A DNA stretch of 64,000 nt from Alistipes sp. (GTDB lineage Bacteria; Bacteroidota; Bacteroidia; Bacteroidales; Rikenellaceae): NCBI GenBank assembly GCA_017463615.1, contig JAFTOU010000059.1, positions 1 to 64,000 of the forward strand, written 5' to 3'. The position numbers and the translations under genes were made by a program. The notes under the pieces were generated by a model. It saw only the letters and a program-made list of their open reading frames with translations, searched no databases and was not told the origin of the DNA. Each line of letters begins with the position of its first letter. The first letter of the stretch is position 1. This document shows positions 1 to 64,000 of this stretch, piece by piece.

Positions 1-57
1 GCTAAGGTGCTTGCCGATAACAATATGGCATACATCGTAATGCGTCCGCAGAAGTAG
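1..57 (+). CDS. C-terminal tail of an unidentified gene (truncated by window edge)
   Basis: Frame 1 is open from the first base to a TAG at 55-57 and gives 18 residues ending YIVMRPQK. A strong terminator follows 23 bases later, which supports a real gene end. The fragment is too short for a family assignment. Confidence 0.6.
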   Translation, partial: AKVLADNNMAYIVMRPQK

Positions 58-79
58 TCTTAGGACATACTAAATAACG

Positions 80-131
80 GTTCATCCGCATAAATCTGTT
101 ATGATTTGTGCGGATGAACTATTTTTTTATT
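80..131 (+). terminator. Rho-independent terminator
   Basis: A perfect 11-bp stem (GTTCATCCGCA at 80-90 with its complement at 109-119), with a second short pairing (AAATC/GATTT) inside the loop, is followed by ATTTTTTTATT at 121-131. It ends the upstream gene and insulates the surface operon starting at 267. Confidence 0.85.
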
Positions 132-171
132 AAAAATTGCAACAAATAGCCTTGCTTTGAACAAAAATTTA

Positions 172-179
172 TATATTTG
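172..179 (+). promoter_or_regulatory. Bacteroidota-type -7 box (TATATTTG) of the surface operon
   Basis: TATATTTG matches the TAnnTTTG consensus of primary-sigma promoters in Bacteroidota. It lies 87 bases before the ATG at 267, so the operon would have a long untranslated leader. No convincing -33 TTTG at the usual spacing was seen. Confidence 0.6.
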
Positions 180-266
180 TACGCTATTTGCGCCCGTGTG
201 CGCATACGCAAGTAAATGAGGAACTTATTGTTAAATTTATTTATAAACCATTAAACACAAAACAGT

Positions 267-3200
267 ATGAAAAACATTTTTCGTTCAGCATTTTCAGCCC
301 TTGCGCTGATTGCTGGTTTTGCAGTTTCGTGTACCAATACGGATGAGGATACCAGCTACCAGGGTATTCCAACCATTGAGGTCGCACCTGCATCTGTGAC
401 TGTTGCCCTTGCTGGCGGTACTACCGAGGCAGTGGCTGTATCTACTCCTGCCGAGTGGACGCTTGATATTGACACCGAGGGTGTTGTAGCAAGTACTACT
501 GCAGGTAATGGCGATGCAGTTGTTACCTTTGAGGTCCCTGCTGCAGAGTCTATGCGCACCATCAAGGTGACATTCACTGCTACTGGCTATGTTAGCGGCT
601 ACCCTATCACTAAGAAGGCGAGCCTTGCTATCGTTCAGTCAGATTCTGACATCCCAACCGTAGGTGGCGAGTTTGTTTACTACGACAACTGCGGTAGCTC
701 AGTATCAAAGGTTGATGGCTACTGGCCTTATGTTGATGCCTACACTGGCTGGGCTCCAACTGGTGGCGAGGGATTCGACCAGAGCGGTGTAACCTACACT
801 GGTAAGAACGCATCTGTTCGTAACTCTGGTAAGACTTGGGCTCCTACAGGTGCAACCTACGCAACTGACGCTCCATACGCTTACCTCCAGGCTAAGACCG
901 ACACTCAGTTTGTTATCAACAACATCGCAATCAAGAGTGGTGTTAAGAACTACACCTTCTCTTTCACTGCATTCAACCAGTACGCTTCTCTTAAATCATC
1001 GCCATACACCCCTGTTGTTGCTGCGCTTGAGTCTGGCAAAAATCTGACTGTTGCAGTGAGCGTTGATGGTGCAAATTGGGGAAATGTTGCATTTACCACA
1101 ATGGCAGATGGTAACTGGACATACGCAATCGCTCCATTTACCCTTCCAGCAGATGCAGACAAGCTCTATGTCCGCTTCAGCGACTACAAGGCTGATACAA
1201 CTACCCCACTGCCATCTGCTGACTACCAGTATCAGGCAGCTCTCCGCTTTGACGACTTCCGCCTTGTTGAGGGTGGCAACGGTCCTGTTGTAGACTTCAA
1301 TAACGCTGGCGGTGGCTCTACTGAGGTTGTTGAGGGTACTATTGAGGCTATCCTTGCAGGTGGCGAGGGTAACTACTCTCTCCAGAACGCTTGGGTTGTG
1401 GCTACTTACGGTCGTGGTTGCCTTGTAACCGATGCAACTGGTAAGTATATCCTCTGCTATATGGGTACAGATAAGACCATCCCTGCTGTTGGTACTGTTG
1501 TAACCGTTGAGGGTGCTGTAACCTCTTACGCAGGTCTGCTTCAGTTCGGTGCAGATGCTGTTGTAACTGCAACTACTGAGACTAAGAGCGTAGAGCTCGG
1601 TACTCCAGTGGCTCTTACAGGTGCTGACCTGGATGCTTATGTATCTGCTCCAGCGGTTAAGTACGCTTCATTTGAGGGTGCACTTGCAATCAGCGGCAGC
1701 TACTACAATGTAACTATTGAGGGCGCATCTACTGCAGTTGGCTCACTCTCTTACCCTGCTGGCGATATCGCAACACAGCTCTCTGCTCTCAATGGCAAGG
1801 GTATCAAGGTTACCGGCTTTATGATTGGCGTATCTTCAGGCAAGTATACCAATATGATGGTAACTGCTGTATCTGCTACTGGTGACGACCCAGAGGCTCC
1901 AGAGTCTATTACCGCAACAAAGATTGATAAGGTTGCTTCTCTTGCTGCTGGTAACTACATTATGGCTGGCTACCTTGAGTCTTATGATACCTATAGCTGG
2001 GCTGCAAACCCATACCACTGCTGGACTGGTAAGAGCGCTACAAGCAGCGGTAAGACCGACCTTGAGACTGTAACTTATAGCTATACTGACGGCGTTCTCG
2101 CTCCAGGTAGCGGCGTGCTTACAGCTCCTGCAGTTGTAACCCTTGAGGCTGTAGATGGCAAGACTAATACCTACTACATCAAGTGTGGCGACAACTATCT
2201 GTCAAATGCAGCTGCTTCAAACCGTCAGCTCGCCCTCGGCGCAACTAAGGCTGAGTGGGAGGCTGCAGACCACGCAAAGGGTGGTATCCAGTTCACCTCT
2301 AACGGCGCAAGTTTCGGTACTGGCGGTGCTACAAAGAACCACATCCGCTCTTACACCGATGCAAGCTCACTTGTTTACGGTGTAGTATTCTTCACTACCG
2401 ATGGCACATCTGTTCCTACTCCTGACCCAGACCCAACTCCAGAGCCAGACCCAACTCCAACCCCAGAGCCTGGCACTATTACCACTGTAGCAGAGTTCCT
2501 CGCTGCAGCTGTTGATAGCACTGTAGAGTACACCCTTAAGGGTACTATCACTCGCGTAGCAAATACCACTTACGGTAACTTTGACCTTACTGACGAGACT
2601 GGCACTGTATATATCTACGGTCTTGTGAGTCCAGACGGTGCTACTAATAAGTACTGGGCAACTTCTGGTGCTAAGCTCGGCGACGATATCACTATCAAGA
2701 CTGTTCGCGCTGAGTACAACGGTTCTGCACAGGGCTCTAACGCTAAGTTTGTAGAGGTTACTTCTCCAGGTACACTCGCATTCTGGTCATTCAGTAAGGA
2801 TGCATTGGTATTCGGCTCTGCAGCTGCTGAGCAGGTAATTACTGTTACTGCTTACAACTTGAAGGAGGCTGTATCTGTTGCATCTGACAACGCACAGTTC
2901 ACTGCTGCTTACGCAGATGGTAACCTTACTGTAACTGCACTTGAGAATACAGCAACTGAGTCTATCTCTGGCAATATTACCGTTACTTCTGGTAGCCTTC
3001 AGCAGGTTATCACCGTAGTTCAGAGTGGTGTCTCTGCAGGCGGTGGTTCTGAGGTAACGGCTTCTGTTACTATGTCAGACCTTGGTTTTGCTAACGCAGC
3101 AGCTGTAAGTGAGGTTAAGGTTGATGATAATGTAACCTTGACATTTGCTCAGGGCTCTGCATCTACCGCTCCTGCATTCTATACTTCAGGTAACGCAGTG

Positions 3201-3440
3201 CGCCTCTATCAGAATGGTGCTACTATGAATGTAACTGCTGGTGGTAAGACTATCAAGTCTATTGAGATTCAGTTTGCTGATAACCACTACTACATCGCTC
3301 CAAATGTAGGCGAGTTCTCAGCTGAGGGCGCTACTCGCGTATGGACTGGCGAGGCTACTGAGATTCTCTTTACTACTACTGGTACTGATAAGGATCACAG
3401 AGCATATATCTCTGCTATTTCAGTAACCTACATACAGTAA
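267..3440 (+). CDS. Large surface lipoprotein with BACON-like and OB-fold (DUF5689/DUF6359-like) domains
   Basis: This 1057-residue protein has a signal peptide and a lipobox ending in Cys at about residue 22 (GFAVSC). Domains by eye: a BACON-like Ig domain (about 34-126), a jelly-roll-like region (about 133-335), an OB-fold-like segment (about 350-545) and a beta-rich segment (about 550-715). A Pro-Asp/Glu linker (about 717-735) leads to a second OB-like segment (about 738-850), a second BACON-like domain (about 850-945) and a C-terminal beta domain. OB folds of this type occur in secreted nucleases and DUF5689 proteins, so nucleic-acid binding is plausible but inferred. It is the first gene of a five-gene set with two predicted phosphodiesterases and a TonB receptor. 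A terminator-like hairpin separates it from the next gene, so it may be made in excess of the rest. Confidence 0.7.
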   Translation: MKNIFRSAFSALALIAGFAVSCTNTDEDTSYQGIPTIEVAPASVTVALAGGTTEAVAVSTPAEWTLDIDTEGVVASTTAGNGDAVVTFEVPAAESMRTIKVTFTATGYVSGYPITKKASLAIVQSDSDIPTVGGEFVYYDNCGSSVSKVDGYWPYVDAYTGWAPTGGEGFDQSGVTYTGKNASVRNSGKTWAPTGATYATDAPYAYLQAKTDTQFVINNIAIKSGVKNYTFSFTAFNQYASLKSSPYTPVVAALESGKNLTVAVSVDGANWGNVAFTTMADGNWTYAIAPFTLPADADKLYVRFSDYKADTTTPLPSADYQYQAALRFDDFRLVEGGNGPVVDFNNAGGGSTEVVEGTIEAILAGGEGNYSLQNAWVVATYGRGCLVTDATGKYILCYMGTDKTIPAVGTVVTVEGAVTSYAGLLQFGADAVVTATTETKSVELGTPVALTGADLDAYVSAPAVKYASFEGALAISGSYYNVTIEGASTAVGSLSYPAGDIATQLSALNGKGIKVTGFMIGVSSGKYTNMMVTAVSATGDDPEAPESITATKIDKVASLAAGNYIMAGYLESYDTYSWAANPYHCWTGKSATSSGKTDLETVTYSYTDGVLAPGSGVLTAPAVVTLEAVDGKTNTYYIKCGDNYLSNAAASNRQLALGATKAEWEAADHAKGGIQFTSNGASFGTGGATKNHIRSYTDASSLVYGVVFFTTDGTSVPTPDPDPTPEPDPTPTPEPGTITTVAEFLAAAVDSTVEYTLKGTITRVANTTYGNFDLTDETGTVYIYGLVSPDGATNKYWATSGAKLGDDITIKTVRAEYNGSAQGSNAKFVEVTSPGTLAFWSFSKDALVFGSAAAEQVITVTAYNLKEAVSVASDNAQFTAAYADGNLTVTALENTATESISGNITVTSGSLQQVITVVQSGVSAGGGSEVTASVTMSDLGFANAAAVSEVKVDDNVTLTFAQGSASTAPAFYTSGNAVRLYQNGATMNVTAGGKTIKSIEIQFADNHYYIAPNVGEFSAEGATRVWTGEATEILFTTTGTDKDHRAYISAISVTYIQ

Positions 3441-3448
3441 TTTTATTC

Positions 3449-3486
3449 CCTCTCTCGGTGGCAAGTGCTGCCGAGAGGGGCTTTTT
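3449..3486 (+). terminator. Intra-operon terminator/attenuator hairpin
   Basis: A 10-bp stem (3449-3458 with 3471-3480, one T-G pair) with a GC-rich core is followed by CTTTTTAA. It lies 8 bases after the stop at 3440 and 13 bases before the next start. It looks like a genuine terminator, so read-through would set expression of the four downstream genes relative to the first. Confidence 0.7.
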
Positions 3487-3493
3487 AATATAG

Positions 3494-4726
3494 ATGAACA
3501 GATTTTTTTATACGGTGCTTATTGCACTGACAACAATTTCTACTTTTTGGGCTTGTGATAATGAGGACCCGTGGTCGCCATATCAGTCCAAAGCTACTAT
3601 TTCGCACAGCTCTAAAGGCTGGGACGAGACTACTATTACCCTAAAGACCTCTGGCGATGTTCGCTATACTTGGGAGGCGGTGATTGTTGAGGGTTATGAA
3701 TGGGCTTCGTTCAGCTCTCAGTCCGAGGTGATTGCCACAACTGGAAAGGTGGGCGGCTCGGCAACAATCTACTTTGACAAAAACGAGACAACCGAATCGC
3801 GTTCGGCTTCGGTTTATATAAAATTCTCCGACGGATACAACACAACACTCTCCTTTGTACAGTTAGGTAAGAGTGACAATGCAACATACGACCGAGCTTG
3901 GGGCGAGCAGCCTGTTGAGAGCTCGGCGCCAAATTTGGTTCACAAGACCTACTACACTACCCTAAGCAACGGCAAGGCAGTGCGTAACTACTCTATCTGC
4001 TACGACACCGAAAAACTTGTTTCGCGCTGGGTGGCATATCCTCTGCACAGCATATATACCGACGGTCGTGGCTATCCGGGTGGTGGTCGTACAGACGCTT
4101 GGGCGTTTGACGATGCTATTACCGAGTACTACAATGGCGGCTACCGTATCGTTGAGTACGAATATACAGATCCAGTAATCCCACAGTCTAAGCAGCAGAA
4201 TATCGTTGAGGGTGCATACGGCACGGGCGATAGTCGCGGACATATGCTTCCGTCGGCTTCGCGCTACAGCACTTGGATGACCAATGCACAGACATTCTAC
4301 GCTACCAATATGATGCCACAGGATAGCCGCTTCAATAGTGGCGTGTGGGCAACGGTAGAGAATGGCGCTCGCAAGATGGTCTGCGCCGATACGCTCTATG
4401 TAGTTGTAGGAACGCTCTTTGAGAATGCAAAGACCTTCACGGCTCGCGGTCGTACCATCACCCGCCCAACACACTGCTACAAGTTGCTGCTTCGTACCCG
4501 CAGTGGAAATACGGGCAAGAGCATTGACCAAATAACAAACGCAGACGATATAAAGGCTATCGGTTTCCTATTTGAGAATGAGTCTACAGCCTCAGACTAC
4601 AAGAGTGCTGCGGTATCTATCAAGGAGATTGAGAGTCGCACTGGTTTTACATTCTTCCGCAACCTTAACCCTGCCATTGCTGCCGAGGTTAAGAGCCAGA
4701 AGAATGTTAGCGATTGGAATTTCTAA
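3494..4726 (+). CDS. DNA/RNA non-specific endonuclease (NUC1 family), lipoprotein
   Basis: The 410-residue protein has a signal peptide with a possible lipobox Cys at residue 21 (STFWAC), a BACON-like N-terminal domain (about 30-125) and a C-terminal endonuclease_NS domain. The signature GDSRGHML places the catalytic His at residue 250. Downstream ATNMMPQ supplies the expected metal-binding Asn of this beta-beta-alpha-metal family. The family cleaves single- and double-stranded DNA and RNA without sequence preference. A secreted, probably surface-anchored enzyme fits extracellular nucleic-acid breakdown. The gene lies 53 bases after the upstream stop and 12 before the next gene. Lipidation is likely, but exposure on the outer surface is inferred. 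Confidence 0.85.
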   Translation: MNRFFYTVLIALTTISTFWACDNEDPWSPYQSKATISHSSKGWDETTITLKTSGDVRYTWEAVIVEGYEWASFSSQSEVIATTGKVGGSATIYFDKNETTESRSASVYIKFSDGYNTTLSFVQLGKSDNATYDRAWGEQPVESSAPNLVHKTYYTTLSNGKAVRNYSICYDTEKLVSRWVAYPLHSIYTDGRGYPGGGRTDAWAFDDAITEYYNGGYRIVEYEYTDPVIPQSKQQNIVEGAYGTGDSRGHMLPSASRYSTWMTNAQTFYATNMMPQDSRFNSGVWATVENGARKMVCADTLYVVVGTLFENAKTFTARGRTITRPTHCYKLLLRTRSGNTGKSIDQITNADDIKAIGFLFENESTASDYKSAAVSIKEIESRTGFTFFRNLNPAIAAEVKSQKNVSDWNF

Positions 4727-4738
4727 AAACTAAATGAT

Positions 4739-5773
4739 ATGAAAAAGCTACTATTAACAACACTGCTTGTTGCAGGCGTATTGTTGAGTTGTTTTGCGCA
4801 GAAGCCTCACATGGTTGTCTTCTACAACCTTGAGAATCTGTTTGATACAATCAACGACCCGGACAAGTTGGACGAGGAGTTCCTACCTACGGGTGACAAA
4901 AAGTGGAACAGCACAAAGTATCAGAAGAAGCAGAGTAATATAGACAAGGTCTTCTTTGATATGGCAGCTATCAATCGCTCTTTCCCTGCAGTTATTGGCG
5001 TATCGGAGATTGAGAACCGCCTTGTGCTTGAGGACCTAATCACTCAGCCTAAGATGTCGCACGGAAACTATCGCATTGTGCACTACGACTCTCCAGACCG
5101 TCGTGGTGTGGACTGCGCCTTCCTCTATCGTCCCGATGTGTTCAAACTTGAGGGCAGCAAGGCTCATAAGTTCCAGATGCCAGGCATGGAGAACTTCTAC
5201 ACCCGCGACCTTGTAACTATGTGGGGTACTATTGAGGGTGAACCGTTCTTCTTCCTCGTCTCTCACTGGCCATCTCGTCTGGGTGGTAAGACAGCCTCTG
5301 ACCCTAAGCGCGAGGCTGCAGCAGCGCAGTGCCGTCGCATTGCCGACTCTGTACGCATAGCCAACCCAAATACAAAGGTTGTGATTATGGGCGACTTGAA
5401 CGACGACGCTACAGACAAGAGCATTACCGAGGTTATGGGCGCAAGGGAGAATATCAAGAAGCTCGTAGCTGGCGACCTCTACAACCCATATATCGCCCTG
5501 CTGAAGGCTGGTTACGGTACACTTGGCTACCGCGACTCTTGGAATCTGTTTGATAATATCATCGTGTCGGAGAATCTGGCTACAGGCTCTACCGGAGAGC
5601 TTAAGCTCAAGCGTGCTGAGGGCAGCAAGTTCTATGGCAACATCTTCTCGCGCTCCTATATGATGCAGAAGGAGGGTCAGTACAAGAACTATCCACTCAG
5701 AACATTTGTTGGTAACAACTTCCAGAATGGTTTTTCGGACCACCTGCCAGTATATATTTATGTAGGTAAGTAA
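4739..5773 (+). CDS. Endonuclease/exonuclease/phosphatase (EEP) family secreted hydrolase
   Basis: This 344-residue protein has an N-terminal signal (MKKLLLTTLLVAGVLLSC; the Cys could be a lipobox) and then an EEP fold: FYNLENLFD near the N-terminus, the catalytic Glu in GVSEIENR, GDLNDD in the middle and a terminal SDHLPV motif with the conserved Asp-His. EEP enzymes hydrolyse phosphodiester or phosphomonoester bonds (DNases, sphingomyelinases, inositol phosphatases). Beside a NUC1 nuclease and a TonB receptor, a role in trimming oligonucleotides is the simplest inference. A lipid- or sugar-phosphate substrate cannot be excluded. Confidence 0.8.
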   Translation: MKKLLLTTLLVAGVLLSCFAQKPHMVVFYNLENLFDTINDPDKLDEEFLPTGDKKWNSTKYQKKQSNIDKVFFDMAAINRSFPAVIGVSEIENRLVLEDLITQPKMSHGNYRIVHYDSPDRRGVDCAFLYRPDVFKLEGSKAHKFQMPGMENFYTRDLVTMWGTIEGEPFFFLVSHWPSRLGGKTASDPKREAAAAQCRRIADSVRIANPNTKVVIMGDLNDDATDKSITEVMGARENIKKLVAGDLYNPYIALLKAGYGTLGYRDSWNLFDNIIVSENLATGSTGELKLKRAEGSKFYGNIFSRSYMMQKEGQYKNYPLRTFVGNNFQNGFSDHLPVYIYVGK

Positions 5774-5787
5774 TTAAACTGTAATAT

Positions 5788-8652
5788 ATGAAAAAACTTT
5801 TACTCCTTACACTGCTGACCCTTATGAGCATTACCGCCTTTGCACAGGGTGGAATCAAGGGTCAAGTTGTCTCCCGCAACGGTCGTACGGCGGTGGGACT
5901 TGTCAAGGTTACCGTTGTTGAGACTGGTCAGAGCACCACAACCGACGACAATGGTCAGTTTACCTTCGCGGAGCTTGAGCAGGGTGACTATCGTCTTGCA
6001 TTCACAGCTCCAGACTTTGAGAGCCTTGAGATGATGGTGCGCGTAGGTCAGAATATGCGCGATTTGCACACCGTAATCATCGTTCCGTCACTTCAGGGCG
6101 AGATTATGGACGACTCTGTATTCGCAGAGTTGGACAACGACTCCTCGGCGTCAGATACGCAGGCGCTGCCATCGTCGCTCTCATCCTCAAAGGATATCTA
6201 CAACAATATCGCCTCATATCGCTTCAGCGAGATGCGATTCAATGTTCGTGGTTATGACTCTATGTATCAGGATGTATACCTGAACGGTATTCGCTTCAAC
6301 GATGCGATGACCGGCTACGGCCCTTGGTCGCTGTGGAGTGGTCTGAACGACGCTACCCGCAACCAGGAGAATAGCGCTGGCCTCACCCCTACCAACTTTG
6401 GCGTGGGTGGTATCGGTGGCGTTACCAATGTAAATGCTCGCGCGTCGCAGATGCGTAAGGGCTTCCGCGTAAGTGTATCAAATGCAAACCAGATGTATCG
6501 CTGGCGTGCTATGGTATCATACGCTTCGGGTGCGCTGGATAACGGTTGGTCGTATGGCTTCTCGGTATCTACTCGTCAGGGTGGTAACGGCTATGTAGAT
6601 GGTATCTACTACAACTCTTACGGCTACTTTGCCTCTGTAGAGAAACTCTTTGGTACAAAGCACCGCCTTGCCCTCACTATTCTGGGTACTCCGCAGCAGC
6701 GTGGTGCTCAGCAGGCATCTACACAGGAGGCTTACGACCTGTTTGGCAGCAACTACTACAACCCTAATGTCGGCTATCAGGATGGCGAGCTGCGCAACAC
6801 CCGCGTGCGCCGTACACACGAGCCTATCGCTATGCTCAACTACATCTTTGATATCTCTGATAAGACTCGCTTTACGGCTGCTACATCTGTGCGCTTCGGT
6901 TTCAACGGCTACTCAGCCCTCACTTGGAAGGATGGTGCCGACCCACGCCCAGACTACTACCGTTACCTGCCATCTAACTACCTGAGCCAGATTACCCCAG
7001 AGATTCCAGGTATCTTCCAGGCTACAACAGATGCTCAGATTGAGAACTACATTGGCGCTGCTATCGGCGCTATGCAGGTGTGGAATGGTCGCATTGATTT
7101 TGACCGTATGATTAACGCCAACCGTCGCGAGGACCCTACTACAGCTGGTTATGCGCAGGGCTTCCGCTCTAACTATATGATTGAGGAGCGCCATACCGAC
7201 CAGATTGACTACAACTTCGTTGCAAATATCTCGCACGAGTTCAATAATAACCACTCTATTATCGGTGGTCTTAAGGCTCGCGTAAACCGCACAGAGTACT
7301 ACAGCACCGTTAAGGACCTGCTGGGTGGAACTTACTGGCTTGATATTGACAAGTTCGCCGAGCGCGATAAGGGTAGCGACATTATCGCTTACCAGAACGA
7401 TGTAGACTACTACCTTGCAAATGGTCACGCTCGCGTGGTTAAGGAGGGCGATAAGTATGGCTACGACTACTACGCACACCTTCGTCAGGCACAGCTCTGG
7501 GCACAGTATGGTATGACCTACGGTGGCTTTGAGATGACACTGGGCGCAGAGGCTGGCTATAGCTCTATGTGGCGTCAGGGTCTGTGGCGCAAGGGTCTGT
7601 TCCCTAATGGCAACGACTCGTTTGGCGACTCTGAGCACCTCAACTTCTTCACCTACAAGGCTAAGGCTGCCTTTGCATACCGCTTCTCTGGCGCACACAA
7701 CCTCTCGCTCAATGTAGCAGCGATTGCTGATGCGCCTAAGTTTGCTGCGGCATTCGTATCGCCTCGTACCCGTAACCAGTCTAACCCTGGTCTTACAACT
7801 GAGAAGATTTACAGTGCCGAGCTGACCTACAACCTCAACCTGCCTTACATTAAGGCTCGCGTATCGGGTTACTTCACAAAGATGAACGACCTTGCGAAGG
7901 TTATCTCCTTCTACGATGATACTCAGTCGTCGTTTACCAACTTTGCGATGTCAGATATTGACAAGCGTTATATGGGCGTTGAGTTGGCGTTCAATGTGCC
8001 TATTTGGGGTGGTATAGCTATTCAGGGTGCGCTGAACTATGGTGACTATCGCTACACCTCTAACCCTAACTTCGTGCAGATTATTGACAATAGCGCCGAG
8101 GTTGAGCTGGTGGATAAGGTAAACTGGAAGAACTTTTATGTAGAGTCTACCCCACAGGTGGCTGCAAATATTGGTTTAGACTATCGTAGCAACAACAACT
8201 GGTTTGCATCGGTAAACTTCAACTTCTACGACAAGCTCTACCTCTCTATGAACCCTGCATATCGTACAAACAATGCTGTAAAGTCATATGTAGAGGTACT
8301 TGCAAACGAGGCTGCTTCAGACGAGGCTAAGGTGTGGGCGCTGACAAATATTAACAATGTCCGCAAGCAGGAGTATCTGGGTAATGCCTATACTCTGAGC
8401 GCAAGTGTTGGTAAGAACTGGTATATCCAGCGTAAGTATATGCTCGGCTTCAGCGCGGAGGTTAAGAATATCCTCAACAACCAGAATATCAAGACTGGTG
8501 GTTACGAGCAGATGCGTATGCGTCGTACCCGTGGTTGGAATGGTAACGAGTCAGGCTCAAACCCTGCGGAGCCATTCTACAGCCGCTTTGACTCAAAGTA
8601 CTTCTATATGCTGGGTACTACATACTTCCTCAATCTTTATTTCCGATTCTAA
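5788..8652 (+). CDS. TonB-dependent outer-membrane receptor
   Basis: The 954-residue protein has a signal peptide ending near residue 20 (ITAFAQ), a carboxypeptidase-regulatory-like beta-sandwich (about 22-105), a linker, a plug domain (about 150-240, VRGYDSMYQDVYLNGI) and a 22-strand-type barrel ending in the aromatic strand YFLNLYFRF. It is not followed by a SusD homologue. A DUF5689-type lipoprotein takes that place, so this is a receptor unit of a different kind from a classical Sus pair. It lies 15 bases after the EEP gene and 12 before the lipoprotein gene. The imported ligand is inferred from the neighbouring nucleases to be oligonucleotides, nucleosides or phosphate compounds. Confidence 0.88.
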   Translation: MKKLLLLTLLTLMSITAFAQGGIKGQVVSRNGRTAVGLVKVTVVETGQSTTTDDNGQFTFAELEQGDYRLAFTAPDFESLEMMVRVGQNMRDLHTVIIVPSLQGEIMDDSVFAELDNDSSASDTQALPSSLSSSKDIYNNIASYRFSEMRFNVRGYDSMYQDVYLNGIRFNDAMTGYGPWSLWSGLNDATRNQENSAGLTPTNFGVGGIGGVTNVNARASQMRKGFRVSVSNANQMYRWRAMVSYASGALDNGWSYGFSVSTRQGGNGYVDGIYYNSYGYFASVEKLFGTKHRLALTILGTPQQRGAQQASTQEAYDLFGSNYYNPNVGYQDGELRNTRVRRTHEPIAMLNYIFDISDKTRFTAATSVRFGFNGYSALTWKDGADPRPDYYRYLPSNYLSQITPEIPGIFQATTDAQIENYIGAAIGAMQVWNGRIDFDRMINANRREDPTTAGYAQGFRSNYMIEERHTDQIDYNFVANISHEFNNNHSIIGGLKARVNRTEYYSTVKDLLGGTYWLDIDKFAERDKGSDIIAYQNDVDYYLANGHARVVKEGDKYGYDYYAHLRQAQLWAQYGMTYGGFEMTLGAEAGYSSMWRQGLWRKGLFPNGNDSFGDSEHLNFFTYKAKAAFAYRFSGAHNLSLNVAAIADAPKFAAAFVSPRTRNQSNPGLTTEKIYSAELTYNLNLPYIKARVSGYFTKMNDLAKVISFYDDTQSSFTNFAMSDIDKRYMGVELAFNVPIWGGIAIQGALNYGDYRYTSNPNFVQIIDNSAEVELVDKVNWKNFYVESTPQVAANIGLDYRSNNNWFASVNFNFYDKLYLSMNPAYRTNNAVKSYVEVLANEAASDEAKVWALTNINNVRKQEYLGNAYTLSASVGKNWYIQRKYMLGFSAEVKNILNNQNIKTGGYEQMRMRRTRGWNGNESGSNPAEPFYSRFDSKYFYMLGTTYFLNLYFRF

Positions 8653-8664
8653 ACTGTTGATATT

Positions 8665-9951
8665 ATGAAAGTTATTAAAATATTCGCAATCGCACTCTTC
8701 AGCCTTGCCTTTACAGGCTGCTACGAGAAGTTTGACACCCCTGCAGCTCCTGCAGAGATGACAGACGAGATTATGCAGGCGCAGGGTATGGAGCTTCTTA
8801 CTATCGCCGAGCTGAAGGGTATGTTTGGAGAGCTGAACAACTCTGGCTCTACCAACTCGCAGGATGAGACTAAGTACAAGCGCTTTGTGCTCTCTGAGGA
8901 TGAGTGTACCGACTATGAGCTGCAGAATAACCGCTACATCGTGGGCAACTACTACATCAAGGGTAAGGTCGTAAGCAACGACGAGCAGGGCAATATCTAC
9001 AAGTCGCTCCATATCTTTGATGGCACGGCTGCTATTGAGCTTAAGCTCACTAACGGTCTTTTTGCCGACTTCCCTTGCAACCTTGACACTAAGGAGAGCT
9101 GCTGGGTGTATGTTCGCCTTGCTGGTCTCTATATGGGTAGCTTCCGTATGATGCTCTCTATCGGTGATATCCCAACCGAGAGCCTCAATGCCTACGGTAT
9201 CTACAAGTACTACGCAAACTCAAATATCGTATCGCCTAATAAGGTTGCTCTCCATGTCTTTAAGGGGGCAGATTGCACCCTTACTGAGGGCAAGAACGCT
9301 ACAGACGATATCTATGTAGTAGATAACTACGAGGAGTCAAAGACAATCTATAACGCTGCCTTCCTCGGCCGTCTTATCCGCTTCAATAACCTTCAGGTTA
9401 CCTATCGCGGTGTTAAGAATCAGAGTGGCGTAGAGCCTTACCCTGCCCTTACCAGCGGTAGCAATACCAACATCTACCCTAGCTGGCTCTGTACCAGCGG
9501 TATTATCGTAGATGGTGCTGTGCAGTATGTTGTTAGCAAGCCATGGTATAAGCTCGCCTACTCTATCAACAACATCTCGCTCTACGGTAGCATCGCACTC
9601 TGTTATCCAGAGGCTATGAGTACTACCCACGCCTCTACCCCTGGCTTCTATACTGCCCGCACAAGCGGTTACTCTCGCTTTGGCAGCAAGCCAGTACCAG
9701 CAGATGGCGCAAAGGGTAGCGTGCTTGCAATCTATGCAATCTACTCGCATAGCTTCAACTTCAGCCAGACCACCCGCGACCAGAGTGCAGCCTTCCAGCT
9801 CACCACCTGCCGCTTCCAGGACTTTATGCCTCAGTACTATAATAGCCTCTCAGAGGAGCAGCTCGTAGACCTTGAGGCGTGGATTGATGCGAATACTCCA
9901 GCGGAGTCTATTGATCTTCCGCAGACTCTGAAAGACGACGACATGGAGTAG
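8665..9951 (+). CDS. DUF5689-domain surface lipoprotein
   Basis: The 428-residue protein has a lipoprotein signal (FTGCYEKFD; Cys at about residue 19). A DUF5689-like region (about 90-400) contains an OB-like start (IKGKVVSNDEQGN) and recurring beta segments. The family is common in Bacteroidota next to TonB receptors and is thought to be a surface partner protein. It is the last gene of the set and may be the extracellular ligand-binding subunit for the receptor immediately upstream. Its stop codon abuts a copy of the 125-bp palindromic repeat, which may serve as the operon terminator. Confidence 0.75.
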   Translation: MKVIKIFAIALFSLAFTGCYEKFDTPAAPAEMTDEIMQAQGMELLTIAELKGMFGELNNSGSTNSQDETKYKRFVLSEDECTDYELQNNRYIVGNYYIKGKVVSNDEQGNIYKSLHIFDGTAAIELKLTNGLFADFPCNLDTKESCWVYVRLAGLYMGSFRMMLSIGDIPTESLNAYGIYKYYANSNIVSPNKVALHVFKGADCTLTEGKNATDDIYVVDNYEESKTIYNAAFLGRLIRFNNLQVTYRGVKNQSGVEPYPALTSGSNTNIYPSWLCTSGIIVDGAVQYVVSKPWYKLAYSINNISLYGSIALCYPEAMSTTHASTPGFYTARTSGYSRFGSKPVPADGAKGSVLAIYAIYSHSFNFSQTTRDQSAAFQLTTCRFQDFMPQYYNSLSEEQLVDLEAWIDANTPAESIDLPQTLKDDDME

Positions 9952-10077
9952 TTTTGTTGTGATAAGGCAGCATTAGCTGCACATCCCTCAAATCCCCGAA
10001 TGGGTAGTACGCTTTAGTACAACCCATCCGGGGATTTCTCACGATGCACACCTACTACCGCCTTCTGACAACAAAAT
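9952..10077 (+). repeat. Palindromic 3'-end element, copy 1
   Basis: Begins on the base after the stop TAG at 9949-9951. Terminal inverted arms are TTTTGTTGT and ACAACAAAA. The inner stem CCCCGAATGGGT pairs with ACCCATCCGGGG around the conserved apex GTACGCTTTAGTAC. Five other copies are at 10088, 32576, 40499, 58740 and 61488. Confidence 0.85.
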
Positions 10078-10087
10078 GGGTTGTGCT

Positions 10088-10205
10088 ATTTTAGTGTAGT
10101 TGCGGCATATCGCGTAAAAAGCCCAGCGATGGATAGTACTTAGGTTGTACAGCCATTGCTGGGCTTTTAGGGATGTGTCGCAAATGCGCCACTATCACTA
10201 TAAAT
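10088..10205 (-). repeat. Palindromic 3'-end element, copy 2 (minus orientation)
   Basis: Read on the minus strand it has the family order: GTGATAGTGGCGCA arm, CACATCCCT, inner stem AGCCCAGCAATGG, apex GTACAACCTAAGTAC, complementary stem, terminal arm. In this orientation it begins right after the U-tract of the SRP RNA gene, so like the other copies it lies just 3' of the gene it shares a strand with. The apex loop departs from the consensus. Confidence 0.8.
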
Positions 10206-10211
10206 AAAAAA

Positions 10212-10308
10212 GGGTAAGCTACTTATATCGCACCGCTACAACCGCATACCCTTGCTCAATTCCTTGCCTGGGGGAGTTCTGCAGGAGCTGGTCGTATAAG
10301 ACTTACCC
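10212..10308 (-). ncRNA. ffs: Signal recognition particle RNA (4.5S-type)
   Basis: On the minus strand this 97-nt segment begins GGGTAAG and ends CTTACCC, so the ends pair. It then runs into CTTTTTTATT, a terminator. The centre holds CCCCCAGG followed by GGAA and AGCAAGGG, the asymmetric and symmetric loops and tetraloop region of SRP domain IV that bind Ffh. The size fits the short SRP RNAs of Bacteroidota. A consensus promoter (TTTG, 20 bases, TACTTTTG) lies just upstream. The assignment rests on motif and fold by eye; a covariance-model search would settle it. Confidence 0.85.
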
Positions 10309-10313
10309 GAGTG

Positions 10314-10345
10314 CAAAAGTAGAACTTTTTTTGTATCTTTGCAAA
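10314..10345 (-). promoter_or_regulatory. SRP RNA promoter (TTTG-20-TACTTTTG)
   Basis: On the minus strand TTTG (complement of 10342-10345) and TACTTTTG (complement of 10314-10321) are 20 bases apart, the spacing expected for a Bacteroidota -33/-7 promoter. The RNA start follows 5 bases later. The site overlaps the divergent mltG promoter at 10334-10341. Confidence 0.75.
10334..10341 (+). promoter_or_regulatory. mltG -7 box (TATCTTTG)
   Basis: TATCTTTG lies 13 bases before the ATG at 10355. It lies within the segment that would be coding if the upstream in-frame TTG at 10331 were used, which argues for the ATG. It overlaps the -33 region of the divergent SRP RNA promoter. Confidence 0.65.
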
Positions 10346-10354
10346 AAATTGGCT

Positions 10355-11386
10355 ATGAAAGTAAATTTTCTTAAAAAAATATTTGTTTGCGGCATTGCTT
10401 TGGGTGGCTTTGTCGCTGTGGCTCTGATAGTTGCGTACAATAGCTTCTATGGCAAGGCGGTTGAGGATAATTACACTATTTATATCACGCCCCAGAGCAA
10501 TTACGACGATTTTGCAGCTGAAATTAAGGGTCAGCTCTCCTCGTCGCTTAAATCTAAGGCCTTTGATATCTACGCTTCGCGTCTAAATCTTAGCGAGCGA
10601 CTCAAGGCGGGACACTATGTTGTTGGTCAGGGTGCGAGTGTGATAAAGGTGGTGCGTATGTTTGCTCTTGGCGAGCAGACCCCTGTAGATGTTGTTGTTG
10701 GAGGTGCGCGTACCCTTCCGCAGTTGGCGGGGCGACTCTCTAAGCAGATTATGGCAGACTCGGCTACCCTACTCAAGGCTATGCAGGATAAGCAGCTGCG
10801 TGCATCGCTGGGTTACAAGCGCGACTCACTCATCGCTATGTTTGTCCCTAACACCTACCAGCTCTACTGGACCGTATCGCCTAAGAGTCTGCTGGAGCGT
10901 ATGAAGCGCGAGTCGGATGCCTTCTGGAACGACTCTCGTCGTGCAAAGCTCAAGGCTGCGGGGCTTACGCAATATCAGGCTATGACGCTGGCATCTATAG
11001 TCTACGAGGAGACCAAGAATCGTGGCGAGATGCCGCGCATTGCGGGCGTATATATCAACCGTCTGCGCAAGGGTATTCCGTTGCAGGCCTGCCCTACGGT
11101 GAAGTATGCTATGGGTGATTTTTCGCTTACGCGCATACTCTACAAGCATCTGCGATATGACTCCCCTTTCAATACCTATCGCAATGCGGGTCTGCCACCA
11201 GTACCTATCTGCATACCGAGCATTGCAGCCATTGACGCGGTGCTGAACTACGAGAAGAGCGACTACCTATACTTCTGTGCTAAGCCAGAGTTTGATGGCA
11301 CGCACAACTTCGCCCGTACGCTGAGCGAGCACAACGCCAACTCGCGAAAGTATAACGAGGCGCTGAAGAAGTTGAAAAGCAAGTAG
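10355..11386 (+). CDS. mltG: Endolytic transglycosylase MltG (YceG-like)
   Basis: The 343-residue protein has one N-terminal membrane helix (about 8-28) and a YceG-like periplasmic domain. The signature GLTQYQAMTLASIVYEET contains the catalytic glutamate of the ASIVxxET motif (residues 213-220), followed by RIAGVYINRL and the substrate motif GIPLQACPTVKYA. MltG cuts nascent peptidoglycan strands near the membrane and is thought to set glycan chain length. The ATG at 10355 is preferred over a TTG at 10331 because that TTG lies inside the promoter. The gene appears monocistronic and ends at a bidirectional terminator. Confidence 0.93.
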   Translation: MKVNFLKKIFVCGIALGGFVAVALIVAYNSFYGKAVEDNYTIYITPQSNYDDFAAEIKGQLSSSLKSKAFDIYASRLNLSERLKAGHYVVGQGASVIKVVRMFALGEQTPVDVVVGGARTLPQLAGRLSKQIMADSATLLKAMQDKQLRASLGYKRDSLIAMFVPNTYQLYWTVSPKSLLERMKRESDAFWNDSRRAKLKAAGLTQYQAMTLASIVYEETKNRGEMPRIAGVYINRLRKGIPLQACPTVKYAMGDFSLTRILYKHLRYDSPFNTYRNAGLPPVPICIPSIAAIDAVLNYEKSDYLYFCAKPEFDGTHNFARTLSEHNANSRKYNEALKKLKSK

Positions 11387-11391
11387 AAGAA

Positions 11392-11416
11392 AAAACCTCC
11401 CAAATCGGGAGGTTTT
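11392..11416. terminator. Bidirectional terminator between convergent genes
   Basis: A 10-bp stem AAAACCTCCC/GGGAGGTTTT with a 5-base loop has a T-rich run on each strand. It lies between mltG (plus) and the DUF4293 gene (minus) and can end both. Confidence 0.85.
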
Positions 11417-11419
11417 CTT

Positions 11420-11893
11420 TTATCTTATTCTATCAATGGAGCGGACAAGCAGCTCGTCGCGCAGGATGGCTCGCATAGCAAGCACCGTGAAGATGACCGA
11501 GATTATCGGCATAAGGACTGGGAAGCGGAAGACCACATTTGCCCAAGTGATGTCAAAGTCGGCGAAGATATTTGTGCATACAGCGTATGTGAAGGCTGCT
11601 GTGAGTAGCAACGAGCCGATAAGCAGCACGCACAGCACACCACAGAGGCGAATCTGCAGCGGGCGATTCTTATATAGGAAGATGGTCACAAATGGCAGTG
11701 CGGTAGACAGAGCCAGTATTGCGCCCAGCCAAGCCACAGTGTGTGATAGAACGCCGTCAGCATCCGAAATAGCAAAAGCCGAGAGGGTTACCTGATGTCC
11801 GTCTACACCGATGTAAACCAGTGAGCAGCAGAGCGTTACAACCATAAGTAGTGTAACAATCATTAGGTAGAAGGTCTGTATTCGTTGAATCAT
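11420..11893 (-). CDS. DUF4293 family membrane protein
   Basis: This 157-residue protein has about four predicted membrane helices, starting with MIQRIQTFYLMIVTLLMVVTL; the MIQRIQT start is typical of DUF4293 proteins in Bacteroidota. The function is unknown. Its start overlaps the stop of the upstream glycosyltransferase gene by 4 bases (ATGA-type), so the two are translationally coupled in a three-gene minus-strand operon with a DUF4199 protein. Confidence 0.75.
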   Translation of the reverse strand: MIQRIQTFYLMIVTLLMVVTLCCSLVYIGVDGHQVTLSAFAISDADGVLSHTVAWLGAILALSTALPFVTIFLYKNRPLQIRLCGVLCVLLIGSLLLTAAFTYAVCTNIFADFDITWANVVFRFPVLMPIISVIFTVLAMRAILRDELLVRSIDRIR

Positions 11894-12846
11894 AATCGCT
11901 TGTCTATTAAGTACTTATTTCTGTCGCTTGAGTTTCTGTTTATCAGCTCACCCAAGAAGCCTGCGAGGAAGAGCTGCACGCCGAGGATGATTGTCAGTAT
12001 AGCCAAGTAGAAGAGAGGCTGGTCGGTTACGGCACGCAGGGGCAGGTCCATAACCTGCTTATAAATCTTACTGCCGATAACCCAGCAGGTGGTAAAGCCT
12101 CCGATAAGGAACATCAGCGTACCCAATCCGCCGAAGAAGTACATCGGCGAGCGACCGAAGCGCGACATAAAGGTTACGGAGATAAGGTCCAAATAGCCCT
12201 TTATCATACGCTCCATACCGAACTTTGAGACGCCATACTTGCGTGCTTGGTGGTGTACCTCCTTCTCGCCAATGCGCTTAAAACCTGCATAGCGGGCAAG
12301 AATAGGGATGTAGCGGTGCATCTCACCATAGACCTCAATAGACTTTACGACACTCTTGCGGTAGCACTTGAGTCCGCAGTTGAAGTCGTGGAGCTTAATG
12401 CCCGAGACGGTACGGGCTGTCCAGTTGAAGAACTTGCTCGGCAGGCGCTTGCCTATAGGGTCGTAACGCTTGCGCTTCCAGCCTGAGACAAGGTCGTAGC
12501 CCTGCTCCAGCACCATACGGCGCATCTCTGGTATCTCGTCCGGAGAGTCCTGCAAATCGGCATCCATAGTGAATACCACCTCGCCCTGAGCAGCCTCAAA
12601 GCCGCAATAGAGGGCGGCACTCTTGCCGTAGTTGCGCATAAAGTGGATAGCCTTGATGCGCTCGCCATACTGCTGCTTAAGCGACTCTACAACATCCCAC
12701 GAGCCATCATCAGAGCCGTCGTCAATCATCACAACCTCGTACGAGAGCGACTCAGCCTTGCATACGCGGTCAATCCACTGCATCAGCTCGGGCAGGGACT
12801 CACGCTCGTTATAGAGGGGTACTACAACAGAAACATCTAAAGCCAT
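11890..12846 (-). CDS. Family 2 glycosyltransferase, DPM1/GtrB-like, membrane-anchored
   Basis: The 318-residue protein has a GT-A domain: SVVVPLYNERESLPEL at the start, the nucleotide-binding MIDDGSDDGS, the DxD-type DADLQDSP motif (about 95-102), and two C-terminal membrane helices (about 230-255 and 270-295). This architecture belongs to polyprenyl-phosphate glycosyltransferases (bactoprenol glucosyl/mannosyl transferases), which load a sugar on a lipid carrier for later transfer outside the cytoplasm. The sugar cannot be read from the sequence. It lies 2 bases downstream of the DUF4199 gene and overlaps the DUF4293 gene, an arrangement common in Bacteroidota. Confidence 0.88.
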   Translation of the reverse strand: MALDVSVVVPLYNERESLPELMQWIDRVCKAESLSYEVVMIDDGSDDGSWDVVESLKQQYGERIKAIHFMRNYGKSAALYCGFEAAQGEVVFTMDADLQDSPDEIPEMRRMVLEQGYDLVSGWKRKRYDPIGKRLPSKFFNWTARTVSGIKLHDFNCGLKCYRKSVVKSIEVYGEMHRYIPILARYAGFKRIGEKEVHHQARKYGVSKFGMERMIKGYLDLISVTFMSRFGRSPMYFFGGLGTLMFLIGGFTTCWVIGSKIYKQVMDLPLRAVTDQPLFYLAILTIILGVQLFLAGFLGELINRNSSDRNKYLIDKRL

Positions 12847-12848
12847 TG

Positions 12849-13439
12849 TTACTCGTTGTTATTTGTGTCAAATAGGTTTGCGTCCTTCTTAACCACGCCA
12901 GCGATGATAAGCGCTACAATCATACCCCATACAGCATAGCTCCATACAGAGGAGAATATGGTGGCGAAGATTGAAGGCTCAGGCTGGGCTGCCATCTGTG
13001 CGAAGAGCTGCTTGTAGGTGCCCATCATTGCAGAGGTCTCGGGGTTGGACTCAAGGATGCCCTTTACAGAGCTAATCATAGCCTCGGTGTAGGCCTTGTG
13101 GCCGATGACAAGGTTGTGCAGGATGTAGCGACCCAAGCCGACAATAACGCCTGCAAGTGCCGAGATAGATGTTACATAGCTCCAGCCAGCGCCGTAGCTG
13201 AACATCTTAACATCGCTCTGCAGTGCCATAACCTCTACAGAGAAACTCTTGGCGAAGCGATAGAGCATCCAGACAAAGAGTACGGCAGAGAACAGCATCT
13301 CAATGCACATAACCGAGTACCAAGTGGTAGTGCCGCCATAGACTACAGCGCACTGCTCAAAGATGTGTGAACAGAGCATAATAAAGCCAAAAATGGCACC
13401 CCTGGTCATCACGCTATTCAAAAATAGATTCTGTTTCAT
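12849..13439 (-). CDS. DUF4199 family membrane protein
   Basis: This 196-residue protein has about four hydrophobic helices and the N-terminal pattern typical of DUF4199 (TRGAIFGFIMLCSHIFEQ). Its molecular function is unknown. It is the first gene of the operon DUF4199-GT2-DUF4293, with 2 bases to the glycosyltransferase. A TATCTTTG promoter box lies 28 bases upstream. A role in assembling or regulating the glycosyltransferase is only suggested by the conserved neighbourhood. Confidence 0.75.
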   Translation of the reverse strand: MKQNLFLNSVMTRGAIFGFIMLCSHIFEQCAVVYGGTTTWYSVMCIEMLFSAVLFVWMLYRFAKSFSVEVMALQSDVKMFSYGAGWSYVTSISALAGVIVGLGRYILHNLVIGHKAYTEAMISSVKGILESNPETSAMMGTYKQLFAQMAAQPEPSIFATIFSSVWSYAVWGMIVALIIAGVVKKDANLFDTNNNE

Positions 13440-13467
13440 AGAATGTTTGTTCTATATGTTTAATGCA

Positions 13468-13475
13468 CAAAGATA
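13468..13475 (-). promoter_or_regulatory. -7 box (TATCTTTG) of the DUF4199 operon
   Basis: The minus-strand TATCTTTG is 28 bases before the ATG at 13439, the best consensus match in this divergent intergenic region. Confidence 0.6.
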
Positions 13476-13580
13476 GTAAAAAAGTGGGAAATAGACTCCG
13501 TCGTGCATCTTTTGAGAGATAAAATTGATAAAAATGTATATGATTTGCAGCCCTAAATATAAAAATGTCAGATTTTTTGT

Positions 13581-13588
13581 TATATTTG
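13581..13588 (+). promoter_or_regulatory. -7 box (TATATTTG) of the barrel-potABCD operon
   Basis: TATATTTGC lies 32 bases before the ATG at 13621. No clear -33 TTTG is seen at 19-21 bases. No other promoter is visible before potD, so the whole 5-kb set is probably one transcript. Confidence 0.6.
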
Positions 13589-13620
13589 CACCCTGAACCA
13601 TCCTTTATTATTTATGGTAG

Positions 13621-14688
13621 ATGAGAAAAATATTTGTTCTGGCAGTAGCTGCGCTAAGCTACTTTTGTACCTACTCGCAAGAGGCTAAGGCATCAGACAA
13701 TGTTCCAACGCTGATAATCTCGCCTCGATTTGAAGTGAACCCTTACATCCGAACAGGCAGTGAGGGATATACTGGCGTGGATTTCGGCACATCTTCCCTA
13801 TACACACTCTTTGAAGGCTCAGTGGGCGAACATTTCAGCTACTCAATGAGCAATCACTGGCTAAGTACAGATCCTAAGTCGCTCTATCAGAATGCGTTTC
13901 GTTCTGACGATGTGGACTTTATAGACTGGCTCACGCTGAGCTACAATGTAGGACAATTCACATTCACACTCGGTAAGGATATGCTTGCCATAGGCGGCTA
14001 CGAGCTGGACCCTATGGATGTGGATCAGCATCCGACACTCTGCTCTACATTCTGGCATAACTGCGCGATATATCAGTGGTCTGCGCGCGTGGAGTATATG
14101 ACCCCTGACGAGGCGTCGTCTGTGGCTTTCCAGTTCGGTACATCCCCATTTGGCGAATATCCATTCCGTAGTAAATTGTTCTCCTACTCGCTTATCTGGT
14201 ATGGCGAGTATGGCTGCTTTGCCCCTATATGGTCGGCAAATATGGTTGAGTACGACCGTGGCGTATTTGTAAAGATGGCGTCGCTGGGCAATGGCTTCTA
14301 CTTTGGCGATGTTGCTATTGAGGCGGATGTGATGTACAAGCATCTGAACTATGATGGTCACAACCACGAGCTGTCGGCTGTATGCAAGGTGGGTTATACC
14401 TTTGCTGACAAGGTGGAGGTATTTGCAAAGGGCGGCTATGAGTACCGCTCAGGCATTGACATCTTTGGATATGATGCGGAGGACGAGTGGAGCTTCATCC
14501 CGACAGATGCCTCGGCAAAGGGCTACGCATTCTATGGCGGTGGTGTGAACTACTACCCACTCCGAAACAGCAAGGACCTGCGTCTGCACGCAGTAGTTGG
14601 CGCAAATAACTATGCCAAGAGCGTGGCTCTGAGCATTGGTGCGACATATCACTTTAACTTAACAGAAACTATTGGCAAACGAAGATAA
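13621..14688 (+). CDS. Predicted outer-membrane beta-barrel (porin-like) protein
   Basis: The 355-residue protein has a signal peptide (cleavage near CTYSQ, residue about 20) and many amphipathic beta-strands with aromatic girdles, ending in [10 protein letters not shown] before a short tail. Glycine- and aromatic-rich strands such as [21 protein letters not shown] resemble phosphate-selective or general porins of Bacteroidota. It lies one base before potA, so it is transcriptionally and probably translationally linked to a polyamine ABC importer. That suggests it passes polyamines across the outer membrane (inference). No close family can be named from the sequence alone. Confidence 0.7.
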
Positions 14689-14689
14689 A

Positions 14690-16075
14690 ATGACGAATCA
14701 GAACAACTGTATCATTAAGATTGAGCACCTGTCAAAGGCATTTGGCGATAAGGTGGTGCTTGACGATATCAATCTTGATATTCGCCGTGGCGAGTTTGTG
14801 ACCCTGCTCGGTCCATCGGGATGCGGTAAGACTACCCTACTGAGAATGATTGCAGGTTTTCTTAAGGCCGACTCGGGCGTGATTGCAATGGAGGGGACGG
14901 ATATATCCGATACGCCGCCACACCGTCGTCCGCTAAATACGGTCTTTCAGCGATATGCGCTATTCCCACATCTGAATGTCTACGACAATATAGCCTTTGG
15001 CCTGAAGCTGAACAAGGTACCTTCTGCGGAGATTGATAGCCGTGTTCGTAAGGCGCTCAAGATGGTGAGTATGACCGACTATGAGGACCGCGATGTGAAC
15101 TCCCTCTCGGGTGGTCAGCAGCAGCGTGTAGCTATCGCTCGCGCGATTGTAAACCGTCCGAAGGTGCTGTTGCTGGACGAGCCTCTGGCTGCCCTTGACC
15201 TGAAGATGCGCAAGGATATGCAGATGGAGCTTAAGCAGATGCACCAGGAGCTGGGTATCACATTTATCTATGTGACTCACGACCAGGAGGAGGCGCTGAC
15301 CCTCTCGGACACCGTGGTGGTTATGAGCGACGGTAAGATTCAGCAGATAGGCACACCTATAGATATATATAACGAGCCAGTGAACTCGTTTGTGGCGGAC
15401 TTTATCGGCGAGAGTAACATCCTCAATGCAACGATGATACGCGACCGCGAGGTGGAGTTTATCGGCCATACATTTGAGTGCGTGGACGAGGGCTTTGGTA
15501 TCAATGCGCCTGTGGATGTTGTCGTGCGACCAGAGGATATCTACATCATCGCCAATGCGGAGAACGCCAAGTTTACGGGCGAGGTTAAGTCCTGCATATT
15601 CAAGGGCGTGCACTACGAGATGTTTGTAGAGACCGACAAGGGCTATGAGCTTATGCTTCAGGACTATAACGCCTTTGAGGTGGGTAGTACTGTGGGTATG
15701 TTTATCAAGCCGTCGGATATCCATGTGATGCAGAAAGAGCGCACCTGCAACACCTTTGAGGGTAAGATGACATCCCCTACAACCGTGCAGATTCTCGGCG
15801 CTGAGTTTGAGTGCGGCGAGTGCGGTCTGCAGGCTGGCGAGGAGGTCTATGTCTCTGTGAACTTTGACCGCGTGGAGCTGCTGGACAACAAGGAGGATGG
15901 AACGGTTATGGGCGAGGTGGAGTTTATCCTCTACAAGGGTAACCGCTACCACCTGACCGTACTTACAGACGAGGGCGAGAAGGTCTATGTAGATACAAAC
16001 GATATCTGGGATAAGGGCGATATCGTGGGTATATCCGTGGCTGCTGCCGATTTACACATTACAAAGAGAGTTTAG
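14690..16075 (+). CDS. potA: Polyamine ABC transporter ATPase PotA with duplicated TOBE domains
   Basis: The 461-residue ATPase drives spermidine/putrescine uptake. Walker A is [11 protein letters not shown], the Q-loop FQRYALFPH, the signature [14 protein letters not shown] and Walker [13 protein letters not shown], followed by the switch His in YVTHDQEEA. The C-terminus is longer than in classical PotA (about 380 residues) and appears to hold two TOBE-like units (about 240-350 and 365-461) with parallel motifs ending IKPSDIHVM and VAAADLHIT. The ATG at 14690, one base after the upstream stop, is preferred over an in-frame TTG at 14672 that overlaps the upstream gene. PotB starts 3 bases downstream. 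Confidence 0.92.
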
Positions 16076-16078
16076 CAG

Positions 16079-16867
16079 ATGAAGTTCAATATCTTTTCGC
16101 GTCGCTCAAGCTGGGCACTACCCTACGCGCTCTTCTTAGGCTTCTTTGTGGCACTGCCGTTGGTGCTCATCGTAATCTACGCCTTCACAAATAGCGCGGG
16201 CGAGTTCTCGATGGTAAACTTCCGCAAGTTCCTGCTTCAGCCTGAGGCGGTAAATACATTTATATACTCTATCGGTATTGCGCTGGTGACTACCTTCCTC
16301 TGCATACTGCTGGGCTACCCTGCGGCGTATATCTTGAGCAACAAGAGCCTTAACCGCTCGCAGACAACTGTGCTGCTCTTTATCCTGCCGATGTGGATAA
16401 ACATCCTTGTGCGTACGCTGGCTACAGTGGCTCTGTTTGACTTTGTGCACCTGCCGTTGGGTGAGGGTGCGCTGATATTCGGTATGGTGTATAACTTCCT
16501 GCCATTTATGATATACCCTATCTACAACACCCTGCAGAAGATGGACCACTCGCTCATTGAGGCTGCGGAGGACCTGGGTGCCAAGCCGAGTACGGTATTC
16601 TGGAAGGTTACCGTGCCACTCTCTATGCCTGGCGTGACAAGTGGTATAATGATGGTATTTATGCCTACAATCTCCACCTTTGCTATCGCGGAGTTGCTGA
16701 CGATGAACAACATCAAGCTCTTCGGTACAACGATTCAGGAGAATATCAATAACGGAATGTGGAACTACGGCGCTGCGCTGTCACTCATTATGTTGGTGAT
16801 TATCGGCATTACCTCGCTATTCTCGGATGGCGACGAGCAGAGCCAAAATGAGGGAGGAATCATCTGA
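16079..16867 (+). CDS. potB: Polyamine ABC transporter permease PotB
   Basis: This 262-residue inner-membrane permease has six predicted helices and the EAA loop EAAEDLGAKPSTVFWKVTVP that docks onto the ATPase. The first helix and YAFTNSAGEFSMVNF are typical of PotB. Its stop overlaps the potC start by one base (TGATG). With PotC it forms the heterodimeric channel of the importer. Confidence 0.92.
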   Translation: MKFNIFSRRSSWALPYALFLGFFVALPLVLIVIYAFTNSAGEFSMVNFRKFLLQPEAVNTFIYSIGIALVTTFLCILLGYPAAYILSNKSLNRSQTTVLLFILPMWINILVRTLATVALFDFVHLPLGEGALIFGMVYNFLPFMIYPIYNTLQKMDHSLIEAAEDLGAKPSTVFWKVTVPLSMPGVTSGIMMVFMPTISTFAIAELLTMNNIKLFGTTIQENINNGMWNYGAALSLIMLVIIGITSLFSDGDEQSQNEGGII

Positions 16868-17667
16868 TGAAGAAGTTTTTTGCTCAATCATACCTCTGGT
16901 TGCTGCTTGCCCTGCTCTATGCACCGATTATCATCATCGGCGTATTCTCGTTCACCGAGGCTAAGGTGCTGGGCAACTGGACGGGCTTCTCTACCAAGCT
17001 CTACACCTCGCTATTTTCGGGCGGTGTGAGTGGCGGTCTGCTCTCGGCGGTGGAGAACACCCTCACCATTGCACTTATCGCTGCTGCGGTATCTACCCTG
17101 CTGGGTAGCATTGCCGCTATAGGTATACACAATATGCGCGGTCGTAAGCGTCAGGTGATAACCTTTCTTAACAACATCCCGATGCTCAACCCCGATATTA
17201 TTACGGGTATCTCGCTCTTCCTGCTCTTTGTCAGCATAGGGCTTACGCAGGGATATATCACCGTGGTGCTTGCCCATATAGCCTTCTGTACGCCGTATGT
17301 GGTGCTGAGCGTTATGCCACGCCTGCAGCAGATGAACCCCAACATCTATGAGGCGGCGTTGGACTTAGGTGCTACCCCATTTCAGGCGCTGCGCAAGGTT
17401 ATCATCCCAGAGATTCGTCCGGGTATGATTTCGGGCTTTATACTCGCCTTTACCCTCTCTATTGACGACTTCGCCGTAACAATATTTACCAAGGGTAATC
17501 AGGGACTGGAGACCCTCAGTACATTCATCTACGCCGATGCGCGCAAGGGAGGTCTTACCCCAGAGCTGCGCCCACTATCAACTATCATCTTTGTGACGGT
17601 GCTGCTGTTGCTCATTATTATCAATGTCCGCTCGCGTCGTGCGGCTCGTAAAATGGAGAATATCTAA
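16867..17667 (+). CDS. potC: Polyamine ABC transporter permease PotC
   Basis: The 266-residue permease has about six helices and the EAA loop EAALDLGATPFQALRKVIIP. The conserved SIDDFAVTIF of PotC proteins is present at about 200-209. It overlaps potB and potD by one base at each end, consistent with translational coupling and fixed stoichiometry. Confidence 0.92.
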   Translation: MKKFFAQSYLWLLLALLYAPIIIIGVFSFTEAKVLGNWTGFSTKLYTSLFSGGVSGGLLSAVENTLTIALIAAAVSTLLGSIAAIGIHNMRGRKRQVITFLNNIPMLNPDIITGISLFLLFVSIGLTQGYITVVLAHIAFCTPYVVLSVMPRLQQMNPNIYEAALDLGATPFQALRKVIIPEIRPGMISGFILAFTLSIDDFAVTIFTKGNQGLETLSTFIYADARKGGLTPELRPLSTIIFVTVLLLLIIINVRSRRAARKMENI

Positions 17668-18974
17668 TGAAAAGGGTACTTATACTTATCGCATCGCTAT
17701 TTGTAGCCCTCGGCGCTGCTGCTGCCGACCGTGAGCATACACTCAAGGTCTACAACTGGGCTGACTATATTGACGAGGATGTGCTCGAACAGTTCCAGGA
17801 GTGGTACAAGGAGCAGACGGGCGAGGAGGTGGAGGTTATCTACCAACTCTTTGATATTAACGAGATTATGCTCGCCAAGATTGAGCGTGGCAAGGAGGAC
17901 TTTGATGTCGTCTGCCCGTCGGAGTATATCATCGAGCGTATGCTGCGTAATGACCTGCTGCTGCCGATAGATAAGGACTTCGGCTCTACGCCAAACTATA
18001 TTGATAGCAATATCTCGCCATACATCGTGGACCGCTTCAATATGATTGACGGCTCGGGTAAGAACGCCAACGACTACGCTGTGGGATATATGTGGGGCAC
18101 TACGGGTCTGCTCTATAACACCAAGTATGTCACCGCGGAGCAGGCTTCCTCGTGGTCGGTGCTCCATAACGAGCAGTTCCGCCGTAAGATATTTATCAAG
18201 GATGCCTTCCGCGATGTCTACGGACCAATATTGGTGTACCTCAAGCGCGATGCTATTGACCGCGGCGAGGTTACTATAGACGAGGTGATGTACGACGCCT
18301 CGGATGAGTCTATAGCCCTTGTTGAGGGTTTCCTTAAGACCGCAAAGCAGCTTGTTGCTGGCTGGGAGGCGGACTTCGGCAAGGAGATGATGACCAAGGA
18401 GAAGGCCTACATAAACCTCACTTGGAGTGGCGATGCCGTATGGGCTATTGAGGAGGCTGCCGCTGTGGGTGTGACCCTTGACTACTATGTGCCCGATGAG
18501 GGTAGTAATGTATGGTTTGACGGCTGGGTGATACCTAAGTACGCTAAGAATACAAAGGCTGCACGATACTTCATCAACTTTATGTGCCGCTCCGATATCG
18601 CCCTGCGAAATATGGACGCTATTGGCTATGTGAGCGCTGTGGCTACCCCAGAGGTGCTTGAGGCTAAGATTGACGATAGCCTTGAGAACGCTGTGGATGC
18701 CAGCTACTTCTTCGGCGAGGAGGCTCGCAGCGTTAAGATAGATGCCGTTCAGTACCCCGACCGCGCCGTTATTGAGCGTTGCGCTATGATGCACGACTCT
18801 GGCGCTCGCACCGAGCAGATGCTTGAGATGTGGGCTCGCGTCAAGGGCGATGAGGTCAAAACTTGGGTACTGGTTGTCATCGGCCTTACCCTACTGGCTC
18901 TGCTGATTGTGGGCGTACGCCGTAAGGTCAAGCAATACAAGAAGCGTAACCGTCATCCCCGCCGCCGCAAGTGA
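17667..18974 (+). CDS. potD: Polyamine-binding protein PotD with C-terminal membrane anchor
   Basis: The 435-residue protein has a signal peptide (MKRVLILIASLFVALGAAAA) and a periplasmic binding fold opening with LKVYNWADYID, the PotD hallmark. Further conserved segments include CPSEYIIERM and YMWGTTGLLYN. Unlike soluble PotD of about 350 residues, it continues into a hydrophobic helix (TWVLVVIGLTLLALLIVGV, about 396-416) and a strongly basic tail (KRNRHPRRRK). The topology expected is a binding domain tethered to the inner membrane with the tail in the cytoplasm. It is the last gene of the operon; the transcript then enters a non-coding repeat island. Confidence 0.9.
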   Translation: MKRVLILIASLFVALGAAAADREHTLKVYNWADYIDEDVLEQFQEWYKEQTGEEVEVIYQLFDINEIMLAKIERGKEDFDVVCPSEYIIERMLRNDLLLPIDKDFGSTPNYIDSNISPYIVDRFNMIDGSGKNANDYAVGYMWGTTGLLYNTKYVTAEQASSWSVLHNEQFRRKIFIKDAFRDVYGPILVYLKRDAIDRGEVTIDEVMYDASDESIALVEGFLKTAKQLVAGWEADFGKEMMTKEKAYINLTWSGDAVWAIEEAAAVGVTLDYYVPDEGSNVWFDGWVIPKYAKNTKAARYFINFMCRSDIALRNMDAIGYVSAVATPEVLEAKIDDSLENAVDASYFFGEEARSVKIDAVQYPDRAVIERCAMMHDSGARTEQMLEMWARVKGDEVKTWVLVVIGLTLLALLIVGVRRKVKQYKKRNRHPRRRK

Positions 18975-19013
18975 CATTTAACTATTGGCTATTAGCCATT
19001 AGCTGTTAGCTTT

Positions 19014-19050
19014 TTAGGGGTGTCGCTACGCGACAGTGTTGAGGGGTGCA
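19014..19050 (+). repeat. Half-hairpin module (GTCGCTACGCGAC)
   Basis: AGGGGTGTCGCTACGCGACA followed by GTGTTGAGGGGTGCA matches the reverse complement of 58908-58945 and one arm of the ~105-bp hairpin at 19633-19730. It contains the short palindrome GTCGCTACGCGAC. Confidence 0.7.
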
Positions 19051-19111
19051 TACTGTACCCAGAGTTATTAGAGGTAGCTATGTTTGTTAATGCACTACAG
19101 ACTGCACCGTC

Positions 19112-19232
19112 GTTTGTCACGTGTCACGCTGTCACACGCGTGGGGTGTTGTCACATTTGTCACATTTATGTCACTTGTCACACCTGTTTCACACGCCTGT
19201 GACAGTGTGACATGTGACATTTGGCTATTAGC
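19112..19232 (+). repeat. GTCACA array, left arm of a ~120-bp inverted repeat
   Basis: About a dozen GTCACA/TGTGAC units irregularly spaced. The reverse complement matches 19753-19876 almost throughout, including GCCAAATGTCACATGTCACA and the GTGAAACAGGTGTGACAAGT stretch, with scattered mismatches. A related array in the same orientation is at 40803-40890. Confidence 0.8.
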
Positions 19233-19239
19233 TTTTTTT

Positions 19240-19359
19240 CATTAAGGGTCATTAAAGAGTATTAAAGGTTACTAATGGTCGCTGGCGCGACGCTACGCAG
19301 TACAGTAAATGGTTGCGCTACCCTTAGTAGCCCTTAATAATCCTTAATAACCTTTAATG
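19240..19359. repeat. CATTAA/TTAATG palindrome
   Basis: Three CATTAA/ATTAAAG-type units at 19240-19278 are matched in reverse complement by units at 19321-19359 (CCCTTAGTAG to CCTTTAATG). This makes an imperfect stem of nearly 40 bp around a centre rich in CGC/GCG. Confidence 0.7.
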
Positions 19360-19457
19360 TTGCGCATCCCGCTTGCACCGAACAAACAAAGCAAGGGTGC
19401 ACACGCCCGTGTTCGTTCGTTCGGTTTGCTATGCTATGTGGGTACTAACGCCAGGTG

Positions 19458-19544
19458 TACGCCTAATAAATAATTATATTCGGAGATTTATCTATATATA
19501 TAATTATTTGTACTGATTTATCAGTATGTAAGCACCGCAGGTAG
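19458..19544 (+). repeat. 87-bp AT-rich module, copy 1
   Basis: Runs from TACGCCTAATAAATAATTAT to GTAAGCACCGCAGGTAG and contains the palindrome TACTGATTTATCAGTA. The reverse complement is nearly identical to 41066-41152, with differences only around CGGAG/AGATA. GCACCGCAGGTAG repeats once more just downstream. Confidence 0.85.
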
Positions 19545-19604
19545 ATACAGCACCGCAGGTAGTTACTTGTCGTAGAGATACTCACGACCGCGTAGATACT
19601 TTGA

Positions 19605-19765
19605 TAGCTATTAGCTATTGGCCATTAGCTATATTAAGGTATCGCTACGCGATAGTGTTTAGGGCTGCAGTTGGTACTCTCAGTTGCCCCTTGCACCCTA
19701 TAAACACTGTCGCGCAGCGACACCTCTGAAAAGCTAATGGCTAAAAGCCAACGGCTAATAGCCAA
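19605..19765. repeat. ~105-bp hairpin module with AGCTATTAGCC borders, copy 1
   Basis: The arms AGGTATCGCTACGCGATAGT (19637 on) and ACTGTCGCGCAGCGACACCT (to about 19726) pair as a long imperfect stem. Each arm also contains its own small palindrome. A copy about 93% identical by eye lies at 40890-41055 in the same orientation. Confidence 0.8.
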
Positions 19766-19876
19766 ATGTCACATGTCACACTGTCACAGGCGTATGAAAC
19801 AGGTGTGACAAGTGACATAGATGTGACAGATGTGACAAACTCACACGCTTGTGACAATGTGACAAGTGACAAACGG
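19753..19876 (-). repeat. GTCACA array, right arm of the ~120-bp inverted repeat
   Basis: Inverted counterpart of 19112-19232. The two arms enclose about 520 bp of non-coding sequence, giving the geometry of a small non-autonomous element, although no transposase or target-site duplication was recognised. Confidence 0.75.
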
Positions 19877-19953
19877 TAGCGCAGCGGGTAAGCACAGACA
19901 AAAAAATGGCACTGGAGGTTTTCCAATGCCACTTTATAGGGTTGTGCGGGGCA

Positions 19954-22900
19954 CTAATAGTTCATAATATCGTAGTCGTAGTCGCCAGTGATTGTAGAGC
20001 AGCTGTAGGTGTTGCCCCACTGGTCGGTAGCCTCAACCTTGATATCCTTAGCGTTAGCGTTCTTGAGCGTCCACTTGTACATATGGAAGTTGTCCTTGTA
20101 GTTGCCCGAGTGCTTCTCGTCGTTCTTAGGGTCGCCGAGGCCGAGCACGCCGGTATGGTAGCCGACAATCCACCAGTCAAGGCTTGACGAGGTGCTTGGC
20201 TTACCAGGGTTGTTAGGGTCTGGGCTATACTTGCAAGGGCCCGAGTTATTACGCGCCATCTTGGTCATAAGACCTGCATAGACGCCATCCTCGTAAATCT
20301 TAATCTTCCAGTTGTCGTCGGCATTAAAGACATTGGCGAGGATAACATTTGCGCCGTGCTGCAGCTGGATGTAGTCGTACTGGCCACCGCTCTTGAGGTT
20401 ACCGCGGTAGAGTCGCATCTGGTAGTCGCGGCTGTTCATACCCTCGTTTACGCCCTTGTAGTACCAGTCTACCATCTTATTACCCTCAATCTCGTAGACG
20501 CTATAGCCGTTAGGTGCACCGTCGGCATTGAAGCGTGACTTCCAGAAGTGTCCGCACACAGCGCCGTGGTTGTGCTCGTAGATAGCCTTGCCATTGACCG
20601 TAGAGGTTGTTGGGAAGTTGGTGCAGCGGTGGTGGTGTCCCGACATAATGTGCGCCTCCTTGAACTGGCTCAGCAGCTTGAGGATATTCTGCACATTGCT
20701 CTTTGTAGAGTTCTCCACCGAGCAGTGCACGCAGAGGATAACCATCTTATCCTTAGATACATACTGCAAGTCCTGCTTGAGCCACTCGTACTGAGCATCC
20801 AAGAAGCGTGGGTCGCCATAGTGGTCCCAAGAAGCGCCGTCCCACCAGAGCATATTACGCATACATACGATATGGGTATCGCCACGATTCCACGAGTAGT
20901 TGATAGGTCCAAAGACCTCCTCAAATGCGCGCTGCACAGAGAGCTGGAACTCAAGGTCCTGATAGCCAGAGCAAGCAGGAGGGTTAGCCTCGTCAAAGAC
21001 GAATGAGTAGTCGTGGTTTCCGAAGGTCTGGAACACCGGCATACCCATCTTATCCTTAGCCATAGCGCTACGCATAGTAGGCATTATAGGCTCACAGTTG
21101 CGTGTGCCCTGCGAGTATACCACATCGCCCAGCGTTACGCCGTAGCAAGGGTTGCTCTTGGTCTTTGCGTGGGCAACGATATCTGGTACAGACTCGTTCT
21201 TGAAGCGGTTTATGTGGCTTGAGTTCGCGCACTGCACATCAGCGAAGCAGAAGAGCGAGAACTTCTCCTCCTTAGCAATCTTATTGAGGGTGAAGTTGTA
21301 GGTAGTCTTAGCAGCGTCGTACTTAGCAAAGAAGTGTGGCTGACCGTAGTTGTTTACCATAACCTCTCCCGTAGCAGGTACGGAGTAGAAGATGTACATC
21401 GTATGCTTGTGCGGTGTGAGGCAGTAGTTACCGTTGATGTCGGTCTTCACGCAGCTAAAGCCGTCGCTCACAACCACATCCGAGGCAGCTGTGCCGTCGT
21501 CGTAGGTTATGCGACCCGATACAAATGCACCGCTGAGCGATACTACGCTGATGCAGATGTCGTCTACCTGGAAACGGTTGCTGTCTGTAGCGTTTGCGCG
21601 GTTTCCGCTGATAGCGATACGGCTTGTGCTGCTCACATTGCTCAGCGTTACGCTATACTGCTTCCAGTCGCTGTTGGTGTTGCCCTCCAGGGTGATAGCC
21701 TTGCTCTCGCCCTCAGCCTCGTAGGTAATCTTGTTGGCTGTAGAGATAGAGGTGTCGTTGAGCACCTTTACGATAATCTCCCTCTCCTCTGGGGTGATAT
21801 CCTTGCCGATATCGCCATAAGGGGCAGCCTTGAACTTGATTGTAACCTTCGCCGTAGAGCCCGCAGGGATGGTCGAGAGCATAGGTGTAACCACCGCCGA
21901 GCGGTTAGCCGACTGACCCACCTTGATATAACCAGGGCGAGCGCATACCGAGCCTCCGTTAGCGCCATCCTTGCCACCAATCCAGCCCCACTCGTTAAGA
22001 CCCATATCGTCCAACAGACCAGCCAGAGTGTTGAATAGACCCATCTCTACATTTGCTGCCGCAGGGATATATGCAGGCGAAGCACCAGAGATATCGTTAG
22101 CCTCCCAGTCCAGCGTAACCTCGCCCTTGAGCTCAGCACCGTCAAAGGATGTGAGGGTTGCTCTGTCGTCGCGCGACACACCTGCAGAGGCGGTAGAGAG
22201 GTCGCCACCGTAGATTAGGCGGTCAAAGTTCTCGTAGAGGATGATATCGCCAGGCTGTGTGTAGTTGAACACCTTGCCCTTGACAGTTACAGCCTCGGTG
22301 CTAACCTCCAGCGGGATAAGGGTCTGCTTGCTGTCTGTAAGGTTGTAGACATGGATGTAGTAGTCAGTCTCTGGCTCCAGACCAGTGAAAATGAAGCGTG
22401 GAGGACAGCTGCTCTGGGTAAAGAGCTTGCTACCCTTGAGCGGAGATACGCTGTATACCAGCTGCTTACAAGCCTTGTCGCTGTAGATTGCAACCTTGTA
22501 GTCCTTAGTGATGTCGTCGGTATAGAGAGCCTCGCTATTTGGGTGAGCCTCAGAGAGGTACTTGAGATTCTCCTTAGCCTTAGACCACGCGATAGCCACC
22601 GTAGAGTCGGTCACGCGCACAGCGTCTACAAACAGGTCGCTCTTCTTGAGGTTGAGTGTAAGGTCAGCCTCCAGCACGGTGTCAGCACCCTTGTCAATGC
22701 CGCCCTCGCCGATGGTCGCCTCATAGAGACCCTCAAGGCAGTAAATCTTGACACTCAGACCCTTAGCGTACTGCTGCGCAGGGATGCAGAATGTGATGCT
22801 CTTGCCGTTGGCATCTATCACCTCGTTCAGTCCACCGAGCGTGAGGGATGATGTAGCACCCTCAGCATTGAGCTCAAGGCTCATATCCGTTGTGTGTACC

Positions 22901-23535
22901 GTAGCACCACTACCCCACAGCGCCTCGCCATTTGCGCTCTGAATATCAACGCTCTTCATCGTAAACGAGCTCTCGTCTGCAGGCAGCGCCAAGTTTAGAC
23001 GCACGATAAGCAACGGGTTGTGCATTGTAAAGCTCTGACTCTCAGCGTCATAGCTACCAACAAGCAGTGGCAGACGGACATTGTCGTCAAAGCTCGGAGT
23101 CTGCTCCGCAAGCGCCACCTTGATGTTTCGTGCGCCTACGCTACCGCCTGAGATATCCGCCGACTTAGCCTGGAAGTACGGATAGAGGGCGTAGTTCTCG
23201 CGGCTGTCGTCAAGATAACGACCCGATGCGGTCTTAAACTGAGCCGAAACGCCTGAGATTGAAGAACTTACAACGGTTGATTTGAAGTGAGATACAGCCG
23301 ACTGGTTGTACGAGAGGGTGAGCATTGCATCACCCGAGGTCCAGGTAGGAGCGTTCTGACCACCCATCGTTGCGCGGGTAACCTCTGGCGAGGCAATCGT
23401 TGCCGTGAACTGGGTAACCTGAGTGCCCTCTACCACGGGAGTGTCGGTATCGTCAATACCTTCATCTCCGCCGGTGCAACCGCCAGCCCATAGTAGAGCC
23501 ACAGCTGCGAGCATAGAAAAATACCTGAGTTTCAT
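19954..23535 (-). CDS. Calcineurin-like phosphoesterase lipoprotein with fimbrillin-like N-terminus
   Basis: The 1193-residue protein has a lipobox (ALLWAGGC, Cys about 20) and a fimbrillin-like N-terminal region (about 40-290; VTRATMGGQNAPTWTSGD). A fibronectin-III-like domain (about 300-415) and a beta-sandwich (about 425-665) follow. Then come a carboxypeptidase-regulatory-like domain (about 670-740) and a metallophosphatase domain: CFADVQC, GDVVYSQG, FGNHDYS, CVHCS and MSGHHHRC. A C-terminal beta domain resembles MetallophosC. Calcineurin-like enzymes use two metals to cut phospho-mono- or diesters. A surface location and a role in phosphate scavenging are inferred. It has a separate 88-bp upstream region with an AT-only palindrome. 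Confidence 0.85.
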   Translation of the reverse strand: MKLRYFSMLAAVALLWAGGCTGGDEGIDDTDTPVVEGTQVTQFTATIASPEVTRATMGGQNAPTWTSGDAMLTLSYNQSAVSHFKSTVVSSSISGVSAQFKTASGRYLDDSRENYALYPYFQAKSADISGGSVGARNIKVALAEQTPSFDDNVRLPLLVGSYDAESQSFTMHNPLLIVRLNLALPADESSFTMKSVDIQSANGEALWGSGATVHTTDMSLELNAEGATSSLTLGGLNEVIDANGKSITFCIPAQQYAKGLSVKIYCLEGLYEATIGEGGIDKGADTVLEADLTLNLKKSDLFVDAVRVTDSTVAIAWSKAKENLKYLSEAHPNSEALYTDDITKDYKVAIYSDKACKQLVYSVSPLKGSKLFTQSSCPPRFIFTGLEPETDYYIHVYNLTDSKQTLIPLEVSTEAVTVKGKVFNYTQPGDIILYENFDRLIYGGDLSTASAGVSRDDRATLTSFDGAELKGEVTLDWEANDISGASPAYIPAAANVEMGLFNTLAGLLDDMGLNEWGWIGGKDGANGGSVCARPGYIKVGQSANRSAVVTPMLSTIPAGSTAKVTIKFKAAPYGDIGKDITPEEREIIVKVLNDTSISTANKITYEAEGESKAITLEGNTNSDWKQYSVTLSNVSSTSRIAISGNRANATDSNRFQVDDICISVVSLSGAFVSGRITYDDGTAASDVVVSDGFSCVKTDINGNYCLTPHKHTMYIFYSVPATGEVMVNNYGQPHFFAKYDAAKTTYNFTLNKIAKEEKFSLFCFADVQCANSSHINRFKNESVPDIVAHAKTKSNPCYGVTLGDVVYSQGTRNCEPIMPTMRSAMAKDKMGMPVFQTFGNHDYSFVFDEANPPACSGYQDLEFQLSVQRAFEEVFGPINYSWNRGDTHIVCMRNMLWWDGASWDHYGDPRFLDAQYEWLKQDLQYVSKDKMVILCVHCSVENSTKSNVQNILKLLSQFKEAHIMSGHHHRCTNFPTTSTVNGKAIYEHNHGAVCGHFWKSRFNADGAPNGYSVYEIEGNKMVDWYYKGVNEGMNSRDYQMRLYRGNLKSGGQYDYIQLQHGANVILANVFNADDNWKIKIYEDGVYAGLMTKMARNNSGPCKYSPDPNNPGKPSTSSSLDWWIVGYHTGVLGLGDPKNDEKHSGNYKDNFHMYKWTLKNANAKDIKVEATDQWGNTYSCSTITGDYDYDIMNY

Positions 23536-23553
23536 AGTAGTTCAATTATAGTT

Positions 23554-23580
23554 TATATTATTATACTCTATAATAATATA
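23554..23580. promoter_or_regulatory. Perfect AT-only palindrome upstream of the phosphoesterase gene
   Basis: TATATTATTATA and TATAATAATATA form a perfect 12-bp inverted repeat around CTC, 19 bases before the start at 23535. It could be an operator, an open-complex region or a weak terminator for the upstream methyltransferase gene. The all-A/T stem makes terminator function doubtful. Confidence 0.45.
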
Positions 23581-23623
23581 TACAACTCAGCGTCGTAGAT
23601 TCCTACTATGTAAATTGCTGTTT

Positions 23624-24259
23624 TTACAGCACGCGGATAAGGTTTATGCCGTCGCGAATAGGCAGAATAACGCTCTCTACGCGACTATCGGCAGCCACCG
23701 CAGCGTTGAAATCTATGATTGCCTGAGTCTGCTTGTCGCCCTTAGCTACGGGCTCTACAACCTTGCCGTACCAGAGTATATTGTCCGCCAAAATCCAGCT
23801 GCCACTATGCACTAAACCGTTGTCAAAGAGCATGTTATAGTAGGCGGTGTACTCGCGCTTGTCGCCATCAATAAAGACCATGTCGTAAGTTTGTCCCAGC
23901 GTAGGTACAATCTCCAGTGCAGAGCCTATGTGCAGGTTTAGGCGGTCGGCATACTTAGAGCGGGAGAAGAAGTCCAAAATCATCATCTCCAGCTCGTCAT
24001 CCACCTCGCAGGTGTCAATCACTCCCCCATCTGGCAGACCTGCAGCCATAGAGAGTGCCGAGTAGCCCGTAAATGTGCCAATCTCAAGTATGCGCTGTGG
24101 GCGAATCATACGGACAATCATCTCTAGCAGCTTGCCCTGGATATGTCCCGAAATCATACGCGGGTTGAGTACACGCAGGTAGGTCTGTCGCTCTAATTCG
24201 TGCAGCAGAGCATCCTCTGGCGAGGACATAGCCTCAATATATTGGTCTAATGCGCTCAT
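23624..24259 (-). CDS. SAM-dependent O-methyltransferase
   Basis: This 211-residue protein belongs to the class I O-methyltransferase family related to catechol and caffeoyl-CoA O-methyltransferases. The SAM-binding motif is ILEIGTFTGYSALSMA (about 55-70), then DTCEVDDE for ribose binding and VFIDGDKREY with metal-binding Asp, with NILWYGKV typical of bacterial members. The natural substrate is unknown. It overlaps the upstream M16 peptidase gene by 4 bases and ends the dapB-lepB-yigZ-uvrA operon. Confidence 0.88.
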   Translation of the reverse strand: MSALDQYIEAMSSPEDALLHELERQTYLRVLNPRMISGHIQGKLLEMIVRMIRPQRILEIGTFTGYSALSMAAGLPDGGVIDTCEVDDELEMMILDFFSRSKYADRLNLHIGSALEIVPTLGQTYDMVFIDGDKREYTAYYNMLFDNGLVHSGSWILADNILWYGKVVEPVAKGDKQTQAIIDFNAAVAADSRVESVILPIRDGINLIRVL

Positions 24260-25476
24260 CGGTAGATAAGTGTTGAATTGTTTGTAAATATCTCGTTTGC
24301 AACCTCCATAATCTGCTCAGCAGTTACGGCGTTAATCTTCTTGTACGCCTCCTCAAGGGTGTCCACCTCGCCGTGAACAAGCAGGCTGCGACCAATGCCG
24401 AGCATATAGCCCTCGTTTCCCTCCGTAGAGATTGTCATCTGGGCTATGTACTGACGCTTCGCCATTGCGAGCTGACGGGTTGTAAGGCGCACGCTCTGTA
24501 GCTTGCGAATCTCGTCGTCAATAATCTGGCGACAGTGGTCGGCATTGCAGTGCTCCGAGCTGAAGTAGATTACAGCCATACCGGCATCCGAATATGGGGT
24601 GTAGCTCGCCTCAATATTGTAGGATAGGCCGTTCTTCTCACGCACATTTACATTGAGTCGTGAGTTTGCACAAGGACCACCTAAGATGTTGATTAGCAGT
24701 GAGAATGGCAGTCGCTTGTCCTCGTTTATGCTGTAGGCACGATTGCCTATTATACAGTGCGCTTGGTGGGTATGCTTTATAATCTGATTGTCAAACTGAC
24801 GGTATGCCAGTGGCGCTGTACGGGTGTAGTTTCGCGTAGTGGCACTCTTGTCTGCAAAGTAGCGTGCTGCCACCTGCTCTATGCGGCTGTTGGAGATAGC
24901 GCCTATAGATGCAAAGACCATCTGGTCGGTCGTGTGCGTGCGCTCTACAAAACGGTGTAACGCAGCGCTGTCGTGGCGCATAAGGTCTCTCTTGCGACCC
25001 AATATGTTGTGACCGAGCTCCGACCCCTCAAAGAGCATATCCTCAAAGGTGTCGTATATCATATCCATCGGCGAGTCCTTGTAGGTATTTATCTCATCTA
25101 CAATCACTTCGCGCTCCTTGTCAAGCTCCTTATCTGGGAATGTGGAGTTGAAAACCACATCCGAAAGTAGCTCCACAGCCTTGCTTAGGTCACTGCGCAG
25201 AACAGTTGCGTGCACAGTTGTATCCTCCTTGGTGGTAAAGGCGTTCAGCTCGCCACCTAAGTTCTCTAAGCGACAGTTCACTTGGTAGGACTTGCGTCGT
25301 GTAGTGCCCTTGAATAACCCATGCTCGGCAAAGTGGGCAATGCCGTACTCGTTCTTAAGCTCGTCGCGACTACCAGCACCGATTATCAGCGCACAGCGTG
25401 CTGCACCACTGCTCACATTGCGGTGTATGCCCCTAATTCCGTTGGGTAGCGTGTATGTAAAAAATTCCTCCTTCAT
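24256..25476 (-). CDS. M16 family zinc metallopeptidase
   Basis: The 406-residue single-chain peptidase carries the inverted zinc motif HFAEH at residues 48-52 and the downstream EREVIVDEINTYKD segment supplying the third ligand. An M16_C half follows. M16 enzymes (processing peptidase, insulysin, PqqL-like) degrade peptides in a closed chamber. No signal peptide is evident, so a cytoplasmic location is likely. It lies 51 bases after uvrA and overlaps the methyltransferase gene. Confidence 0.88.
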   Translation of the reverse strand: MKEEFFTYTLPNGIRGIHRNVSSGAARCALIIGAGSRDELKNEYGIAHFAEHGLFKGTTRRKSYQVNCRLENLGGELNAFTTKEDTTVHATVLRSDLSKAVELLSDVVFNSTFPDKELDKEREVIVDEINTYKDSPMDMIYDTFEDMLFEGSELGHNILGRKRDLMRHDSAALHRFVERTHTTDQMVFASIGAISNSRIEQVAARYFADKSATTRNYTRTAPLAYRQFDNQIIKHTHQAHCIIGNRAYSINEDKRLPFSLLINILGGPCANSRLNVNVREKNGLSYNIEASYTPYSDAGMAVIYFSSEHCNADHCRQIIDDEIRKLQSVRLTTRQLAMAKRQYIAQMTISTEGNEGYMLGIGRSLLVHGEVDTLEEAYKKINAVTAEQIMEVANEIFTNNSTLIYR

Positions 25477-25527
25477 TAGTTAGTAACTGTATGAATTTGT
25501 TTGTGAAATTATTTTATAGCTGTACAG

Positions 25528-28317
25528 TTACTTAATATGTTGCTTTAGATAGCGAGCCGTATAGCTTGATTCACAGTCTAATAAATCTGTTGGTGTGCCC
25601 TCAAACACAACCTCTCCACCGCAGTCGCCAGCCTCTGGACCGAGGTCTATAATATGGTCGGCGCACTTGATAATGTCCATATTGTGCTCGACAATCACCA
25701 CCGTATGTCCGTTGTTCACCAGCGCATCAAAGGCTCTAAGCAGTCGCTTGATGTCGTGGAAGTGCAGGCCCGTTGTCGGCTCGTCAAAGATAAAGAGTAT
25801 GCTGCCCCTGCCCGTATCCTTTGTAAGGAACGAGGCGAGCTTCACACGCTGACTCTCACCACCCGAAAGCGTGGATGAAGATTGTCCGAGCTTGATATAA
25901 CCCAATCCCACATCCTGCAGGGGCTTTAGCCTCTCCACAATGCGACGACAGGTGGCATTTGCGCTATCGCTGCCGAAGAACTCTATGGCTTGGTCTATGC
26001 TCATATCCAGCACATCGCAGATATCCTTGCCGTTGTACTTGATATCAAGAATCTCCTGCTTGAATCGTCTACCACCGCAGGCATCGCAGGTCAGGACAAC
26101 ATCCGCCATAAACTGCATACCAATCTTTATCGTACCCTCGCCCTGGCACTGCTCACAGCGACCACCAACCATATTGAACGAGAAGTTGCTCGGCTGTATA
26201 TTCGTGCGCTTAGCGTACGGCTGGTCGGCATATAGGCGGCGAATTTCGTCATACGCCTTGATATATGTCACAGGGTTTGAGCGTGACGACTTACCTATAG
26301 GGTTCTGGTCTACCAGCTCAACGCTGCGAATCATCTTCAAATCGCCACCGAGCGAGTCAAAGTCGGCGGGATGGTCACCCGTCTCCATAATCTCGCGGCG
26401 CAGTGCGGGATAGAGAATACCCTTTACCAGCGAGCTCTTGCCCGAGCCACTCACGCCCGTAATGCAGGTCATAACTCCAAGGGGTATGGTTACATCAATG
26501 TTCTTGAGGTTGTTTGCCCTCGCGCCATTTATGCGAATATAGTTGCTCCACGGACGCGCATTAGCTGGCGGAGTTATGCTTCGTCTGCCACACAGATAGT
26601 CCGCCGTAAGGCTCTCCTCTGCCTTGCAGAGGGCGCTGTACTCCCCACTGAATACTACCCTACCGCCATTCTCACCAGCCTGAGGACCTATATCTACAAT
26701 ATAGTCGGCTGCGCGGATAATCTCCTCCTCGTGCTCTACAACGATTACGGTGTTACCCAGGTCGCGGAGCTGCTTGAGCACAGATATCAGGCGTGCCGTA
26801 TCGCGTGGATGCAGACCTATGCTCGGCTCATCAAGGATATAGAGCGAGCCTGTGAGGTTGCTGCCCAACGATGTGGAGAGGTTTATACGCTGACTCTCAC
26901 CACCCGAGAGCGTTGAGCTAAGACGGTCTATGGTCAGATAGCCCAAGCCTACATCGCTCAGGTACTGCAGTCGGTTTGTAATCTCCTTGAGTATGCGCTG
27001 TGCGGTTATGGTATCGTGCTCGTCAAGCTGCAGAGTGGCAAAGAAGTCAATCAGCGTATCTACATTCATCGCCGCTAACTCGGCAATGTTCTTGCCTCCA
27101 ACCTTGACATAGAGCGCCTCTGGACGCAATCTTGCGCCATTGCACGCAGGACAGGTGGTCTTGCCCGTATACCTGAGCTTGAGCATTCCAAACTGGGTCT
27201 TGTGCTTCTTACGCTCACGCTCAAGATACTCAAAGAAGTAGTTTAAGCCGTAGAAGTACTCGTTACCCGTCCATAGCAGGCGACGCTGCTCCTCAGTGAG
27301 CTTGTAGTATGGCTCGTGTATCGGGAAGTTGAACTTGTAGGCATTCTGCACTAACTGGTCGCGGAAACGACTCATAGACTCGCCACGCCAGCAGGCTATA
27401 GCGTTGTCAAATATGGTGCGAGACTTGTCGGGCACTACCAGCTCCTCATCAATGCCCGTAACCTTGCCAAAGCCCTCACATACGGGACAGGCGCCCAGCG
27501 GGTTGTTGAAGCCGAATAGGTGCTCGGATGGGTGCTCAAACTCAATGCCGTCGGTGGTCATTAGTGCCGAGAACTCCGTTAGCGTGTCGTTGTGAATAAC
27601 CACGCAACTATTTGTGCCATAGCCAAATGCGCCAGATATAGACTCGCGCATACGGTTTAGTGTATCGTCGTCAGCTGCCACCTTTATACGGTCTACAACC
27701 ACATACTTACCCTCGGCTGTAGTCTCTGCCGTAATGGTCGGCATAAACTCCTCAAGGCGCACAAGCTCTCCGTCAATATAGAGTCGCTGAATACCGTCGG
27801 AGAAGAGCTGAATGAGTCGGTCAATAATACCCTGCCCCTCCTTCAGATGTAGTGGCACGGCGATAATTACCCTCTCGCCCTCGCCTAAAGAGAGCAGGTG
27901 CTCTACAACATCGTCTGTGGTGTAGCACTTGACCTCCATACCCGAAATTGGCGAGTATGTCCTACCGATGCGGGAGTATAGCAGACGAAGGTAGTCATAA
28001 ATCTCAGTAGTCGTGCCGACCGTAGAGCGTGGGTTGCGGGTGCTGACCTTCTGCTCAATAGCAACTGCAGGGGCTATGCCGGTGATAATATCCACCTCGG
28101 GCTTACTCATCCTGCCTAAGAATTGGCGAGCATACGACGATAGGGACTCCACATAGCGCCTCTGTCCCTCGGCGAATATGGTGTCAAAGGCAAGAGTACT
28201 CTTTCCAGAGCCAGATAGACCCGTAACAACTACCAACTTGTTGTGCGGGATGTCAAGCTCTATGTTCTTGAGGTTGTGGACTCTTGCGCCCTTTATGTAA
28301 ATCGATTTATAGCTCAT
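25528..28317 (-). CDS. uvrA: Excinuclease ABC subunit A
   Basis: This 929-residue damage-recognition ATPase of nucleotide excision repair has two ABC modules: Walker A GLSGSGKS (33-40) and GVSGSGKSS, and signatures [11 protein letters not shown] and [11 protein letters not shown]. Zinc modules include [13 protein letters not shown] and the [14 protein letters not shown] pair. The start [10 protein letters not shown] at 28317 is preferred over an upstream ATG because it matches family N-termini. It overlaps the yigZ stop by 11 bases, so the genes are coupled. Confidence 0.96.
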
Positions 28318-28927
28318 TCTCCAAAACTTCAATAGTAGCGCCACTAACCTTGCTCAGCTTGCCGATAAGCATCTGAGCCTTGCTCTGCCTGATGGCTAGT
28401 GTCATTGAGCAGAGGTTGTCAAAAATCTGCTCCCTAATCTGCGGAGTCTCGTCCTTGATTATGCGCATAACATCGTTCATAACCATATAGGAGAAGTCCA
28501 CGCGCAGAACGGTATCAACGGTCTTTTCAATCACATTGCTTACGGCAATAACATTCGCCGCAGCCTCCTTATAGGCCTGTATAAGTCCCGAAACGCCCAA
28601 CTTTGTACCGCCAAAGTAGCGCACAACAACAATCAGGCAGTCGGTAATATCGTTGGAGAGTAGCTGACCCAATATCGGCTTACCAGCCGTGCCCGAAGGC
28701 TCTCCATCGTCATTGGCGCGGAAATGCTCTCCCTGCGGACCGAGTCGCCAAGCGTAGCAGTGGTGCGTAGCGTCGTAGTACTGCTTGTGCAGCACATCAA
28801 GGTGCTCTCTAATCTGCTCCTCGCTCGTTACGGGGTAGGCATACGAGAGAAACTTGCTACTACGCTCGCGCATAGTGCACTCTGCAGGCTCTGCAATGGT
28901 TAGGTAGCTATCTTTAATCTCCTCCAC
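28307..28927 (-). CDS. yigZ: YigZ/IMPACT family protein (UPF0029)
   Basis: The 206-residue protein has the IMPACT N-terminal domain (EPAECTMRERSSKFLSYAYP, HHCYAWRLG, NDDGEPSGTAGKPIL, VRYFGGTKLGVSGLI) and a C-terminal DUF1949 ferredoxin-like domain. Family members bind nucleic acids or ribosome-linked factors; the bacterial role is unresolved. It lies 5 bases after lepB and overlaps uvrA. Confidence 0.92.
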   Translation of the reverse strand: MEEIKDSYLTIAEPAECTMRERSSKFLSYAYPVTSEEQIREHLDVLHKQYYDATHHCYAWRLGPQGEHFRANDDGEPSGTAGKPILGQLLSNDITDCLIVVVRYFGGTKLGVSGLIQAYKEAAANVIAVSNVIEKTVDTVLRVDFSYMVMNDVMRIIKDETPQIREQIFDNLCSMTLAIRQSKAQMLIGKLSKVSGATIEVLENEL

Positions 28928-28932
28928 GATTA

Positions 28933-30279
28933 CTATCTTATCTTTCTAAACAATCTGTTCCAGCGAATACCCTCCTCGCCCGTAGAGAAGGCGATAAACG
29001 AGGCCTTGCCCACGATATGGTCCTCCGGAACAAAGCCCCAGAAGCGGCTGTCGGCTGAGTTGTGGCGGTTGTCGCCCATCATCCAGTAGTAGTCCATAGC
29101 GAAGGTGTAGCTATCTGCAGGGGTGCCGTCAATAAATATTACGCCATCTGTAACCTCCAACTTATGCCCCTCGTACTTCTCAATAATACGGCTGTAGAGA
29201 GGCAGATTCTCGGTGGTGAGTGCGATGGTAGTCCCCTTCTGAGGTACCCACAGCTCGCCGAAGTTGTCCTGGGTCCAGCTGTAGCCCTTGTTGTTCGGGA
29301 AGAACTCAAGTCCCGACTCGGTGTTGTCGTACTTTATTACCGACTCCACGATAGCCATCTTCGCCATCTTCGCTGCAACCTCCTCGGTCATTGTCAGGTA
29401 GTAGTATGGCATATTACCACCCCACTCGCGTACGCCAGCCTTATGCAATGCGTAGTCGGTCAGCGGAGCGGAGGTCTGCACAAAGTAGATCTGCTGCTGC
29501 GACGGAATTGTCGCCTGCTCAGTGCCGTTTACAAATAGCTTAGTGCCCTCAATCTTAATCTTGTCGCCAGGAATAGCCACGCAACGCTTGATGTAGTTCT
29601 CGCGCTTATCTACGGGGCGAGCAATCACATCGTAGTCCTCATACAGACGCTTGCGACCCTCTACCTCTCCGTAGCTCTGCTGATAGCTGCGCAGGGCGTC
29701 GTAGTAGCTTGCTCCAGGGGTTGGGTATAGACGCTTAGGCATCATCACCGTATCGCCCTCTGGGTAGTTGAACACCACCACATCGCCACGCTCAACCCTC
29801 TTGAGTCCCTTCAGACGGTGGTAATCCCACTGGATAGCCTCGCAGTAGGACTTCTTGGTCTGCGAGAATGGCATTGTGTTGAATACAAACGGCATAGCTA
29901 TAGGCGTATTTGGTACCTGCGGACCGTATGAAATCTTGCTTACATAGATGTAGTCGCCGATAAGGATGGTCTTCTCCATAGAGGAGGTCGGAACCTTATA
30001 GAGCTGAAAGACAAACAGATGCAACAGCGTAGCTGCAACAGTCGCCCAGAGGATAGCATCTATCCAGCCCCAGATGCTCTTGTAGAGTGGCGAGCGCTCG
30101 CAAAGCTCATCGTTGTAGTGCCAGATGTACTTGTAGAATAGACGCGAGATGTAGATGTCGTAGATTACAGGCAGTCCCAACAACATCCACAGATTGCCTG
30201 TCCAAACAACGCACAGCAGCGTGTATATAATTGCAACGGTGGTAAACTTAAACCACTTATTCTTCCAAAATTGCTTCAT
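28933..30279 (-). CDS. lepB: Signal peptidase I
   Basis: The 448-residue inner-membrane protease removes signal peptides from secreted proteins. N-terminal helices lie at about 12-40 and 75-93. The catalytic Ser is residue 100 in VPTSSMEKTI, and the general-base Lys is residue 231 in ENYIKRCVAIPGDK. The box MGDNRHNSADSRFWG is near the C-terminus. Bacteroidota enzymes of this length carry a large insertion between the Ser and Lys boxes and another before the final box, as here. It lies 2 bases after dapB. Confidence 0.95.
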   Translation of the reverse strand: MKQFWKNKWFKFTTVAIIYTLLCVVWTGNLWMLLGLPVIYDIYISRLFYKYIWHYNDELCERSPLYKSIWGWIDAILWATVAATLLHLFVFQLYKVPTSSMEKTILIGDYIYVSKISYGPQVPNTPIAMPFVFNTMPFSQTKKSYCEAIQWDYHRLKGLKRVERGDVVVFNYPEGDTVMMPKRLYPTPGASYYDALRSYQQSYGEVEGRKRLYEDYDVIARPVDKRENYIKRCVAIPGDKIKIEGTKLFVNGTEQATIPSQQQIYFVQTSAPLTDYALHKAGVREWGGNMPYYYLTMTEEVAAKMAKMAIVESVIKYDNTESGLEFFPNNKGYSWTQDNFGELWVPQKGTTIALTTENLPLYSRIIEKYEGHKLEVTDGVIFIDGTPADSYTFAMDYYWMMGDNRHNSADSRFWGFVPEDHIVGKASFIAFSTGEEGIRWNRLFRKIR

Positions 30280-30281
30280 AA

Positions 30282-31019
30282 CTACTCCTTAAATAGGTCA
30301 TCCATTGTAAATACTCCCCTCTTGCCACAGATAAACTCTGCAGCAATAACCGCACCTGTAGCCAGTGCACTACGGCTCTTGAGCGTATGTTTAATCTCCA
30401 ATGTGTCGTCCGCAGACTCGTAGGTTACGGTGTGCGTGCCAGGTACAGTACCCTCGCGCAGCGATGTAATCTCTATACTCTCGGCTGTTGCCCTACTGCT
30501 CTCCCCCTTCTGAGGCTCTATGCAGTTCCAGCTGCTCTTGCGGTCAAGACGAGCGATAGCCTCATGAGCAAGGGTTATGGCAGTGCCGCTTGGAGCATCC
30601 TTCTTCTGGGTGTGGTGAATCTCCTCAATGCGCACATCGTAGTTGTTGCAGCCATTCATCAGCTCTGCAAGACGACGATTTATGCGAAAGGCGATATTTA
30701 CACCGAGCGAGTAGTTTGACGAGTATATCATCGCGCTACCACGCTCTATGCACAGCTGCTGAAGCTCTGCAAGGCGCTCTGTCCAGCCAGTTGTACCACT
30801 GACAATAGCTACGCCCGCCTCTATGCAGGTGCGGATGTTGTCGTAGGCTGTGGTCGGGGTTGTGAACTCTATGGCTACATCTATGCCGGCAAGGTTTGCA
30901 GCATTGAGCTCGTCCATATTGTGCTGGTCTATAATAAGGCTTACGGTGTGACCACGCTGAAGCAAAACCTTCTCTATCTCGTGACCCATTTTGCCGTAAC
31001 CGATAATTGCTACTTTCAT
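30282..31019 (-). CDS. dapB: 4-hydroxy-tetrahydrodipicolinate reductase
   Basis: This 245-residue NAD(P)H-dependent enzyme belongs to lysine and diaminopimelate biosynthesis. The nucleotide-binding GYGKMG is at 7-12. EFTTPTT and SGTTGW mark the cofactor pocket, and HHTQKKDAPSGTA carries the catalytic His and Lys. It heads a six-gene minus-strand operon (dapB-lepB-yigZ-uvrA-M16-OMT), with a TATCTTTG box 28 bases upstream. Confidence 0.96.
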   Translation of the reverse strand: MKVAIIGYGKMGHEIEKVLLQRGHTVSLIIDQHNMDELNAANLAGIDVAIEFTTPTTAYDNIRTCIEAGVAIVSGTTGWTERLAELQQLCIERGSAMIYSSNYSLGVNIAFRINRRLAELMNGCNNYDVRIEEIHHTQKKDAPSGTAITLAHEAIARLDRKSSWNCIEPQKGESSRATAESIEITSLREGTVPGTHTVTYESADDTLEIKHTLKSRSALATGAVIAAEFICGKRGVFTMDDLFKE

Positions 31020-31047
31020 TCTTTCTGCTTTTTTAAGTTACAAACGA

Positions 31048-31055
31048 CAAAGATA
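31048..31055 (-). promoter_or_regulatory. -7 box (TATCTTTG) of the dapB operon
   Basis: The minus-strand TATCTTTG lies 28 bases before the dapB ATG and is the only consensus promoter seen upstream of the six-gene operon. Confidence 0.65.
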
Positions 31056-31084
31056 CTCTAAAAAATATAAACATCCAAAAAAAG

Positions 31085-31104
31085 AGGGGTTTATAAACCC
31101 CTCC
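31085..31104 (-). terminator. Rho-independent terminator of the DUF6565 gene
   Basis: The perfect palindrome GAGGGGTTTATAAACCCCTC is followed on the minus strand by a run of seven T. It lies 19 bases beyond the stop at 31124, upstream of the dapB promoter. Confidence 0.85.
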
Positions 31105-31123
31105 ATATCTATTTTCACAAATG

Positions 31124-31465
31124 CTACTCTAATAGTTCCTTGAGCGTCCCTGCCGCCTCGTTTACAATCTCGCCAACAGTCCCTAACGCCTTTGAGGCCT
31201 TGCCACGGATGATTATGGCGTTGAGCTTGTAGTTCAGGCTGTCAATCTTCTCCCTCTGCTCTGCAGACATATCGGCAGCCAACTCCTTGTACTGGGTGCG
31301 CATCTGCTGATATTCGGTGGTGAATGTTGTCCACTCCTGCTCGTCAAAAGATTGGTAATTCTCAATCGCTCGCTCGGCAAATCGCTCATACTTGACAACA
31401 AAGAGTGAACTCTTTATTCCCAACATAGAGGATAGTAGAAGAATAGCTGTAAGTAAAGTTTTCAT
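31124..31465 (-). CDS. Small secreted helical protein (DUF6565-like)
   Basis: The protein has 113 residues from the ATG at 31465 (MKTLLTAILLLSSMLGIKSS), with a signal-like N-terminus and then charged helical sequence: ERFAERAIENYQSFDEQEW and QYKELAADMSAEQREKIDSL. An upstream in-frame ATG at 31558 would add 31 non-signal residues before a buried hydrophobic stretch and is less likely. It resembles short DUF6565 proteins of Bacteroidales of unknown function. It is a single-gene unit ended by a terminator and divergent from truA. Confidence 0.65.
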   Translation of the reverse strand: MKTLLTAILLLSSMLGIKSSLFVVKYERFAERAIENYQSFDEQEWTTFTTEYQQMRTQYKELAADMSAEQREKIDSLNYKLNAIIIRGKASKALGTVGEIVNEAAGTLKELLE

Positions 31466-31579
31466 AGTCAATGCGTTTGTGTAATTATCTAAAGTTTTGC
31501 TTATATATTCAAAAAGTCGCAAATAGTAGTTATAAATAACCATCTGCCTCTCTATCATAACGCAAAGATATGAAAAATA

Positions 31580-31611
31580 TTTGCGAATTAGGTAAAAAAA
31601 ATATACCTTTG
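31580..31611 (+). promoter_or_regulatory. truA promoter (TTTG-20-TACCTTTG)
   Basis: TTTG at 31580-31583 and TACCTTTG at 31604-31611 have exactly 20 bases between them, the full Bacteroidota -33/-7 consensus. Only 6 bases separate the -7 box from the ATG at 31618, so the transcript is expected to begin at or next to the start codon. Confidence 0.8.
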
Positions 31612-31617
31612 TGTGTT

Positions 31618-32376
31618 ATGCGATACTTTGTTGAGCTTAGATATGATGGTGCGGCGTACTGCGGATGGCAGCGACAGCCCGATATGCCATCTGTGCAGCA
31701 GACGGTGGAGCAGGCGCTTACCAAGTTGCTACGCACCCCGACGGAGATTGTCGGCGCTGGGCGTACAGATACGGGCGTGAATGCCTCCTACTATGTGGCT
31801 CATTTTGATGCGCAGGAGGCGTTAGATACCACCCTTGTGCTCTATAAACTCAATATGATGTTGCCGAAGGATATTGGTGTATTTGCCATAACCCCCGTAA
31901 CGGAGAGTGCCCACGCACGCTTTGCAGCTCTGGAGCGCGAGTACACCTACTTCATCTCGCAGACTAAGAACCCATTTCGCCGCCACTCGGCGTGGTTGTA
32001 CTATGTGCAGTTGGATGTTGAGAAGATGAACGAGGCTGCCTCTAAGTTGCTTACATACAGCGACTTCACCTCCTTTGCTAAGCTCAATTCAAACAATAAG
32101 ACCAACATCTGTCGCATAATGGATGCGCACTGGAGTGTTGAGGCTGATGGCGTACTGCGCTTTACAATTCGTGCAGACCGCTTCTTGCGAAATATGGTGC
32201 GCTCTATTGTCGGAACGCTTGTAGATGTGGGGCGTGGCAGATATACGGTAGAGGAGTTTTGCGCTATTGTTGAGGCTCGCGATTTACGCCTCTCAAGTGC
32301 AGGAGCACCCGCGCAGGGATTATTCCTGAGCGATGTAGTTTATGATGAAAGTATTTTTAAGAATACAGTTAAATAA
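31618..32376 (+). CDS. truA: tRNA pseudouridine(38-40) synthase TruA
   Basis: The 252-residue enzyme converts uridines 38-40 of the tRNA anticodon arm to pseudouridine. The nucleophilic Asp is residue 51 in GAGRTDTGVNA. Other family blocks are LRYDGAAYCGWQRQP at the N-terminus and RFLRNMVRSIVGTLVDVG in the C-terminal half. The start at 31618 is chosen because the consensus promoter ends at 31611 and upstream in-frame codons lie inside it. Confidence 0.95.
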   Translation: MRYFVELRYDGAAYCGWQRQPDMPSVQQTVEQALTKLLRTPTEIVGAGRTDTGVNASYYVAHFDAQEALDTTLVLYKLNMMLPKDIGVFAITPVTESAHARFAALEREYTYFISQTKNPFRRHSAWLYYVQLDVEKMNEAASKLLTYSDFTSFAKLNSNNKTNICRIMDAHWSVEADGVLRFTIRADRFLRNMVRSIVGTLVDVGRGRYTVEEFCAIVEARDLRLSSAGAPAQGLFLSDVVYDESIFKNTVK

Positions 32377-32395
32377 CAACTAAAATTTATCAATT

Positions 32396-32575
32396 ATGGG
32401 AACATTACTTTATCTGTTGGGTACCGTTCTGGGTATCTATGCCGTTTATGAGATCTTTACCAAGAAGCCAGGTACAGAGCTTCTTCCAAAGCTCCTGTGG
32501 TCAGTAGTAGTACTCTGCACAAGCTGGATTGGTATTGCGTTGTATTATTTCTATCTTCGTGACAAACTGAAGTAG
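32396..32575 (+). CDS. 59-residue two-helix membrane protein
   Basis: ATG at 32396, TAG at 32573-32575. The protein has a hydrophobic helix (LLYLLGTVLGIYAVYEIF), a short loop (TKKPGTELLPK) and a second helix (WSVVVLCTSWIGIALYYFY) ending in RDKLK. The loop and helix pattern resembles small PLDc_N-like membrane proteins common in Bacteroidota. It lies 19 bases after truA on the same strand and its stop touches a palindromic element. Function is unknown, but coding is well supported by composition and helix pattern. Confidence 0.8.
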   Translation: MGTLLYLLGTVLGIYAVYEIFTKKPGTELLPKLLWSVVVLCTSWIGIALYYFYLRDKLK

Positions 32576-32703
32576 ATTTTGTTGTGATAGTGGCGCATTT
32601 GCGGCACATCCCTTAAAAATCAGCCGCGGCTGTACGCTTTAGTACTATCCGCGGCTAATTTTTTGCACGATGCCCCGCAAATGCGCCACTCTGACAACAA
32701 AAT
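32576..32703 (+). repeat. Palindromic 3'-end element, copy 3
   Basis: Starts on the base after the stop at 32575. This is the most regular copy: outer arms ATTTTGTTGT/ACAACAAAAT, a 15-bp perfect stem GTGGCGCATTTGCGG/CCGCAAATGCGCCAC, and inner stem AGCCGCGG/CCGCGGCT around GTACGCTTTAGTAC. A T6 run follows the inner stem, as in a terminator. Confidence 0.9.
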
Positions 32704-32743
32704 CGGTGCAAAGAATACATTAAGGAATTTCGCAGGCGCAGCC

Positions 32744-34117
32744 TTACGCATGTATAGCGCAGCCGATAGATTGTTCGGCGGCTTCGGCGATACCTTCGTA
32801 CATTGCTGGGTGGGCGTGGATGGTGTGGGCGATTTGCTCGGCGGTGATGCCAAGTTCCTTAGCCAGAGTTACCTCGCCAAGCATCTCAACGATATTTGCG
32901 CCGACGATATGTGCGCCTATCACGCGCCTCTCTGCGTCAAAGATAATCTTCACAAAGCCGTCGCGGTCGCCTGCGGCCATAGCCTTTCCCGATGCGGCAA
33001 ACTGGTATCTGCCAATTGTATGCTCTATACCCTGCTCTACAGCCTGCTTCTCGGTAATACCCACAGAGGCAACCTCTGGGGTGGTGAATATGCAGGATGG
33101 TATTGTTGAGTAGTCCAGTGGCTTAGGATTCAGTCCGCAGATGCCCTCCACGCAGCGTACAGCCTCAGCGGAGGCTATATGTGCCAGCGCTGGTGTTGCG
33201 ATGATGTCGCCAATGGCGTATACTGTCGGAACATTTGTGCGGTAGGCTCTATCTACCACAACCTTGTCGCGCTCTACGGCGATGCCGAGCTGCTCCAGAC
33301 CTATATTCTCAATATTTGACTTGATACCCACAGCCGAGAGTACAACATCGGCAGTAAGGGCCTCTGCCCCCTTCTTGCCCTCAATCTCAATCTGGCACTT
33401 ATCATCTACCACAGATACGCTCTTGACCGTTGTAGATACCATCACTCCGATGCGTAGGCGGCGGAATACGCGCTCCATGGTCTTTGCGACCTCCTCGTCC
33501 TCAAGAGGCATAAGTTGTGGCATATACTCTATAACTGTGACCTTTACGCCCAGTGATGCGTAGAAGAATGCAAACTCGCTACCTATAGCTCCCGAGCCGA
33601 CAACAACCATCGTCTGTGGCAGTTTCTCCAACGACAGCGCATCCTTGGAGTTGATGATGTGGGTGTGGTCTACGGGCATAAATGCCATCTCGCGTGGGCG
33701 AGCACCTGTGGCGAGGATGATGTTGTCTGCGTCGTACACTACCCCATCAACATCCACCTGTGTAGGCGATACAAGGCGACCAAAACCAGATAGAATATCT
33801 ACATTGTTGCGCTTGAGCAGCAGCTGCACACCCTTGTTCATATTGCCCGCTACGGTGCGTGAACGAGCGACAATCTTTGCGAGGTTTGCCGTAGGCTCAC
33901 ACTCCATATCTACGCCGTAATTTGCAGCGCTCTTGCAGTAGGAGAACACCTGCGCACTCTTGAGCAGTGCCTTTGTTGGGATACAGCCCCAGTTGAGACA
34001 TGTACCACCAGCCTCAGCCTTCTCTACAAGGGCAACCTTCTTGCCGAGTTGCGATGCACGCACAGCGGCAACATAACCGCCAGGGCCACTACCGATTATT
34101 ATCAAGTCGTACTTCAT
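32744..34117 (-). CDS. lpdA: Dihydrolipoyl dehydrogenase
   Basis: This 457-residue flavoprotein reoxidises lipoamide of 2-oxoacid dehydrogenase or glycine-cleavage complexes with NAD. The FAD-binding GSGPGGY is near residue 9, the redox-active disulfide C40/C45 lies in GGTCLNWGCIPTK, NAD binding GSGAIGSEF is in the middle and the C-terminal HAHPAMYEG includes the catalytic His. No E1, E2 or glycine-cleavage genes are in the window, so its partner complex is encoded elsewhere. It lies 20 bases downstream of the C69 peptidase gene on the same strand. Confidence 0.95.
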   Translation of the reverse strand: MKYDLIIIGSGPGGYVAAVRASQLGKKVALVEKAEAGGTCLNWGCIPTKALLKSAQVFSYCKSAANYGVDMECEPTANLAKIVARSRTVAGNMNKGVQLLLKRNNVDILSGFGRLVSPTQVDVDGVVYDADNIILATGARPREMAFMPVDHTHIINSKDALSLEKLPQTMVVVGSGAIGSEFAFFYASLGVKVTVIEYMPQLMPLEDEEVAKTMERVFRRLRIGVMVSTTVKSVSVVDDKCQIEIEGKKGAEALTADVVLSAVGIKSNIENIGLEQLGIAVERDKVVVDRAYRTNVPTVYAIGDIIATPALAHIASAEAVRCVEGICGLNPKPLDYSTIPSCIFTTPEVASVGITEKQAVEQGIEHTIGRYQFAASGKAMAAGDRDGFVKIIFDAERRVIGAHIVGANIVEMLGEVTLAKELGITAEQIAHTIHAHPAMYEGIAEAAEQSIGCAIHA

Positions 34118-34137
34118 ATAATATTTCTATTTAATTA

Positions 34138-35772
34138 TTACTTAACAACTTCCAGTATTCTACCATTGTCAGCTGCAACAGCTCTCTTCCACTTCTCGCT
34201 ATAGCCAGGCTGCTCAATCTTGCCAGGGATATCCTTGCCATTGCCGTTGTCAATAAAGCCATTCTTGTCCTCGCCCTTGACATTACCGTCAATGTACTTA
34301 ACCATCAGGTAGCGGTCGAGTTTAACCCAAGCCTCAAAGATTTGTTCTGCACGCTTGAGGGTGAACTCTGTGGCGATTTTAGCCTTTTTCTTTGCCTTTG
34401 GAGTATTTTCAATAGCGATGTCAATCTGCTTTACATTTTCAAGCATATTGTTCTCCCAATTGTCAATATACTCGCGCACCTTCTTGCCGATAACATCGTA
34501 GCGCAGGTATGCAAACTGAGCCACGCGGTTTGTAATCCAGAACATAGAACTATCTGAGTACTTAAGCATTGAGCCATTCTCCTCGCTCAAGCACCACGGA
34601 ATATCGGAGGTATTTACATATATAGGTGTCAGTGGCGATGTCGCTGCATCATCTGTGCCAAACCAGAGTATGCCGACCTTATCCTTACGCGCCTGACCGC
34701 AAAGCCAGAAGCCAGTCTGCTGGGTTGCTGTAGCACGCTCGTTGCAGTACTGCACGCCATCAACCTCAAAGTACATAGGACGCCAACGGTAAGGTAGTGC
34801 GCTGCCACCTGCGCCAATATCCTTGGTCATATCCATAGGTGTACCCTCGTAGTGGTCGCGCATAGCATCAAAGAGCTGCTTAGGCGATACCTTGCTTGTA
34901 GGCTTTACCCACAGCGGCATCTTGTTGTTTGGGTTTATACCCAGCGCGAAGTCTACATAGGCATCCATACCCTCGGTAACTGAGCGGAAGAAGCTCCATA
35001 CGCGAGCCTCGCAGCCACGCATACCGCCGAAATCTACTGGGCAGTAGGTGTCGCAGAAGCAGAAGTCCTCGTCACCACCCTCGTACAGACCCTCCTTGCG
35101 AGCGAAGGAGATTACATCCTCAGAGTAGAGGCAGTTCTCAGGGTCGTTTGTTGGGAAGGTTGTAATACGCGCCTGATTTGCGTGTGCAGATACATATCCG
35201 TCAGGAATACGGCGTGCTACCCATACAATACCCTTGCGAGATGGGTCGTTGGTAGAGTCGCCCTTGCCGATAAGCTCCATAATCCACGCCTCCTCAGAAT
35301 CGGCAATACTAAAACTCTCGCCCGAAGATGCGTAGCCGTAGGTATTCGCTAAATCAACTATCGTAGCAATAGCCTCGCGAGCGGTCTTTGCGCGCTGCAG
35401 GGTGATGTATATCAGCGAGCCGTAGTCAATCTTGCCGTTAGGGTCCTCAAGCTGCGAGAGTCCGCCCCAGGTGGTCTCGGTGATGATTAGCGAGTGCTCG
35501 TTCATATTACCAACGGTGGCGTAGGTTACAGGTGCCTGAGCAATATCGCACAGATATTTGCCACTATCCCAGTCGTGTACAGCCATTGTTGCTGCTGGAC
35601 GCTTTGCTGGGGTGTATCTGTAGAGTGCGCCGTAGAGCTGATGAGAGTCAGCGGCGTATGTTACCATTACCGAGCCGTCTGTAGAGGCTCCCTTGGTTAC
35701 AATAAAGTTTGTGCAGGCGTAGCTGACAACAGCTCCCGCTGCAAAAGCAAGTGTAAGAATCAGTTTTTTCAT
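34138..35772 (-). CDS. Secreted C69 family dipeptidase
   Basis: The 544-residue N-terminal-nucleophile hydrolase has a signal peptide that would be cut to expose Cys20 (SYACTNFIVTKGASTDGS), the catalytic residue of the family. WGGLSQLEDPNGKIDYG, MELIGKG and HANQARI follow the C69 pattern. These enzymes release dipeptides or act on amide bonds, here in the periplasm or outside. It lies 1 base downstream of the phosphoesterase gene and 20 upstream of lpdA. Confidence 0.9.
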   Translation of the reverse strand: MKKLILTLAFAAGAVVSYACTNFIVTKGASTDGSVMVTYAADSHQLYGALYRYTPAKRPAATMAVHDWDSGKYLCDIAQAPVTYATVGNMNEHSLIITETTWGGLSQLEDPNGKIDYGSLIYITLQRAKTAREAIATIVDLANTYGYASSGESFSIADSEEAWIMELIGKGDSTNDPSRKGIVWVARRIPDGYVSAHANQARITTFPTNDPENCLYSEDVISFARKEGLYEGGDEDFCFCDTYCPVDFGGMRGCEARVWSFFRSVTEGMDAYVDFALGINPNNKMPLWVKPTSKVSPKQLFDAMRDHYEGTPMDMTKDIGAGGSALPYRWRPMYFEVDGVQYCNERATATQQTGFWLCGQARKDKVGILWFGTDDAATSPLTPIYVNTSDIPWCLSEENGSMLKYSDSSMFWITNRVAQFAYLRYDVIGKKVREYIDNWENNMLENVKQIDIAIENTPKAKKKAKIATEFTLKRAEQIFEAWVKLDRYLMVKYIDGNVKGEDKNGFIDNGNGKDIPGKIEQPGYSEKWKRAVAADNGRILEVVK

Positions 35773-35773
35773 A

Positions 35774-36964
35774 CTATTTAATTATTATTTCGTTTGTCGC
35801 AATCTCTTTACCCTCTGCGTCTACAATCTTGTAGCAGATTTTATCCTTCGTCACCTCTACATCCATACGGCTGCGATTTGGGTTGCAGATAACCGGGAAG
35901 TTGCAGCAGGAGGCACTATCGCCAGCCTCTGTGAAGCGATATTTGTGGATGTGGGCACAAATCATAGCATCAATGCCCGCGCTGTTGAGTATCGGTGCAA
36001 ATAGGCGTGCAACCTCAGCCTCGCCGTGCCAGCCGTTGCTCTTTGGTGGGATGTGGATGATGACAATCTTTACGGGTGCAGCCTTAAACTGCTCGCTCTC
36101 CACCACGCTCTTTAACCACTGAGCCTGCTGCTGGCGGTAGTCGTCGTAGCGAACAAGGTCGTGGTACTCAATATCGTTGTCGGGCTTATCCTCGCCACAA
36201 TCTAAGACGATAAAGTGCGCTGGACCATCCGCAAAGGTGTAGTACGGCATTGCCGAGGTGGTCGGGAAGTAGTTGTAGTAGTTTATCGCCCACGCACCGC
36301 GGGTCTCGTGGTTTCCGCGCGAGAAGAATAGCGGCACTTCAGATGCGAAGTTTGCAACCGAGGGCGCTAACACATTGGTAACCAGTCGCTCCTCGCTCTC
36401 AAAGCTGCTGACCATATCGCCATTAAAGACCACAAAGTCGTGTGTTGCTGGGCTTATAACCTCCTTGGAGAAGAGGGCGTTTATGGTCTGAGGACTGTCG
36501 TGATAGTCGTTGCCAACAGCAAAACGAGTAACATCGGAGTCGCTATCCAATGTGCGCACGAAGTACGGCTCTTTTTTGTAGACATTGCTACCCTTACCCT
36601 CGCTGTAGCGCACGCGCCTATTACCCTCGTTGAGCACCACGCCCTTATGCAGCACGCGGTAGCGGTACACAGTACCAGGCTCAAGGTCAGTAATGCGCAC
36701 GGTGTGCCACTTGCCGATAGGTCGGCGGCCGTAGATGGTCTGGAAGAACTGCTTGCGCTCGCAGTTGTAGAAGTGTGTGCCATCGTCGGGGGCAATCTCT
36801 ACCCAACTTAGGGCGTCGGAGTCGGTCTGCCAAACAACGGTAAACTCACTCTGGCTACACGCCTGAATGTATGGTCCTGCGACAATTTTGGGTGCATTGC
36901 GCTGCTCGGCGGTGGCTACGAGCGATGCAAAAATGGCTATTGTGATAAAAAATACTCGTTTCAT
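35774..36964 (-). CDS. Secreted metallophosphoesterase with purple-acid-phosphatase-like N-domain
   Basis: The 396-residue protein from ATG 36964 has a signal peptide (MKRVFFITIAIFASLVATAE) and a fibronectin-like domain (about 22-120; VVWQTDSDALSWVEI). The calcineurin-like domain shows GNDYHDSP, VVFNGDMV, RGNHETRG, VIIHIPP and CAHIHKYRF. The metal-binding first motif has GND where GD is usual. It hydrolyses phosphoesters outside the cytoplasm; the substrate is unknown. An open frame extends further upstream but runs through the promoter and into yggS on the opposite strand, so it was not used. Confidence 0.87.
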   Translation of the reverse strand: MKRVFFITIAIFASLVATAEQRNAPKIVAGPYIQACSQSEFTVVWQTDSDALSWVEIAPDDGTHFYNCERKQFFQTIYGRRPIGKWHTVRITDLEPGTVYRYRVLHKGVVLNEGNRRVRYSEGKGSNVYKKEPYFVRTLDSDSDVTRFAVGNDYHDSPQTINALFSKEVISPATHDFVVFNGDMVSSFESEERLVTNVLAPSVANFASEVPLFFSRGNHETRGAWAINYYNYFPTTSAMPYYTFADGPAHFIVLDCGEDKPDNDIEYHDLVRYDDYRQQQAQWLKSVVESEQFKAAPVKIVIIHIPPKSNGWHGEAEVARLFAPILNSAGIDAMICAHIHKYRFTEAGDSASCCNFPVICNPNRSRMDVEVTKDKICYKIVDAEGKEIATNEIIIK

Positions 36965-36970
36965 AGTGTA

Positions 36971-36978
36971 CAAAGATA
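36971..36978 (-). promoter_or_regulatory. -7 box (TATCTTTG) 6 bases before the phosphoesterase start
   Basis: The minus-strand TATCTTTG is separated from the ATG at 36964 by TACACT only. The mRNA would start at or next to the ATG, leaving no room for a ribosome-binding site. Confidence 0.6.
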
Positions 36979-37020
36979 GTAATTTTCTTTGAAAATCTTG
37001 CTTCGGCTCGCACTTTGAGT

Positions 37021-37028
37021 TATATTTG
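37021..37028 (+). promoter_or_regulatory. -7 box (TATATTTG) of yggS
   Basis: TATATTTGC lies 21 bases before the ATG at 37050, in the 85-bp divergent region shared with the phosphoesterase promoter. Confidence 0.6.
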
Positions 37029-37049
37029 CAGTAGTAAAATGTGAAAACT

Positions 37050-37709
37050 ATGTCTGTTGCATCAAAAATATCAGATATACGCGCCACGCTAACCGATGGC
37101 GTTACCCTCGTTGCAGTCTCAAAATTTCACCCCGCAGAGGCTATCTCTGAGGCTTATGCTGCGGGTCAGCGAATCTTTGGCGAGAGTCGTGTGCAGGAGC
37201 TTACGGCGAAGTATGCGGAGCTGCCGAAGGATATTGAGTGGCACATGATAGGTCACCTGCAGACCAACAAGGTTAGGGCTATTGCGCCCTTTATCTCGCT
37301 TATTCACTCGGTGGATAGCGCTCGCCTGCTGGAGTGTATAGACCGCGAGGCTGCTCGCTGCGGCAGGGTTATAGATTGCCTGCTGGAGGTGCATGTGGCT
37401 CAGGAGCAGACCAAGAGTGGCTGGGCGGTAGATGAGCTACGCGAGTATGTGGCTTCGGGAGCGATGAAGAGTCTGCAAAATGTGCGTATTCGTGGCGTTA
37501 TGGGTATGGCTACATTTACGGACGATAAGGTCGTTGTTCGCGGTGATTTTCAGCGTATTGCAGCAATTAAGGCTGAGCTTGAGCCATATTTTTACGCTTC
37601 GTTTGATACGCTGTCAATGGGTATGTCGGACGACTACCTTGTGGCTATGGAGTGTGGCTCTACGATGGTGCGCATAGGCTCTACAATCTTCGGAAATAGG
37701 GTCTATTAA
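37050..37709 (+). CDS. yggS: YggS family pyridoxal phosphate homeostasis protein
   Basis: The 219-residue single-domain TIM barrel binds PLP through Lys25 in LVAVSKFHP. FGESRVQE, WHMIGHLQTNK and the C-terminal SMGMSDDYLVAMECGSTMVRIG are family blocks. It buffers free PLP and affects amino-acid metabolism, with no known catalysis. A GTG nine bases upstream is a possible alternative start. The next gene starts 36 bases downstream. Confidence 0.93.
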   Translation: MSVASKISDIRATLTDGVTLVAVSKFHPAEAISEAYAAGQRIFGESRVQELTAKYAELPKDIEWHMIGHLQTNKVRAIAPFISLIHSVDSARLLECIDREAARCGRVIDCLLEVHVAQEQTKSGWAVDELREYVASGAMKSLQNVRIRGVMGMATFTDDKVVVRGDFQRIAAIKAELEPYFYASFDTLSMGMSDDYLVAMECGSTMVRIGSTIFGNRVY

Positions 37710-37745
37710 CCCGGCGTTACGAAAACCTTAAAACCAAATAATAAG

Positions 37746-39077
37746 ATGAAAAAACTTCTGATTTTATTCTCATTTCTCTCATTCTCGCTGGTCGCTCTGG
37801 CTGGTGGGGATGCAAATCGTGCGATATGGCGATTCTCAAAGAGCAAGGGCTTTGAACCTGCCAAGTGTTATATCAGAGAGGGTCTCTATCCTGCTTATAT
37901 AGGCATCAAGAGCTCGGAGCTGGGCTTCTATCACAAGGGTAAGTTGGTACAGGCTGCCCTGAATACGAAGGGTTACCCTACTGCCGACGCTGTGAAGGGG
38001 GACTATTGGCTCTTTGAAGTTCCAGTGGCAGCGGGTCTGCATAGCGGTACGGTGCTGGATATTTTCCTCCCATTTACGGGTAACGAGGGCGAGCGCAATC
38101 ACTTTGTGCTTGAGTATCGTGACGGTAGGCGTTGGGTAAAGGCTGCCGATGTACTCTCTACCGTAGCTCCAAAGCACCCTACACGCCATTGGCAGTCGGT
38201 ACGCCTTGAGCGAGAGATTCCGCAGGGCGGTAAGGTTGCGCTGCGACTGCGTAGCGTTGAGAAGCAGGTTGTAAAGAGCTCTATCGCCTGCCCATCGCCG
38301 CAGGGTCAGCAGCCGCAGGTGGTTATATACGACAATGCTGTACCACGCGATACACTCAAGATGTTGTTTATCGGCAATAGCTACACCTACTACCACACCT
38401 ACCCTATGATTCTCAAGGAGATAGCGTGGCGCGAGGGTCACTATGCCGACTGTAATATCTTCATCTCGGGCGGCTATACGATGAAGGCACACCTCTCCAA
38501 TTCGCACTCTATGGAGCAGGTGGATAAGGGCGGTTACGACTATGTGATGTTGCAGGACCAGAGCATACTTCCAACGCTCAACGGCACGGCTGACGATGCT
38601 GGTTCAGCGGTCTATATGGAGACTATGGTGGAGCGTGTGCGTAAGAGCAGTCCCGATGCTAAAGTATTGCTTGAGATAACTTGGGGTAGACGCCACGGAA
38701 ACAACAACTTCGGTAAGTATGAGAAGTATATTGCAAAGTACCCTCACTTCTACGAGAATTACGATGCTATGCAGAATAGACTTATAGAGGTTACAACGGC
38801 GGAGGCGACAGCTTGCAATGCGCTGGTAAACCCTGTGGGGCTGGCTTGGCAGATTGTTATGCACGAGCGACAGGATATAAACCTCTACCACAAGGATGAC
38901 CACCACCAGTCTTATGCGGGCTCGTACTTGGCTGCGGCGGTTGCCTACCTTACTATATACGGCGAGCCGTTTGGGGCTAACCCTGCCGATGGCCGCCTAA
39001 GTGCCGAGAAGGCTGCCTATCTGCGCTCAGTGGCTGAGAGAGTGGTTTTGAAGGGCGAAAAGTGGGGCGTGAAATAA
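37746..39077 (+). CDS. Secreted SGNH-like hydrolase (DUF4886-like)
   Basis: The 443-residue protein has a signal peptide (ending near VALAGGD), an N-terminal beta domain (about 22-195) and a C-terminal SGNH/DUF4886-type domain. There, MLFIGNSYTYY holds the block I serine (GNSYT in place of GDSL), SGGYTMK follows, and DDHHQSYAGSY near the end supplies the Asp-His pair. Such enzymes are usually carbohydrate or lipid esterases in Bacteroidota; the substrate is unknown. It may be cotranscribed with yggS, although the products are unrelated. Confidence 0.8.
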   Translation: MKKLLILFSFLSFSLVALAGGDANRAIWRFSKSKGFEPAKCYIREGLYPAYIGIKSSELGFYHKGKLVQAALNTKGYPTADAVKGDYWLFEVPVAAGLHSGTVLDIFLPFTGNEGERNHFVLEYRDGRRWVKAADVLSTVAPKHPTRHWQSVRLEREIPQGGKVALRLRSVEKQVVKSSIACPSPQGQQPQVVIYDNAVPRDTLKMLFIGNSYTYYHTYPMILKEIAWREGHYADCNIFISGGYTMKAHLSNSHSMEQVDKGGYDYVMLQDQSILPTLNGTADDAGSAVYMETMVERVRKSSPDAKVLLEITWGRRHGNNNFGKYEKYIAKYPHFYENYDAMQNRLIEVTTAEATACNALVNPVGLAWQIVMHERQDINLYHKDDHHQSYAGSYLAAAVAYLTIYGEPFGANPADGRLSAEKAAYLRSVAERVVLKGEKWGVK

Positions 39078-39115
39078 AAAGTTGTGATAGAGATACAATA
39101 TATTAAAAAAATAAT

Positions 39116-39123
39116 TATCTTTG
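39116..39123 (+). promoter_or_regulatory. -7 box (TATCTTTG) of the glycerol-1-phosphate dehydrogenase gene
   Basis: TATCTTTG lies 35 bases before the ATG at 39159. The intergenic stretch is A/T-rich as expected for a strong promoter. Confidence 0.65.
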
Positions 39124-39158
39124 TAGAAGATTCTGTTTTATCCTAAAAATAAAAGACT

Positions 39159-40499
39159 ATGACAATTAAGCAAAGAATGGATCAGGCGCTCGAAATGGCG
39201 GGTCAGACTAAGGGTGCTGAGATCTCTCAGGGTGCGTTAAAGAGTACTCCAGGTTTGTTCAAGAAGTTCTTCCCAGGTCGCAAGGCTGTGGTTATTACCG
39301 ACCACTTCGTATGGACTGCTGCTGGTGAGGCTGTGTACAACATTATGAACGCTGAGGGCGTTGAGTGCGAGAAGTTCGTTATTCCTGACAAGAGCTTCCA
39401 TGCAGAGTGGAAGTATGTTGAGATGATTCTCGATGTGCTCAAGCAGTACAATGCTATCGCTATCGCTGTAGGCTCAGGCGTTATCAACGATGTTTGTAAG
39501 CTCGCTTCTCACCTGCTTGACCAGCGCTACATCTGTATCGCATCTGCTGCATCTGCTGACGGCTACTCTGCTTCAGGTTCGGCTATCGTTAAGGATGGCG
39601 CAAAGCAGACCTTCACCTGCCCTGCTCCGCTGGTAATTATCGGTGACTCTGATGTGTTGTGCAACGCTCCTGCACGCCTTACTACTGCTGGTTATGCAGA
39701 CCTTGCTGCTAAGATTCCTGCAGGTGGTGAGTGGATGATTGCCGATCTGTTCGGTACTGAGCCTATCAACCCACCAGCTTGGTCTGTAATTCAGGATATG
39801 CTCCCAGAGGTTCTTGCTGACGCTCAGGGTATTGCAGATCGTACTCCTAAGGCTGTTGAGAATATCTTTGCTGGTCTTACACTCTCAGGTGTTGCTATGC
39901 AGATTGCAAACGATACTCGCCCACTCTCTTGTGCAGAGCACCTTTTCAGCCACTACCTTGATATGACTCACCACACATACGAGGATCGTATGGTTCTCCA
40001 CGGCTTCCAGGTTTCTGTAGGTACTGTTACTATGTGTGCATTCTTTGACGAGCTGCTCAAGATGGACCTTACGAAGCTGGATGTAGACGCTTGCGTTGCC
40101 GCTTGGCCTACAAAGGAGCAGGAGGTTGCTCGTGCAACTGAGCTGTTCACTGGCTTCCCAGTTCCAGAGCTCGGTCCTACCGAGATTGCAAAGAAGTGGC
40201 AGAGCCCAGAGGAGGTACGCGAGCAGCTTAACCGCGTGAAGGCTACATGGCCAGAGTTCCGCGAGAAGCTCCGCAATCAGGTTTACTCATTTGAGAAGAT
40301 GCGCGACCTCTTCGTAACCGCAGGCGCTCCAGTTGCTCCAGAGCATATTGGCGTTTCACGCGCTCAGTGGAAGAATATGACCAACTTCGTTCAGCTTATG
40401 CGCTGGAGAGTAAACCTCTTCGACCTTGCTAAGCGTGCGCAGATTTTTGATACGTTGGTTGGTAATGTATTTGGTAAGGGCGGCGCTCTTGAGATATAA
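39159..40499 (+). CDS. sn-glycerol-1-phosphate dehydrogenase (AraM/EgsA-type)
   Basis: This 446-residue iron-alcohol-dehydrogenase-fold enzyme shows AVGSGVINDVCK for nucleotide binding, ASADGYSASGS in the active site, and metal ligands in SCAEHLFSH and MVLHGFQVSVGT. The family reduces dihydroxyacetone phosphate to glycerol-1-phosphate, the archaeal-type lipid backbone. In bacteria AraM feeds heptaprenylglyceryl phosphate synthesis. It stands alone with its own promoter, and a palindromic repeat begins at its stop codon. No PcrB/GGGP synthase is in the window. Confusion with glycerol dehydrogenase is possible but the active-site block favours G1P dehydrogenase. Confidence 0.85.
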   Translation: MTIKQRMDQALEMAGQTKGAEISQGALKSTPGLFKKFFPGRKAVVITDHFVWTAAGEAVYNIMNAEGVECEKFVIPDKSFHAEWKYVEMILDVLKQYNAIAIAVGSGVINDVCKLASHLLDQRYICIASAASADGYSASGSAIVKDGAKQTFTCPAPLVIIGDSDVLCNAPARLTTAGYADLAAKIPAGGEWMIADLFGTEPINPPAWSVIQDMLPEVLADAQGIADRTPKAVENIFAGLTLSGVAMQIANDTRPLSCAEHLFSHYLDMTHHTYEDRMVLHGFQVSVGTVTMCAFFDELLKMDLTKLDVDACVAAWPTKEQEVARATELFTGFPVPELGPTEIAKKWQSPEEVREQLNRVKATWPEFREKLRNQVYSFEKMRDLFVTAGAPVAPEHIGVSRAQWKNMTNFVQLMRWRVNLFDLAKRAQIFDTLVGNVFGKGGALEI

Positions 40500-40625
40500 T
40501 TTGTTGTGATAGCGCGGCATTAGTCGCACATCCCTAAAAGCCCGACAATGGCTGTACGCTTTAGTACTATCCATCGTCGGGCTTTCTCACGATGTACGCC
40601 TACTACCGCACTCTGACAACAAATT
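40499..40625 (+). repeat. Palindromic 3'-end element, copy 4
   Basis: Its first base is the last base of the stop codon at 40497-40499. The inner stem AAAGCCCGACAATGG pairs with CCATCGTCGGGCTTT except for one A-C mismatch, around GTACGCTTTAGTAC. Degenerate fragments of the 3' arm follow at about 40650 and 40664-40696 (CTGACGAT, TGACGATAAAAT). Confidence 0.85.
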
Positions 40626-40704
40626 GGGCAGTGTGTTATCTACCGCGTTCTGACGATTAGATAGAACTCGCCACTGTACTATGACGATAAAATTGGACGG
40701 TGAG

Positions 40705-40805
40705 AACCGAACGAACGAACAAGGGGGCGAACAGCACCGAACACAACCGAACAAAACCGAACACGAACAAGCGAACACGCACCCGTTCGTTCGTTCGGTT
40801 GTTCG
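40705..40805. repeat. CGAAC/GTTCG array, first block
   Basis: CGAAC pentamers in the first part (GAACGAACGAACAAGG, CCGAACACAACCGAACAAAA) are followed by the opposite orientation (CCGTTCGTTCGTTCGGTTGT), making the block an imperfect palindrome. Related blocks occur at 19378-19430, 41275-41400 and 41586-41632. Confidence 0.75.
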
Positions 40806-40889
40806 GTTGTGTCACATCTGTCACATTTTTGTCACTGTCACATCGTTTTCACACGCCTGTGACAATGTGACATGTGACATTTGGCTGTT

Positions 40890-41055
40890 GGCCGTTGGCC
40901 GTTAGCCATTAGCCATTAGCTATTGGCTATATTAAGGTATCGCTACGCGATAGTGTTTAGGGCTGCAGTTGGTACTCTCAGTTGCCTCTTACACCCTATA
41001 AACACTGTCGGCTTGTCGACACCTCTAAAAAGCTAATAGCTAACAGCCAATAGCT
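40890..41055. repeat. ~105-bp hairpin module with AGCTATTAGCC borders, copy 2
   Basis: The core at 40928-41030 is nearly identical to 19633-19730. The changes concentrate at the tip of one arm (GTCGCGCAGCGAC in copy 1, GTCGGCTTGTCGAC here), which stays self-complementary. Confidence 0.8.
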
Positions 41056-41065
41056 AATTAAGTAA

Positions 41066-41152
41066 CTACCTGCGGTGCTTACATACTGATAAATCAGTAC
41101 AAATAATTATATATATAGATAAATATCTGAATATAATTATTTATTAGGCGTA
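41066..41152 (-). repeat. 87-bp AT-rich module, copy 2 (inverted)
   Basis: Reverse complement of 19458-19544 with only a handful of differences. The neighbouring ~105-bp hairpin has the same orientation in both islands, so the modules have been shuffled independently. Confidence 0.85.
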
Positions 41153-41274
41153 TATACCTGAATGTAAACCCGCACGAGCGGGATAGCGCGACCTTAGATA
41201 TTACTAAAGGTGGCGCGTACTAACTCTGACCCGCGTCAGCCACACTAAACACTCCACCCCTAACCACACTGGGA

Positions 41275-41400
41275 ACAAGCTGAGCGAGCGAACAACCGAA
41301 CACGAACGAACAGGGGCGTGTTCGTTCGTTCGTTCGTGTTCGGTTTTGTTCGGTTTTGTTCGGGTATGTTCAGTTATGTTCGGGAATATTCGGTTTATTC
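41275..41400. repeat. GTTCG array, second block
   Basis: CGAAC units on the left (GCGAACAACCGAACACGAAC) and GTTCG units on the right (GTTCGTTCGTTCGTGTTCGG, then decaying GTTCGGG/GTTCAG units spaced about 10 bases) form a large imperfect palindrome about the centre near 41322. Confidence 0.75.
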
Positions 41401-41679
41401 CGTAAGATTATTTGTTGGCTTGCCTTCGGCAGCCCGACCCTGCTACGCCTCGGCAATGTCAGTTGCGGCATAAATGCCCAAAAACCGTCATTGAAGTCAT
41501 AAGAGCAAGCTCTTGCCTTCAATTGTCGGTTTTTGCACCTTCGGTGTGCAACCGCTATTGCGCTCGGCTCAATCGCAGCGTCCGGATATGTTCGGTTTTG
41601 TTCGCACCCATGTTCGTTCGTTCGGGTTGCATCCAACAGTTAAAAAAACAAAGAGTTGCTTTTACAACTCTTTATCTCT

Positions 41680-42645
41680 CTACTCAAACCTGTACTCCTC
41701 TGCACCACGGAAGCCGAGGAGGAGTTCGTGGATTTTGAGGCGTTTTTTGCCGGCTATTTGGATGTCTTCAATGTAGACAACGCCGTCTGAGCAGGTGACG
41801 CCCATATACTTCTTACCGTCGGTGACTACCCTACCGACCTCTGTGGTGTCGCTCTTTGGCTCAAAGCGCACCTCAAAAATCTTTGCGCTACCCGTCTCTG
41901 CGCCATCTTTTGTGAGGCGACTCCAAGCGGCTGGGTATGGCGAGAGTCCACGCACGAAGTTTGTAATCTCCACACCGCTCTTGCTCCAGTCAATAAGGCA
42001 GTCCTCCTTGAAAATCTTTGGGGCTGGGCGGAGGTTATCGTCGCTCTGTGGCTGCTCTACAGCCTCTACGCGACCCTCAGCGATGCGATTTACGCTATCC
42101 AGGACAAGGTCTGCGCCAACAGTCATCAGTCGGTCGTAGAGTGTGCCTACGGTATCATTCTCGGCGATAGCTTCGCGCACCTGACCGATGATAGCACCCT
42201 TGTCAATCTCGTGGTTGAGCAGGAAGGTGGTAACGCCCGTCTCTGTATCGCCATTGATAATTGCCCAGTTGATAGGCGCTGCGCCGCGGTACTGTGGCAG
42301 CAGCGATGCGTGTAGGTTGAATGTGCCGAAGTGAGGCATTGCCCACACCACCTCTGGGAGCATACGAAAGGCGATGACGATGCCCAAATCGGGCTTTAAC
42401 TCGCGCAGAGCGCACAGGAACTCCTCGTCGCGCAACTTCTCTGGCTGGAGGATGGTCTGGATACCCAGCTCGCGTGCAGCGACCTTGACATCGCACTCGT
42501 GAATCTTAAGGCCACGGCCTGCCTGGCGGTCGGGTGTCGTAACCACACCCACGACATTATATCCACCCTCTACAAGGGCGCGAAGTGACGGCACGGCAAA
42601 CTCTGGCGTACCCATAAATACTATTCTTAACTCCTTGGCGTTCAT
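41680..42645 (-). CDS. fmt: Methionyl-tRNA formyltransferase
   Basis: This 321-residue enzyme formylates initiator Met-tRNA with 10-formyl-tetrahydrofolate. The N-terminus RIVFMGTPEFAVPSL and the catalytic block NLHASLLPQYRGAAPINWAI with conserved Asn, His and the downstream Asp are typical. The C-terminal OB-like domain binds tRNA. The gene starts 1 base after the LptF/G-like gene, suggesting a common transcript on the minus strand. Downstream lies repeat island 2. Confidence 0.95.
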   Translation of the reverse strand: MNAKELRIVFMGTPEFAVPSLRALVEGGYNVVGVVTTPDRQAGRGLKIHECDVKVAARELGIQTILQPEKLRDEEFLCALRELKPDLGIVIAFRMLPEVVWAMPHFGTFNLHASLLPQYRGAAPINWAIINGDTETGVTTFLLNHEIDKGAIIGQVREAIAENDTVGTLYDRLMTVGADLVLDSVNRIAEGRVEAVEQPQSDDNLRPAPKIFKEDCLIDWSKSGVEITNFVRGLSPYPAAWSRLTKDGAETGSAKIFEVRFEPKSDTTEVGRVVTDGKKYMGVTCSDGVVYIEDIQIAGKKRLKIHELLLGFRGAEEYRFE

Positions 42646-42646
42646 A

Positions 42647-44137
42647 CTACTTCCTCTTTTTGGTAAGTTTATCCCTCCACGACTGCGGAATTTTTGACAC
42701 TACCCACTCTTTACCCTGCTTATACTTGCCGATATACCAGTCAAAGTCCAGCAATGCGGAGTCGTTTGTAGCCTTATTTGTAAGGTAGACAGCGAGTGGG
42801 AAGAGTACGATAGACGAAATCCACATACCGAGCAGTGAGCTCCATGTGCCCTCCTTAGCCATCTTCTCGCCCGTCATACTTATAATATAATATATAACGA
42901 AGAAGATAACCGAGATAACAATCGGCATACCGAGTCCTCCCTTGCGGATAATAGCGCCTAATGGAGCACCGACAAGGAAGAAGATAAATATAGATACCGG
43001 CAGAGCCAACTTGCGGTGCCACTCGTTCTTGTTGCGGTAGAGCTGGTTGAGCGCCTCTTTGGATGTAGACTCATCAAAGGAGAAGCTGTTGCGAGCCGAG
43101 ATTGCGCTCTGGCGAGCATTGCTGTAGAGCTTCTGCTTTTGGCGCGTGCTGAGGTTAGGAATTGAGTCCAGTAGCAGCTTGCCATAAGCCTTCTTTGAGC
43201 GGTCTACAAAGACTGTGTCTGGTGGCGATATGGCATCAGGGTCCTTGATGAATATCTGGTCGCGCAGCAGCGGGTTGTAGGCCGTAGTCGTAGTGCGGTT
43301 TACCGCCATCTCTAAGGAGTCAATGTTGTGCTGTAACTCGTTGATATTGAGGGTCTGACTGCTACCGCTAAAGAGGTTCTCGTCCGAGCGCTCAAAGTCA
43401 AAACCTGTCATCGGAATCTGTCCATCCTGACGCTCAAAGGTGTGGCGACGCAGGGTGCTCTTGGTGTACCACTGGCTGTTGCGCGTATGCTCGTATGTAG
43501 AGCCGTTAAAGAGCGTAACGAGCAGGTAGCGCTTGTCGTCGCTCAGGCGGATATAGCCAGAGTCGGCAATGGTGGTTGTCATATTTCCACCTGCCGAGCG
43601 GTTGTCGTAGATAAGCACGCCCGTGAGCAGCTTGGTCTCGGGGTTCTGACGCTCTACGCGGATGCTCATATTGTCAATGCCGTTGAAAAAGAGTCCATCC
43701 TGGAACTCCAACGCCTGATTTTGTCGTTGGATATCGTGGATGATGCTAAACATCTTCTTGTTGGAGTACGGTGCTAAGTTGTTGATAATGAAGAAACTAC
43801 CTATAGAGATAAGCAGCACGACAAAGACCAGTGGGCGGACAATCTTGAGCAGCGACATACCTGCCGACTTCATCGCCAGCAATTCGTAGTTCTCGCCCAG
43901 ATTTCCCATAGTCATAATGGTTGCAAGCAGTACCGCCAGTGGCAGACCCATCTGAATCATATTCACTGTGGCGTACATAATCAGCTCAATGATTACGGCT
44001 GCGTCCAATCCTTTACCCACAAGGTCGTCAATATATCGCCACACGAAGTTCATCATCAGGATGAAGATGACGATGAAGAATGTGGCAAACATCGGACCGA
44101 TGTAGGACTTGAGTATCAGTTTATATATAGTCTTCAT
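42647..44137 (-). CDS. LptF/LptG family permease (YjgP/YjgQ)
   Basis: The 496-residue inner-membrane protein has helices at about 12-35, 55-80 and 100-125, a long periplasmic region, and three C-terminal helices (about 370-460) with LVGAPLGAIIRKGGLG, a family block. With its homologue and LptB it extracts lipopolysaccharide from the inner membrane. Its periplasmic region is longer than in the roughly 360-residue enterobacterial proteins, as is common in Bacteroidota. It overlaps the metal-permease gene by one base (TAATG) and is followed by fmt. LptF versus LptG cannot be decided here. Confidence 0.9.
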   Translation of the reverse strand: MKTIYKLILKSYIGPMFATFFIVIFILMMNFVWRYIDDLVGKGLDAAVIIELIMYATVNMIQMGLPLAVLLATIMTMGNLGENYELLAMKSAGMSLLKIVRPLVFVVLLISIGSFFIINNLAPYSNKKMFSIIHDIQRQNQALEFQDGLFFNGIDNMSIRVERQNPETKLLTGVLIYDNRSAGGNMTTTIADSGYIRLSDDKRYLLVTLFNGSTYEHTRNSQWYTKSTLRRHTFERQDGQIPMTGFDFERSDENLFSGSSQTLNINELQHNIDSLEMAVNRTTTTAYNPLLRDQIFIKDPDAISPPDTVFVDRSKKAYGKLLLDSIPNLSTRQKQKLYSNARQSAISARNSFSFDESTSKEALNQLYRNKNEWHRKLALPVSIFIFFLVGAPLGAIIRKGGLGMPIVISVIFFVIYYIISMTGEKMAKEGTWSSLLGMWISSIVLFPLAVYLTNKATNDSALLDFDWYIGKYKQGKEWVVSKIPQSWRDKLTKKRK

Positions 44138-44967
44138 TATCTGTCAGTGACTTTTTTCGGATGCAAAGATAATAGTTTTACTATTATCAACACCAAAGTT
44201 AGCACAAATATTATCGCTGGACCCGAAGGAACTTCAAAATAGTAGCTTGTAACAATGCCCAACAGTGCCCCTAATGCAGCAATGATGGAGGCGAGGATGG
44301 TTATGGTCTTGTAGTGCTTTGTAACGGCGTTGGCAATAACCACAGGGATGGTCATCAGCGAAACCAGCAGCACAATGCCCATTACTCTGATAGAGAGCAC
44401 GATAGTGACAGCCGTAACCACCGCCATAATGTAGCCAATCAGCTTTGTCCTAACTCCTGCCGAGCGTGCAAAATCGCGGTCAAAGTCGATATACATTATC
44501 GGTCGCAACCACAGAATAGCGCCTATAAGTAGGCAGAGCGTCAGAACGGCAAGCGCACCAACATCCTGAGTCGTTACCGAGATAATGCTGCCAAAGAGAA
44601 AACTGGAGAGGTCGCCCGATGTGTATCCCGGCTTAAGGCTCATAAATAGCGCGCCTATAGCCATACCTATGCCCCAAAGCAGACCGATAGCCGAATCTTC
44701 GCGTATCTTGGTGTTGCTACCCGCCGCCTCAATGCCGATAGAGGAGAGGATGGCGAAGGTCATAGCGCCAAAAATGGGGTTTATGCCAAGGTAGAAGGCT
44801 ATGCCCAAACCACCAAAAGAGGCGTGGGTAATACCTCCGCAGAGGAAAACCATTCGGCGGGAGACTATGTAAGTGCCTACAATACCGCAAGTTATGCCCG
44901 AAAGTATGCAGGCAATAACCGCGTTTGCAAGGTAGCTGTACTCAAATATGTCGGTCAAAAAATCCAT
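44137..44967 (-). CDS. Metal ABC transporter permease (ZnuB/MntB-like)
   Basis: The protein has 276 residues from the ATG at 44967 (MDFLTDIFEYSYLANAVIAC) and about eight membrane helices of the ABC-3 family. The block GITHASFGGLGIAFYLGI is characteristic of zinc/manganese permeases. It would move Zn or Mn across the inner membrane, but no ATPase or binding protein lies nearby, so partners are elsewhere. An open frame continues upstream but crosses the promoter and the divergent mtaB gene, so the shorter start is used. A TATTTTTG box lies 11 bases upstream. Confidence 0.88.
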   Translation of the reverse strand: MDFLTDIFEYSYLANAVIACILSGITCGIVGTYIVSRRMVFLCGGITHASFGGLGIAFYLGINPIFGAMTFAILSSIGIEAAGSNTKIREDSAIGLLWGIGMAIGALFMSLKPGYTSGDLSSFLFGSIISVTTQDVGALAVLTLCLLIGAILWLRPIMYIDFDRDFARSAGVRTKLIGYIMAVVTAVTIVLSIRVMGIVLLVSLMTIPVVIANAVTKHYKTITILASIIAALGALLGIVTSYYFEVPSGPAIIFVLTLVLIIVKLLSLHPKKVTDR

Positions 44968-44977
44968 AATCAACCCA

Positions 44978-44985
44978 CAAAAATA
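44978..44985 (-). promoter_or_regulatory. -7 box (TATTTTTG) of the metal permease-lptF/G-fmt operon
   Basis: The minus-strand TATTTTTG lies 10 bases before the ATG at 44967 in the 87-bp divergent region shared with mtaB. It gives a very short leader. Confidence 0.55.
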
Positions 44986-45054
44986 CACTTTTTTTGTTGG
45001 AATTACACCACTTAAAACACCTTTTTTGTATCTTCGCACAATAATTGGTATAAA

Positions 45055-46347
45055 ATGGGTAAAAAAGTCAATTTTCACACACTCGGTTGCAAGCTCAACT
45101 TCTCGGAGAGCTCTACCATCGCTCGCCAGTTTGAGCAGGGCGGTTTTGAACGCGTCTCCCCTACTGAGCCTGCCGATATTTGTATTATAAATAGCTGCTC
45201 CGTTACCGAGCACGCAGATAAGAAATGCCGCAATATAATCCGTAAATTGCACCGCCGAAATCCAAATGCAATCATCGCCGTTACGGGCTGTTATGCACAG
45301 CTGAAACCATACGAAATCGCAGAGATTGATGGTGTGGATATTGTGCTGAGTAACAACAATAAAGGCGAAACATATCAACGAGTACTTGAACTGGCAGCCA
45401 AGGGTAAAACAGAGGTCTACAGTTGTGAGACAGACGAGATTACAACCTTCTTCTCTGCCTTCTCAAGTGGCGACAGAACGCGTGCATTTCTGAAGGTGCA
45501 GGATGGTTGCGACTACTGCTGTTCATATTGCACTATCCACAACGCACGAGGAAGCAGTCGTAACATCCCGATTGCGGAGGTTGTCGAGCAGGCACGAGCT
45601 ATTGTTGCGGGTGGTCAGAAGGAGATTGTGATTACGGGCGTCAATACGGGTGATTTCGGTCGCACTACGGGCGAGAGTTTTGCCGATTTGTTGCGTGCGT
45701 TAGACCAGGTGGAGGGGGTTGAGCGATACCGCATATCCTCCATAGAGCCGAACTTGCTAACTGACGAGATAATAGATATTTGCGCACGGTCATCTAAATT
45801 TCAACATCACTTCCACATCCCCATCCAGTGTGGTTCAAATAAGATACTTGCGCTGATGCGTCGTAGGTATACCGTTGAGAAGTTTGCCGACCGCATTGCA
45901 GCCGTTAAGCGTGCGATGCCGGATGCCTTTATCGGCATTGATGTTATTACGGGCTTCCCTGGCGAGACGGATGAAGATTTCGCCTCTTCGCGCGACTTTT
46001 TGGCAAGCATAGAGCCAGCCTTTCTGCATATCTTCCCATTCTCGGAGCGAGCAAATACTCCGGCAGTAAATCTGCCGAATAAGGTGCAGTCGTCGGTATC
46101 TACAGCCCGTGTGAAGGAGTTGGAGGCGCTGAGCGATAGGTTGCACTACGATTTCTGTGCTGCTGCGGTGGGTAGTGAGGCTCTGGTGCTGTTTGAGAGT
46201 ACTGAGCGAGGCGGTTTTATGACAGGTTTTACGGGTAATTACATAAAGGTCAAAGTTCCGTATAACCGTAAGTATATCAACCAGATAGTGAAGGTTAAGT
46301 TGCTCAGTATTGAGCCAAATTGTGATATTGTTGGGCAGATTATATAA
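45055..46347 (+). CDS. mtaB: tRNA (t6A37) methylthiotransferase MtaB
   Basis: The 430-residue radical-SAM enzyme adds a methylthio group to t6A at tRNA position 37. The UPF0004 domain starts with NFHTLGCKLNFSES and has cluster cysteines in TLGC, INSC and VTGC. The radical-SAM motif CDYCCSYC gives C152, C156 and C159. A TRAM domain closes the protein. TLGCKLN and the length favour MtaB over MiaB or RimO. The divergent region upstream has only a weak promoter match (TATCTTCG). Confidence 0.92.
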   Translation: MGKKVNFHTLGCKLNFSESSTIARQFEQGGFERVSPTEPADICIINSCSVTEHADKKCRNIIRKLHRRNPNAIIAVTGCYAQLKPYEIAEIDGVDIVLSNNNKGETYQRVLELAAKGKTEVYSCETDEITTFFSAFSSGDRTRAFLKVQDGCDYCCSYCTIHNARGSSRNIPIAEVVEQARAIVAGGQKEIVITGVNTGDFGRTTGESFADLLRALDQVEGVERYRISSIEPNLLTDEIIDICARSSKFQHHFHIPIQCGSNKILALMRRRYTVEKFADRIAAVKRAMPDAFIGIDVITGFPGETDEDFASSRDFLASIEPAFLHIFPFSERANTPAVNLPNKVQSSVSTARVKELEALSDRLHYDFCAAAVGSEALVLFESTERGGFMTGFTGNYIKVKVPYNRKYINQIVKVKLLSIEPNCDIVGQII

Positions 46348-46366
46348 TAATTGTAAAAAAAATTAT

Positions 46367-46374
46367 TATATTTG
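46367..46374 (+). promoter_or_regulatory. -7 box (TATATTTG) upstream of the HAMP protein-trkH set
   Basis: TATATTTGC lies 23 bases before the ATG at 46398, in the short A/T-rich gap after mtaB. Confidence 0.6.
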
Positions 46375-46397
46375 CGTAATTGAGAAGTTGTATTTCT

Positions 46398-47201
46398 ATG
46401 AAAGGTATAGGTAGAAGAGTTACGATTGGATTTCTGAGTATCGTGGCGTTGCTGTTTGCTTCGGGTGTAATTTCGCTCTTTGAGCTTAGCAATTTGAGTA
46501 ACGATACGGAGACTATTCTTGCGGCATCGCGTCGCAATCTGGAGTTGGCAAAGGATATGCTTAAGTTTGCGCACGAGCATAGCCAGGCAACGCTCCACAT
46601 TGCCCTATTTGACGACCACACACAGCACGATATATGCCGTCGTTCTATGAGCGACTTGGAGGGAAAACTCGCTGCAGCGCGTAGTGAGGCGGTGGATGCT
46701 TCGCGATTGGACTCGCTCTCAATGACCGTCTCGCATCTTAGGGAGGTGTCGGAGAGTTATCTCTTTACACCAAATAGAGTGCAGGCCGATACGCTTGTGG
46801 TTGCAGGTGATGGCGTTCAGGGTGTCGCTGCACTGAGTGGTAAGCGTTGGTATGACGAGCAGTATAAGGTTGTCTACGACGAGATGGTGGATGATATTCA
46901 GAACTTTATGACCCACACCCACAGCTCGTTGGCACCGCGTGCAGAGCAACTCAATAAGAATGCCTATCGTTCTGTGGCTCCGGTACTTATATCGCTGGTG
47001 GTGATGATTGCCATTGTGCTGATGTTCTACTATTTTATCCGAATCTACTGCGTCAATCCTATTGTGAAGATGAATAGAGCGCTGAGTGACTACTTGAGCT
47101 ACCGTCTGCCGTTTAATGTGAAGGCGGACTTGAGGGACGAGTTCAAACAGCTGGCGGATAATATAGATAAGCTGATTGGAATTACTAAGCAGAATAGGTA
47201 G
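46398..47201 (+). CDS. Membrane sensor-like protein ending at its HAMP domain
   Basis: The 267-residue protein has an N-terminal helix (GFLSIVALLFASGVISL), a helical periplasmic region of about 165 residues like four-helix-bundle chemoreceptor sensors and a second helix (VLISLVVMIAIVLMFYYFI). A HAMP-like segment (INPIVKMNRALSDYL region, here VNPIVKMNRAL) follows, and the protein stops about 30 residues later (KLIGITKQNR). No kinase, methyl-accepting or cyclase domain follows. The next start is 1 base beyond the stop and belongs to trkH. It could be a regulatory or accessory subunit of the potassium transporter, or a sensor whose output part was lost. Confidence 0.75.
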   Translation: MKGIGRRVTIGFLSIVALLFASGVISLFELSNLSNDTETILAASRRNLELAKDMLKFAHEHSQATLHIALFDDHTQHDICRRSMSDLEGKLAAARSEAVDASRLDSLSMTVSHLREVSESYLFTPNRVQADTLVVAGDGVQGVAALSGKRWYDEQYKVVYDEMVDDIQNFMTHTHSSLAPRAEQLNKNAYRSVAPVLISLVVMIAIVLMFYYFIRIYCVNPIVKMNRALSDYLSYRLPFNVKADLRDEFKQLADNIDKLIGITKQNR

Positions 47202-47202
47202 T

Positions 47203-48648
47203 ATGCGAGTAAGTGTTGTATTGAGATATGTGGGGTCGGTTATGATCTGTGTGTCGGCATTTATGGTGGTGTCGGCAGTAATATCGTATATCAACAATGT
47301 GGACTCTGGTTTCTATCCCCTGCTACTCTCGGCTCTGCTGACATTTACCCTCGGCGTGTTCCCTATGCTCTTTGTGCCGCGTGCAACATCTATCTCAAAT
47401 AAGGAGGGTTTCTCTATTGTCGTGGGCTCGTGGGTGCTGGCAAGTGTTGTGGGTATGTTTCCATATCTTATCTGGGGCGGCGAGTTTACCCTTATAAATG
47501 CCTGGTTTGAGAGTGTCTCGGGCTTTACGGCTACGGGCTCTACTATCCTCAATAATATTGAGCAGCTACCTCAGGGACTGCTCTTCTACCGCACCTCTTC
47601 TAACTGGATTGGTGGTGTGGGCGTTGTAATGTTCGCACTGGTTATCCTGCCTTCGCTCGGAACAAGCCGTCTGTCGCTCTCAAATGTGGAGCTCTCGTCG
47701 CTGGCTAAGGATAACTATCGCTACCGCACGCAGGTTATTGTTCGCATACTGCTTGTGGTCTATGTCGGTCTTACAGTGGCTACAACCCTCGCCCTCAAGG
47801 CGGCAGGTATGAGGTGGTTTGATGCGCTGAACCACGCAATGTCGGCGTGTGCTACGGCTGGCTTTAGTACAAAGAATACGAGCGTAGCCTTCTACGACAA
47901 TGTGGCGGTGGAGCTTATCCTCGTTGCGGCGATGTTGATTTCAAGTATCCACTTCGGACTCATCTACGCAACCTTCCTGCGCAAGAGTAACAATATCTTC
48001 AAGTCGGAGGTAGTGAGGACATATCTCGCCATTATCGGCGTATCTACCCTATTTATCGCCGTAAGTCTCTATGGTGCAGATATCTTCCCTACTATCTGGG
48101 AGTCGTTGCGCCACTCGCTCTTCCAGGTCGTATCGCTTATAACCACCACGGGATTTGCCACGGCAGATACCAATCTGTGGACTCCATTTGCCATTGTGCT
48201 GCTGATATTTGTATCTATCGTCTGCGCTTGTGCGGGCTCTACTTCGGGAGGTATGAAGGTAGATAGATTGCTCATATTCTGCAAGATACTTTGGGCGCGT
48301 ATTCGTCGCCAGCAACATCCAAATGCGGTTATTCGTATTCGCGTAGATGGCGTAGCGCAGGATGCGGATGTACTCAATAATGTTGTGATTTTTATCGTTA
48401 CATATATAGCCCTTATCCTTGTTGCGACCTTTACCAATGCGCTATTTGGGCAGGACCTGATGACGGCGTTCTCGTCTGCGGTGGCTTGTATAAGCAATGT
48501 GGGTCCCGGCTTTGGTCAAGTAGGCTCTATGGGTAACTTTGCAGATATCCCGGCGGTGCTGAAGCTGCAGGACTCAATACTGATGCTTATTGGCCGATTG
48601 GAGATATTTGGATTTATACAGTTATTGTTCCTTAAATGGTGGAAATAA
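47203..48648 (+). CDS. trkH: Trk/Ktr-type potassium uptake protein TrkH
   Basis: This 481-residue inner-membrane K+ channel-like subunit has four MPM repeats. Selectivity-filter segments include SGFTATGST, ACATAGFST, TTTGFATAD and ISNVGPGFG. TrkH normally needs a TrkA-type RCK regulator, which is not in the window. The start at 47203 is preferred over an upstream in-frame ATG inside the HAMP gene. Its stop overlaps the next start by one base (TAATG). Confidence 0.93.
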   Translation: MRVSVVLRYVGSVMICVSAFMVVSAVISYINNVDSGFYPLLLSALLTFTLGVFPMLFVPRATSISNKEGFSIVVGSWVLASVVGMFPYLIWGGEFTLINAWFESVSGFTATGSTILNNIEQLPQGLLFYRTSSNWIGGVGVVMFALVILPSLGTSRLSLSNVELSSLAKDNYRYRTQVIVRILLVVYVGLTVATTLALKAAGMRWFDALNHAMSACATAGFSTKNTSVAFYDNVAVELILVAAMLISSIHFGLIYATFLRKSNNIFKSEVVRTYLAIIGVSTLFIAVSLYGADIFPTIWESLRHSLFQVVSLITTTGFATADTNLWTPFAIVLLIFVSIVCACAGSTSGGMKVDRLLIFCKILWARIRRQQHPNAVIRIRVDGVAQDADVLNNVVIFIVTYIALILVATFTNALFGQDLMTAFSSAVACISNVGPGFGQVGSMGNFADIPAVLKLQDSILMLIGRLEIFGFIQLLFLKWWK

Positions 48649-50147
48649 TGAGAAAGTTAGCCTTTGTTTCAATACTAAGCCTTGTTGCCCCACTCGCCTT
48701 TGCTCAGCCGAAGATGGACTCGGCATCGCTTGAGCGTGGAGTTGTTCGCGCACAGCAGAGTATAGACTCGCTCAATGTGCTTATCGCTCAGGCGCGAGAT
48801 AGCTACGCTGCAGAGTCTGATTCTCGCGAGTCATTAGCAGCGCAGATTGCATCCTACGAGGCTGAGGCTGTGAGACTTAAGCGCGAGTATGATAAGGCGC
48901 TATTGGCGCTCAATAGCTATGAGCAGCGGGCATTTGCTCAGACCTACAAGCAGGTTGTTGCGGCTCAGATGCAGCAGGCGCCAGAGGAGACTGCTACTGT
49001 GGCGGTGAACTATCCAAAGCGCGCAAACTTGGTGTCAAATGGTCTGTTTGAGTCACTGCTCTCGGCTTCAGACTTGCGACTGTTGCGTAGTGCTCAGACT
49101 GATGAGAGTGCTGTGGTTGCTAAGGTTAAGGAGTATTTGCGCCACTACGATAAGATGGTGGCTCTGAAGTTGGAGTACGAGCGTGTAGATACCGAGGAGG
49201 CTGCAGATAGCGTGCTGCAAGTGCTTGATTCTGTGCGAAATGAGGCTGATGCGGTGGAGGATAAGCTGTCAAGTATGTGGCACAATATATTTGACAACAA
49301 GGTCTACATCTACAACCTTATAATGGAGAAGGGTGGCAATATGGAGCTACTCTCTGCCTCTGAGCAAGAGCTCTCGGCGGCTTTGGCTAAGAGCGAGCAG
49401 CGTGTGGGCGAGTTTGAGTCGGATGCGCTCGTTGAGTACTACTACCGCAAGCAGGCACTGCTCGGCTATGAGAGTAAGGTGGCGGTGTCGTTGGAGTTGG
49501 ATAGCGCACGCGACTCTCTGCAGAGGGTTAAAAAGACGCTTGTGGAGAGTGCTTATCTGGTGCCTAAGGTGAATATTGTTCGTCGCTCGTTTATTGAGCA
49601 TGAGCCTATAAAGGTTATCAAGCCTACAATTTACAACACCAAGAACCCTATTCCGCATACGAAGATTTACGACTACGGCACGGTATATCGTGTTCGTATA
49701 GGCATCTATACCAATCGCCCTAACCTCTCGGCTCTGCGTGGTGTTACGCCGCTATCCTATACAGATAGGTATCACGATGGCAAGTATGCCTACTTTGTAG
49801 GTGGCTTCCGCAGTGAGGAGGAGGCTCAGGAGGGTGCTAAGTACCTGACTAAGCTCGGCTTCCGTGCTCCGCAGGTGGTTATGTGGGTAGATGGCGAGTA
49901 TATCTCAAATATTGCCGAGTGGAAGAGTAAGAATCTCGGATTTAATATTGAGATTACGGGCGTTGCAACCCTCTCAGATGCGGTTAAGACCCATATCTCG
50001 CTGCGAAATGAGGGTTGTAGATTCTCTCGCGTTGGTGGCGCATTTATTGTGGGTACATTTGCCTCTAAGGCTGATGCAGAGCTGGTTGTCTCGGAGATTG
50101 TCGCTATGGATGGCAATATCAAGGCGGAGGTTAAGTCGGTTAAATAG
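48648..50147 (+). CDS. Secreted coiled-coil protein with C-terminal SPOR-like domains
   Basis: The 499-residue protein has a signal peptide (ending near LAFAQPK) and a long helical, Ala/Glu/Arg-rich region (about 25-300, probably coiled coil). A C-terminal part has a SPOR-like domain (VYRVRIGIYTNRPNLSAL to YFVGGFRSEEEAQEG, about 348-400) and a second similar unit (about 425-499, FIVGTFASKADAELVVSEI). SPOR domains bind glycan strands stripped of peptides, often at division sites. Coupled to trkH by a one-base overlap. Specific function unknown. Confidence 0.8.
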   Translation: MRKLAFVSILSLVAPLAFAQPKMDSASLERGVVRAQQSIDSLNVLIAQARDSYAAESDSRESLAAQIASYEAEAVRLKREYDKALLALNSYEQRAFAQTYKQVVAAQMQQAPEETATVAVNYPKRANLVSNGLFESLLSASDLRLLRSAQTDESAVVAKVKEYLRHYDKMVALKLEYERVDTEEAADSVLQVLDSVRNEADAVEDKLSSMWHNIFDNKVYIYNLIMEKGGNMELLSASEQELSAALAKSEQRVGEFESDALVEYYYRKQALLGYESKVAVSLELDSARDSLQRVKKTLVESAYLVPKVNIVRRSFIEHEPIKVIKPTIYNTKNPIPHTKIYDYGTVYRVRIGIYTNRPNLSALRGVTPLSYTDRYHDGKYAYFVGGFRSEEEAQEGAKYLTKLGFRAPQVVMWVDGEYISNIAEWKSKNLGFNIEITGVATLSDAVKTHISLRNEGCRFSRVGGAFIVGTFASKADAELVVSEIVAMDGNIKAEVKSVK

Positions 50148-50166
50148 AAACAAAATTTTATAGCGT

Positions 50167-50628
50167 ATGTGGTATATCGTTCTACTTATTCTGTTGGGCA
50201 TACTCTTTCTGATTGCAGAGTTGGTGCTACTTCCTGGAGTTACTTTCGGTGCTATACTGGCGATGGCTTGCTATGGCGGTGCAATATGGTATGCCTTTGA
50301 TACACTGGGTGTTACGGCAGGTGTCGTAACTATCGTTATCGTGGCTATAGTATCGCTTATATCCATTGTTTTCTCTCTCAGAGCTAAGACTTGGCAGCGC
50401 TTTGCACTCCGTCAGGAGATTGACTCTACAAGTATGCCGAAGCCAGAGACAGAGCTGAGTGTTGGCGCTGTTGGTGTGGCTGTCTCGCGCCTCTCCCCTA
50501 TGGGCAAGGTGCAGTTTGGTGAGAAGGTCTACGAGGCTAAATCGGCAGATGTCTTTATTGACCAGCGCGAGCAGGTCGTAGTCGTTGGCTTTGAGAACTT
50601 CAGCGTCATTGTCCGCAAAAAAAGCTAA
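50167..50628 (+). CDS. NfeD-like membrane protein
   Basis: The 153-residue short NfeD form has helices at about 2-20, 27-45 and 48-70, then a C-terminal OB-fold (about 90-150; LSVGAVGVAVSRLSPMGKV and the GQ/EQVVVVGFE block). NfeD proteins pair with flotillin-like proteins in membrane organisation. Here the floA gene is on the same strand but a GH31 gene lies between. The gene starts 19 bases after the SPOR gene. Confidence 0.88.
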   Translation: MWYIVLLILLGILFLIAELVLLPGVTFGAILAMACYGGAIWYAFDTLGVTAGVVTIVIVAIVSLISIVFSLRAKTWQRFALRQEIDSTSMPKPETELSVGAVGVAVSRLSPMGKVQFGEKVYEAKSADVFIDQREQVVVVGFENFSVIVRKKS

Positions 50629-50663
50629 ACCAAATAAACCTAAACCAACCAATCAATTAACCT

Positions 50664-53282
50664 ATGAAACATTTTGTTAAGCAGATAGTTGCACTTGTGT
50701 TGCTGCTATCTCCAGTATCTCTCTATGCGGCTGAGAATCCGGTGGCGGATAGTCGCGCAGTGGTTGTTGCTGGCAATGCCCGATTTACTGTGCTTACGCC
50801 TCAGCTTATCCGTATGGAGTGGAGTGAGAAGGGGCAGTTTGAGGATAGAGCTACCCTAACATTTGTCAATCGTAAGACCGAAGTGCCTAAGTTTAAGGTT
50901 ACCCAGTCGCGTAGCAAACTCACTATTCGCACAGAGAAGCTGACGCTTACCTATCGCAAGGGTGCGAAGTTTAGTGTAGAGAACCTCTCGGTGGAGTTTA
51001 TGCTCAACGGGAACAAGGTGGTTTGGCACTATGGCGATACCGATTCGCTCAACCTGATGGGTACAACCCGTACATTGGATAAGGCAGATGGTTGGAATCT
51101 CAGCCCTGATGACCCAATGGAGCCTGGTGTTATCTCTCGCAGTGGTTGGAGCGTTGTGGATGACTCGTCGCGCCACCTATTTGTAGATACTCCGTCGCAC
51201 TGGGAGCAGTGGGTAGAGTGTCGTCCAGATGGCGATTATCAGGATTTGTATCTCTTTGCGTATGGTCACAACTATATGGAGGCGGTGAGCGATTATATCT
51301 CACTTGCGGGTCGTATTCCGCTGCCTCCGAAGTATGCGTTTGGCTACTGGTGGAGCAGATATTGGCAGTATTCAGACAATGAGCTGCGCGACCTTATCGG
51401 TCAGCTGCGCTCTATTGATGTGCCTGTAGATGTGCTGATTATTGATATGGACTGGCACGAGACTTGGGGTTTGCGTCGCAAGGGCGCTAAGAGGGATGAG
51501 TATGGTCAGCGTGTCGGCTGGACAGGCTATACTTGGAAGAAGCAGCTCTTCCCTGCGCCAGATAACTTCTTTGAGTGGTGCCGAATGGAGAATCTCAAGA
51601 CTGCGCTCAACCTCCACCCTGCATCGGGTATTCAGCCTTATGAGGAGCCTTACGACCGATTTGTGAAGGCTTATGAGTGGAAAGAGGAGGGCAAGAGCGT
51701 GCCGTTTAAGATTGACGAGCAGAAGTGGGCAGATGCCTACTTTGATACCGTGCTTGCGCCGTTTGAGAAGATTGGTGTAGACTTCTGGTGGCTTGACTGG
51801 CAGCAGTGGAAGCAGAGCAAGTATACTAAGGGTCTAAGCAATACATTCTGGCTAAACTATACCTTTAATAAACACTCAGAACAGCGTGGTAATGAGCGAC
51901 CTATGATTTACCATCGCTGGGGTGGATTGGGCTCACATCGCTATCAGGTTGGCTTCTCTGGCGATATCCAGATTAACTGGGAGTCTCTCGGCTTTTTGCC
52001 GTGGTTTACCAGCACAGCGTCAAATGTCGGCTACGGCTACTGGGGTCACGATATAGGCGGTCATACATTTAAGATTCGCAGTTCGCAGACCGACCCAGAG
52101 CTCTATCTGCGCTGGTTGCAGTATGGTGTCTTTACCCCTATCTTCAAGACCCACTGCACAAAGAATAGCAATATTGAGCGTCGTATATGGCAGTTCCCAG
52201 ACCATATCTTCTTTATGCGAGACGCTATTCGTCTGCGCTATACCCTTGCACCTTATATATATAATGCTGCTCGTCAGACATACGATACGGGTATATCTAT
52301 GTGCCGTCCGATGTACTACTACTACCCAGAGGCTGCAGAGGCTTACGATATGAAGGAGCAGTATATGTTTGGCGATGACCTGCTCGTTACAGCTATTGTT
52401 GAGCCTGTGGATAAGGTTACGGGCGTTGCTCCGCGAAAGATGTGGTTTCCAGAGGGTAAGTGGTACGATATGGTTAGCGGTGCGATGATTGAGGGCGGCA
52501 AGTGCCTTGATTTGAGTTATACCGTAGCTGAAAACCCATACTACGCTCGCGCAGGTGCGATTATTCCGATGAATCCGGCAACGGTAAAGAATTTGCAGGA
52601 GCCTTGCTCTACACTTGTGCTGACATTTGTTCCGGGTGGCGATGGCTCGCTGACGCTCTATGAGGATGATGGTGTGTCTAAGGACTATGCCGATAACTAT
52701 GCCACTACAAAGGTTGTGAAGAGTAGTACAGCAAATGGTATCCGCGTGGTTATCTCGCCTCGTGAGGGTAATTACGAGGGTGCTGCAAAGAGCCGCAAGT
52801 ATGAGTTGCGCTTCCCTGCACAGATGCCTGCTAAGGTTGTGAAAATCAACGGTGTAGCAGTTCCTTATAAGCGCTATGCCAGTGAGGGCGAGTGGGGCTA
52901 TGATGGCTATAGCCTTGCGCCGATTGTCTATACCGAACTTTGCGATTGCAGCAAGGAGTGCGTTGTGGAGTTGGAGTTTGATAGCGCACTGCAGAGCCAC
53001 CAGCCACGCCTCTATGGCAAGCAGGGCATCTTCAATAGATGCGTGCAGCTGACCCCGGAGTTTAAGGAGCGATATGCTGTAAGCTACGACCCTTACCCAC
53101 TGCTGCCAGATGAGTATATGAATGTTTCGCAGACCCCTAACTTCATTATGGAGTACCCAGAGCAGATTGTGGAGTGGCTGGATCGCTATGAGCAGAGCTT
53201 TGAGAAGTGTATACCTGCTCTTGATGGCTCAGGACATGTGGATGCGGAGTTTATTACCAAGCTAAAGGCTCAGTTTAGATAA
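50664..53282 (+). CDS. Glycoside hydrolase family 31
   Basis: The 872-residue secreted enzyme (signal ending near SLYAA) has a GH31 N-terminal beta domain, a TIM barrel (about 215-580) and C-terminal beta domains. Block VDFWWLDWQQW places the nucleophile at Asp378, SGDIQINW puts the acid/base at Asp434, and HDIGGH at 462-467 is the conserved substrate-pocket block. IIDMDWHETWG is also typical. GH31 members cleave alpha-glucosidic or alpha-xylosidic bonds with retention. The WLDWQQ form belongs to a subgroup whose specificity cannot be read here. No Sus-type genes flank it; it sits between nfeD and floA, 35 and 30 bases away. Confidence 0.92.
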   Translation: MKHFVKQIVALVLLLSPVSLYAAENPVADSRAVVVAGNARFTVLTPQLIRMEWSEKGQFEDRATLTFVNRKTEVPKFKVTQSRSKLTIRTEKLTLTYRKGAKFSVENLSVEFMLNGNKVVWHYGDTDSLNLMGTTRTLDKADGWNLSPDDPMEPGVISRSGWSVVDDSSRHLFVDTPSHWEQWVECRPDGDYQDLYLFAYGHNYMEAVSDYISLAGRIPLPPKYAFGYWWSRYWQYSDNELRDLIGQLRSIDVPVDVLIIDMDWHETWGLRRKGAKRDEYGQRVGWTGYTWKKQLFPAPDNFFEWCRMENLKTALNLHPASGIQPYEEPYDRFVKAYEWKEEGKSVPFKIDEQKWADAYFDTVLAPFEKIGVDFWWLDWQQWKQSKYTKGLSNTFWLNYTFNKHSEQRGNERPMIYHRWGGLGSHRYQVGFSGDIQINWESLGFLPWFTSTASNVGYGYWGHDIGGHTFKIRSSQTDPELYLRWLQYGVFTPIFKTHCTKNSNIERRIWQFPDHIFFMRDAIRLRYTLAPYIYNAARQTYDTGISMCRPMYYYYPEAAEAYDMKEQYMFGDDLLVTAIVEPVDKVTGVAPRKMWFPEGKWYDMVSGAMIEGGKCLDLSYTVAENPYYARAGAIIPMNPATVKNLQEPCSTLVLTFVPGGDGSLTLYEDDGVSKDYADNYATTKVVKSSTANGIRVVISPREGNYEGAAKSRKYELRFPAQMPAKVVKINGVAVPYKRYASEGEWGYDGYSLAPIVYTELCDCSKECVVELEFDSALQSHQPRLYGKQGIFNRCVQLTPEFKERYAVSYDPYPLLPDEYMNVSQTPNFIMEYPEQIVEWLDRYEQSFEKCIPALDGSGHVDAEFITKLKAQFR

Positions 53283-53312
53283 TTATTGTAAAACATTTAA
53301 TACTAAAATTTT

Positions 53313-54290
53313 ATGGAAATCGGTATTGTCTTTATTGTAGGTATTCTGGCGCTTATTGCCATTTGGATTATCTTCTATTTTGTACCAGTAGGTTTGTGGT
53401 TTACTGCCCTGATTTCTGGTGCGCATATCTCTCTGTTGCAGATGGTGCTGATGCGCTGGCGAAAGATTCCAGTTTCGGCTATCGTATCGTCAATGATTGA
53501 GGGTACAAAGGCGGGTCTGAAGCTCAACCCTAACTCGTTGGAGGCTCATTTCCTTGCGGGTGGTAATTTCCGCAATGTGGTGCACGCGCTTGTTTCGGCT
53601 CAGAAGGCTGGTATTAGCCTCAATTTTGAGGAGGCTACAGCTATTGACCTTGCAGGTCGTGATGTGTTTGAGGCGGTGCAAATGTCTGTAAATCCGAAGG
53701 TTATCAATACCCCTCCAGTGACTGCGGTGGCAAAGGATGGTATTCAGCTTATCGCTAAGGCGCGTGTCACTGTGCGTGCAAATATCCGTCAGCTTGTCGG
53801 TGGTGCTGGCGAGGAGACAGTCCTTGCGCGTGTTGGCGAGGGTATTGTATCATCTATCGGCTCGTCTATGTCGCATAAGTCGGTGCTAGAGAATCCAGAT
53901 TTTATCTCTCGTGTAGTGCTTGAGAAGGGTTTGGATGCAGGTACAGCGTTTGAGATTCTCTCTATTGATATCGCAGATATTGATGTAGGTAAGAATATTG
54001 GTGCGCAGCTGCAGATGGATCAGGCCGAGGCTGATAAGAATATCGCTCAGGCTAAGGCTGAGGAGCGTCGTGCTATGGCGGTGGCGTTGGAGCAGGAGAT
54101 GAAGGCTAAGGCCCAGGAGGCTCGCGCAAAGGTTATCCTTGCAGAGTCTGAGGTGCCACTGGCTATGGCTGAGGCGTTCCGTACTGGTAATCTGGGAATT
54201 ATGGACTACTATCGTATGAAGAATATGATTGCTGATACCCAGATGCGCGAGTCTATCTCTGCACCTAAGACTGATAGTTCTAAGAAATAG
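53313..54290 (+). CDS. floA: Flotillin-like protein FloA
   Basis: This 325-residue protein has an N-terminal membrane hairpin (about 3-45) and the conserved SPFH-like FloA body. [20 protein letters not shown] and [20 protein letters not shown] are family blocks, followed by an Ala/Glu-rich coiled coil (about 230-300). FloA marks membrane microdomains and is usually encoded directly after nfeD. The next gene begins 4 bases after the stop. Confidence 0.94.
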
Positions 54291-54294
54291 TAAA

Positions 54295-55131
54295 ATGCTG
54301 ACTATCAATCAAATATCGGCTGCGCTTGCGGATGCTTTTCGTCGCTCGGAGCATAATTATGTTTCGGAGCAGATGGCTTTGGATGCACACGATGTTGGCA
54401 AGCGACTCTATGACGACCCGATTATCAAAATCGGCTCTGCGGCAGACCCTCTATGGGAGGAGCTGAAGAGCCCGCAGGCTGTGGGTCACCTCTTTCGTGC
54501 TCCGAAGGACTGGATGGCGGAGGCGCAGTGTGTTGTGAGCTACTTCGCCCCATTTAGCGACTTTGTCGTTGATGGTAATCGGCAGGATAGCGTAGAGGTC
54601 GGCAATGGCTGGCTCTATGCTCGCGTGGAGGGTCAGGCTTTCCTTACGGAGATGAATCACTTTCTTGAGCAATGGCTTGAGAGTCAAGGTGTTAAGGCTC
54701 TGTCGCCATACGCGAGTGATGATTTTCGCTATGTCTTTGAGGCGGGTAGTTGCGAGGATATTGAGGATAAAAGCCTCAGCTTTACCAGCAACTGGAGCGA
54801 GCGCCATGTAGCCTATGTCTGCGGTCTTGGGACATTTGGCCTCTCCAAGGGGCTTATTACCGAGCGTGGCGTGGCGGGACGATTTGGTAGCGTTATTGTT
54901 GATGCTCCGCTGGAGGTTACACCTCGTCCATACACCGATATTTACGAGTACTGCACTATGTGTGGCGCTTGTATGCGTTGCCCTGCGGGTGCGATAACGC
55001 TGCAGGAGGGTAAGTCGCATACGGCTTGCTGCGCCTATGTGAATACTATGCGCGAGAAGTATGCTCCCCGTTTTGGCTGCGGAAAGTGCCAAGTTAAAGT
55101 TCCTTGTGAACGCTCTATCCCAAAGCGATAG
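54295..55131 (+). CDS. Epoxyqueuosine reductase-like 4Fe-4S protein
   Basis: The 278-residue protein has a QueG-like fold with a double-cubane C-terminus: YCTMCGACMRCPAGAI gives one cluster, and CCAYVN with CGKCQVKVPCE gives ligands of the second. GTFGLSKGLIT lies in the cobalamin-binding part of the fold. It is shorter than QueG (about 380 residues) and lacks the C-terminal HEAT repeats, so it is more likely a QueG-related reductase of unknown substrate. It ends at a strong terminator. Confidence 0.8.
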   Translation: MLTINQISAALADAFRRSEHNYVSEQMALDAHDVGKRLYDDPIIKIGSAADPLWEELKSPQAVGHLFRAPKDWMAEAQCVVSYFAPFSDFVVDGNRQDSVEVGNGWLYARVEGQAFLTEMNHFLEQWLESQGVKALSPYASDDFRYVFEAGSCEDIEDKSLSFTSNWSERHVAYVCGLGTFGLSKGLITERGVAGRFGSVIVDAPLEVTPRPYTDIYEYCTMCGACMRCPAGAITLQEGKSHTACCAYVNTMREKYAPRFGCGKCQVKVPCERSIPKR

Positions 55132-55150
55132 AGTAAATCTGTGGATAAAG

Positions 55151-55183
55151 GCGCTCTCAAAGTTATTTTGAGGGCGCTTTTTT
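55151..55183 (+). terminator. Rho-independent terminator
   Basis: The stem GCGCTCTCAAA/TTTTGAGGGCGC with one mispair and a short loop is followed by six T. It lies 19 bases after the stop at 55131 and separates the floA cluster from the next promoter. Confidence 0.85.
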
Positions 55184-55269
55184 ATTGTGTGTATACTAAA
55201 ATAGTATAAAATTCGTTGGTAGGTAGTGGAAATGGTTGCTAAAGATTTTCAAGTTTGCAACTTTTTTGG

Positions 55270-55277
55270 TACATTTG
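55270..55277 (+). promoter_or_regulatory. -7 box (TACATTTG)
   Basis: TACATTTGC lies 40 bases before the ATG at 55318. The preceding A/T-rich segment holds a TTTG, but only 12 bases away. Confidence 0.55.
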
Positions 55278-55317
55278 CACCAATTATTGTGTATTGACGA
55301 AAATTGTAGAATACTAT

Positions 55318-56841
55318 ATGAGAAAATTGAAGTTTCTTCTGCTTGCAGCTTGCGCAGGAATCTGTTTCGGAGCTTGTTCCGATAAGGATAGTTTTAGCAT
55401 TGAGTTCTCTAAGATGGGACTCTATTTTGAGTGGGGCGGTCAGGCTCAGACCATCTCCTACACCACTCACAACGCAGCCTCTGTAGAGCTTAAGAGTGCA
55501 ACGGAGGGTTGGACCTGCACTATGGATAAGAGTGCGCAGACAATCACCATTACCCCACCGAAGGACCCAGAGACCGAGGATGGTCGTGATAAGCAGCGCG
55601 AGGCAGATATTGTCTTTACCCTTACGGGCAAGAGTGGCGATTCTACCACCTACACTATCAACTGCTATATCATTGGCGACCAGATGGTTATGCTCAACGC
55701 TGGGGGTAAGTATGCCAACAGTTATGTGCTCACAATACCAAAGGCGGCATACTCGTTGGATGTATCGTGCAATGGTGGTGGTCAGCCAATTTCGGGCATT
55801 AACGATGCTAAGATTGTTTGGCAGAGTGGCTCGTCAGTGATTCAGCACCTGCTCTATGACTCTAATAGTCAGACCGTAACATTCTATGTTGATGCGCTGA
55901 CAGATGCGGATGATGACGATGAGTATGTAAAGGAGGACGGCCAGTATGTTATGCGCCACGGCAATGCGGTTATCGCAGTTGTTGATGACGATGAGAATGT
56001 GCTCTGGAGCTGGCACTTGTGGTTGGTTAAGGCTTCGGTAAATCCGCTGGAGAACTACACCACCTACTCAAATGGCGTAACATTTATGAATATCAACCTG
56101 GGTGCATACGCTAATAGTAATGGCGCTACGGATGATACAACGCTGATTTTGGATAGCTATGGCCTCTACTATCAGTGGGGGCGTAAGGACCCATTCCTGC
56201 GTCCATACTACCACGATTGCGCAGGTAATGAGGACCAGTATGTCTACGGCAACTCTGGTAGCGCTGTATATGTGGAGTATGCAGAGACCTCGGCTGAGGT
56301 TGGAACTGTTGAGTATACAATCGCCAACCCGATGACTTTTATTACCAATGCTGCTTGCGTAGATGCAGAGTCGGGCGATGGTATTGGCGACTGGCTTGCA
56401 ACTCCGAACAATGAGCTCTGGAGCGGAACAACTAAGAGTCTCTACGACCCATGTCCATACGGCTGGCGTGTACCTGCAGCGAGTGATTTTGACTGCCTTA
56501 AGCTCACAGACGAGGAGTATAGCATGTCACTTGAGGATGCTCGCGGTCGCTTTGGCTGGATGCTCTCAGATGGCACAAATAGCCACTTCTACACCGCAGC
56601 GGGCTTTAGAAGCTACTACGACGGTACTATCCACAACATGAACTACAAGGAGGGCGTATATCCTTCACAGCCAGAGCCTTGGGAGGGTTACTACTGGACT
56701 GCCGGCACTACAGCAGACGGTAAGCAGTCCACTTGTATGTACTTTGACCTGACTACAACCAGAACAGTAAATAAGTTTAATCTCAACTACCCATCAAAGC
56801 GTGCAAATGCAATGCAGATTCGCTGCGTGAAGGTAAAATAG
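55318..56841 (+). CDS. Surface lipoprotein with Fibrobacter-major-paralogous-like C-terminus
   Basis: The 507-residue protein has a lipobox (ICFGAC, Cys about 20), two BACON- or Ig-like N-terminal domains (about 25-220) and a C-terminal module. That module contains YYQWGRKDPF, DPCPYGWRVPAASDF and a final RANAMQIRCVKVK. The DPCPxGWRVP box is the hallmark of the Fib_succ_major (TIGR02145-like) domain found in many Bacteroidota surface proteins, possibly adhesins or fimbrial components. Function is unknown. The next gene follows 7 bases later. Confidence 0.75.
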   Translation: MRKLKFLLLAACAGICFGACSDKDSFSIEFSKMGLYFEWGGQAQTISYTTHNAASVELKSATEGWTCTMDKSAQTITITPPKDPETEDGRDKQREADIVFTLTGKSGDSTTYTINCYIIGDQMVMLNAGGKYANSYVLTIPKAAYSLDVSCNGGGQPISGINDAKIVWQSGSSVIQHLLYDSNSQTVTFYVDALTDADDDDEYVKEDGQYVMRHGNAVIAVVDDDENVLWSWHLWLVKASVNPLENYTTYSNGVTFMNINLGAYANSNGATDDTTLILDSYGLYYQWGRKDPFLRPYYHDCAGNEDQYVYGNSGSAVYVEYAETSAEVGTVEYTIANPMTFITNAACVDAESGDGIGDWLATPNNELWSGTTKSLYDPCPYGWRVPAASDFDCLKLTDEEYSMSLEDARGRFGWMLSDGTNSHFYTAAGFRSYYDGTIHNMNYKEGVYPSQPEPWEGYYWTAGTTADGKQSTCMYFDLTTTRTVNKFNLNYPSKRANAMQIRCVKVK

Positions 56842-56848
56842 ACAAGCT

Positions 56849-57355
56849 ATGATTCTCAGACTTAGAATGCTCAGTGACGAGAACGACAACTTCGTTCGTG
56901 ATTTTGAGGTTTCGCACGAGATGAACCTCCTTGAGCTGCACAACTTTATTATTGAGTCAATAGAGTATGACGACTGTATGGCTTCGTTCTACTCTGCGGA
57001 CGAGCAGTGGAATCCCCTGCAGGAGTTCTCGCTTATGGATATGGGCGACGAGCAGTTTGAGGGCGCTCCAATCGCTATGGAGAAGGTCTCCCTTGCAGAG
57101 CTTGTTGTTGGGGAGTGCAACCGCCTGATTTATCAGTTTGATATGATTGCCGACCGCGCCTTCTACCTGGAGGTTGTAAGTGCTGGTCAGCCAAATCCAG
57201 AGCTGAGCTACCCTCGCGTGTCGTTTGAGAATGCTCGCGTGCCAGACCAGTACGATCCCGATGCCGTACCTGCGGACGATGGCTCTATCTTTGACGAGAT
57301 GATGGACGAGTTTGGGGAGTTTGACGGCGACGATAGCTATGACGATGAGTACTAA
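56849..57355 (+). CDS. Plasmid pRiA4b ORF-3-like protein
   Basis: The 168-residue cytoplasmic protein matches the pRiA4b ORF-3/IS1096 passenger family by its N-terminal pattern (LRLRMLSD, LHNFIIESIEYDD, MASFYSAD) and a strongly acidic C-terminus (DGDDSYDDEY). Function is unknown; the family is chromosomal in most Bacteroidota and its name does not imply an insertion sequence here. Its end overlaps miaA by 11 bases. Confidence 0.78.
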   Translation: MILRLRMLSDENDNFVRDFEVSHEMNLLELHNFIIESIEYDDCMASFYSADEQWNPLQEFSLMDMGDEQFEGAPIAMEKVSLAELVVGECNRLIYQFDMIADRAFYLEVVSAGQPNPELSYPRVSFENARVPDQYDPDAVPADDGSIFDEMMDEFGEFDGDDSYDDEY

Positions 57356-58256
57356 ACGCCGACTGATTGTCGTTGTTGGACCTACAGCTTCGGGCAAGAC
57401 TGATCTTAGTATCGCTCTTGCCCGACATTATAATGCCCCTGTACTCTCTACCGACTCACGCCAGGTCTATAAGGGGCTTGTTATCGGTACGGCATACCCT
57501 TCGGAGGAGCAGCTGCAAGCTGTTGAGCACCACTTTATTGGGGAGAAGGACCTAACGCAGGAGTTTAACTGCGGGGAGTACGAAAAGCAGGCTTTAGAGC
57601 GACTCAATATGCTCTTTGATAGCCACGATACGGTTGTCGCTGTAGGTGGTTCAGGACTCTATATTCGCGCGCTGTGCGAGGGTATGGATGACCTTCCCGA
57701 GGCTGATGCGCCACTGCGCGAGATGCTCGCAGAGCGTCTTGAGAGCGAGGGTGTTGCGGCTCTTGCCGAGCAACTGCGCGAGCTTGACCCTGAGTATTAT
57801 GAGGTCGTAGACCGTAATAACCCTGCGCGTGTGATGCGTGCGCTGGAGGTGTGTATTAGTAGTGGTCGTAAGTATTCAGAACTGCGTGGTGGAGAGCGTA
57901 AAGAGCGTGATTTTCAGATAGTTAAGGTCGGGGTTGATATGCCCCGCGAGGTGCTTTATGATAGGATAAATCGCCGCGTGGATATGATGGTCGCAGCTGG
58001 TCTTGAGGCTGAGGCGCGGGCAGTGCTACCCTATCGCTACTGCAACTCACTGCGCACGGTGGGCTATGCCGAGATGTTTGACTACTTTGATGGCAAGATT
58101 AGCTTTGTAGAGGCTGTGGAGCTGATTAAGCGCAACTCTCGCCGCTACGCAAAGCGACAGATGACATGGTTTAGGCGCGATAGTCAGATTGCGTGGTTCA
58201 AAGCCTCTGAGTATGAGCAGATTGTAAAATATATTGACGCCCAATTTGGAGAATAG
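57345..58256 (+). CDS. miaA: tRNA dimethylallyltransferase MiaA
   Basis: This 303-residue enzyme adds a dimethylallyl group to A37 of tRNAs reading UNN codons. The P-loop GPTASGKT is at 12-19 and the catalytic STDSRQVYKGL block follows. GGSGLYIRAL and the C-terminal YAKRQMTWFRRD are family blocks. An ATG six bases upstream (57339) is also possible. It overlaps the upstream gene, and a tRNA-Leu gene with A37 follows 40 bases downstream. Confidence 0.95.
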   Translation: MSTKRRLIVVVGPTASGKTDLSIALARHYNAPVLSTDSRQVYKGLVIGTAYPSEEQLQAVEHHFIGEKDLTQEFNCGEYEKQALERLNMLFDSHDTVVAVGGSGLYIRALCEGMDDLPEADAPLREMLAERLESEGVAALAEQLRELDPEYYEVVDRNNPARVMRALEVCISSGRKYSELRGGERKERDFQIVKVGVDMPREVLYDRINRRVDMMVAAGLEAEARAVLPYRYCNSLRTVGYAEMFDYFDGKISFVEAVELIKRNSRRYAKRQMTWFRRDSQIAWFKASEYEQIVKYIDAQFGE

Positions 58257-58295
58257 GATATAAATTTGTAAATTTGCATCGCAAATAGAACGGTT

Positions 58296-58381
58296 GCTCG
58301 AATGGTGGAATAGGTAGACACGCCGGACTTAAAATCCTGTGGACAGAAATGTCCGTGCCGGTTCGATCCCGGCTTCGAGTA
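58296..58381 (+). tRNA. tRNA-Leu (anticodon TAA)
   Basis: The acceptor stem GCTCGAA pairs with TTCGAGT (one G-T pair). The D arm TGGTGGAATAGGTAGACA, anticodon loop CTTAAAA, a long class II variable arm (GGACAGAAATGTCC) and T arm GCCGGTTCGATCCCGGC are clear. Discriminator A is at 58381. Two TAAATTTG boxes lie just upstream (58261-58276). The 3' end is duplicated 321 bases downstream. Confidence 0.95.
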
Positions 58382-58383
58382 CA

Positions 58384-58425
58384 GCGGAGGGTGGTACAAT
58401 GGTATTACCCTCCGTTGTATTTTAT
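58384..58425 (+). terminator. Hairpin/terminator behind tRNA-Leu
   Basis: CGGAGGGT and ACCCTCCG form a stem around GGTACAATGGTATT, followed by TTGTATTTTAT. It is part of the 64-bp segment repeated at 58683-58746. Confidence 0.7.
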
Positions 58426-58682
58426 GTAGTTAGGTTGTTGAGTGCCGAGTTGGCGAGGGGCGTTGCCCCACTGTCAATGTGATTGGTCGCCTATGCGTGC
58501 AAGCCCGCAGTCGCCAATCACATAGCCAGCCGCCTTTGGCATTCTCGCCAACTGGAGCTATCCTCAAAGCGTGATGCTCACTAAATGGCGGTTGCGCGGA
58601 TAAAATTGTGTTTATAGCTTGCCCCGTTGGGTCTGCGCTTACATATGTATCCGCGCGAGTTTGCGACTTTCAGTCGCTGCAC
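58426..58682. other. 257-bp insert between two copies of the tRNA-Leu 3' end
   Basis: No gene is visible. It contains nested inverted repeats: AGTTGGCGAG (58448-58457) with CTCGCCAACT (58544-58553), and GTGATTGG (58479-58486) with CCAATCAC (58514-58521). The flanking direct repeats are 58362-58425 and 58683-58746. The layout is that of a short element or remnant inserted at the tRNA 3' end. Confidence 0.65.
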
Positions 58683-58746
58683 TTCGATCCCGGCTTCGAG
58701 TACAGCGGAGGGTGGTACAATGGTATTACCCTCCGTTGTATTTTAT
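58683..58746 (+). repeat. Duplicate of tRNA-Leu 3' end plus terminator (att-like direct repeat)
   Basis: 64 bp identical to 58362-58425: the T-loop TTCGATCCCGG, the acceptor strand TTCGAGTA and the whole terminator hairpin. The upstream parts of the tRNA are absent, so no functional tRNA is encoded. Its last seven bases are also the first bases of palindromic element copy 5. Confidence 0.85.
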
Positions 58747-58869
58747 CGTGATAGTGGCGCATTTGCGGCACATCCCTTAAAAAACAGTCTCGGCTGTACT
58801 CTCTTAGTACTATCCGAGACTGATTTTTTTTCACGATGCTCCGCAACTACACCACTCTGACGATAAAAT
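58740..58869 (+). repeat. Palindromic 3'-end element, copy 5
   Basis: Arms ATTTTATCGTGATAGTGG and CCACTCTGACGATAAAAT. The inner stem CAGTCTCGG pairs with CCGAGACTG, and a T8 run follows. The apex is GTACTCTCTTAGTAC, a variant of the consensus. It follows the duplicated tRNA-Leu terminator without a gap. Confidence 0.85.
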
Positions 58870-58904
58870 AGGTCGGTGCTTATAGCGACAAAATGGGTTA
58901 CTAT

Positions 58905-58985
58905 TTGCACCCCTCAACACTATCGCCGTAGGCGATACCTCTGAAAAGCTAATAGCTAACAGCTAAAAGCCAATAGCTAAAGGTT
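58905..58985 (-). repeat. Half-hairpin module with AGCTAATAGCT repeats
   Basis: TGCACCCCTCAACACTATCG, then the palindrome ATCGCCGTAGGCGAT and an AGCTAATAGCTAACAGCTAA tail. It is the reverse complement of the left end of repeat island 1 (about 18985-19050), with compensating differences inside the small palindrome. Confidence 0.75.
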
Positions 58986-59030
58986 GATAGTTTTTTCTCC
59001 CCGATTTCTTCGTTTTTAAGAATTTTGTAC

Positions 59031-59038
59031 TATCTTTG
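59031..59038 (+). promoter_or_regulatory. -7 box (TATCTTTG) of rho
   Basis: TATCTTTGC lies 70 bases before the rho ATG, leaving a leader of about 60 nt in which no clear attenuator was recognised. Confidence 0.6.
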
Positions 59039-59108
59039 CACTATCAATTAGCCAGTCGTCCGATTGGTTGCAAATCACGTTAATAAATATACCTAATATA
59101 ATCTTAGT

Positions 59109-60704
59109 ATGGAGGATTTAGCTACTTTGGAGAGCAAGACGCTCAAGGAGCTGCGCGAGATTGCCAAGGCGTTTGGTATCGCGAGTGACAAGTTATCAAA
59201 GCGTACAATTATAAAGTTGATTGCTGGTGGTACAATTACCCCAGCTGAGGAGGAGAGTGCTCCTGCAGAGGAGTCGCCAGCTCAGGAGCAGCCTGCGGCT
59301 CCGGCGAAGCGTCGTGGTCGCAAGCCGCGTGTGGAGAAGGTGGAGGTTGTAGAGGTTGCAGCAGAGTCAGTTGCGGAGTCTGCTCCAGCGCAGGATGCAG
59401 AGCCGTCGGAGGCTGAGTCTCAGGGTGAGGTTCGCAAGGGCGACAAGCGTCGTGGCCGTCCTCGCAAGGCGGAGCGTATTGAGTCTAAATCAGAACCCAA
59501 GGCTGAGGAGCAAGTCTCTGAGAGTGAGGATGTTGAGTCTGTAGAGGTGGAGCCAATATCTGAGCCAGAGATTACCAAGGACGACTTTACGGCCGAGGTT
59601 ATTGGCGAGGGTGTGCTGGAGATTATTCCAGAGGGTTACGGTTTCCTCCGTTCTGCCGACTATAACTATCTCAACTCGCCAGATGATATCTATGTTTCGC
59701 CGTCGCAGATTAAGCTCTTTGGTCTCAAGGCGGGCGATACTGTTACGGGTGTTATCCGTCCACCGAAGGAGGGCGAGAAGTACTTTCCGCTTGTTCAGGT
59801 GCTGGAGATTAACGGCTTAGAGCCTAATGCTGTGCGCGACCGTGTGCAGTTTGAGTATATGACCCCGCTCTTCCCTAACGAGAAGTTCAACCTTACAGGC
59901 AATGGCCACAACGACCTCTCAAACCGCGTTGTGGACCTATTCTCCCCTATCGGTAAGGGTCAGCGTGCGCTGATTGTTGCACAGCCTAAGACGGGTAAAA
60001 CTATGTTGCTGCAGAGCATTGCAAATGCTATTGCCGACAACCACCCAGAGGTCTATATGATTGTTCTGCTTATTGACGAGCGCCCTGAGGAGGTTACCGA
60101 GATGGCTCGCCATGTGAAGGCGGAGGTTGTTGCATCTACATTTGACGAGCAGGCTACACGCCATGTGAAGGTTGCTGAGATGGTGCTTGAGAAGGCGAAG
60201 CGTATGGTTGAGTGCGGACACGATGTGGTTATCCTGCTGGACTCTATCACTCGCCTTGCGCGTGCCTACAACTCCGTGCAGCCAGCTTCTGGTAAGGTGC
60301 TCTCGGGAGGTGTGGATGCAAATGCGCTCCATAAGCCTAAGCGTTTCTTCGGCGCAGCACGAAATACCGAGGAGAAGGGCTCGCTCACCATCATCGCTAC
60401 AGCCCTGATTGATACTGGTTCTAAGATGGACGAGGTTATCTTTGAGGAGTTCAAGGGTACTGGTAATATGGAGCTTCAGCTTGACCGCCGTCTGGCAAAT
60501 AAGCGCATCTACCCTGCTGTGGATGTTATCGCTTCGGGTACTCGTCGTGAGGATATGCTCCTGAGCCGCGAGGTTATGCAGCGCACTTGGATTTTGCGCA
60601 AGTACCTCTCCGATATGACTACTGTGGAGGCTATGGAGTTTCTGCAGAAGCAGATGGGTATGACCACCAGCAACGAGGAGTTCCTCGCAACGATGAACCA
60701 GTAG
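59109..60704 (+). CDS. rho: Transcription termination factor Rho with large disordered insertion
   Basis: The 531-residue hexameric RNA helicase ends transcription. It has an N-terminal SAP-like Rho_N helical bundle (about 1-45), a low-complexity insertion of about 110 residues (about 50-160) and a cold-shock-like RNA-binding domain ([20 protein letters not shown], about 165-240). In the RecA-like ATPase core, Walker A PKTGKT ends at T298 and [15 protein letters not shown] is Walker B. The insertion is rich in Glu, Pro and Ala with two basic RRGRKPR/RRGRPRK motifs. Insertions of this kind are known in Bacteroidota, and in Bacteroides thetaiotaomicron one is reported to promote phase separation. 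The gene has its own promoter. Confidence 0.95.
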
Positions 60705-60706
60705 CT

Positions 60707-61483
60707 ATGAGACGCGCCTACCTGCTACTTGTAGCCCTGACCGCAACCCTGCAGTGCTTCGGCTGGGGACAGAAGGGGCACGATGCTGTTGCGTATATCG
60801 CAGAGTGTAATCTTGAACCTGCTGTCTATCAGCGCGTTACTAAACTGCTCGGGGGGCATTCGCTGGTCTACTATGCCAACTGGATGGATAACGCCAGCCA
60901 TACGGATGCCTATCGCTACACCAAGACATGGCACTACGCCAATGTAGACGAGGGTTACACCTACCAAACTATGCCTCGCAACCCAAAGGGCGATGTGGTT
61001 ACGGCTATTGATGGCATTGTCGCAAAGCTCAAGAGTGGTCGCCTCTCCGAGGCGGAGCAGAGCCTGCAGCTCAAGTTTTTGATACACCTTGTGGGCGATA
61101 TCCACGCCCCTATGCACGCAGGGCGACTGACCGATTTGGGTGGTAATAAGCTCTATGTCAAGTACTTTGACCGAAAGATTAAGCTCCATGAACTGTGGGA
61201 TGTAGACCTTATTGAGGATTGCCACCGCTGGAGCTATACCGAGTGGCAACAACAACTTGATAAACACTGCCCTGCCGAGCGCAAGGCTCAGATTGCTCAG
61301 GGTACACCTGCCGACTGGCTCGCCGAGAGCCACGCTTTAGCAAAGGATATCTACATCGCCTCGCCCAAGCGCGCAAAGCTCTCCTACTACTACCTCAACT
61401 ACTACACCCCGCGCATTGAGGAGCGAATTCTTGCAGGAGGTTTGAGATTGGCAGCGATATTGAATGAAATCTACGCATTTTAG
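60707..61483 (+). CDS. Secreted S1/P1 family nuclease
   Basis: The 258-residue protein has a signal peptide that leaves Trp20 as the mature N-terminus (CFG/WGQKGH), the residue that coordinates zinc in S1/P1 nucleases. Further ligands are in GQKGHDAVAYIAE, NWMDNASHTD, TWHYAN and HLVGDIHAPMH, with HELWDVDLIE downstream. The trinuclear zinc site cuts single-stranded DNA and RNA and removes 3' phosphates. It follows rho by 2 bases but is functionally closer to the extracellular nuclease locus at 267-9951. A palindromic element starts 4 bases after the stop. Confidence 0.92.
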   Translation: MRRAYLLLVALTATLQCFGWGQKGHDAVAYIAECNLEPAVYQRVTKLLGGHSLVYYANWMDNASHTDAYRYTKTWHYANVDEGYTYQTMPRNPKGDVVTAIDGIVAKLKSGRLSEAEQSLQLKFLIHLVGDIHAPMHAGRLTDLGGNKLYVKYFDRKIKLHELWDVDLIEDCHRWSYTEWQQQLDKHCPAERKAQIAQGTPADWLAESHALAKDIYIASPKRAKLSYYYLNYYTPRIEERILAGGLRLAAILNEIYAF

Positions 61484-61487
61484 CGTG

Positions 61488-61614
61488 ATTTTGCCGTGAT
61501 AGCACGCCACCTACGGCACATCCCTTAATAGCCTGAATGGGTAGTACGCTTTAGTACAACCCATCCAGGCTATTTTCACGATGCACCGTATCTGGCGCAC
61601 TCTGACGACAAAAT
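61488..61614 (+). repeat. Palindromic 3'-end element, copy 6
   Basis: Arms ATTTTGCCGTGATAGCACGCC and GGCGCACTCTGACGACAAAAT (shortened here by one base at most per arm in pairing). Inner stem TAGCCTGAATGGGT with ACCCATCCAGGCTA and one A-C mismatch, apex GTACGCTTTAGTAC. Confidence 0.85.
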
Positions 61615-61750
61615 CGTGCGAGGAGTAGGCGTTGGAAAAATATCAACTGTGCTGAAGAAGAAATTTTGAACTTTCAAGAAAGTTTTATAACTTTGTGATA
61701 TCGCTGTTAGCGATAGACATATTTTGATGAAAGTGTATTAGCTTTTATCC

Positions 61751-61900
61751 TTGAATGGAAATCTGGAAAATTTTCAATGGAACAAGGAGAGCAACACACT
61801 CGTCACTCCGTATTGATACACTTGGGGTGCATACCCTATGCTCAATACGAGTGTGGGGTATTGTTTATTTGTTCCATAGGTATTCCAGAACCTCCATTCA
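61751..61900. repeat. 150-bp imperfect palindrome of unknown role
   Basis: Paired blocks in nested order: TTGAATGGA with TCCATTCA (61893-61900), TCTGGAA (61762-61768) with TTCCAGA (61883-61889), TGGAACAA (61778-61785) with TTGTTCCA (61869-61876), and CGTATTGA (61809-61816) with TCAATACG (61842-61849) around GGGTGCATACCC. It is unrelated by eye to the 125-bp family. The remainder of 61615-61982 is A/T-rich with no other feature seen. Confidence 0.6.
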
Positions 61901-61982
61901 GATAAACTAATCAACCTCACACTTTCTTTTGTGTAATAATCGCTCAATTGGGGTTGGTGGGGATAAATCTATACAATGTTAT

Positions 61983-62501
61983 ATGGCTTTGATAAAATGT
62001 CCAGAGTGCGAGCAGATGATTAGTTCGCAAGCTGAAAATTGTCCTAATTGTGGTATGCCATTACGATATTTAGCATGTCCATTCTGTAATTCAAAAGATC
62101 TACATTCGGATAAAAAAGGATTTAGTGGGTTGAAAAGTGCTGCAGGTTTTTTAACATTCGGAGCAATAGGTATATTGGCGGGGATGCATAATGCAAATGA
62201 TGTTCGGCTTACTTGCAAAAAGTGCGGCAAACATTTTCCATCATCGCAAGTGCGTAAGGTTGATTTGACGCTTTTGTCAACAAATGACGAGAAGGAACGG
62301 TATGTACAGTTAATAGCACATGGAAGGGTATTAGAAGCCATTAAAATGTATCAAGAAGATCATGGCTGTAGTTTGCAAGAAGCAAAACGAGTTATTGATG
62401 AAATTCGTGGCGTTAGTGAAGATAATAGTGATTCTGGCTGTGCAACAGTAATAGCGGCATTGTTAATAATTGCGAGTTTGTTTGCAATATTTCTTCTGTG
62501 A
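61983..62501 (+). CDS. Zinc-ribbon membrane protein with L7/L12-like segment
   Basis: The 172-residue protein opens with two CxxC pairs forming a zinc ribbon (CPECEQMIS, CPNCGMPL), then CPFC and CKKCGKHF forming another. A glycine-rich hydrophobic stretch (LKSAAGFLTFGAIGILAG) lies between them. A helical segment (GRVLEAIKMYQEDHGCSLQEAKRVIDEI, about 110-137) resembles the ribosomal L7/L12 C-terminal motif, and a C-terminal membrane helix follows. The start at 61983 places the first zinc pair at residue 6. The sequence is clearly more A/T-rich than its neighbours, suggesting recent acquisition. Function unknown. Confidence 0.7.
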   Translation: MALIKCPECEQMISSQAENCPNCGMPLRYLACPFCNSKDLHSDKKGFSGLKSAAGFLTFGAIGILAGMHNANDVRLTCKKCGKHFPSSQVRKVDLTLLSTNDEKERYVQLIAHGRVLEAIKMYQEDHGCSLQEAKRVIDEIRGVSEDNSDSGCATVIAALLIIASLFAIFLL

Positions 62502-62643
62502 TTGATATTCAAAGTAATATATTAATAGCGAAAAGCCGTCCAATAATTGATAGGATTTGAACGACAACTATAGGTAAGCCTGTTACGCTTACTTCTGGAA
62601 GGAATGTTGCGAATAGTGGTCTTGAGTTGGGAGTATAAATAAA

Positions 62644-62697
62644 AAAACGGACAGCCTTAAGAGCTATCCGTTTGAGCGGCAAGCGGGGTTCGAACCC
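62644..62697 (-). repeat. Duplicate of tRNA-Gly 3' end plus terminator (att-like direct repeat)
   Basis: 54 bp identical to 62791-62844 (offset 147): the terminator hairpin ACGGACAGC...GCTATCCGT and the tRNA 3' acceptor and T arm. The rest of the tRNA is missing. The T-stem here is fully paired, unlike the intact gene. The spacer up to 62790 also holds GAGGGTCACGGGTT (62753-62766), an inverted copy of 62839-62852 inside the tRNA. Confidence 0.85.
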
Positions 62698-62792
62698 GCG
62701 CAACTGCGTTGCAGAATTGTTATTCACACCCCCGACCCCTGGAAGGGGTGTAGAGGGTCACGGGTTTGGGTATACTATGTAAAAAACACAAA

Positions 62793-62817
62793 ACGGACAG
62801 CCTTAAGAGCTATCCGT
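62793..62817 (-). terminator. Terminator hairpin behind tRNA-Gly
   Basis: ACGGACAGC with GCTATCCGT (one mispair) around CTTAAGA, followed on the minus strand by TTTGTGTTTTTT. It is duplicated at 62646-62670. Confidence 0.7.
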
Positions 62818-62820
62818 TTG

Positions 62821-62892
62821 AGCGGCAAGCGGGGTTCGAACCCGTGACCCTCGGCTTGGGAAGCCGATGCTCTACCGCTGAGCTACTGCCGC
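62821..62892 (-). tRNA. tRNA-Gly (anticodon CCC)
   Basis: Minus-strand cloverleaf: acceptor GCGGCAG/TTGCCGC, D stem GCTC/GAGC, anticodon arm TCGGC-TTCCCAA-GCCGA, T arm ACGGG-TTCGAAC-CCCGC with an A-C mispair at the base of the T stem, discriminator T. A TATCTTTG promoter box lies at 62904-62911. The mispair is unusual and coincides with the duplicated 3' segment. Confidence 0.93.
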
Positions 62893-62903
62893 AAATGCTA
62901 TTG

Positions 62904-62911
62904 CAAAGATA
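62904..62911 (-). promoter_or_regulatory. -7 box (TATCTTTG) of tRNA-Gly
   Basis: The minus-strand TATCTTTG lies 11 bases before the mature tRNA 5' end. Confidence 0.6.
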
Positions 62912-62974
62912 GAAAAACTTTTCAAATATTTGCTATCGTCTGCAAAGAAAATCTGAAAATGCTATGGATAAAAC

Positions 62975-63005
62975 AAACAAGGACTACGAAAGTAGTCCTT
63001 GTTTT
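62975..63005 (-). terminator. Terminator of the acyl-CoA ligase gene
   Basis: ACAAGGACTAC and GTAGTCCTTGT form a perfect 11-bp stem around GAAA, with T-rich sequence following on the minus strand, 16 bases beyond the stop at 63022. Confidence 0.85.
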
Positions 63006-63021
63006 GTATTTGTGAGCGGGT

Positions 63022-64000
63022 TTACTTAACCAGCTTCTCCAGAGAGGCGAGGTTCTGCTCGTTGTGGAGGACCTTGCCCTCGGCGGTGTAGGCGTGGTCT
63101 ATGCGAGACTTGAAGTATGCCTCAACCTTATTGCGCACAACCTTCATGGTGCTGTTTACCAGACCGTTCTGCTCGGTGAAGTGCTCGTCTACGATAGCCA
63201 GAGCGCCTGGGAGCCAGCGGTCAGGGAACTCGTCGGCATAGACGCCACCGGTGCGGTACTTCTCAATCTCGGCGTGGAGGATGTCGGCAGCAGCCTGAGC
63301 CTTATTCTCGGCGTTAGCTACGGCAGCCTTGAGTGCATCGCCATTAGGAACTACCAGTGCGATGGTATAAGGGTTCTGGTTGTTGTAAATCATAATCTGG
63401 TCAATGTAAGGCGACTTGTCAACCATAGCCTCCTCCATACCCTCTGGGCTATACTTCTCGCCATCGGATGCAATCAGAAGGCTCTTGAAGCGACCAAGCA
63501 CATAGAGGAAACCATCTGGAGCCATATAACCCATATCGCCCGTATAGAGCCAGCCGTCCTTAACGGTCTCGGCAGTAGCTGAAGGGTTCTTCCAGTAGCC
63601 AGCCATAACATTCTCGCCCTTGACAACAATCTCGCCCTTCTCGCCTGTAGGCAGCTCGCGACCCTCGTCGTCAAGAATCTTAATATCCAGCGGCTGAATC
63701 AGCTTACCAGATGAACCGAAGCGGTGGTTCTTCTCGCCGATAGAGTTGGTGGAGATGATAGGAGTTGCCTCGCTAAGACCGTAGCCCTGGTACATAGGCA
63801 TACCCACAGCGTAGAAGAAGCGCTGGAGCTCAGAGTCAAGCAGTGCACCACCACCTACGAAGAACTGGAGGCTGCCACCGAAGCCCTGACGGACCTTGCT
63901 GTAGAGAATCTTGTCAAACAGAGCAACCAGAGGCTTGAGGATAAATCTCCAGCCACGACCCTTGCTATAGCCATCCTGATTGTACTCGTAAGATACCTTG
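63022..64000 (-). CDS. Long-chain fatty-acid-CoA ligase / AMP-binding enzyme, C-terminal part (cut by window edge)
   Basis: The frame stays open to the end of the window and encodes the last 325 or so residues of an adenylate-forming enzyme. Visible are FVGGGALLDSELQRFF, the ATP-binding YQGYGLSEATP, WLYTGDMGYMAPDGFLYVLGR with the hinge Asp-Arg region, and SLLIASDGEKYSPEGMEE. The GRFKSLLIASDGEKYSPEG block and C-terminal extension match bacterial long-chain acyl-CoA synthetases, which activate fatty acids for degradation or lipid synthesis. The N-terminal half lies outside the window. Confidence 0.9.
   Translation of the reverse strand, partial: KVSYEYNQDGYSKGRGWRFILKPLVALFDKILYSKVRQGFGGSLQFFVGGGALLDSELQRFFYAVGMPMYQGYGLSEATPIISTNSIGEKNHRFGSSGKLIQPLDIKILDDEGRELPTGEKGEIVVKGENVMAGYWKNPSATAETVKDGWLYTGDMGYMAPDGFLYVLGRFKSLLIASDGEKYSPEGMEEAMVDKSPYIDQIMIYNNQNPYTIALVVPNGDALKAAVANAENKAQAAADILHAEIEKYRTGGVYADEFPDRWLPGALAIVDEHFTEQNGLVNSTMKVVRNKVEAYFKSRIDHAYTAEGKVLHNEQNLASLEKLVK

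What the first reader, a model, noticed from the sequence alone, without database searches (positions are those of the whole stretch)
9952..61614. A dispersed ~125-bp structured repeat that always sits directly behind a gene and in that gene's orientation
Six copies (9952, 10088 minus, 32576, 40499, 58740, 61488) share arms of the type ATTTTGTTGTGATAG and CTCTGACAACAAAAT. Four begin within 0-4 bases of a stop codon: copies 1 and 3 on the next base, copy 4 on the last base of the stop, copy 6 after 4 bases. The other two follow RNA-gene terminators: copy 2 on the minus strand behind SRP RNA, copy 5 behind the duplicated tRNA-Leu end. Orientation agrees with the upstream gene in all six cases. 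This suggests either a mobile palindrome that targets gene 3' ends, or a portable 3'-end processing/termination module. REP elements moved by RAYT transposases are the nearest known concept; I know of no described family with these features.
Basis: partly seen in the sequence, partly recalled or inferred. Interest (0 to 1): 0.82.

Follow-up and report, generated by a model that had tools for sequence, protein, structure and literature searches.

The report
Replication-oriented hairpins behind stop codons
In one genus of gut bacteria, short hairpin-forming DNA elements sit right behind the stop codons of many genes, nearly all pointing the same way along the chromosome, and their shape is preserved on the DNA strand opposite the gene; they look mobile, but no known moving enzyme was found.

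Summary
A covariance model finds 138 copies in the window's own genome and matches in 93 of 174 genomes of the genus, but in 0 of 147 others searched in the order. Listed named hits are Alistipes/Rikenellaceae MAGs. Copies are about 130-nt imperfect hairpins; 111 of 146 begin within 15 nt of a stop codon, in the gene's orientation.

Three things were missed. (1) 138 of 146 copies lie on the G-rich, probably leading, strand; plain terminators on the largest contig show no such bias. (2) The strand opposite the gene folds better in 142 of 143 copies, and G-T pairs far outnumber A-C there; gene ends without the element do not show this. So the preserved fold is not the mRNA's. (3) One gene end followed through relatives shows insertion between stop codon and native terminator, and different elements at the same spot.

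No Y1/RAYT transposase, and no integron integrase over cut-off, in 25 genus genomes. Best reading: a mobile single-stranded-DNA hairpin that works like attC sites or REPs but is neither, with a terminator-like inner stem and an unidentified mover.

The parts
9952..10077 (+). copy 1, directly after TAG (9949-9951) of a DUF5689 protein gene
10081..10206 (-). copy 2, at the 3' end of the SRP RNA gene on the minus strand; the one window copy on the other strand
32576..32703 (+). copy 3, directly after TAG (32573-32575) of a 62-aa gene with a PLDc_N match; absent behind the same gene in G044, G005, G045
40498..40625 (+). copy 4, its outer arm overlapping TAA (40497-40499) of an Fe-ADH_2 gene; site history
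40637..40662 (+). left-over 3' half of an older element of the G043/G044 type, behind copy 4
   Evidence: by eye
58740..58869 (+). copy 5, behind the duplicated tRNA-Leu 3' end
61477..61488 (+). 5' arm of an older element (ATTTTAGCGTGA) that holds the TAG stop of an S1/P1 nuclease gene
61489..61614 (+). copy 6, nested directly after the GTGA of the older arm

Best explanation
A genus-restricted family of mobile, non-coding DNA hairpins of about 130 nt plus a short 3' tail. Shown by sequence: copies are gained, lost and replaced by other subfamilies directly behind stop codons, in the gene's orientation, about ten times more often behind genes on the G-rich strand than on the other; the strand complementary to the gene is the one whose fold is preserved. 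Inferred: that strand folds as single-stranded DNA and is the substrate of an unidentified recombination or transposition activity, as the bottom strand of integron attC sites is. [quoted passage not shown] The inner A-run/stem/T-run could stand in for the native terminator, which would explain why copies placed between stop codon and terminator are kept while the old terminator is lost. DNA rather than RNA, the enzyme, and the terminator role are inferences.
For: Strand of folding: bottom more stable in 142 of 143 copies with DNA and 141 of 143 with RNA parameters, G-T pairs 661 bottom against 74 top; G-T against A-C cells 224:16, 158:7, 113:9 in three species; 28 of 30 copies in four further species, whereas in 130 nt behind genes without the element the bottom strand is the better in only 20 of 46 and 22 of 50. 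Polarity: 138 of 146 copies on the G-rich strand; stop codons with a copy 104 of 906 against 7 of 691 genes; two strand blocks around the single 3.79-Mb contig of G066. Position: gap 0 or 1 in 69 of 111; 3' end at an opposite-strand stop in 0 of 68. Mobility: empty and filled sites and replacement. No visible antisense promoter: 7 of 134 with TAnnTTTG against 167 of 3000 random and 59 of 117 upstream of genes (motif recalled).
Against: No enzyme identified. 8 of 146 copies lie on the other strand, and behind genes of that strand copies still follow the gene's orientation (7 genes; copy 2). One contig is a 2:2 tie (G055 C10, sampled part) and one has almost no skew (G016 C6; without it 123 of 129). 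Other repeats on C40 are polar too (12 against 1). Only one clean filled/empty pair shows the junction. The inner stem has a T-run on both strands (82 and 71 of 102, shuffled element 36, random 20), which fits a terminator as well. The folding strand as RNA from a distant antisense promoter is not excluded.
Confidence: 0.5

Rival explanations
1. Antisense structured RNA: the folded bottom strand is an RNA transcribed against the gene's 3' end, and copies are regulatory RNAs that spread.
For: G-U and G-T tolerance look alike, so searches do not tell RNA from DNA; RNA parameters give the same result.
Against: No Bacteroidetes-type promoter within about 110 nt on the antisense side: 7 of 134 with TAnnTTTG, 0 of 134 with the full motif, against 59 and 26 of 117 upstream of genes. 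Does not explain replication polarity or replacement.
Confidence: 0.15
2. A portable intrinsic terminator acting on the mRNA of the upstream gene; the strand bias reflects which genes gain from it.
For: At least 5 T in 8 behind the inner stem in 82 of 102 copies, random 20, shuffled element 36; stands where G044, G005, G045 have an ordinary terminator.
Against: Pairing is preserved on the other strand: A-C mismatches, not G-U pairs, accumulate in the mRNA strand, and ordinary gene ends do not show this. Plain terminators on C40 have no strand bias, 22 + and 19 -.
Confidence: 0.15
3. No enzyme at all: replication template switching copies hairpins between gene ends and repairs imperfect palindromes (quasipalindrome correction).
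For: Outermost pair follows the stop codon's last base in G000 (offset 2: 0.79 paired against 0.57 shuffled, 0 of 1000); 3' arm equals the reverse complement of the gene's last six bases in G044/G043; older 3' halves left behind (15 partial of 23); fork-dependent polarity.
Against: The same test is weak or null in G016. Correction should remove the TGA/TGA mismatch, which is kept in several subfamilies, and does not predict G-T on one strand only. Copies also arise where the empty relative shows no element.
Confidence: 0.15
4. REP-like element moved by a RAYT/IS200-type Y1 transposase.
For: Imperfect hairpin, no target duplication at the one clean site, replication polarity, downstream-of-gene position (PMC3733652 and PMC6006769, passages).
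Against: No PF01797 match at E 0.001 in 25 of 25 genus genomes, while 13 of 16 genomes of other families have one; no conserved GTAG/CGTC foot in the arms; length about 130 nt against 20-40 bp.
Confidence: 0.05

Closest known systems
Integron attC sites (for example the repeats of sedentary chromosomal integrons)
   Same: A long imperfect hairpin right behind a gene in its orientation; the bottom strand is the one that matters; the bottom strand on the leading-strand template, as in 25 of 30 sedentary integrons (PMC5371416, passages; PMC11023631 and PMC2727003, passages).
   Different: No integron integrase over cut-off in 25 genus genomes; arm triplets vary (TTTGTT, TTTGGC, TTTATC...) with no constant GTTRRRY/RYYYAAC box (box recalled); copies are scattered behind ordinary genes and come and go without the gene.
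REP/REPIN palindromes and RAYT transposases
   Same: High-copy palindromes mostly downstream of genes; GTAG REPs often supply a TAG stop to flanking genes (PMC3733652, passages).
   Different: No Y1 transposase in 25 genus genomes, no GTAG/CGTC foot, four times longer, strict strand polarity.
Bacterial MITEs and YPAL/ERIC-type repeats
   Same: Non-coding structured elements of about 127-168 bp with empty and filled sites, transcribed with neighbours (PMC2229807, passages).
   Different: YPAL makes duplications of 3-26 bp (same source); none is seen at the one clean site here. Strand rules relative to gene and replication.
Intrinsic terminators
   Same: Stem followed by a T-run at a gene end.
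   Different: Fold preserved on the opposite strand; strand-polar.

Membership tests
Integron attC site | integron integrase in the genome | tested here: not met
   TIGR02249: over cut-off in 1 of 41 genomes (G031, another family), 0 of 25 of the genus; below cut-off it matches in all 25, as in 14 of 14 controls, so other tyrosine recombinases are present
Integron attC site | bottom strand is the preferred folding strand | tested here: met
Integron attC site | conserved R boxes RYYYAAC / GTTRRRY (recalled) | tested here: not met
   arm sequences vary, 14 different TTTNNN types among 104 copies; judged by eye, no box scan run
Integron attC site | moves with its gene as a cassette | tested here: not met
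   gene present without or with another element in relatives
Integron attC site | recombination of the folded strand in vivo | not testable with these tools
   needs an assay
REP/RAYT | Y1 (RAYT) transposase | tested here: not met
   PF01797 in 0 of 25 genus genomes
REP/RAYT | GTAG or CGTC foot, 20-40 bp unit | tested here: not met
DDE-type MITE | target-site duplication | tested here: inconclusive
   none in the one clean filled/empty comparison (G044 and G043 against G076)
DDE-type MITE | autonomous partner with the same ends | tested here: inconclusive
   orphan halves in 784 kb point to no such unit; rest of the genomes not examined for it
Intrinsic terminator | stem plus T-run | tested here: met
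   82 of 102 sense, 71 of 102 antisense, shuffled 36, random 20; the built-in terminator scan did not list the element stems
Intrinsic terminator | fold preserved on the transcript strand | tested here: not met
Rfam RNA families | match at gathering score | tested here: not met
   window; four further loci; with lax threshold only matches far below gathering score

The most novel reading that the evidence does not exclude
A new class of single-stranded-DNA mobile hairpin: an attC-like element without integron, cassette or known recombinase, which inserts alone at the stop codons of genes co-directional with replication and replaces both its predecessors and the host's terminators, so that many gene ends of a chromosome are rebuilt by a hairpin system with an unknown enzyme.
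Probability: 0.3. Interest if true: 0.9.

Novelty: new variant of a known kind. Interest (0 to 1): 0.76.

Why it matters
I recall no described repeat family that can be read for gene end, replication direction and folding strand all at once, and the listings named none (open-access papers only). It makes testable whether the strand logic known from integrons exists outside them. Gene ends keep older 3' halves as layers, a natural record of turnover. If an enzyme exists, it places DNA at gene ends and would be of interest in its own right. It also warns against annotating 3' ends in these gut bacteria as ordinary terminators.

Tried and rejected
Tried and dropped. Y1 transposase. Reverse transcriptase: RVT_1 absent in element-rich G010, G016, G020, G021, which are only 78-87% complete, but present in the own genome. 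Integron integrase. Viral contigs: two pattern scans without a match. Box C/D or K-turn reading of UGAU/CUGA at the stem base: no three-base bulge, rejected by eye (motif recalled). Autonomous element with the same ends: none suggested by orphan halves in 784 kb. Bare trinucleotide TAA/TAG/TGA as DNA target: present 0-2 nt upstream in 99 of 147 copies, background 16%; among 12 copies of C40 and the window away from a protein stop I count by eye only 2 with it, yet nested copies sit after GTGA (one search lists 6, one of which I judge false; plus G096). Unresolved. Prevotella hit L258 is coding DNA, taken as chance. Antisense promoter test negative.

Against the reading, or weakening the counts. 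Weak model matches in G016 tandem arrays were first called on the wrong strand; the motif corrected them. Copies with a damaged half, copy 2 among them, are not counted. Stretches of G055, G016 and part of G000 were chosen from contigs with hits, so densities are biased; strand ratios should not be. G055 C10 is a 2:2 tie in the sampled part and G016 C6 has a skew of 0.0009. On C40 the skew is negative in 16 of 20 stretches, not all. In G066 local skew around one minus copy (3257 kb) is positive and several sampled skews are near zero. The stop-codon pairing test is clear in G000 but not in G016. In one search, 74 own copies were examined: 56 had no ortholog in the held part of G044, 18 had. 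The script called 1 of 18 filled; by eye at least two more are filled (copy 4; C40:278214 with a TTTAAG-type element) and several rows are uninformative. Six rows show a stop codon and then a plain hairpin with T-run. In one search the search range was -40 to +28 nt, so some of the 26 of 30 may be chance. Searches used strict filters and capped scoring, so absence there means none found at that setting.
Full report
WHAT IS THERE. The window is part of a 2.38-Mb draft genome of an unnamed species. A DNA search with copy 3 gave 45 matches in that genome. A covariance model built from 26 oriented copies gave 145 rows (150 of 785 candidates were scored, so this is a lower bound). Without five opposite-strand rows at the same places and two contig-end fragments, 138 remain. 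All six window copies are found. With the model, 93 of 174 genomes of the genus have matches, and of 148 genomes drawn across the order only the own genome.

ANATOMY. Each window copy is a single long imperfect hairpin. From outside in: arms TTTNNN/NNNAAA, complementary at all six positions in 84 of 104 copies; in G000 the outermost pair follows the last base of the stop codon (A-T or G-C), which G016 does not show clearly. Then a stem base where TGA faces TGA (T-A, G opposite G, A-T), seen by eye in the GTGATA/TCTGAC, GTGAAA/TTTGAC and GATGATTG/CACTGATC types. Then a variable middle stem, CATC/GATG, an A-run/stem/T-run, and a tip GTAC..GTAC. A further type has TTTAAG/CTTAAA at the base and lacks the mismatch. 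A tail such as GTGCGCTGATTGAGGTGG (G016) or GGTGCAAGGAGTAG (G000) follows the 3' arm of many copies. Covariation on the 26-copy alignment exceeds the shuffles.

POSITION. With genes called by a simple script of mine, in parts of four genomes (G000, G016, G055, G044; 146 copies), 111 copies lie within 15 nt of a same-strand stop, 69 of them with 0 or 1 base between stop codon and TTT. No 5'-half motif outside the listed elements lay inside a called gene in the 784 kb (three 3'-half matches did). In one search, 49 of 68 copies have their 5' end at a same-strand stop and 0 of 68 their 3' end at an opposite-strand stop, although the next gene is convergent in 33. In four more genus members 26 of 30 fetched loci have the copy at or near the stop of an open frame of at least 90 codons in the same orientation.

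REPLICATION POLARITY. In the own genome 117 of 121 copies on contigs with three or more lie on the contig's majority strand. Of 20 contigs with copies tested in G000, G055, G016 and G044, 19 have their majority on the G-rich strand and one (G055 C10) is a 2:2 tie in the sampled part; in total 138 of 146 copies, or 123 of 129 without G016 C6, whose skew is near zero. C40 is the longest: 29 of 30 copies on minus, overall GC skew -0.031 and negative in 16 of 20 stretches, while 58% of genes are on minus. Genes on the G-rich strand carry a copy at the stop in 104 of 906 cases, others in 7 of 691 (Fisher p 3.7e-19). In G066, one contig of 3,788,833 bases, the 13 model matches read in order give --- ++++++ ---- (chance of one plus block on a circle 0.0076), and sampled GC skew changes sign roughly to match, weakly in places and with one local exception. 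Plain terminators outside the element on C40 do not share the bias (22 + and 19 -). That the G-rich strand is the leading direction is established knowledge for most bacteria, not shown here.

WHICH STRAND FOLDS. As DNA, the strand complementary to the gene is the more stable in all five plus-strand window copies (copy 2 not tested there). Over 143 full-length copies it is so in 142 (DNA) or 141 (RNA parameters); with RNA parameters G-T pairs number 661 on the bottom against 74 on the top strand. In alignments by genome the bottom strand shows 224 G-T against 16 A-C cells (G000), 158:7 (G016) and 113:9 (G055), at 19-21 positions each and with no G-T fixed, so this is not one inherited accident. 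It holds in 28 of 30 copies of four further species, while behind C40 genes without the element the bottom strand is the better in only 20 of 46 and 22 of 50 cases. The fold is thus preserved on the strand opposite the mRNA. A dedicated antisense promoter is not visible (7 of 134 against 167 of 3000 random and 59 of 117 upstream of genes), which favours single-stranded DNA over RNA without proving it.

HISTORY OF ONE GENE END. For copy 4, G076 has TAA, a spacer and a plain terminator. G044 and G043 have an element between TAA and that spacer, the native terminator still present, no duplication; the end of the 3' arm is the reverse complement of the gene's last six bases and a tail of about nine bases follows. 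The own genome and G106 have other elements at the same point, with the 3' half of the G043/G044-type element left downstream. G096 has one nested after GTGA of an older arm; G180 and G005 have further ones, G092 a fragment; G143, G109 and G045 have none that I can see. Elsewhere G043 and G044, mostly 85-94% alike in long alignments, carry different elements behind the same gene. Copy 3 is absent behind the same gene in G044, G005 and G045, where an ordinary terminator follows the stop. Of 23 copies with a second 3' half within 160 nt, 15 have a partial one at 27-59 nt and 8 a whole further element or its remains at 126-150 nt.

HOW IT PROBABLY WORKS. The facts fit a hairpin moved as single-stranded DNA, with the bottom strand as substrate, inserted or retained so that this strand is not on the lagging-strand template. 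Sedentary integrons show the same arrangement of attC bottom strands (25 of 30; PMC5371416, passages); inverting one raises cassette excision and costs growth (PMC11023631, passages); strand choice by attC structure is in PMC2727003 (passages). The same logic could give the polarity here either at insertion (incorporation with the nascent lagging strand) or by loss of wrongly oriented copies; I cannot separate the two. Once between stop codon and native terminator, the inner stem could end transcription and the old terminator decay. Y1 transposases and integron integrases over cut-off were not found in 25 genus genomes, though other tyrosine recombinases are present, and reverse transcriptases not in four element-rich ones. 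So the mover is unknown, or the process is replication template switching.

NOVELTY. It resembles attC in anatomy and strand logic, and REPs and MITEs in lifestyle, and meets the tested defining features of none. Paper searches listed no description of such a family; the library holds open-access papers only and I saw listings and passages. I file it as a new variant of a known kind (dispersed structured repeats), with a real chance of being a new kind of single-strand hairpin mobility.

Noticed in passing
58362-58425 and 58683-58746: The 3' end of tRNA-Leu with its terminator is duplicated at 100% identity 321 bases apart; the upstream copy ends in TATTTTAT, the first bases of copy 5's arm. 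It looks like a small insertion or tandem duplication at a tRNA end.
   Followed up: partly
62633-62698 and 62779-62844: A second duplicated tRNA 3' end with terminator (tRNA-Gly), 94% alike, 146 bases apart.
   Followed up: no
C40 of the own genome; window 58932: Another intergenic repeat (CTCTGAAAAGC..., often behind the element) is also strand-polar on C40, 12 against 1.
   Followed up: partly
18985-19769 and 40836-41142: Two intergenic regions share several further palindromic repeats (families D3, D6, D8, D10-D12, D18); short tandem GTTCGGTTTT units lie at 41328-41392.
   Followed up: no
own genome C40:124359 and 293352; G044 C24 near 124.9 kb; G064 loci L343, L346: Hairpins of the same plan with TTTAAG/CTTAAA in place of GTGATA/TCTGAC at the stem base; the motif counts leave them out.
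   Followed up: partly
own genome C40:316861 and 388725: Read by eye, the gene's stop is the TGA of the element's own GTGATA and an out-of-frame TAA or TAG lies just before the element, as if insertion changed the protein's last residues.
   Followed up: no
G044 C13 about 61.8-62.1 kb (minus strand): An element interrupted by another repeat between its inner stem and its 3' half.
   Followed up: no
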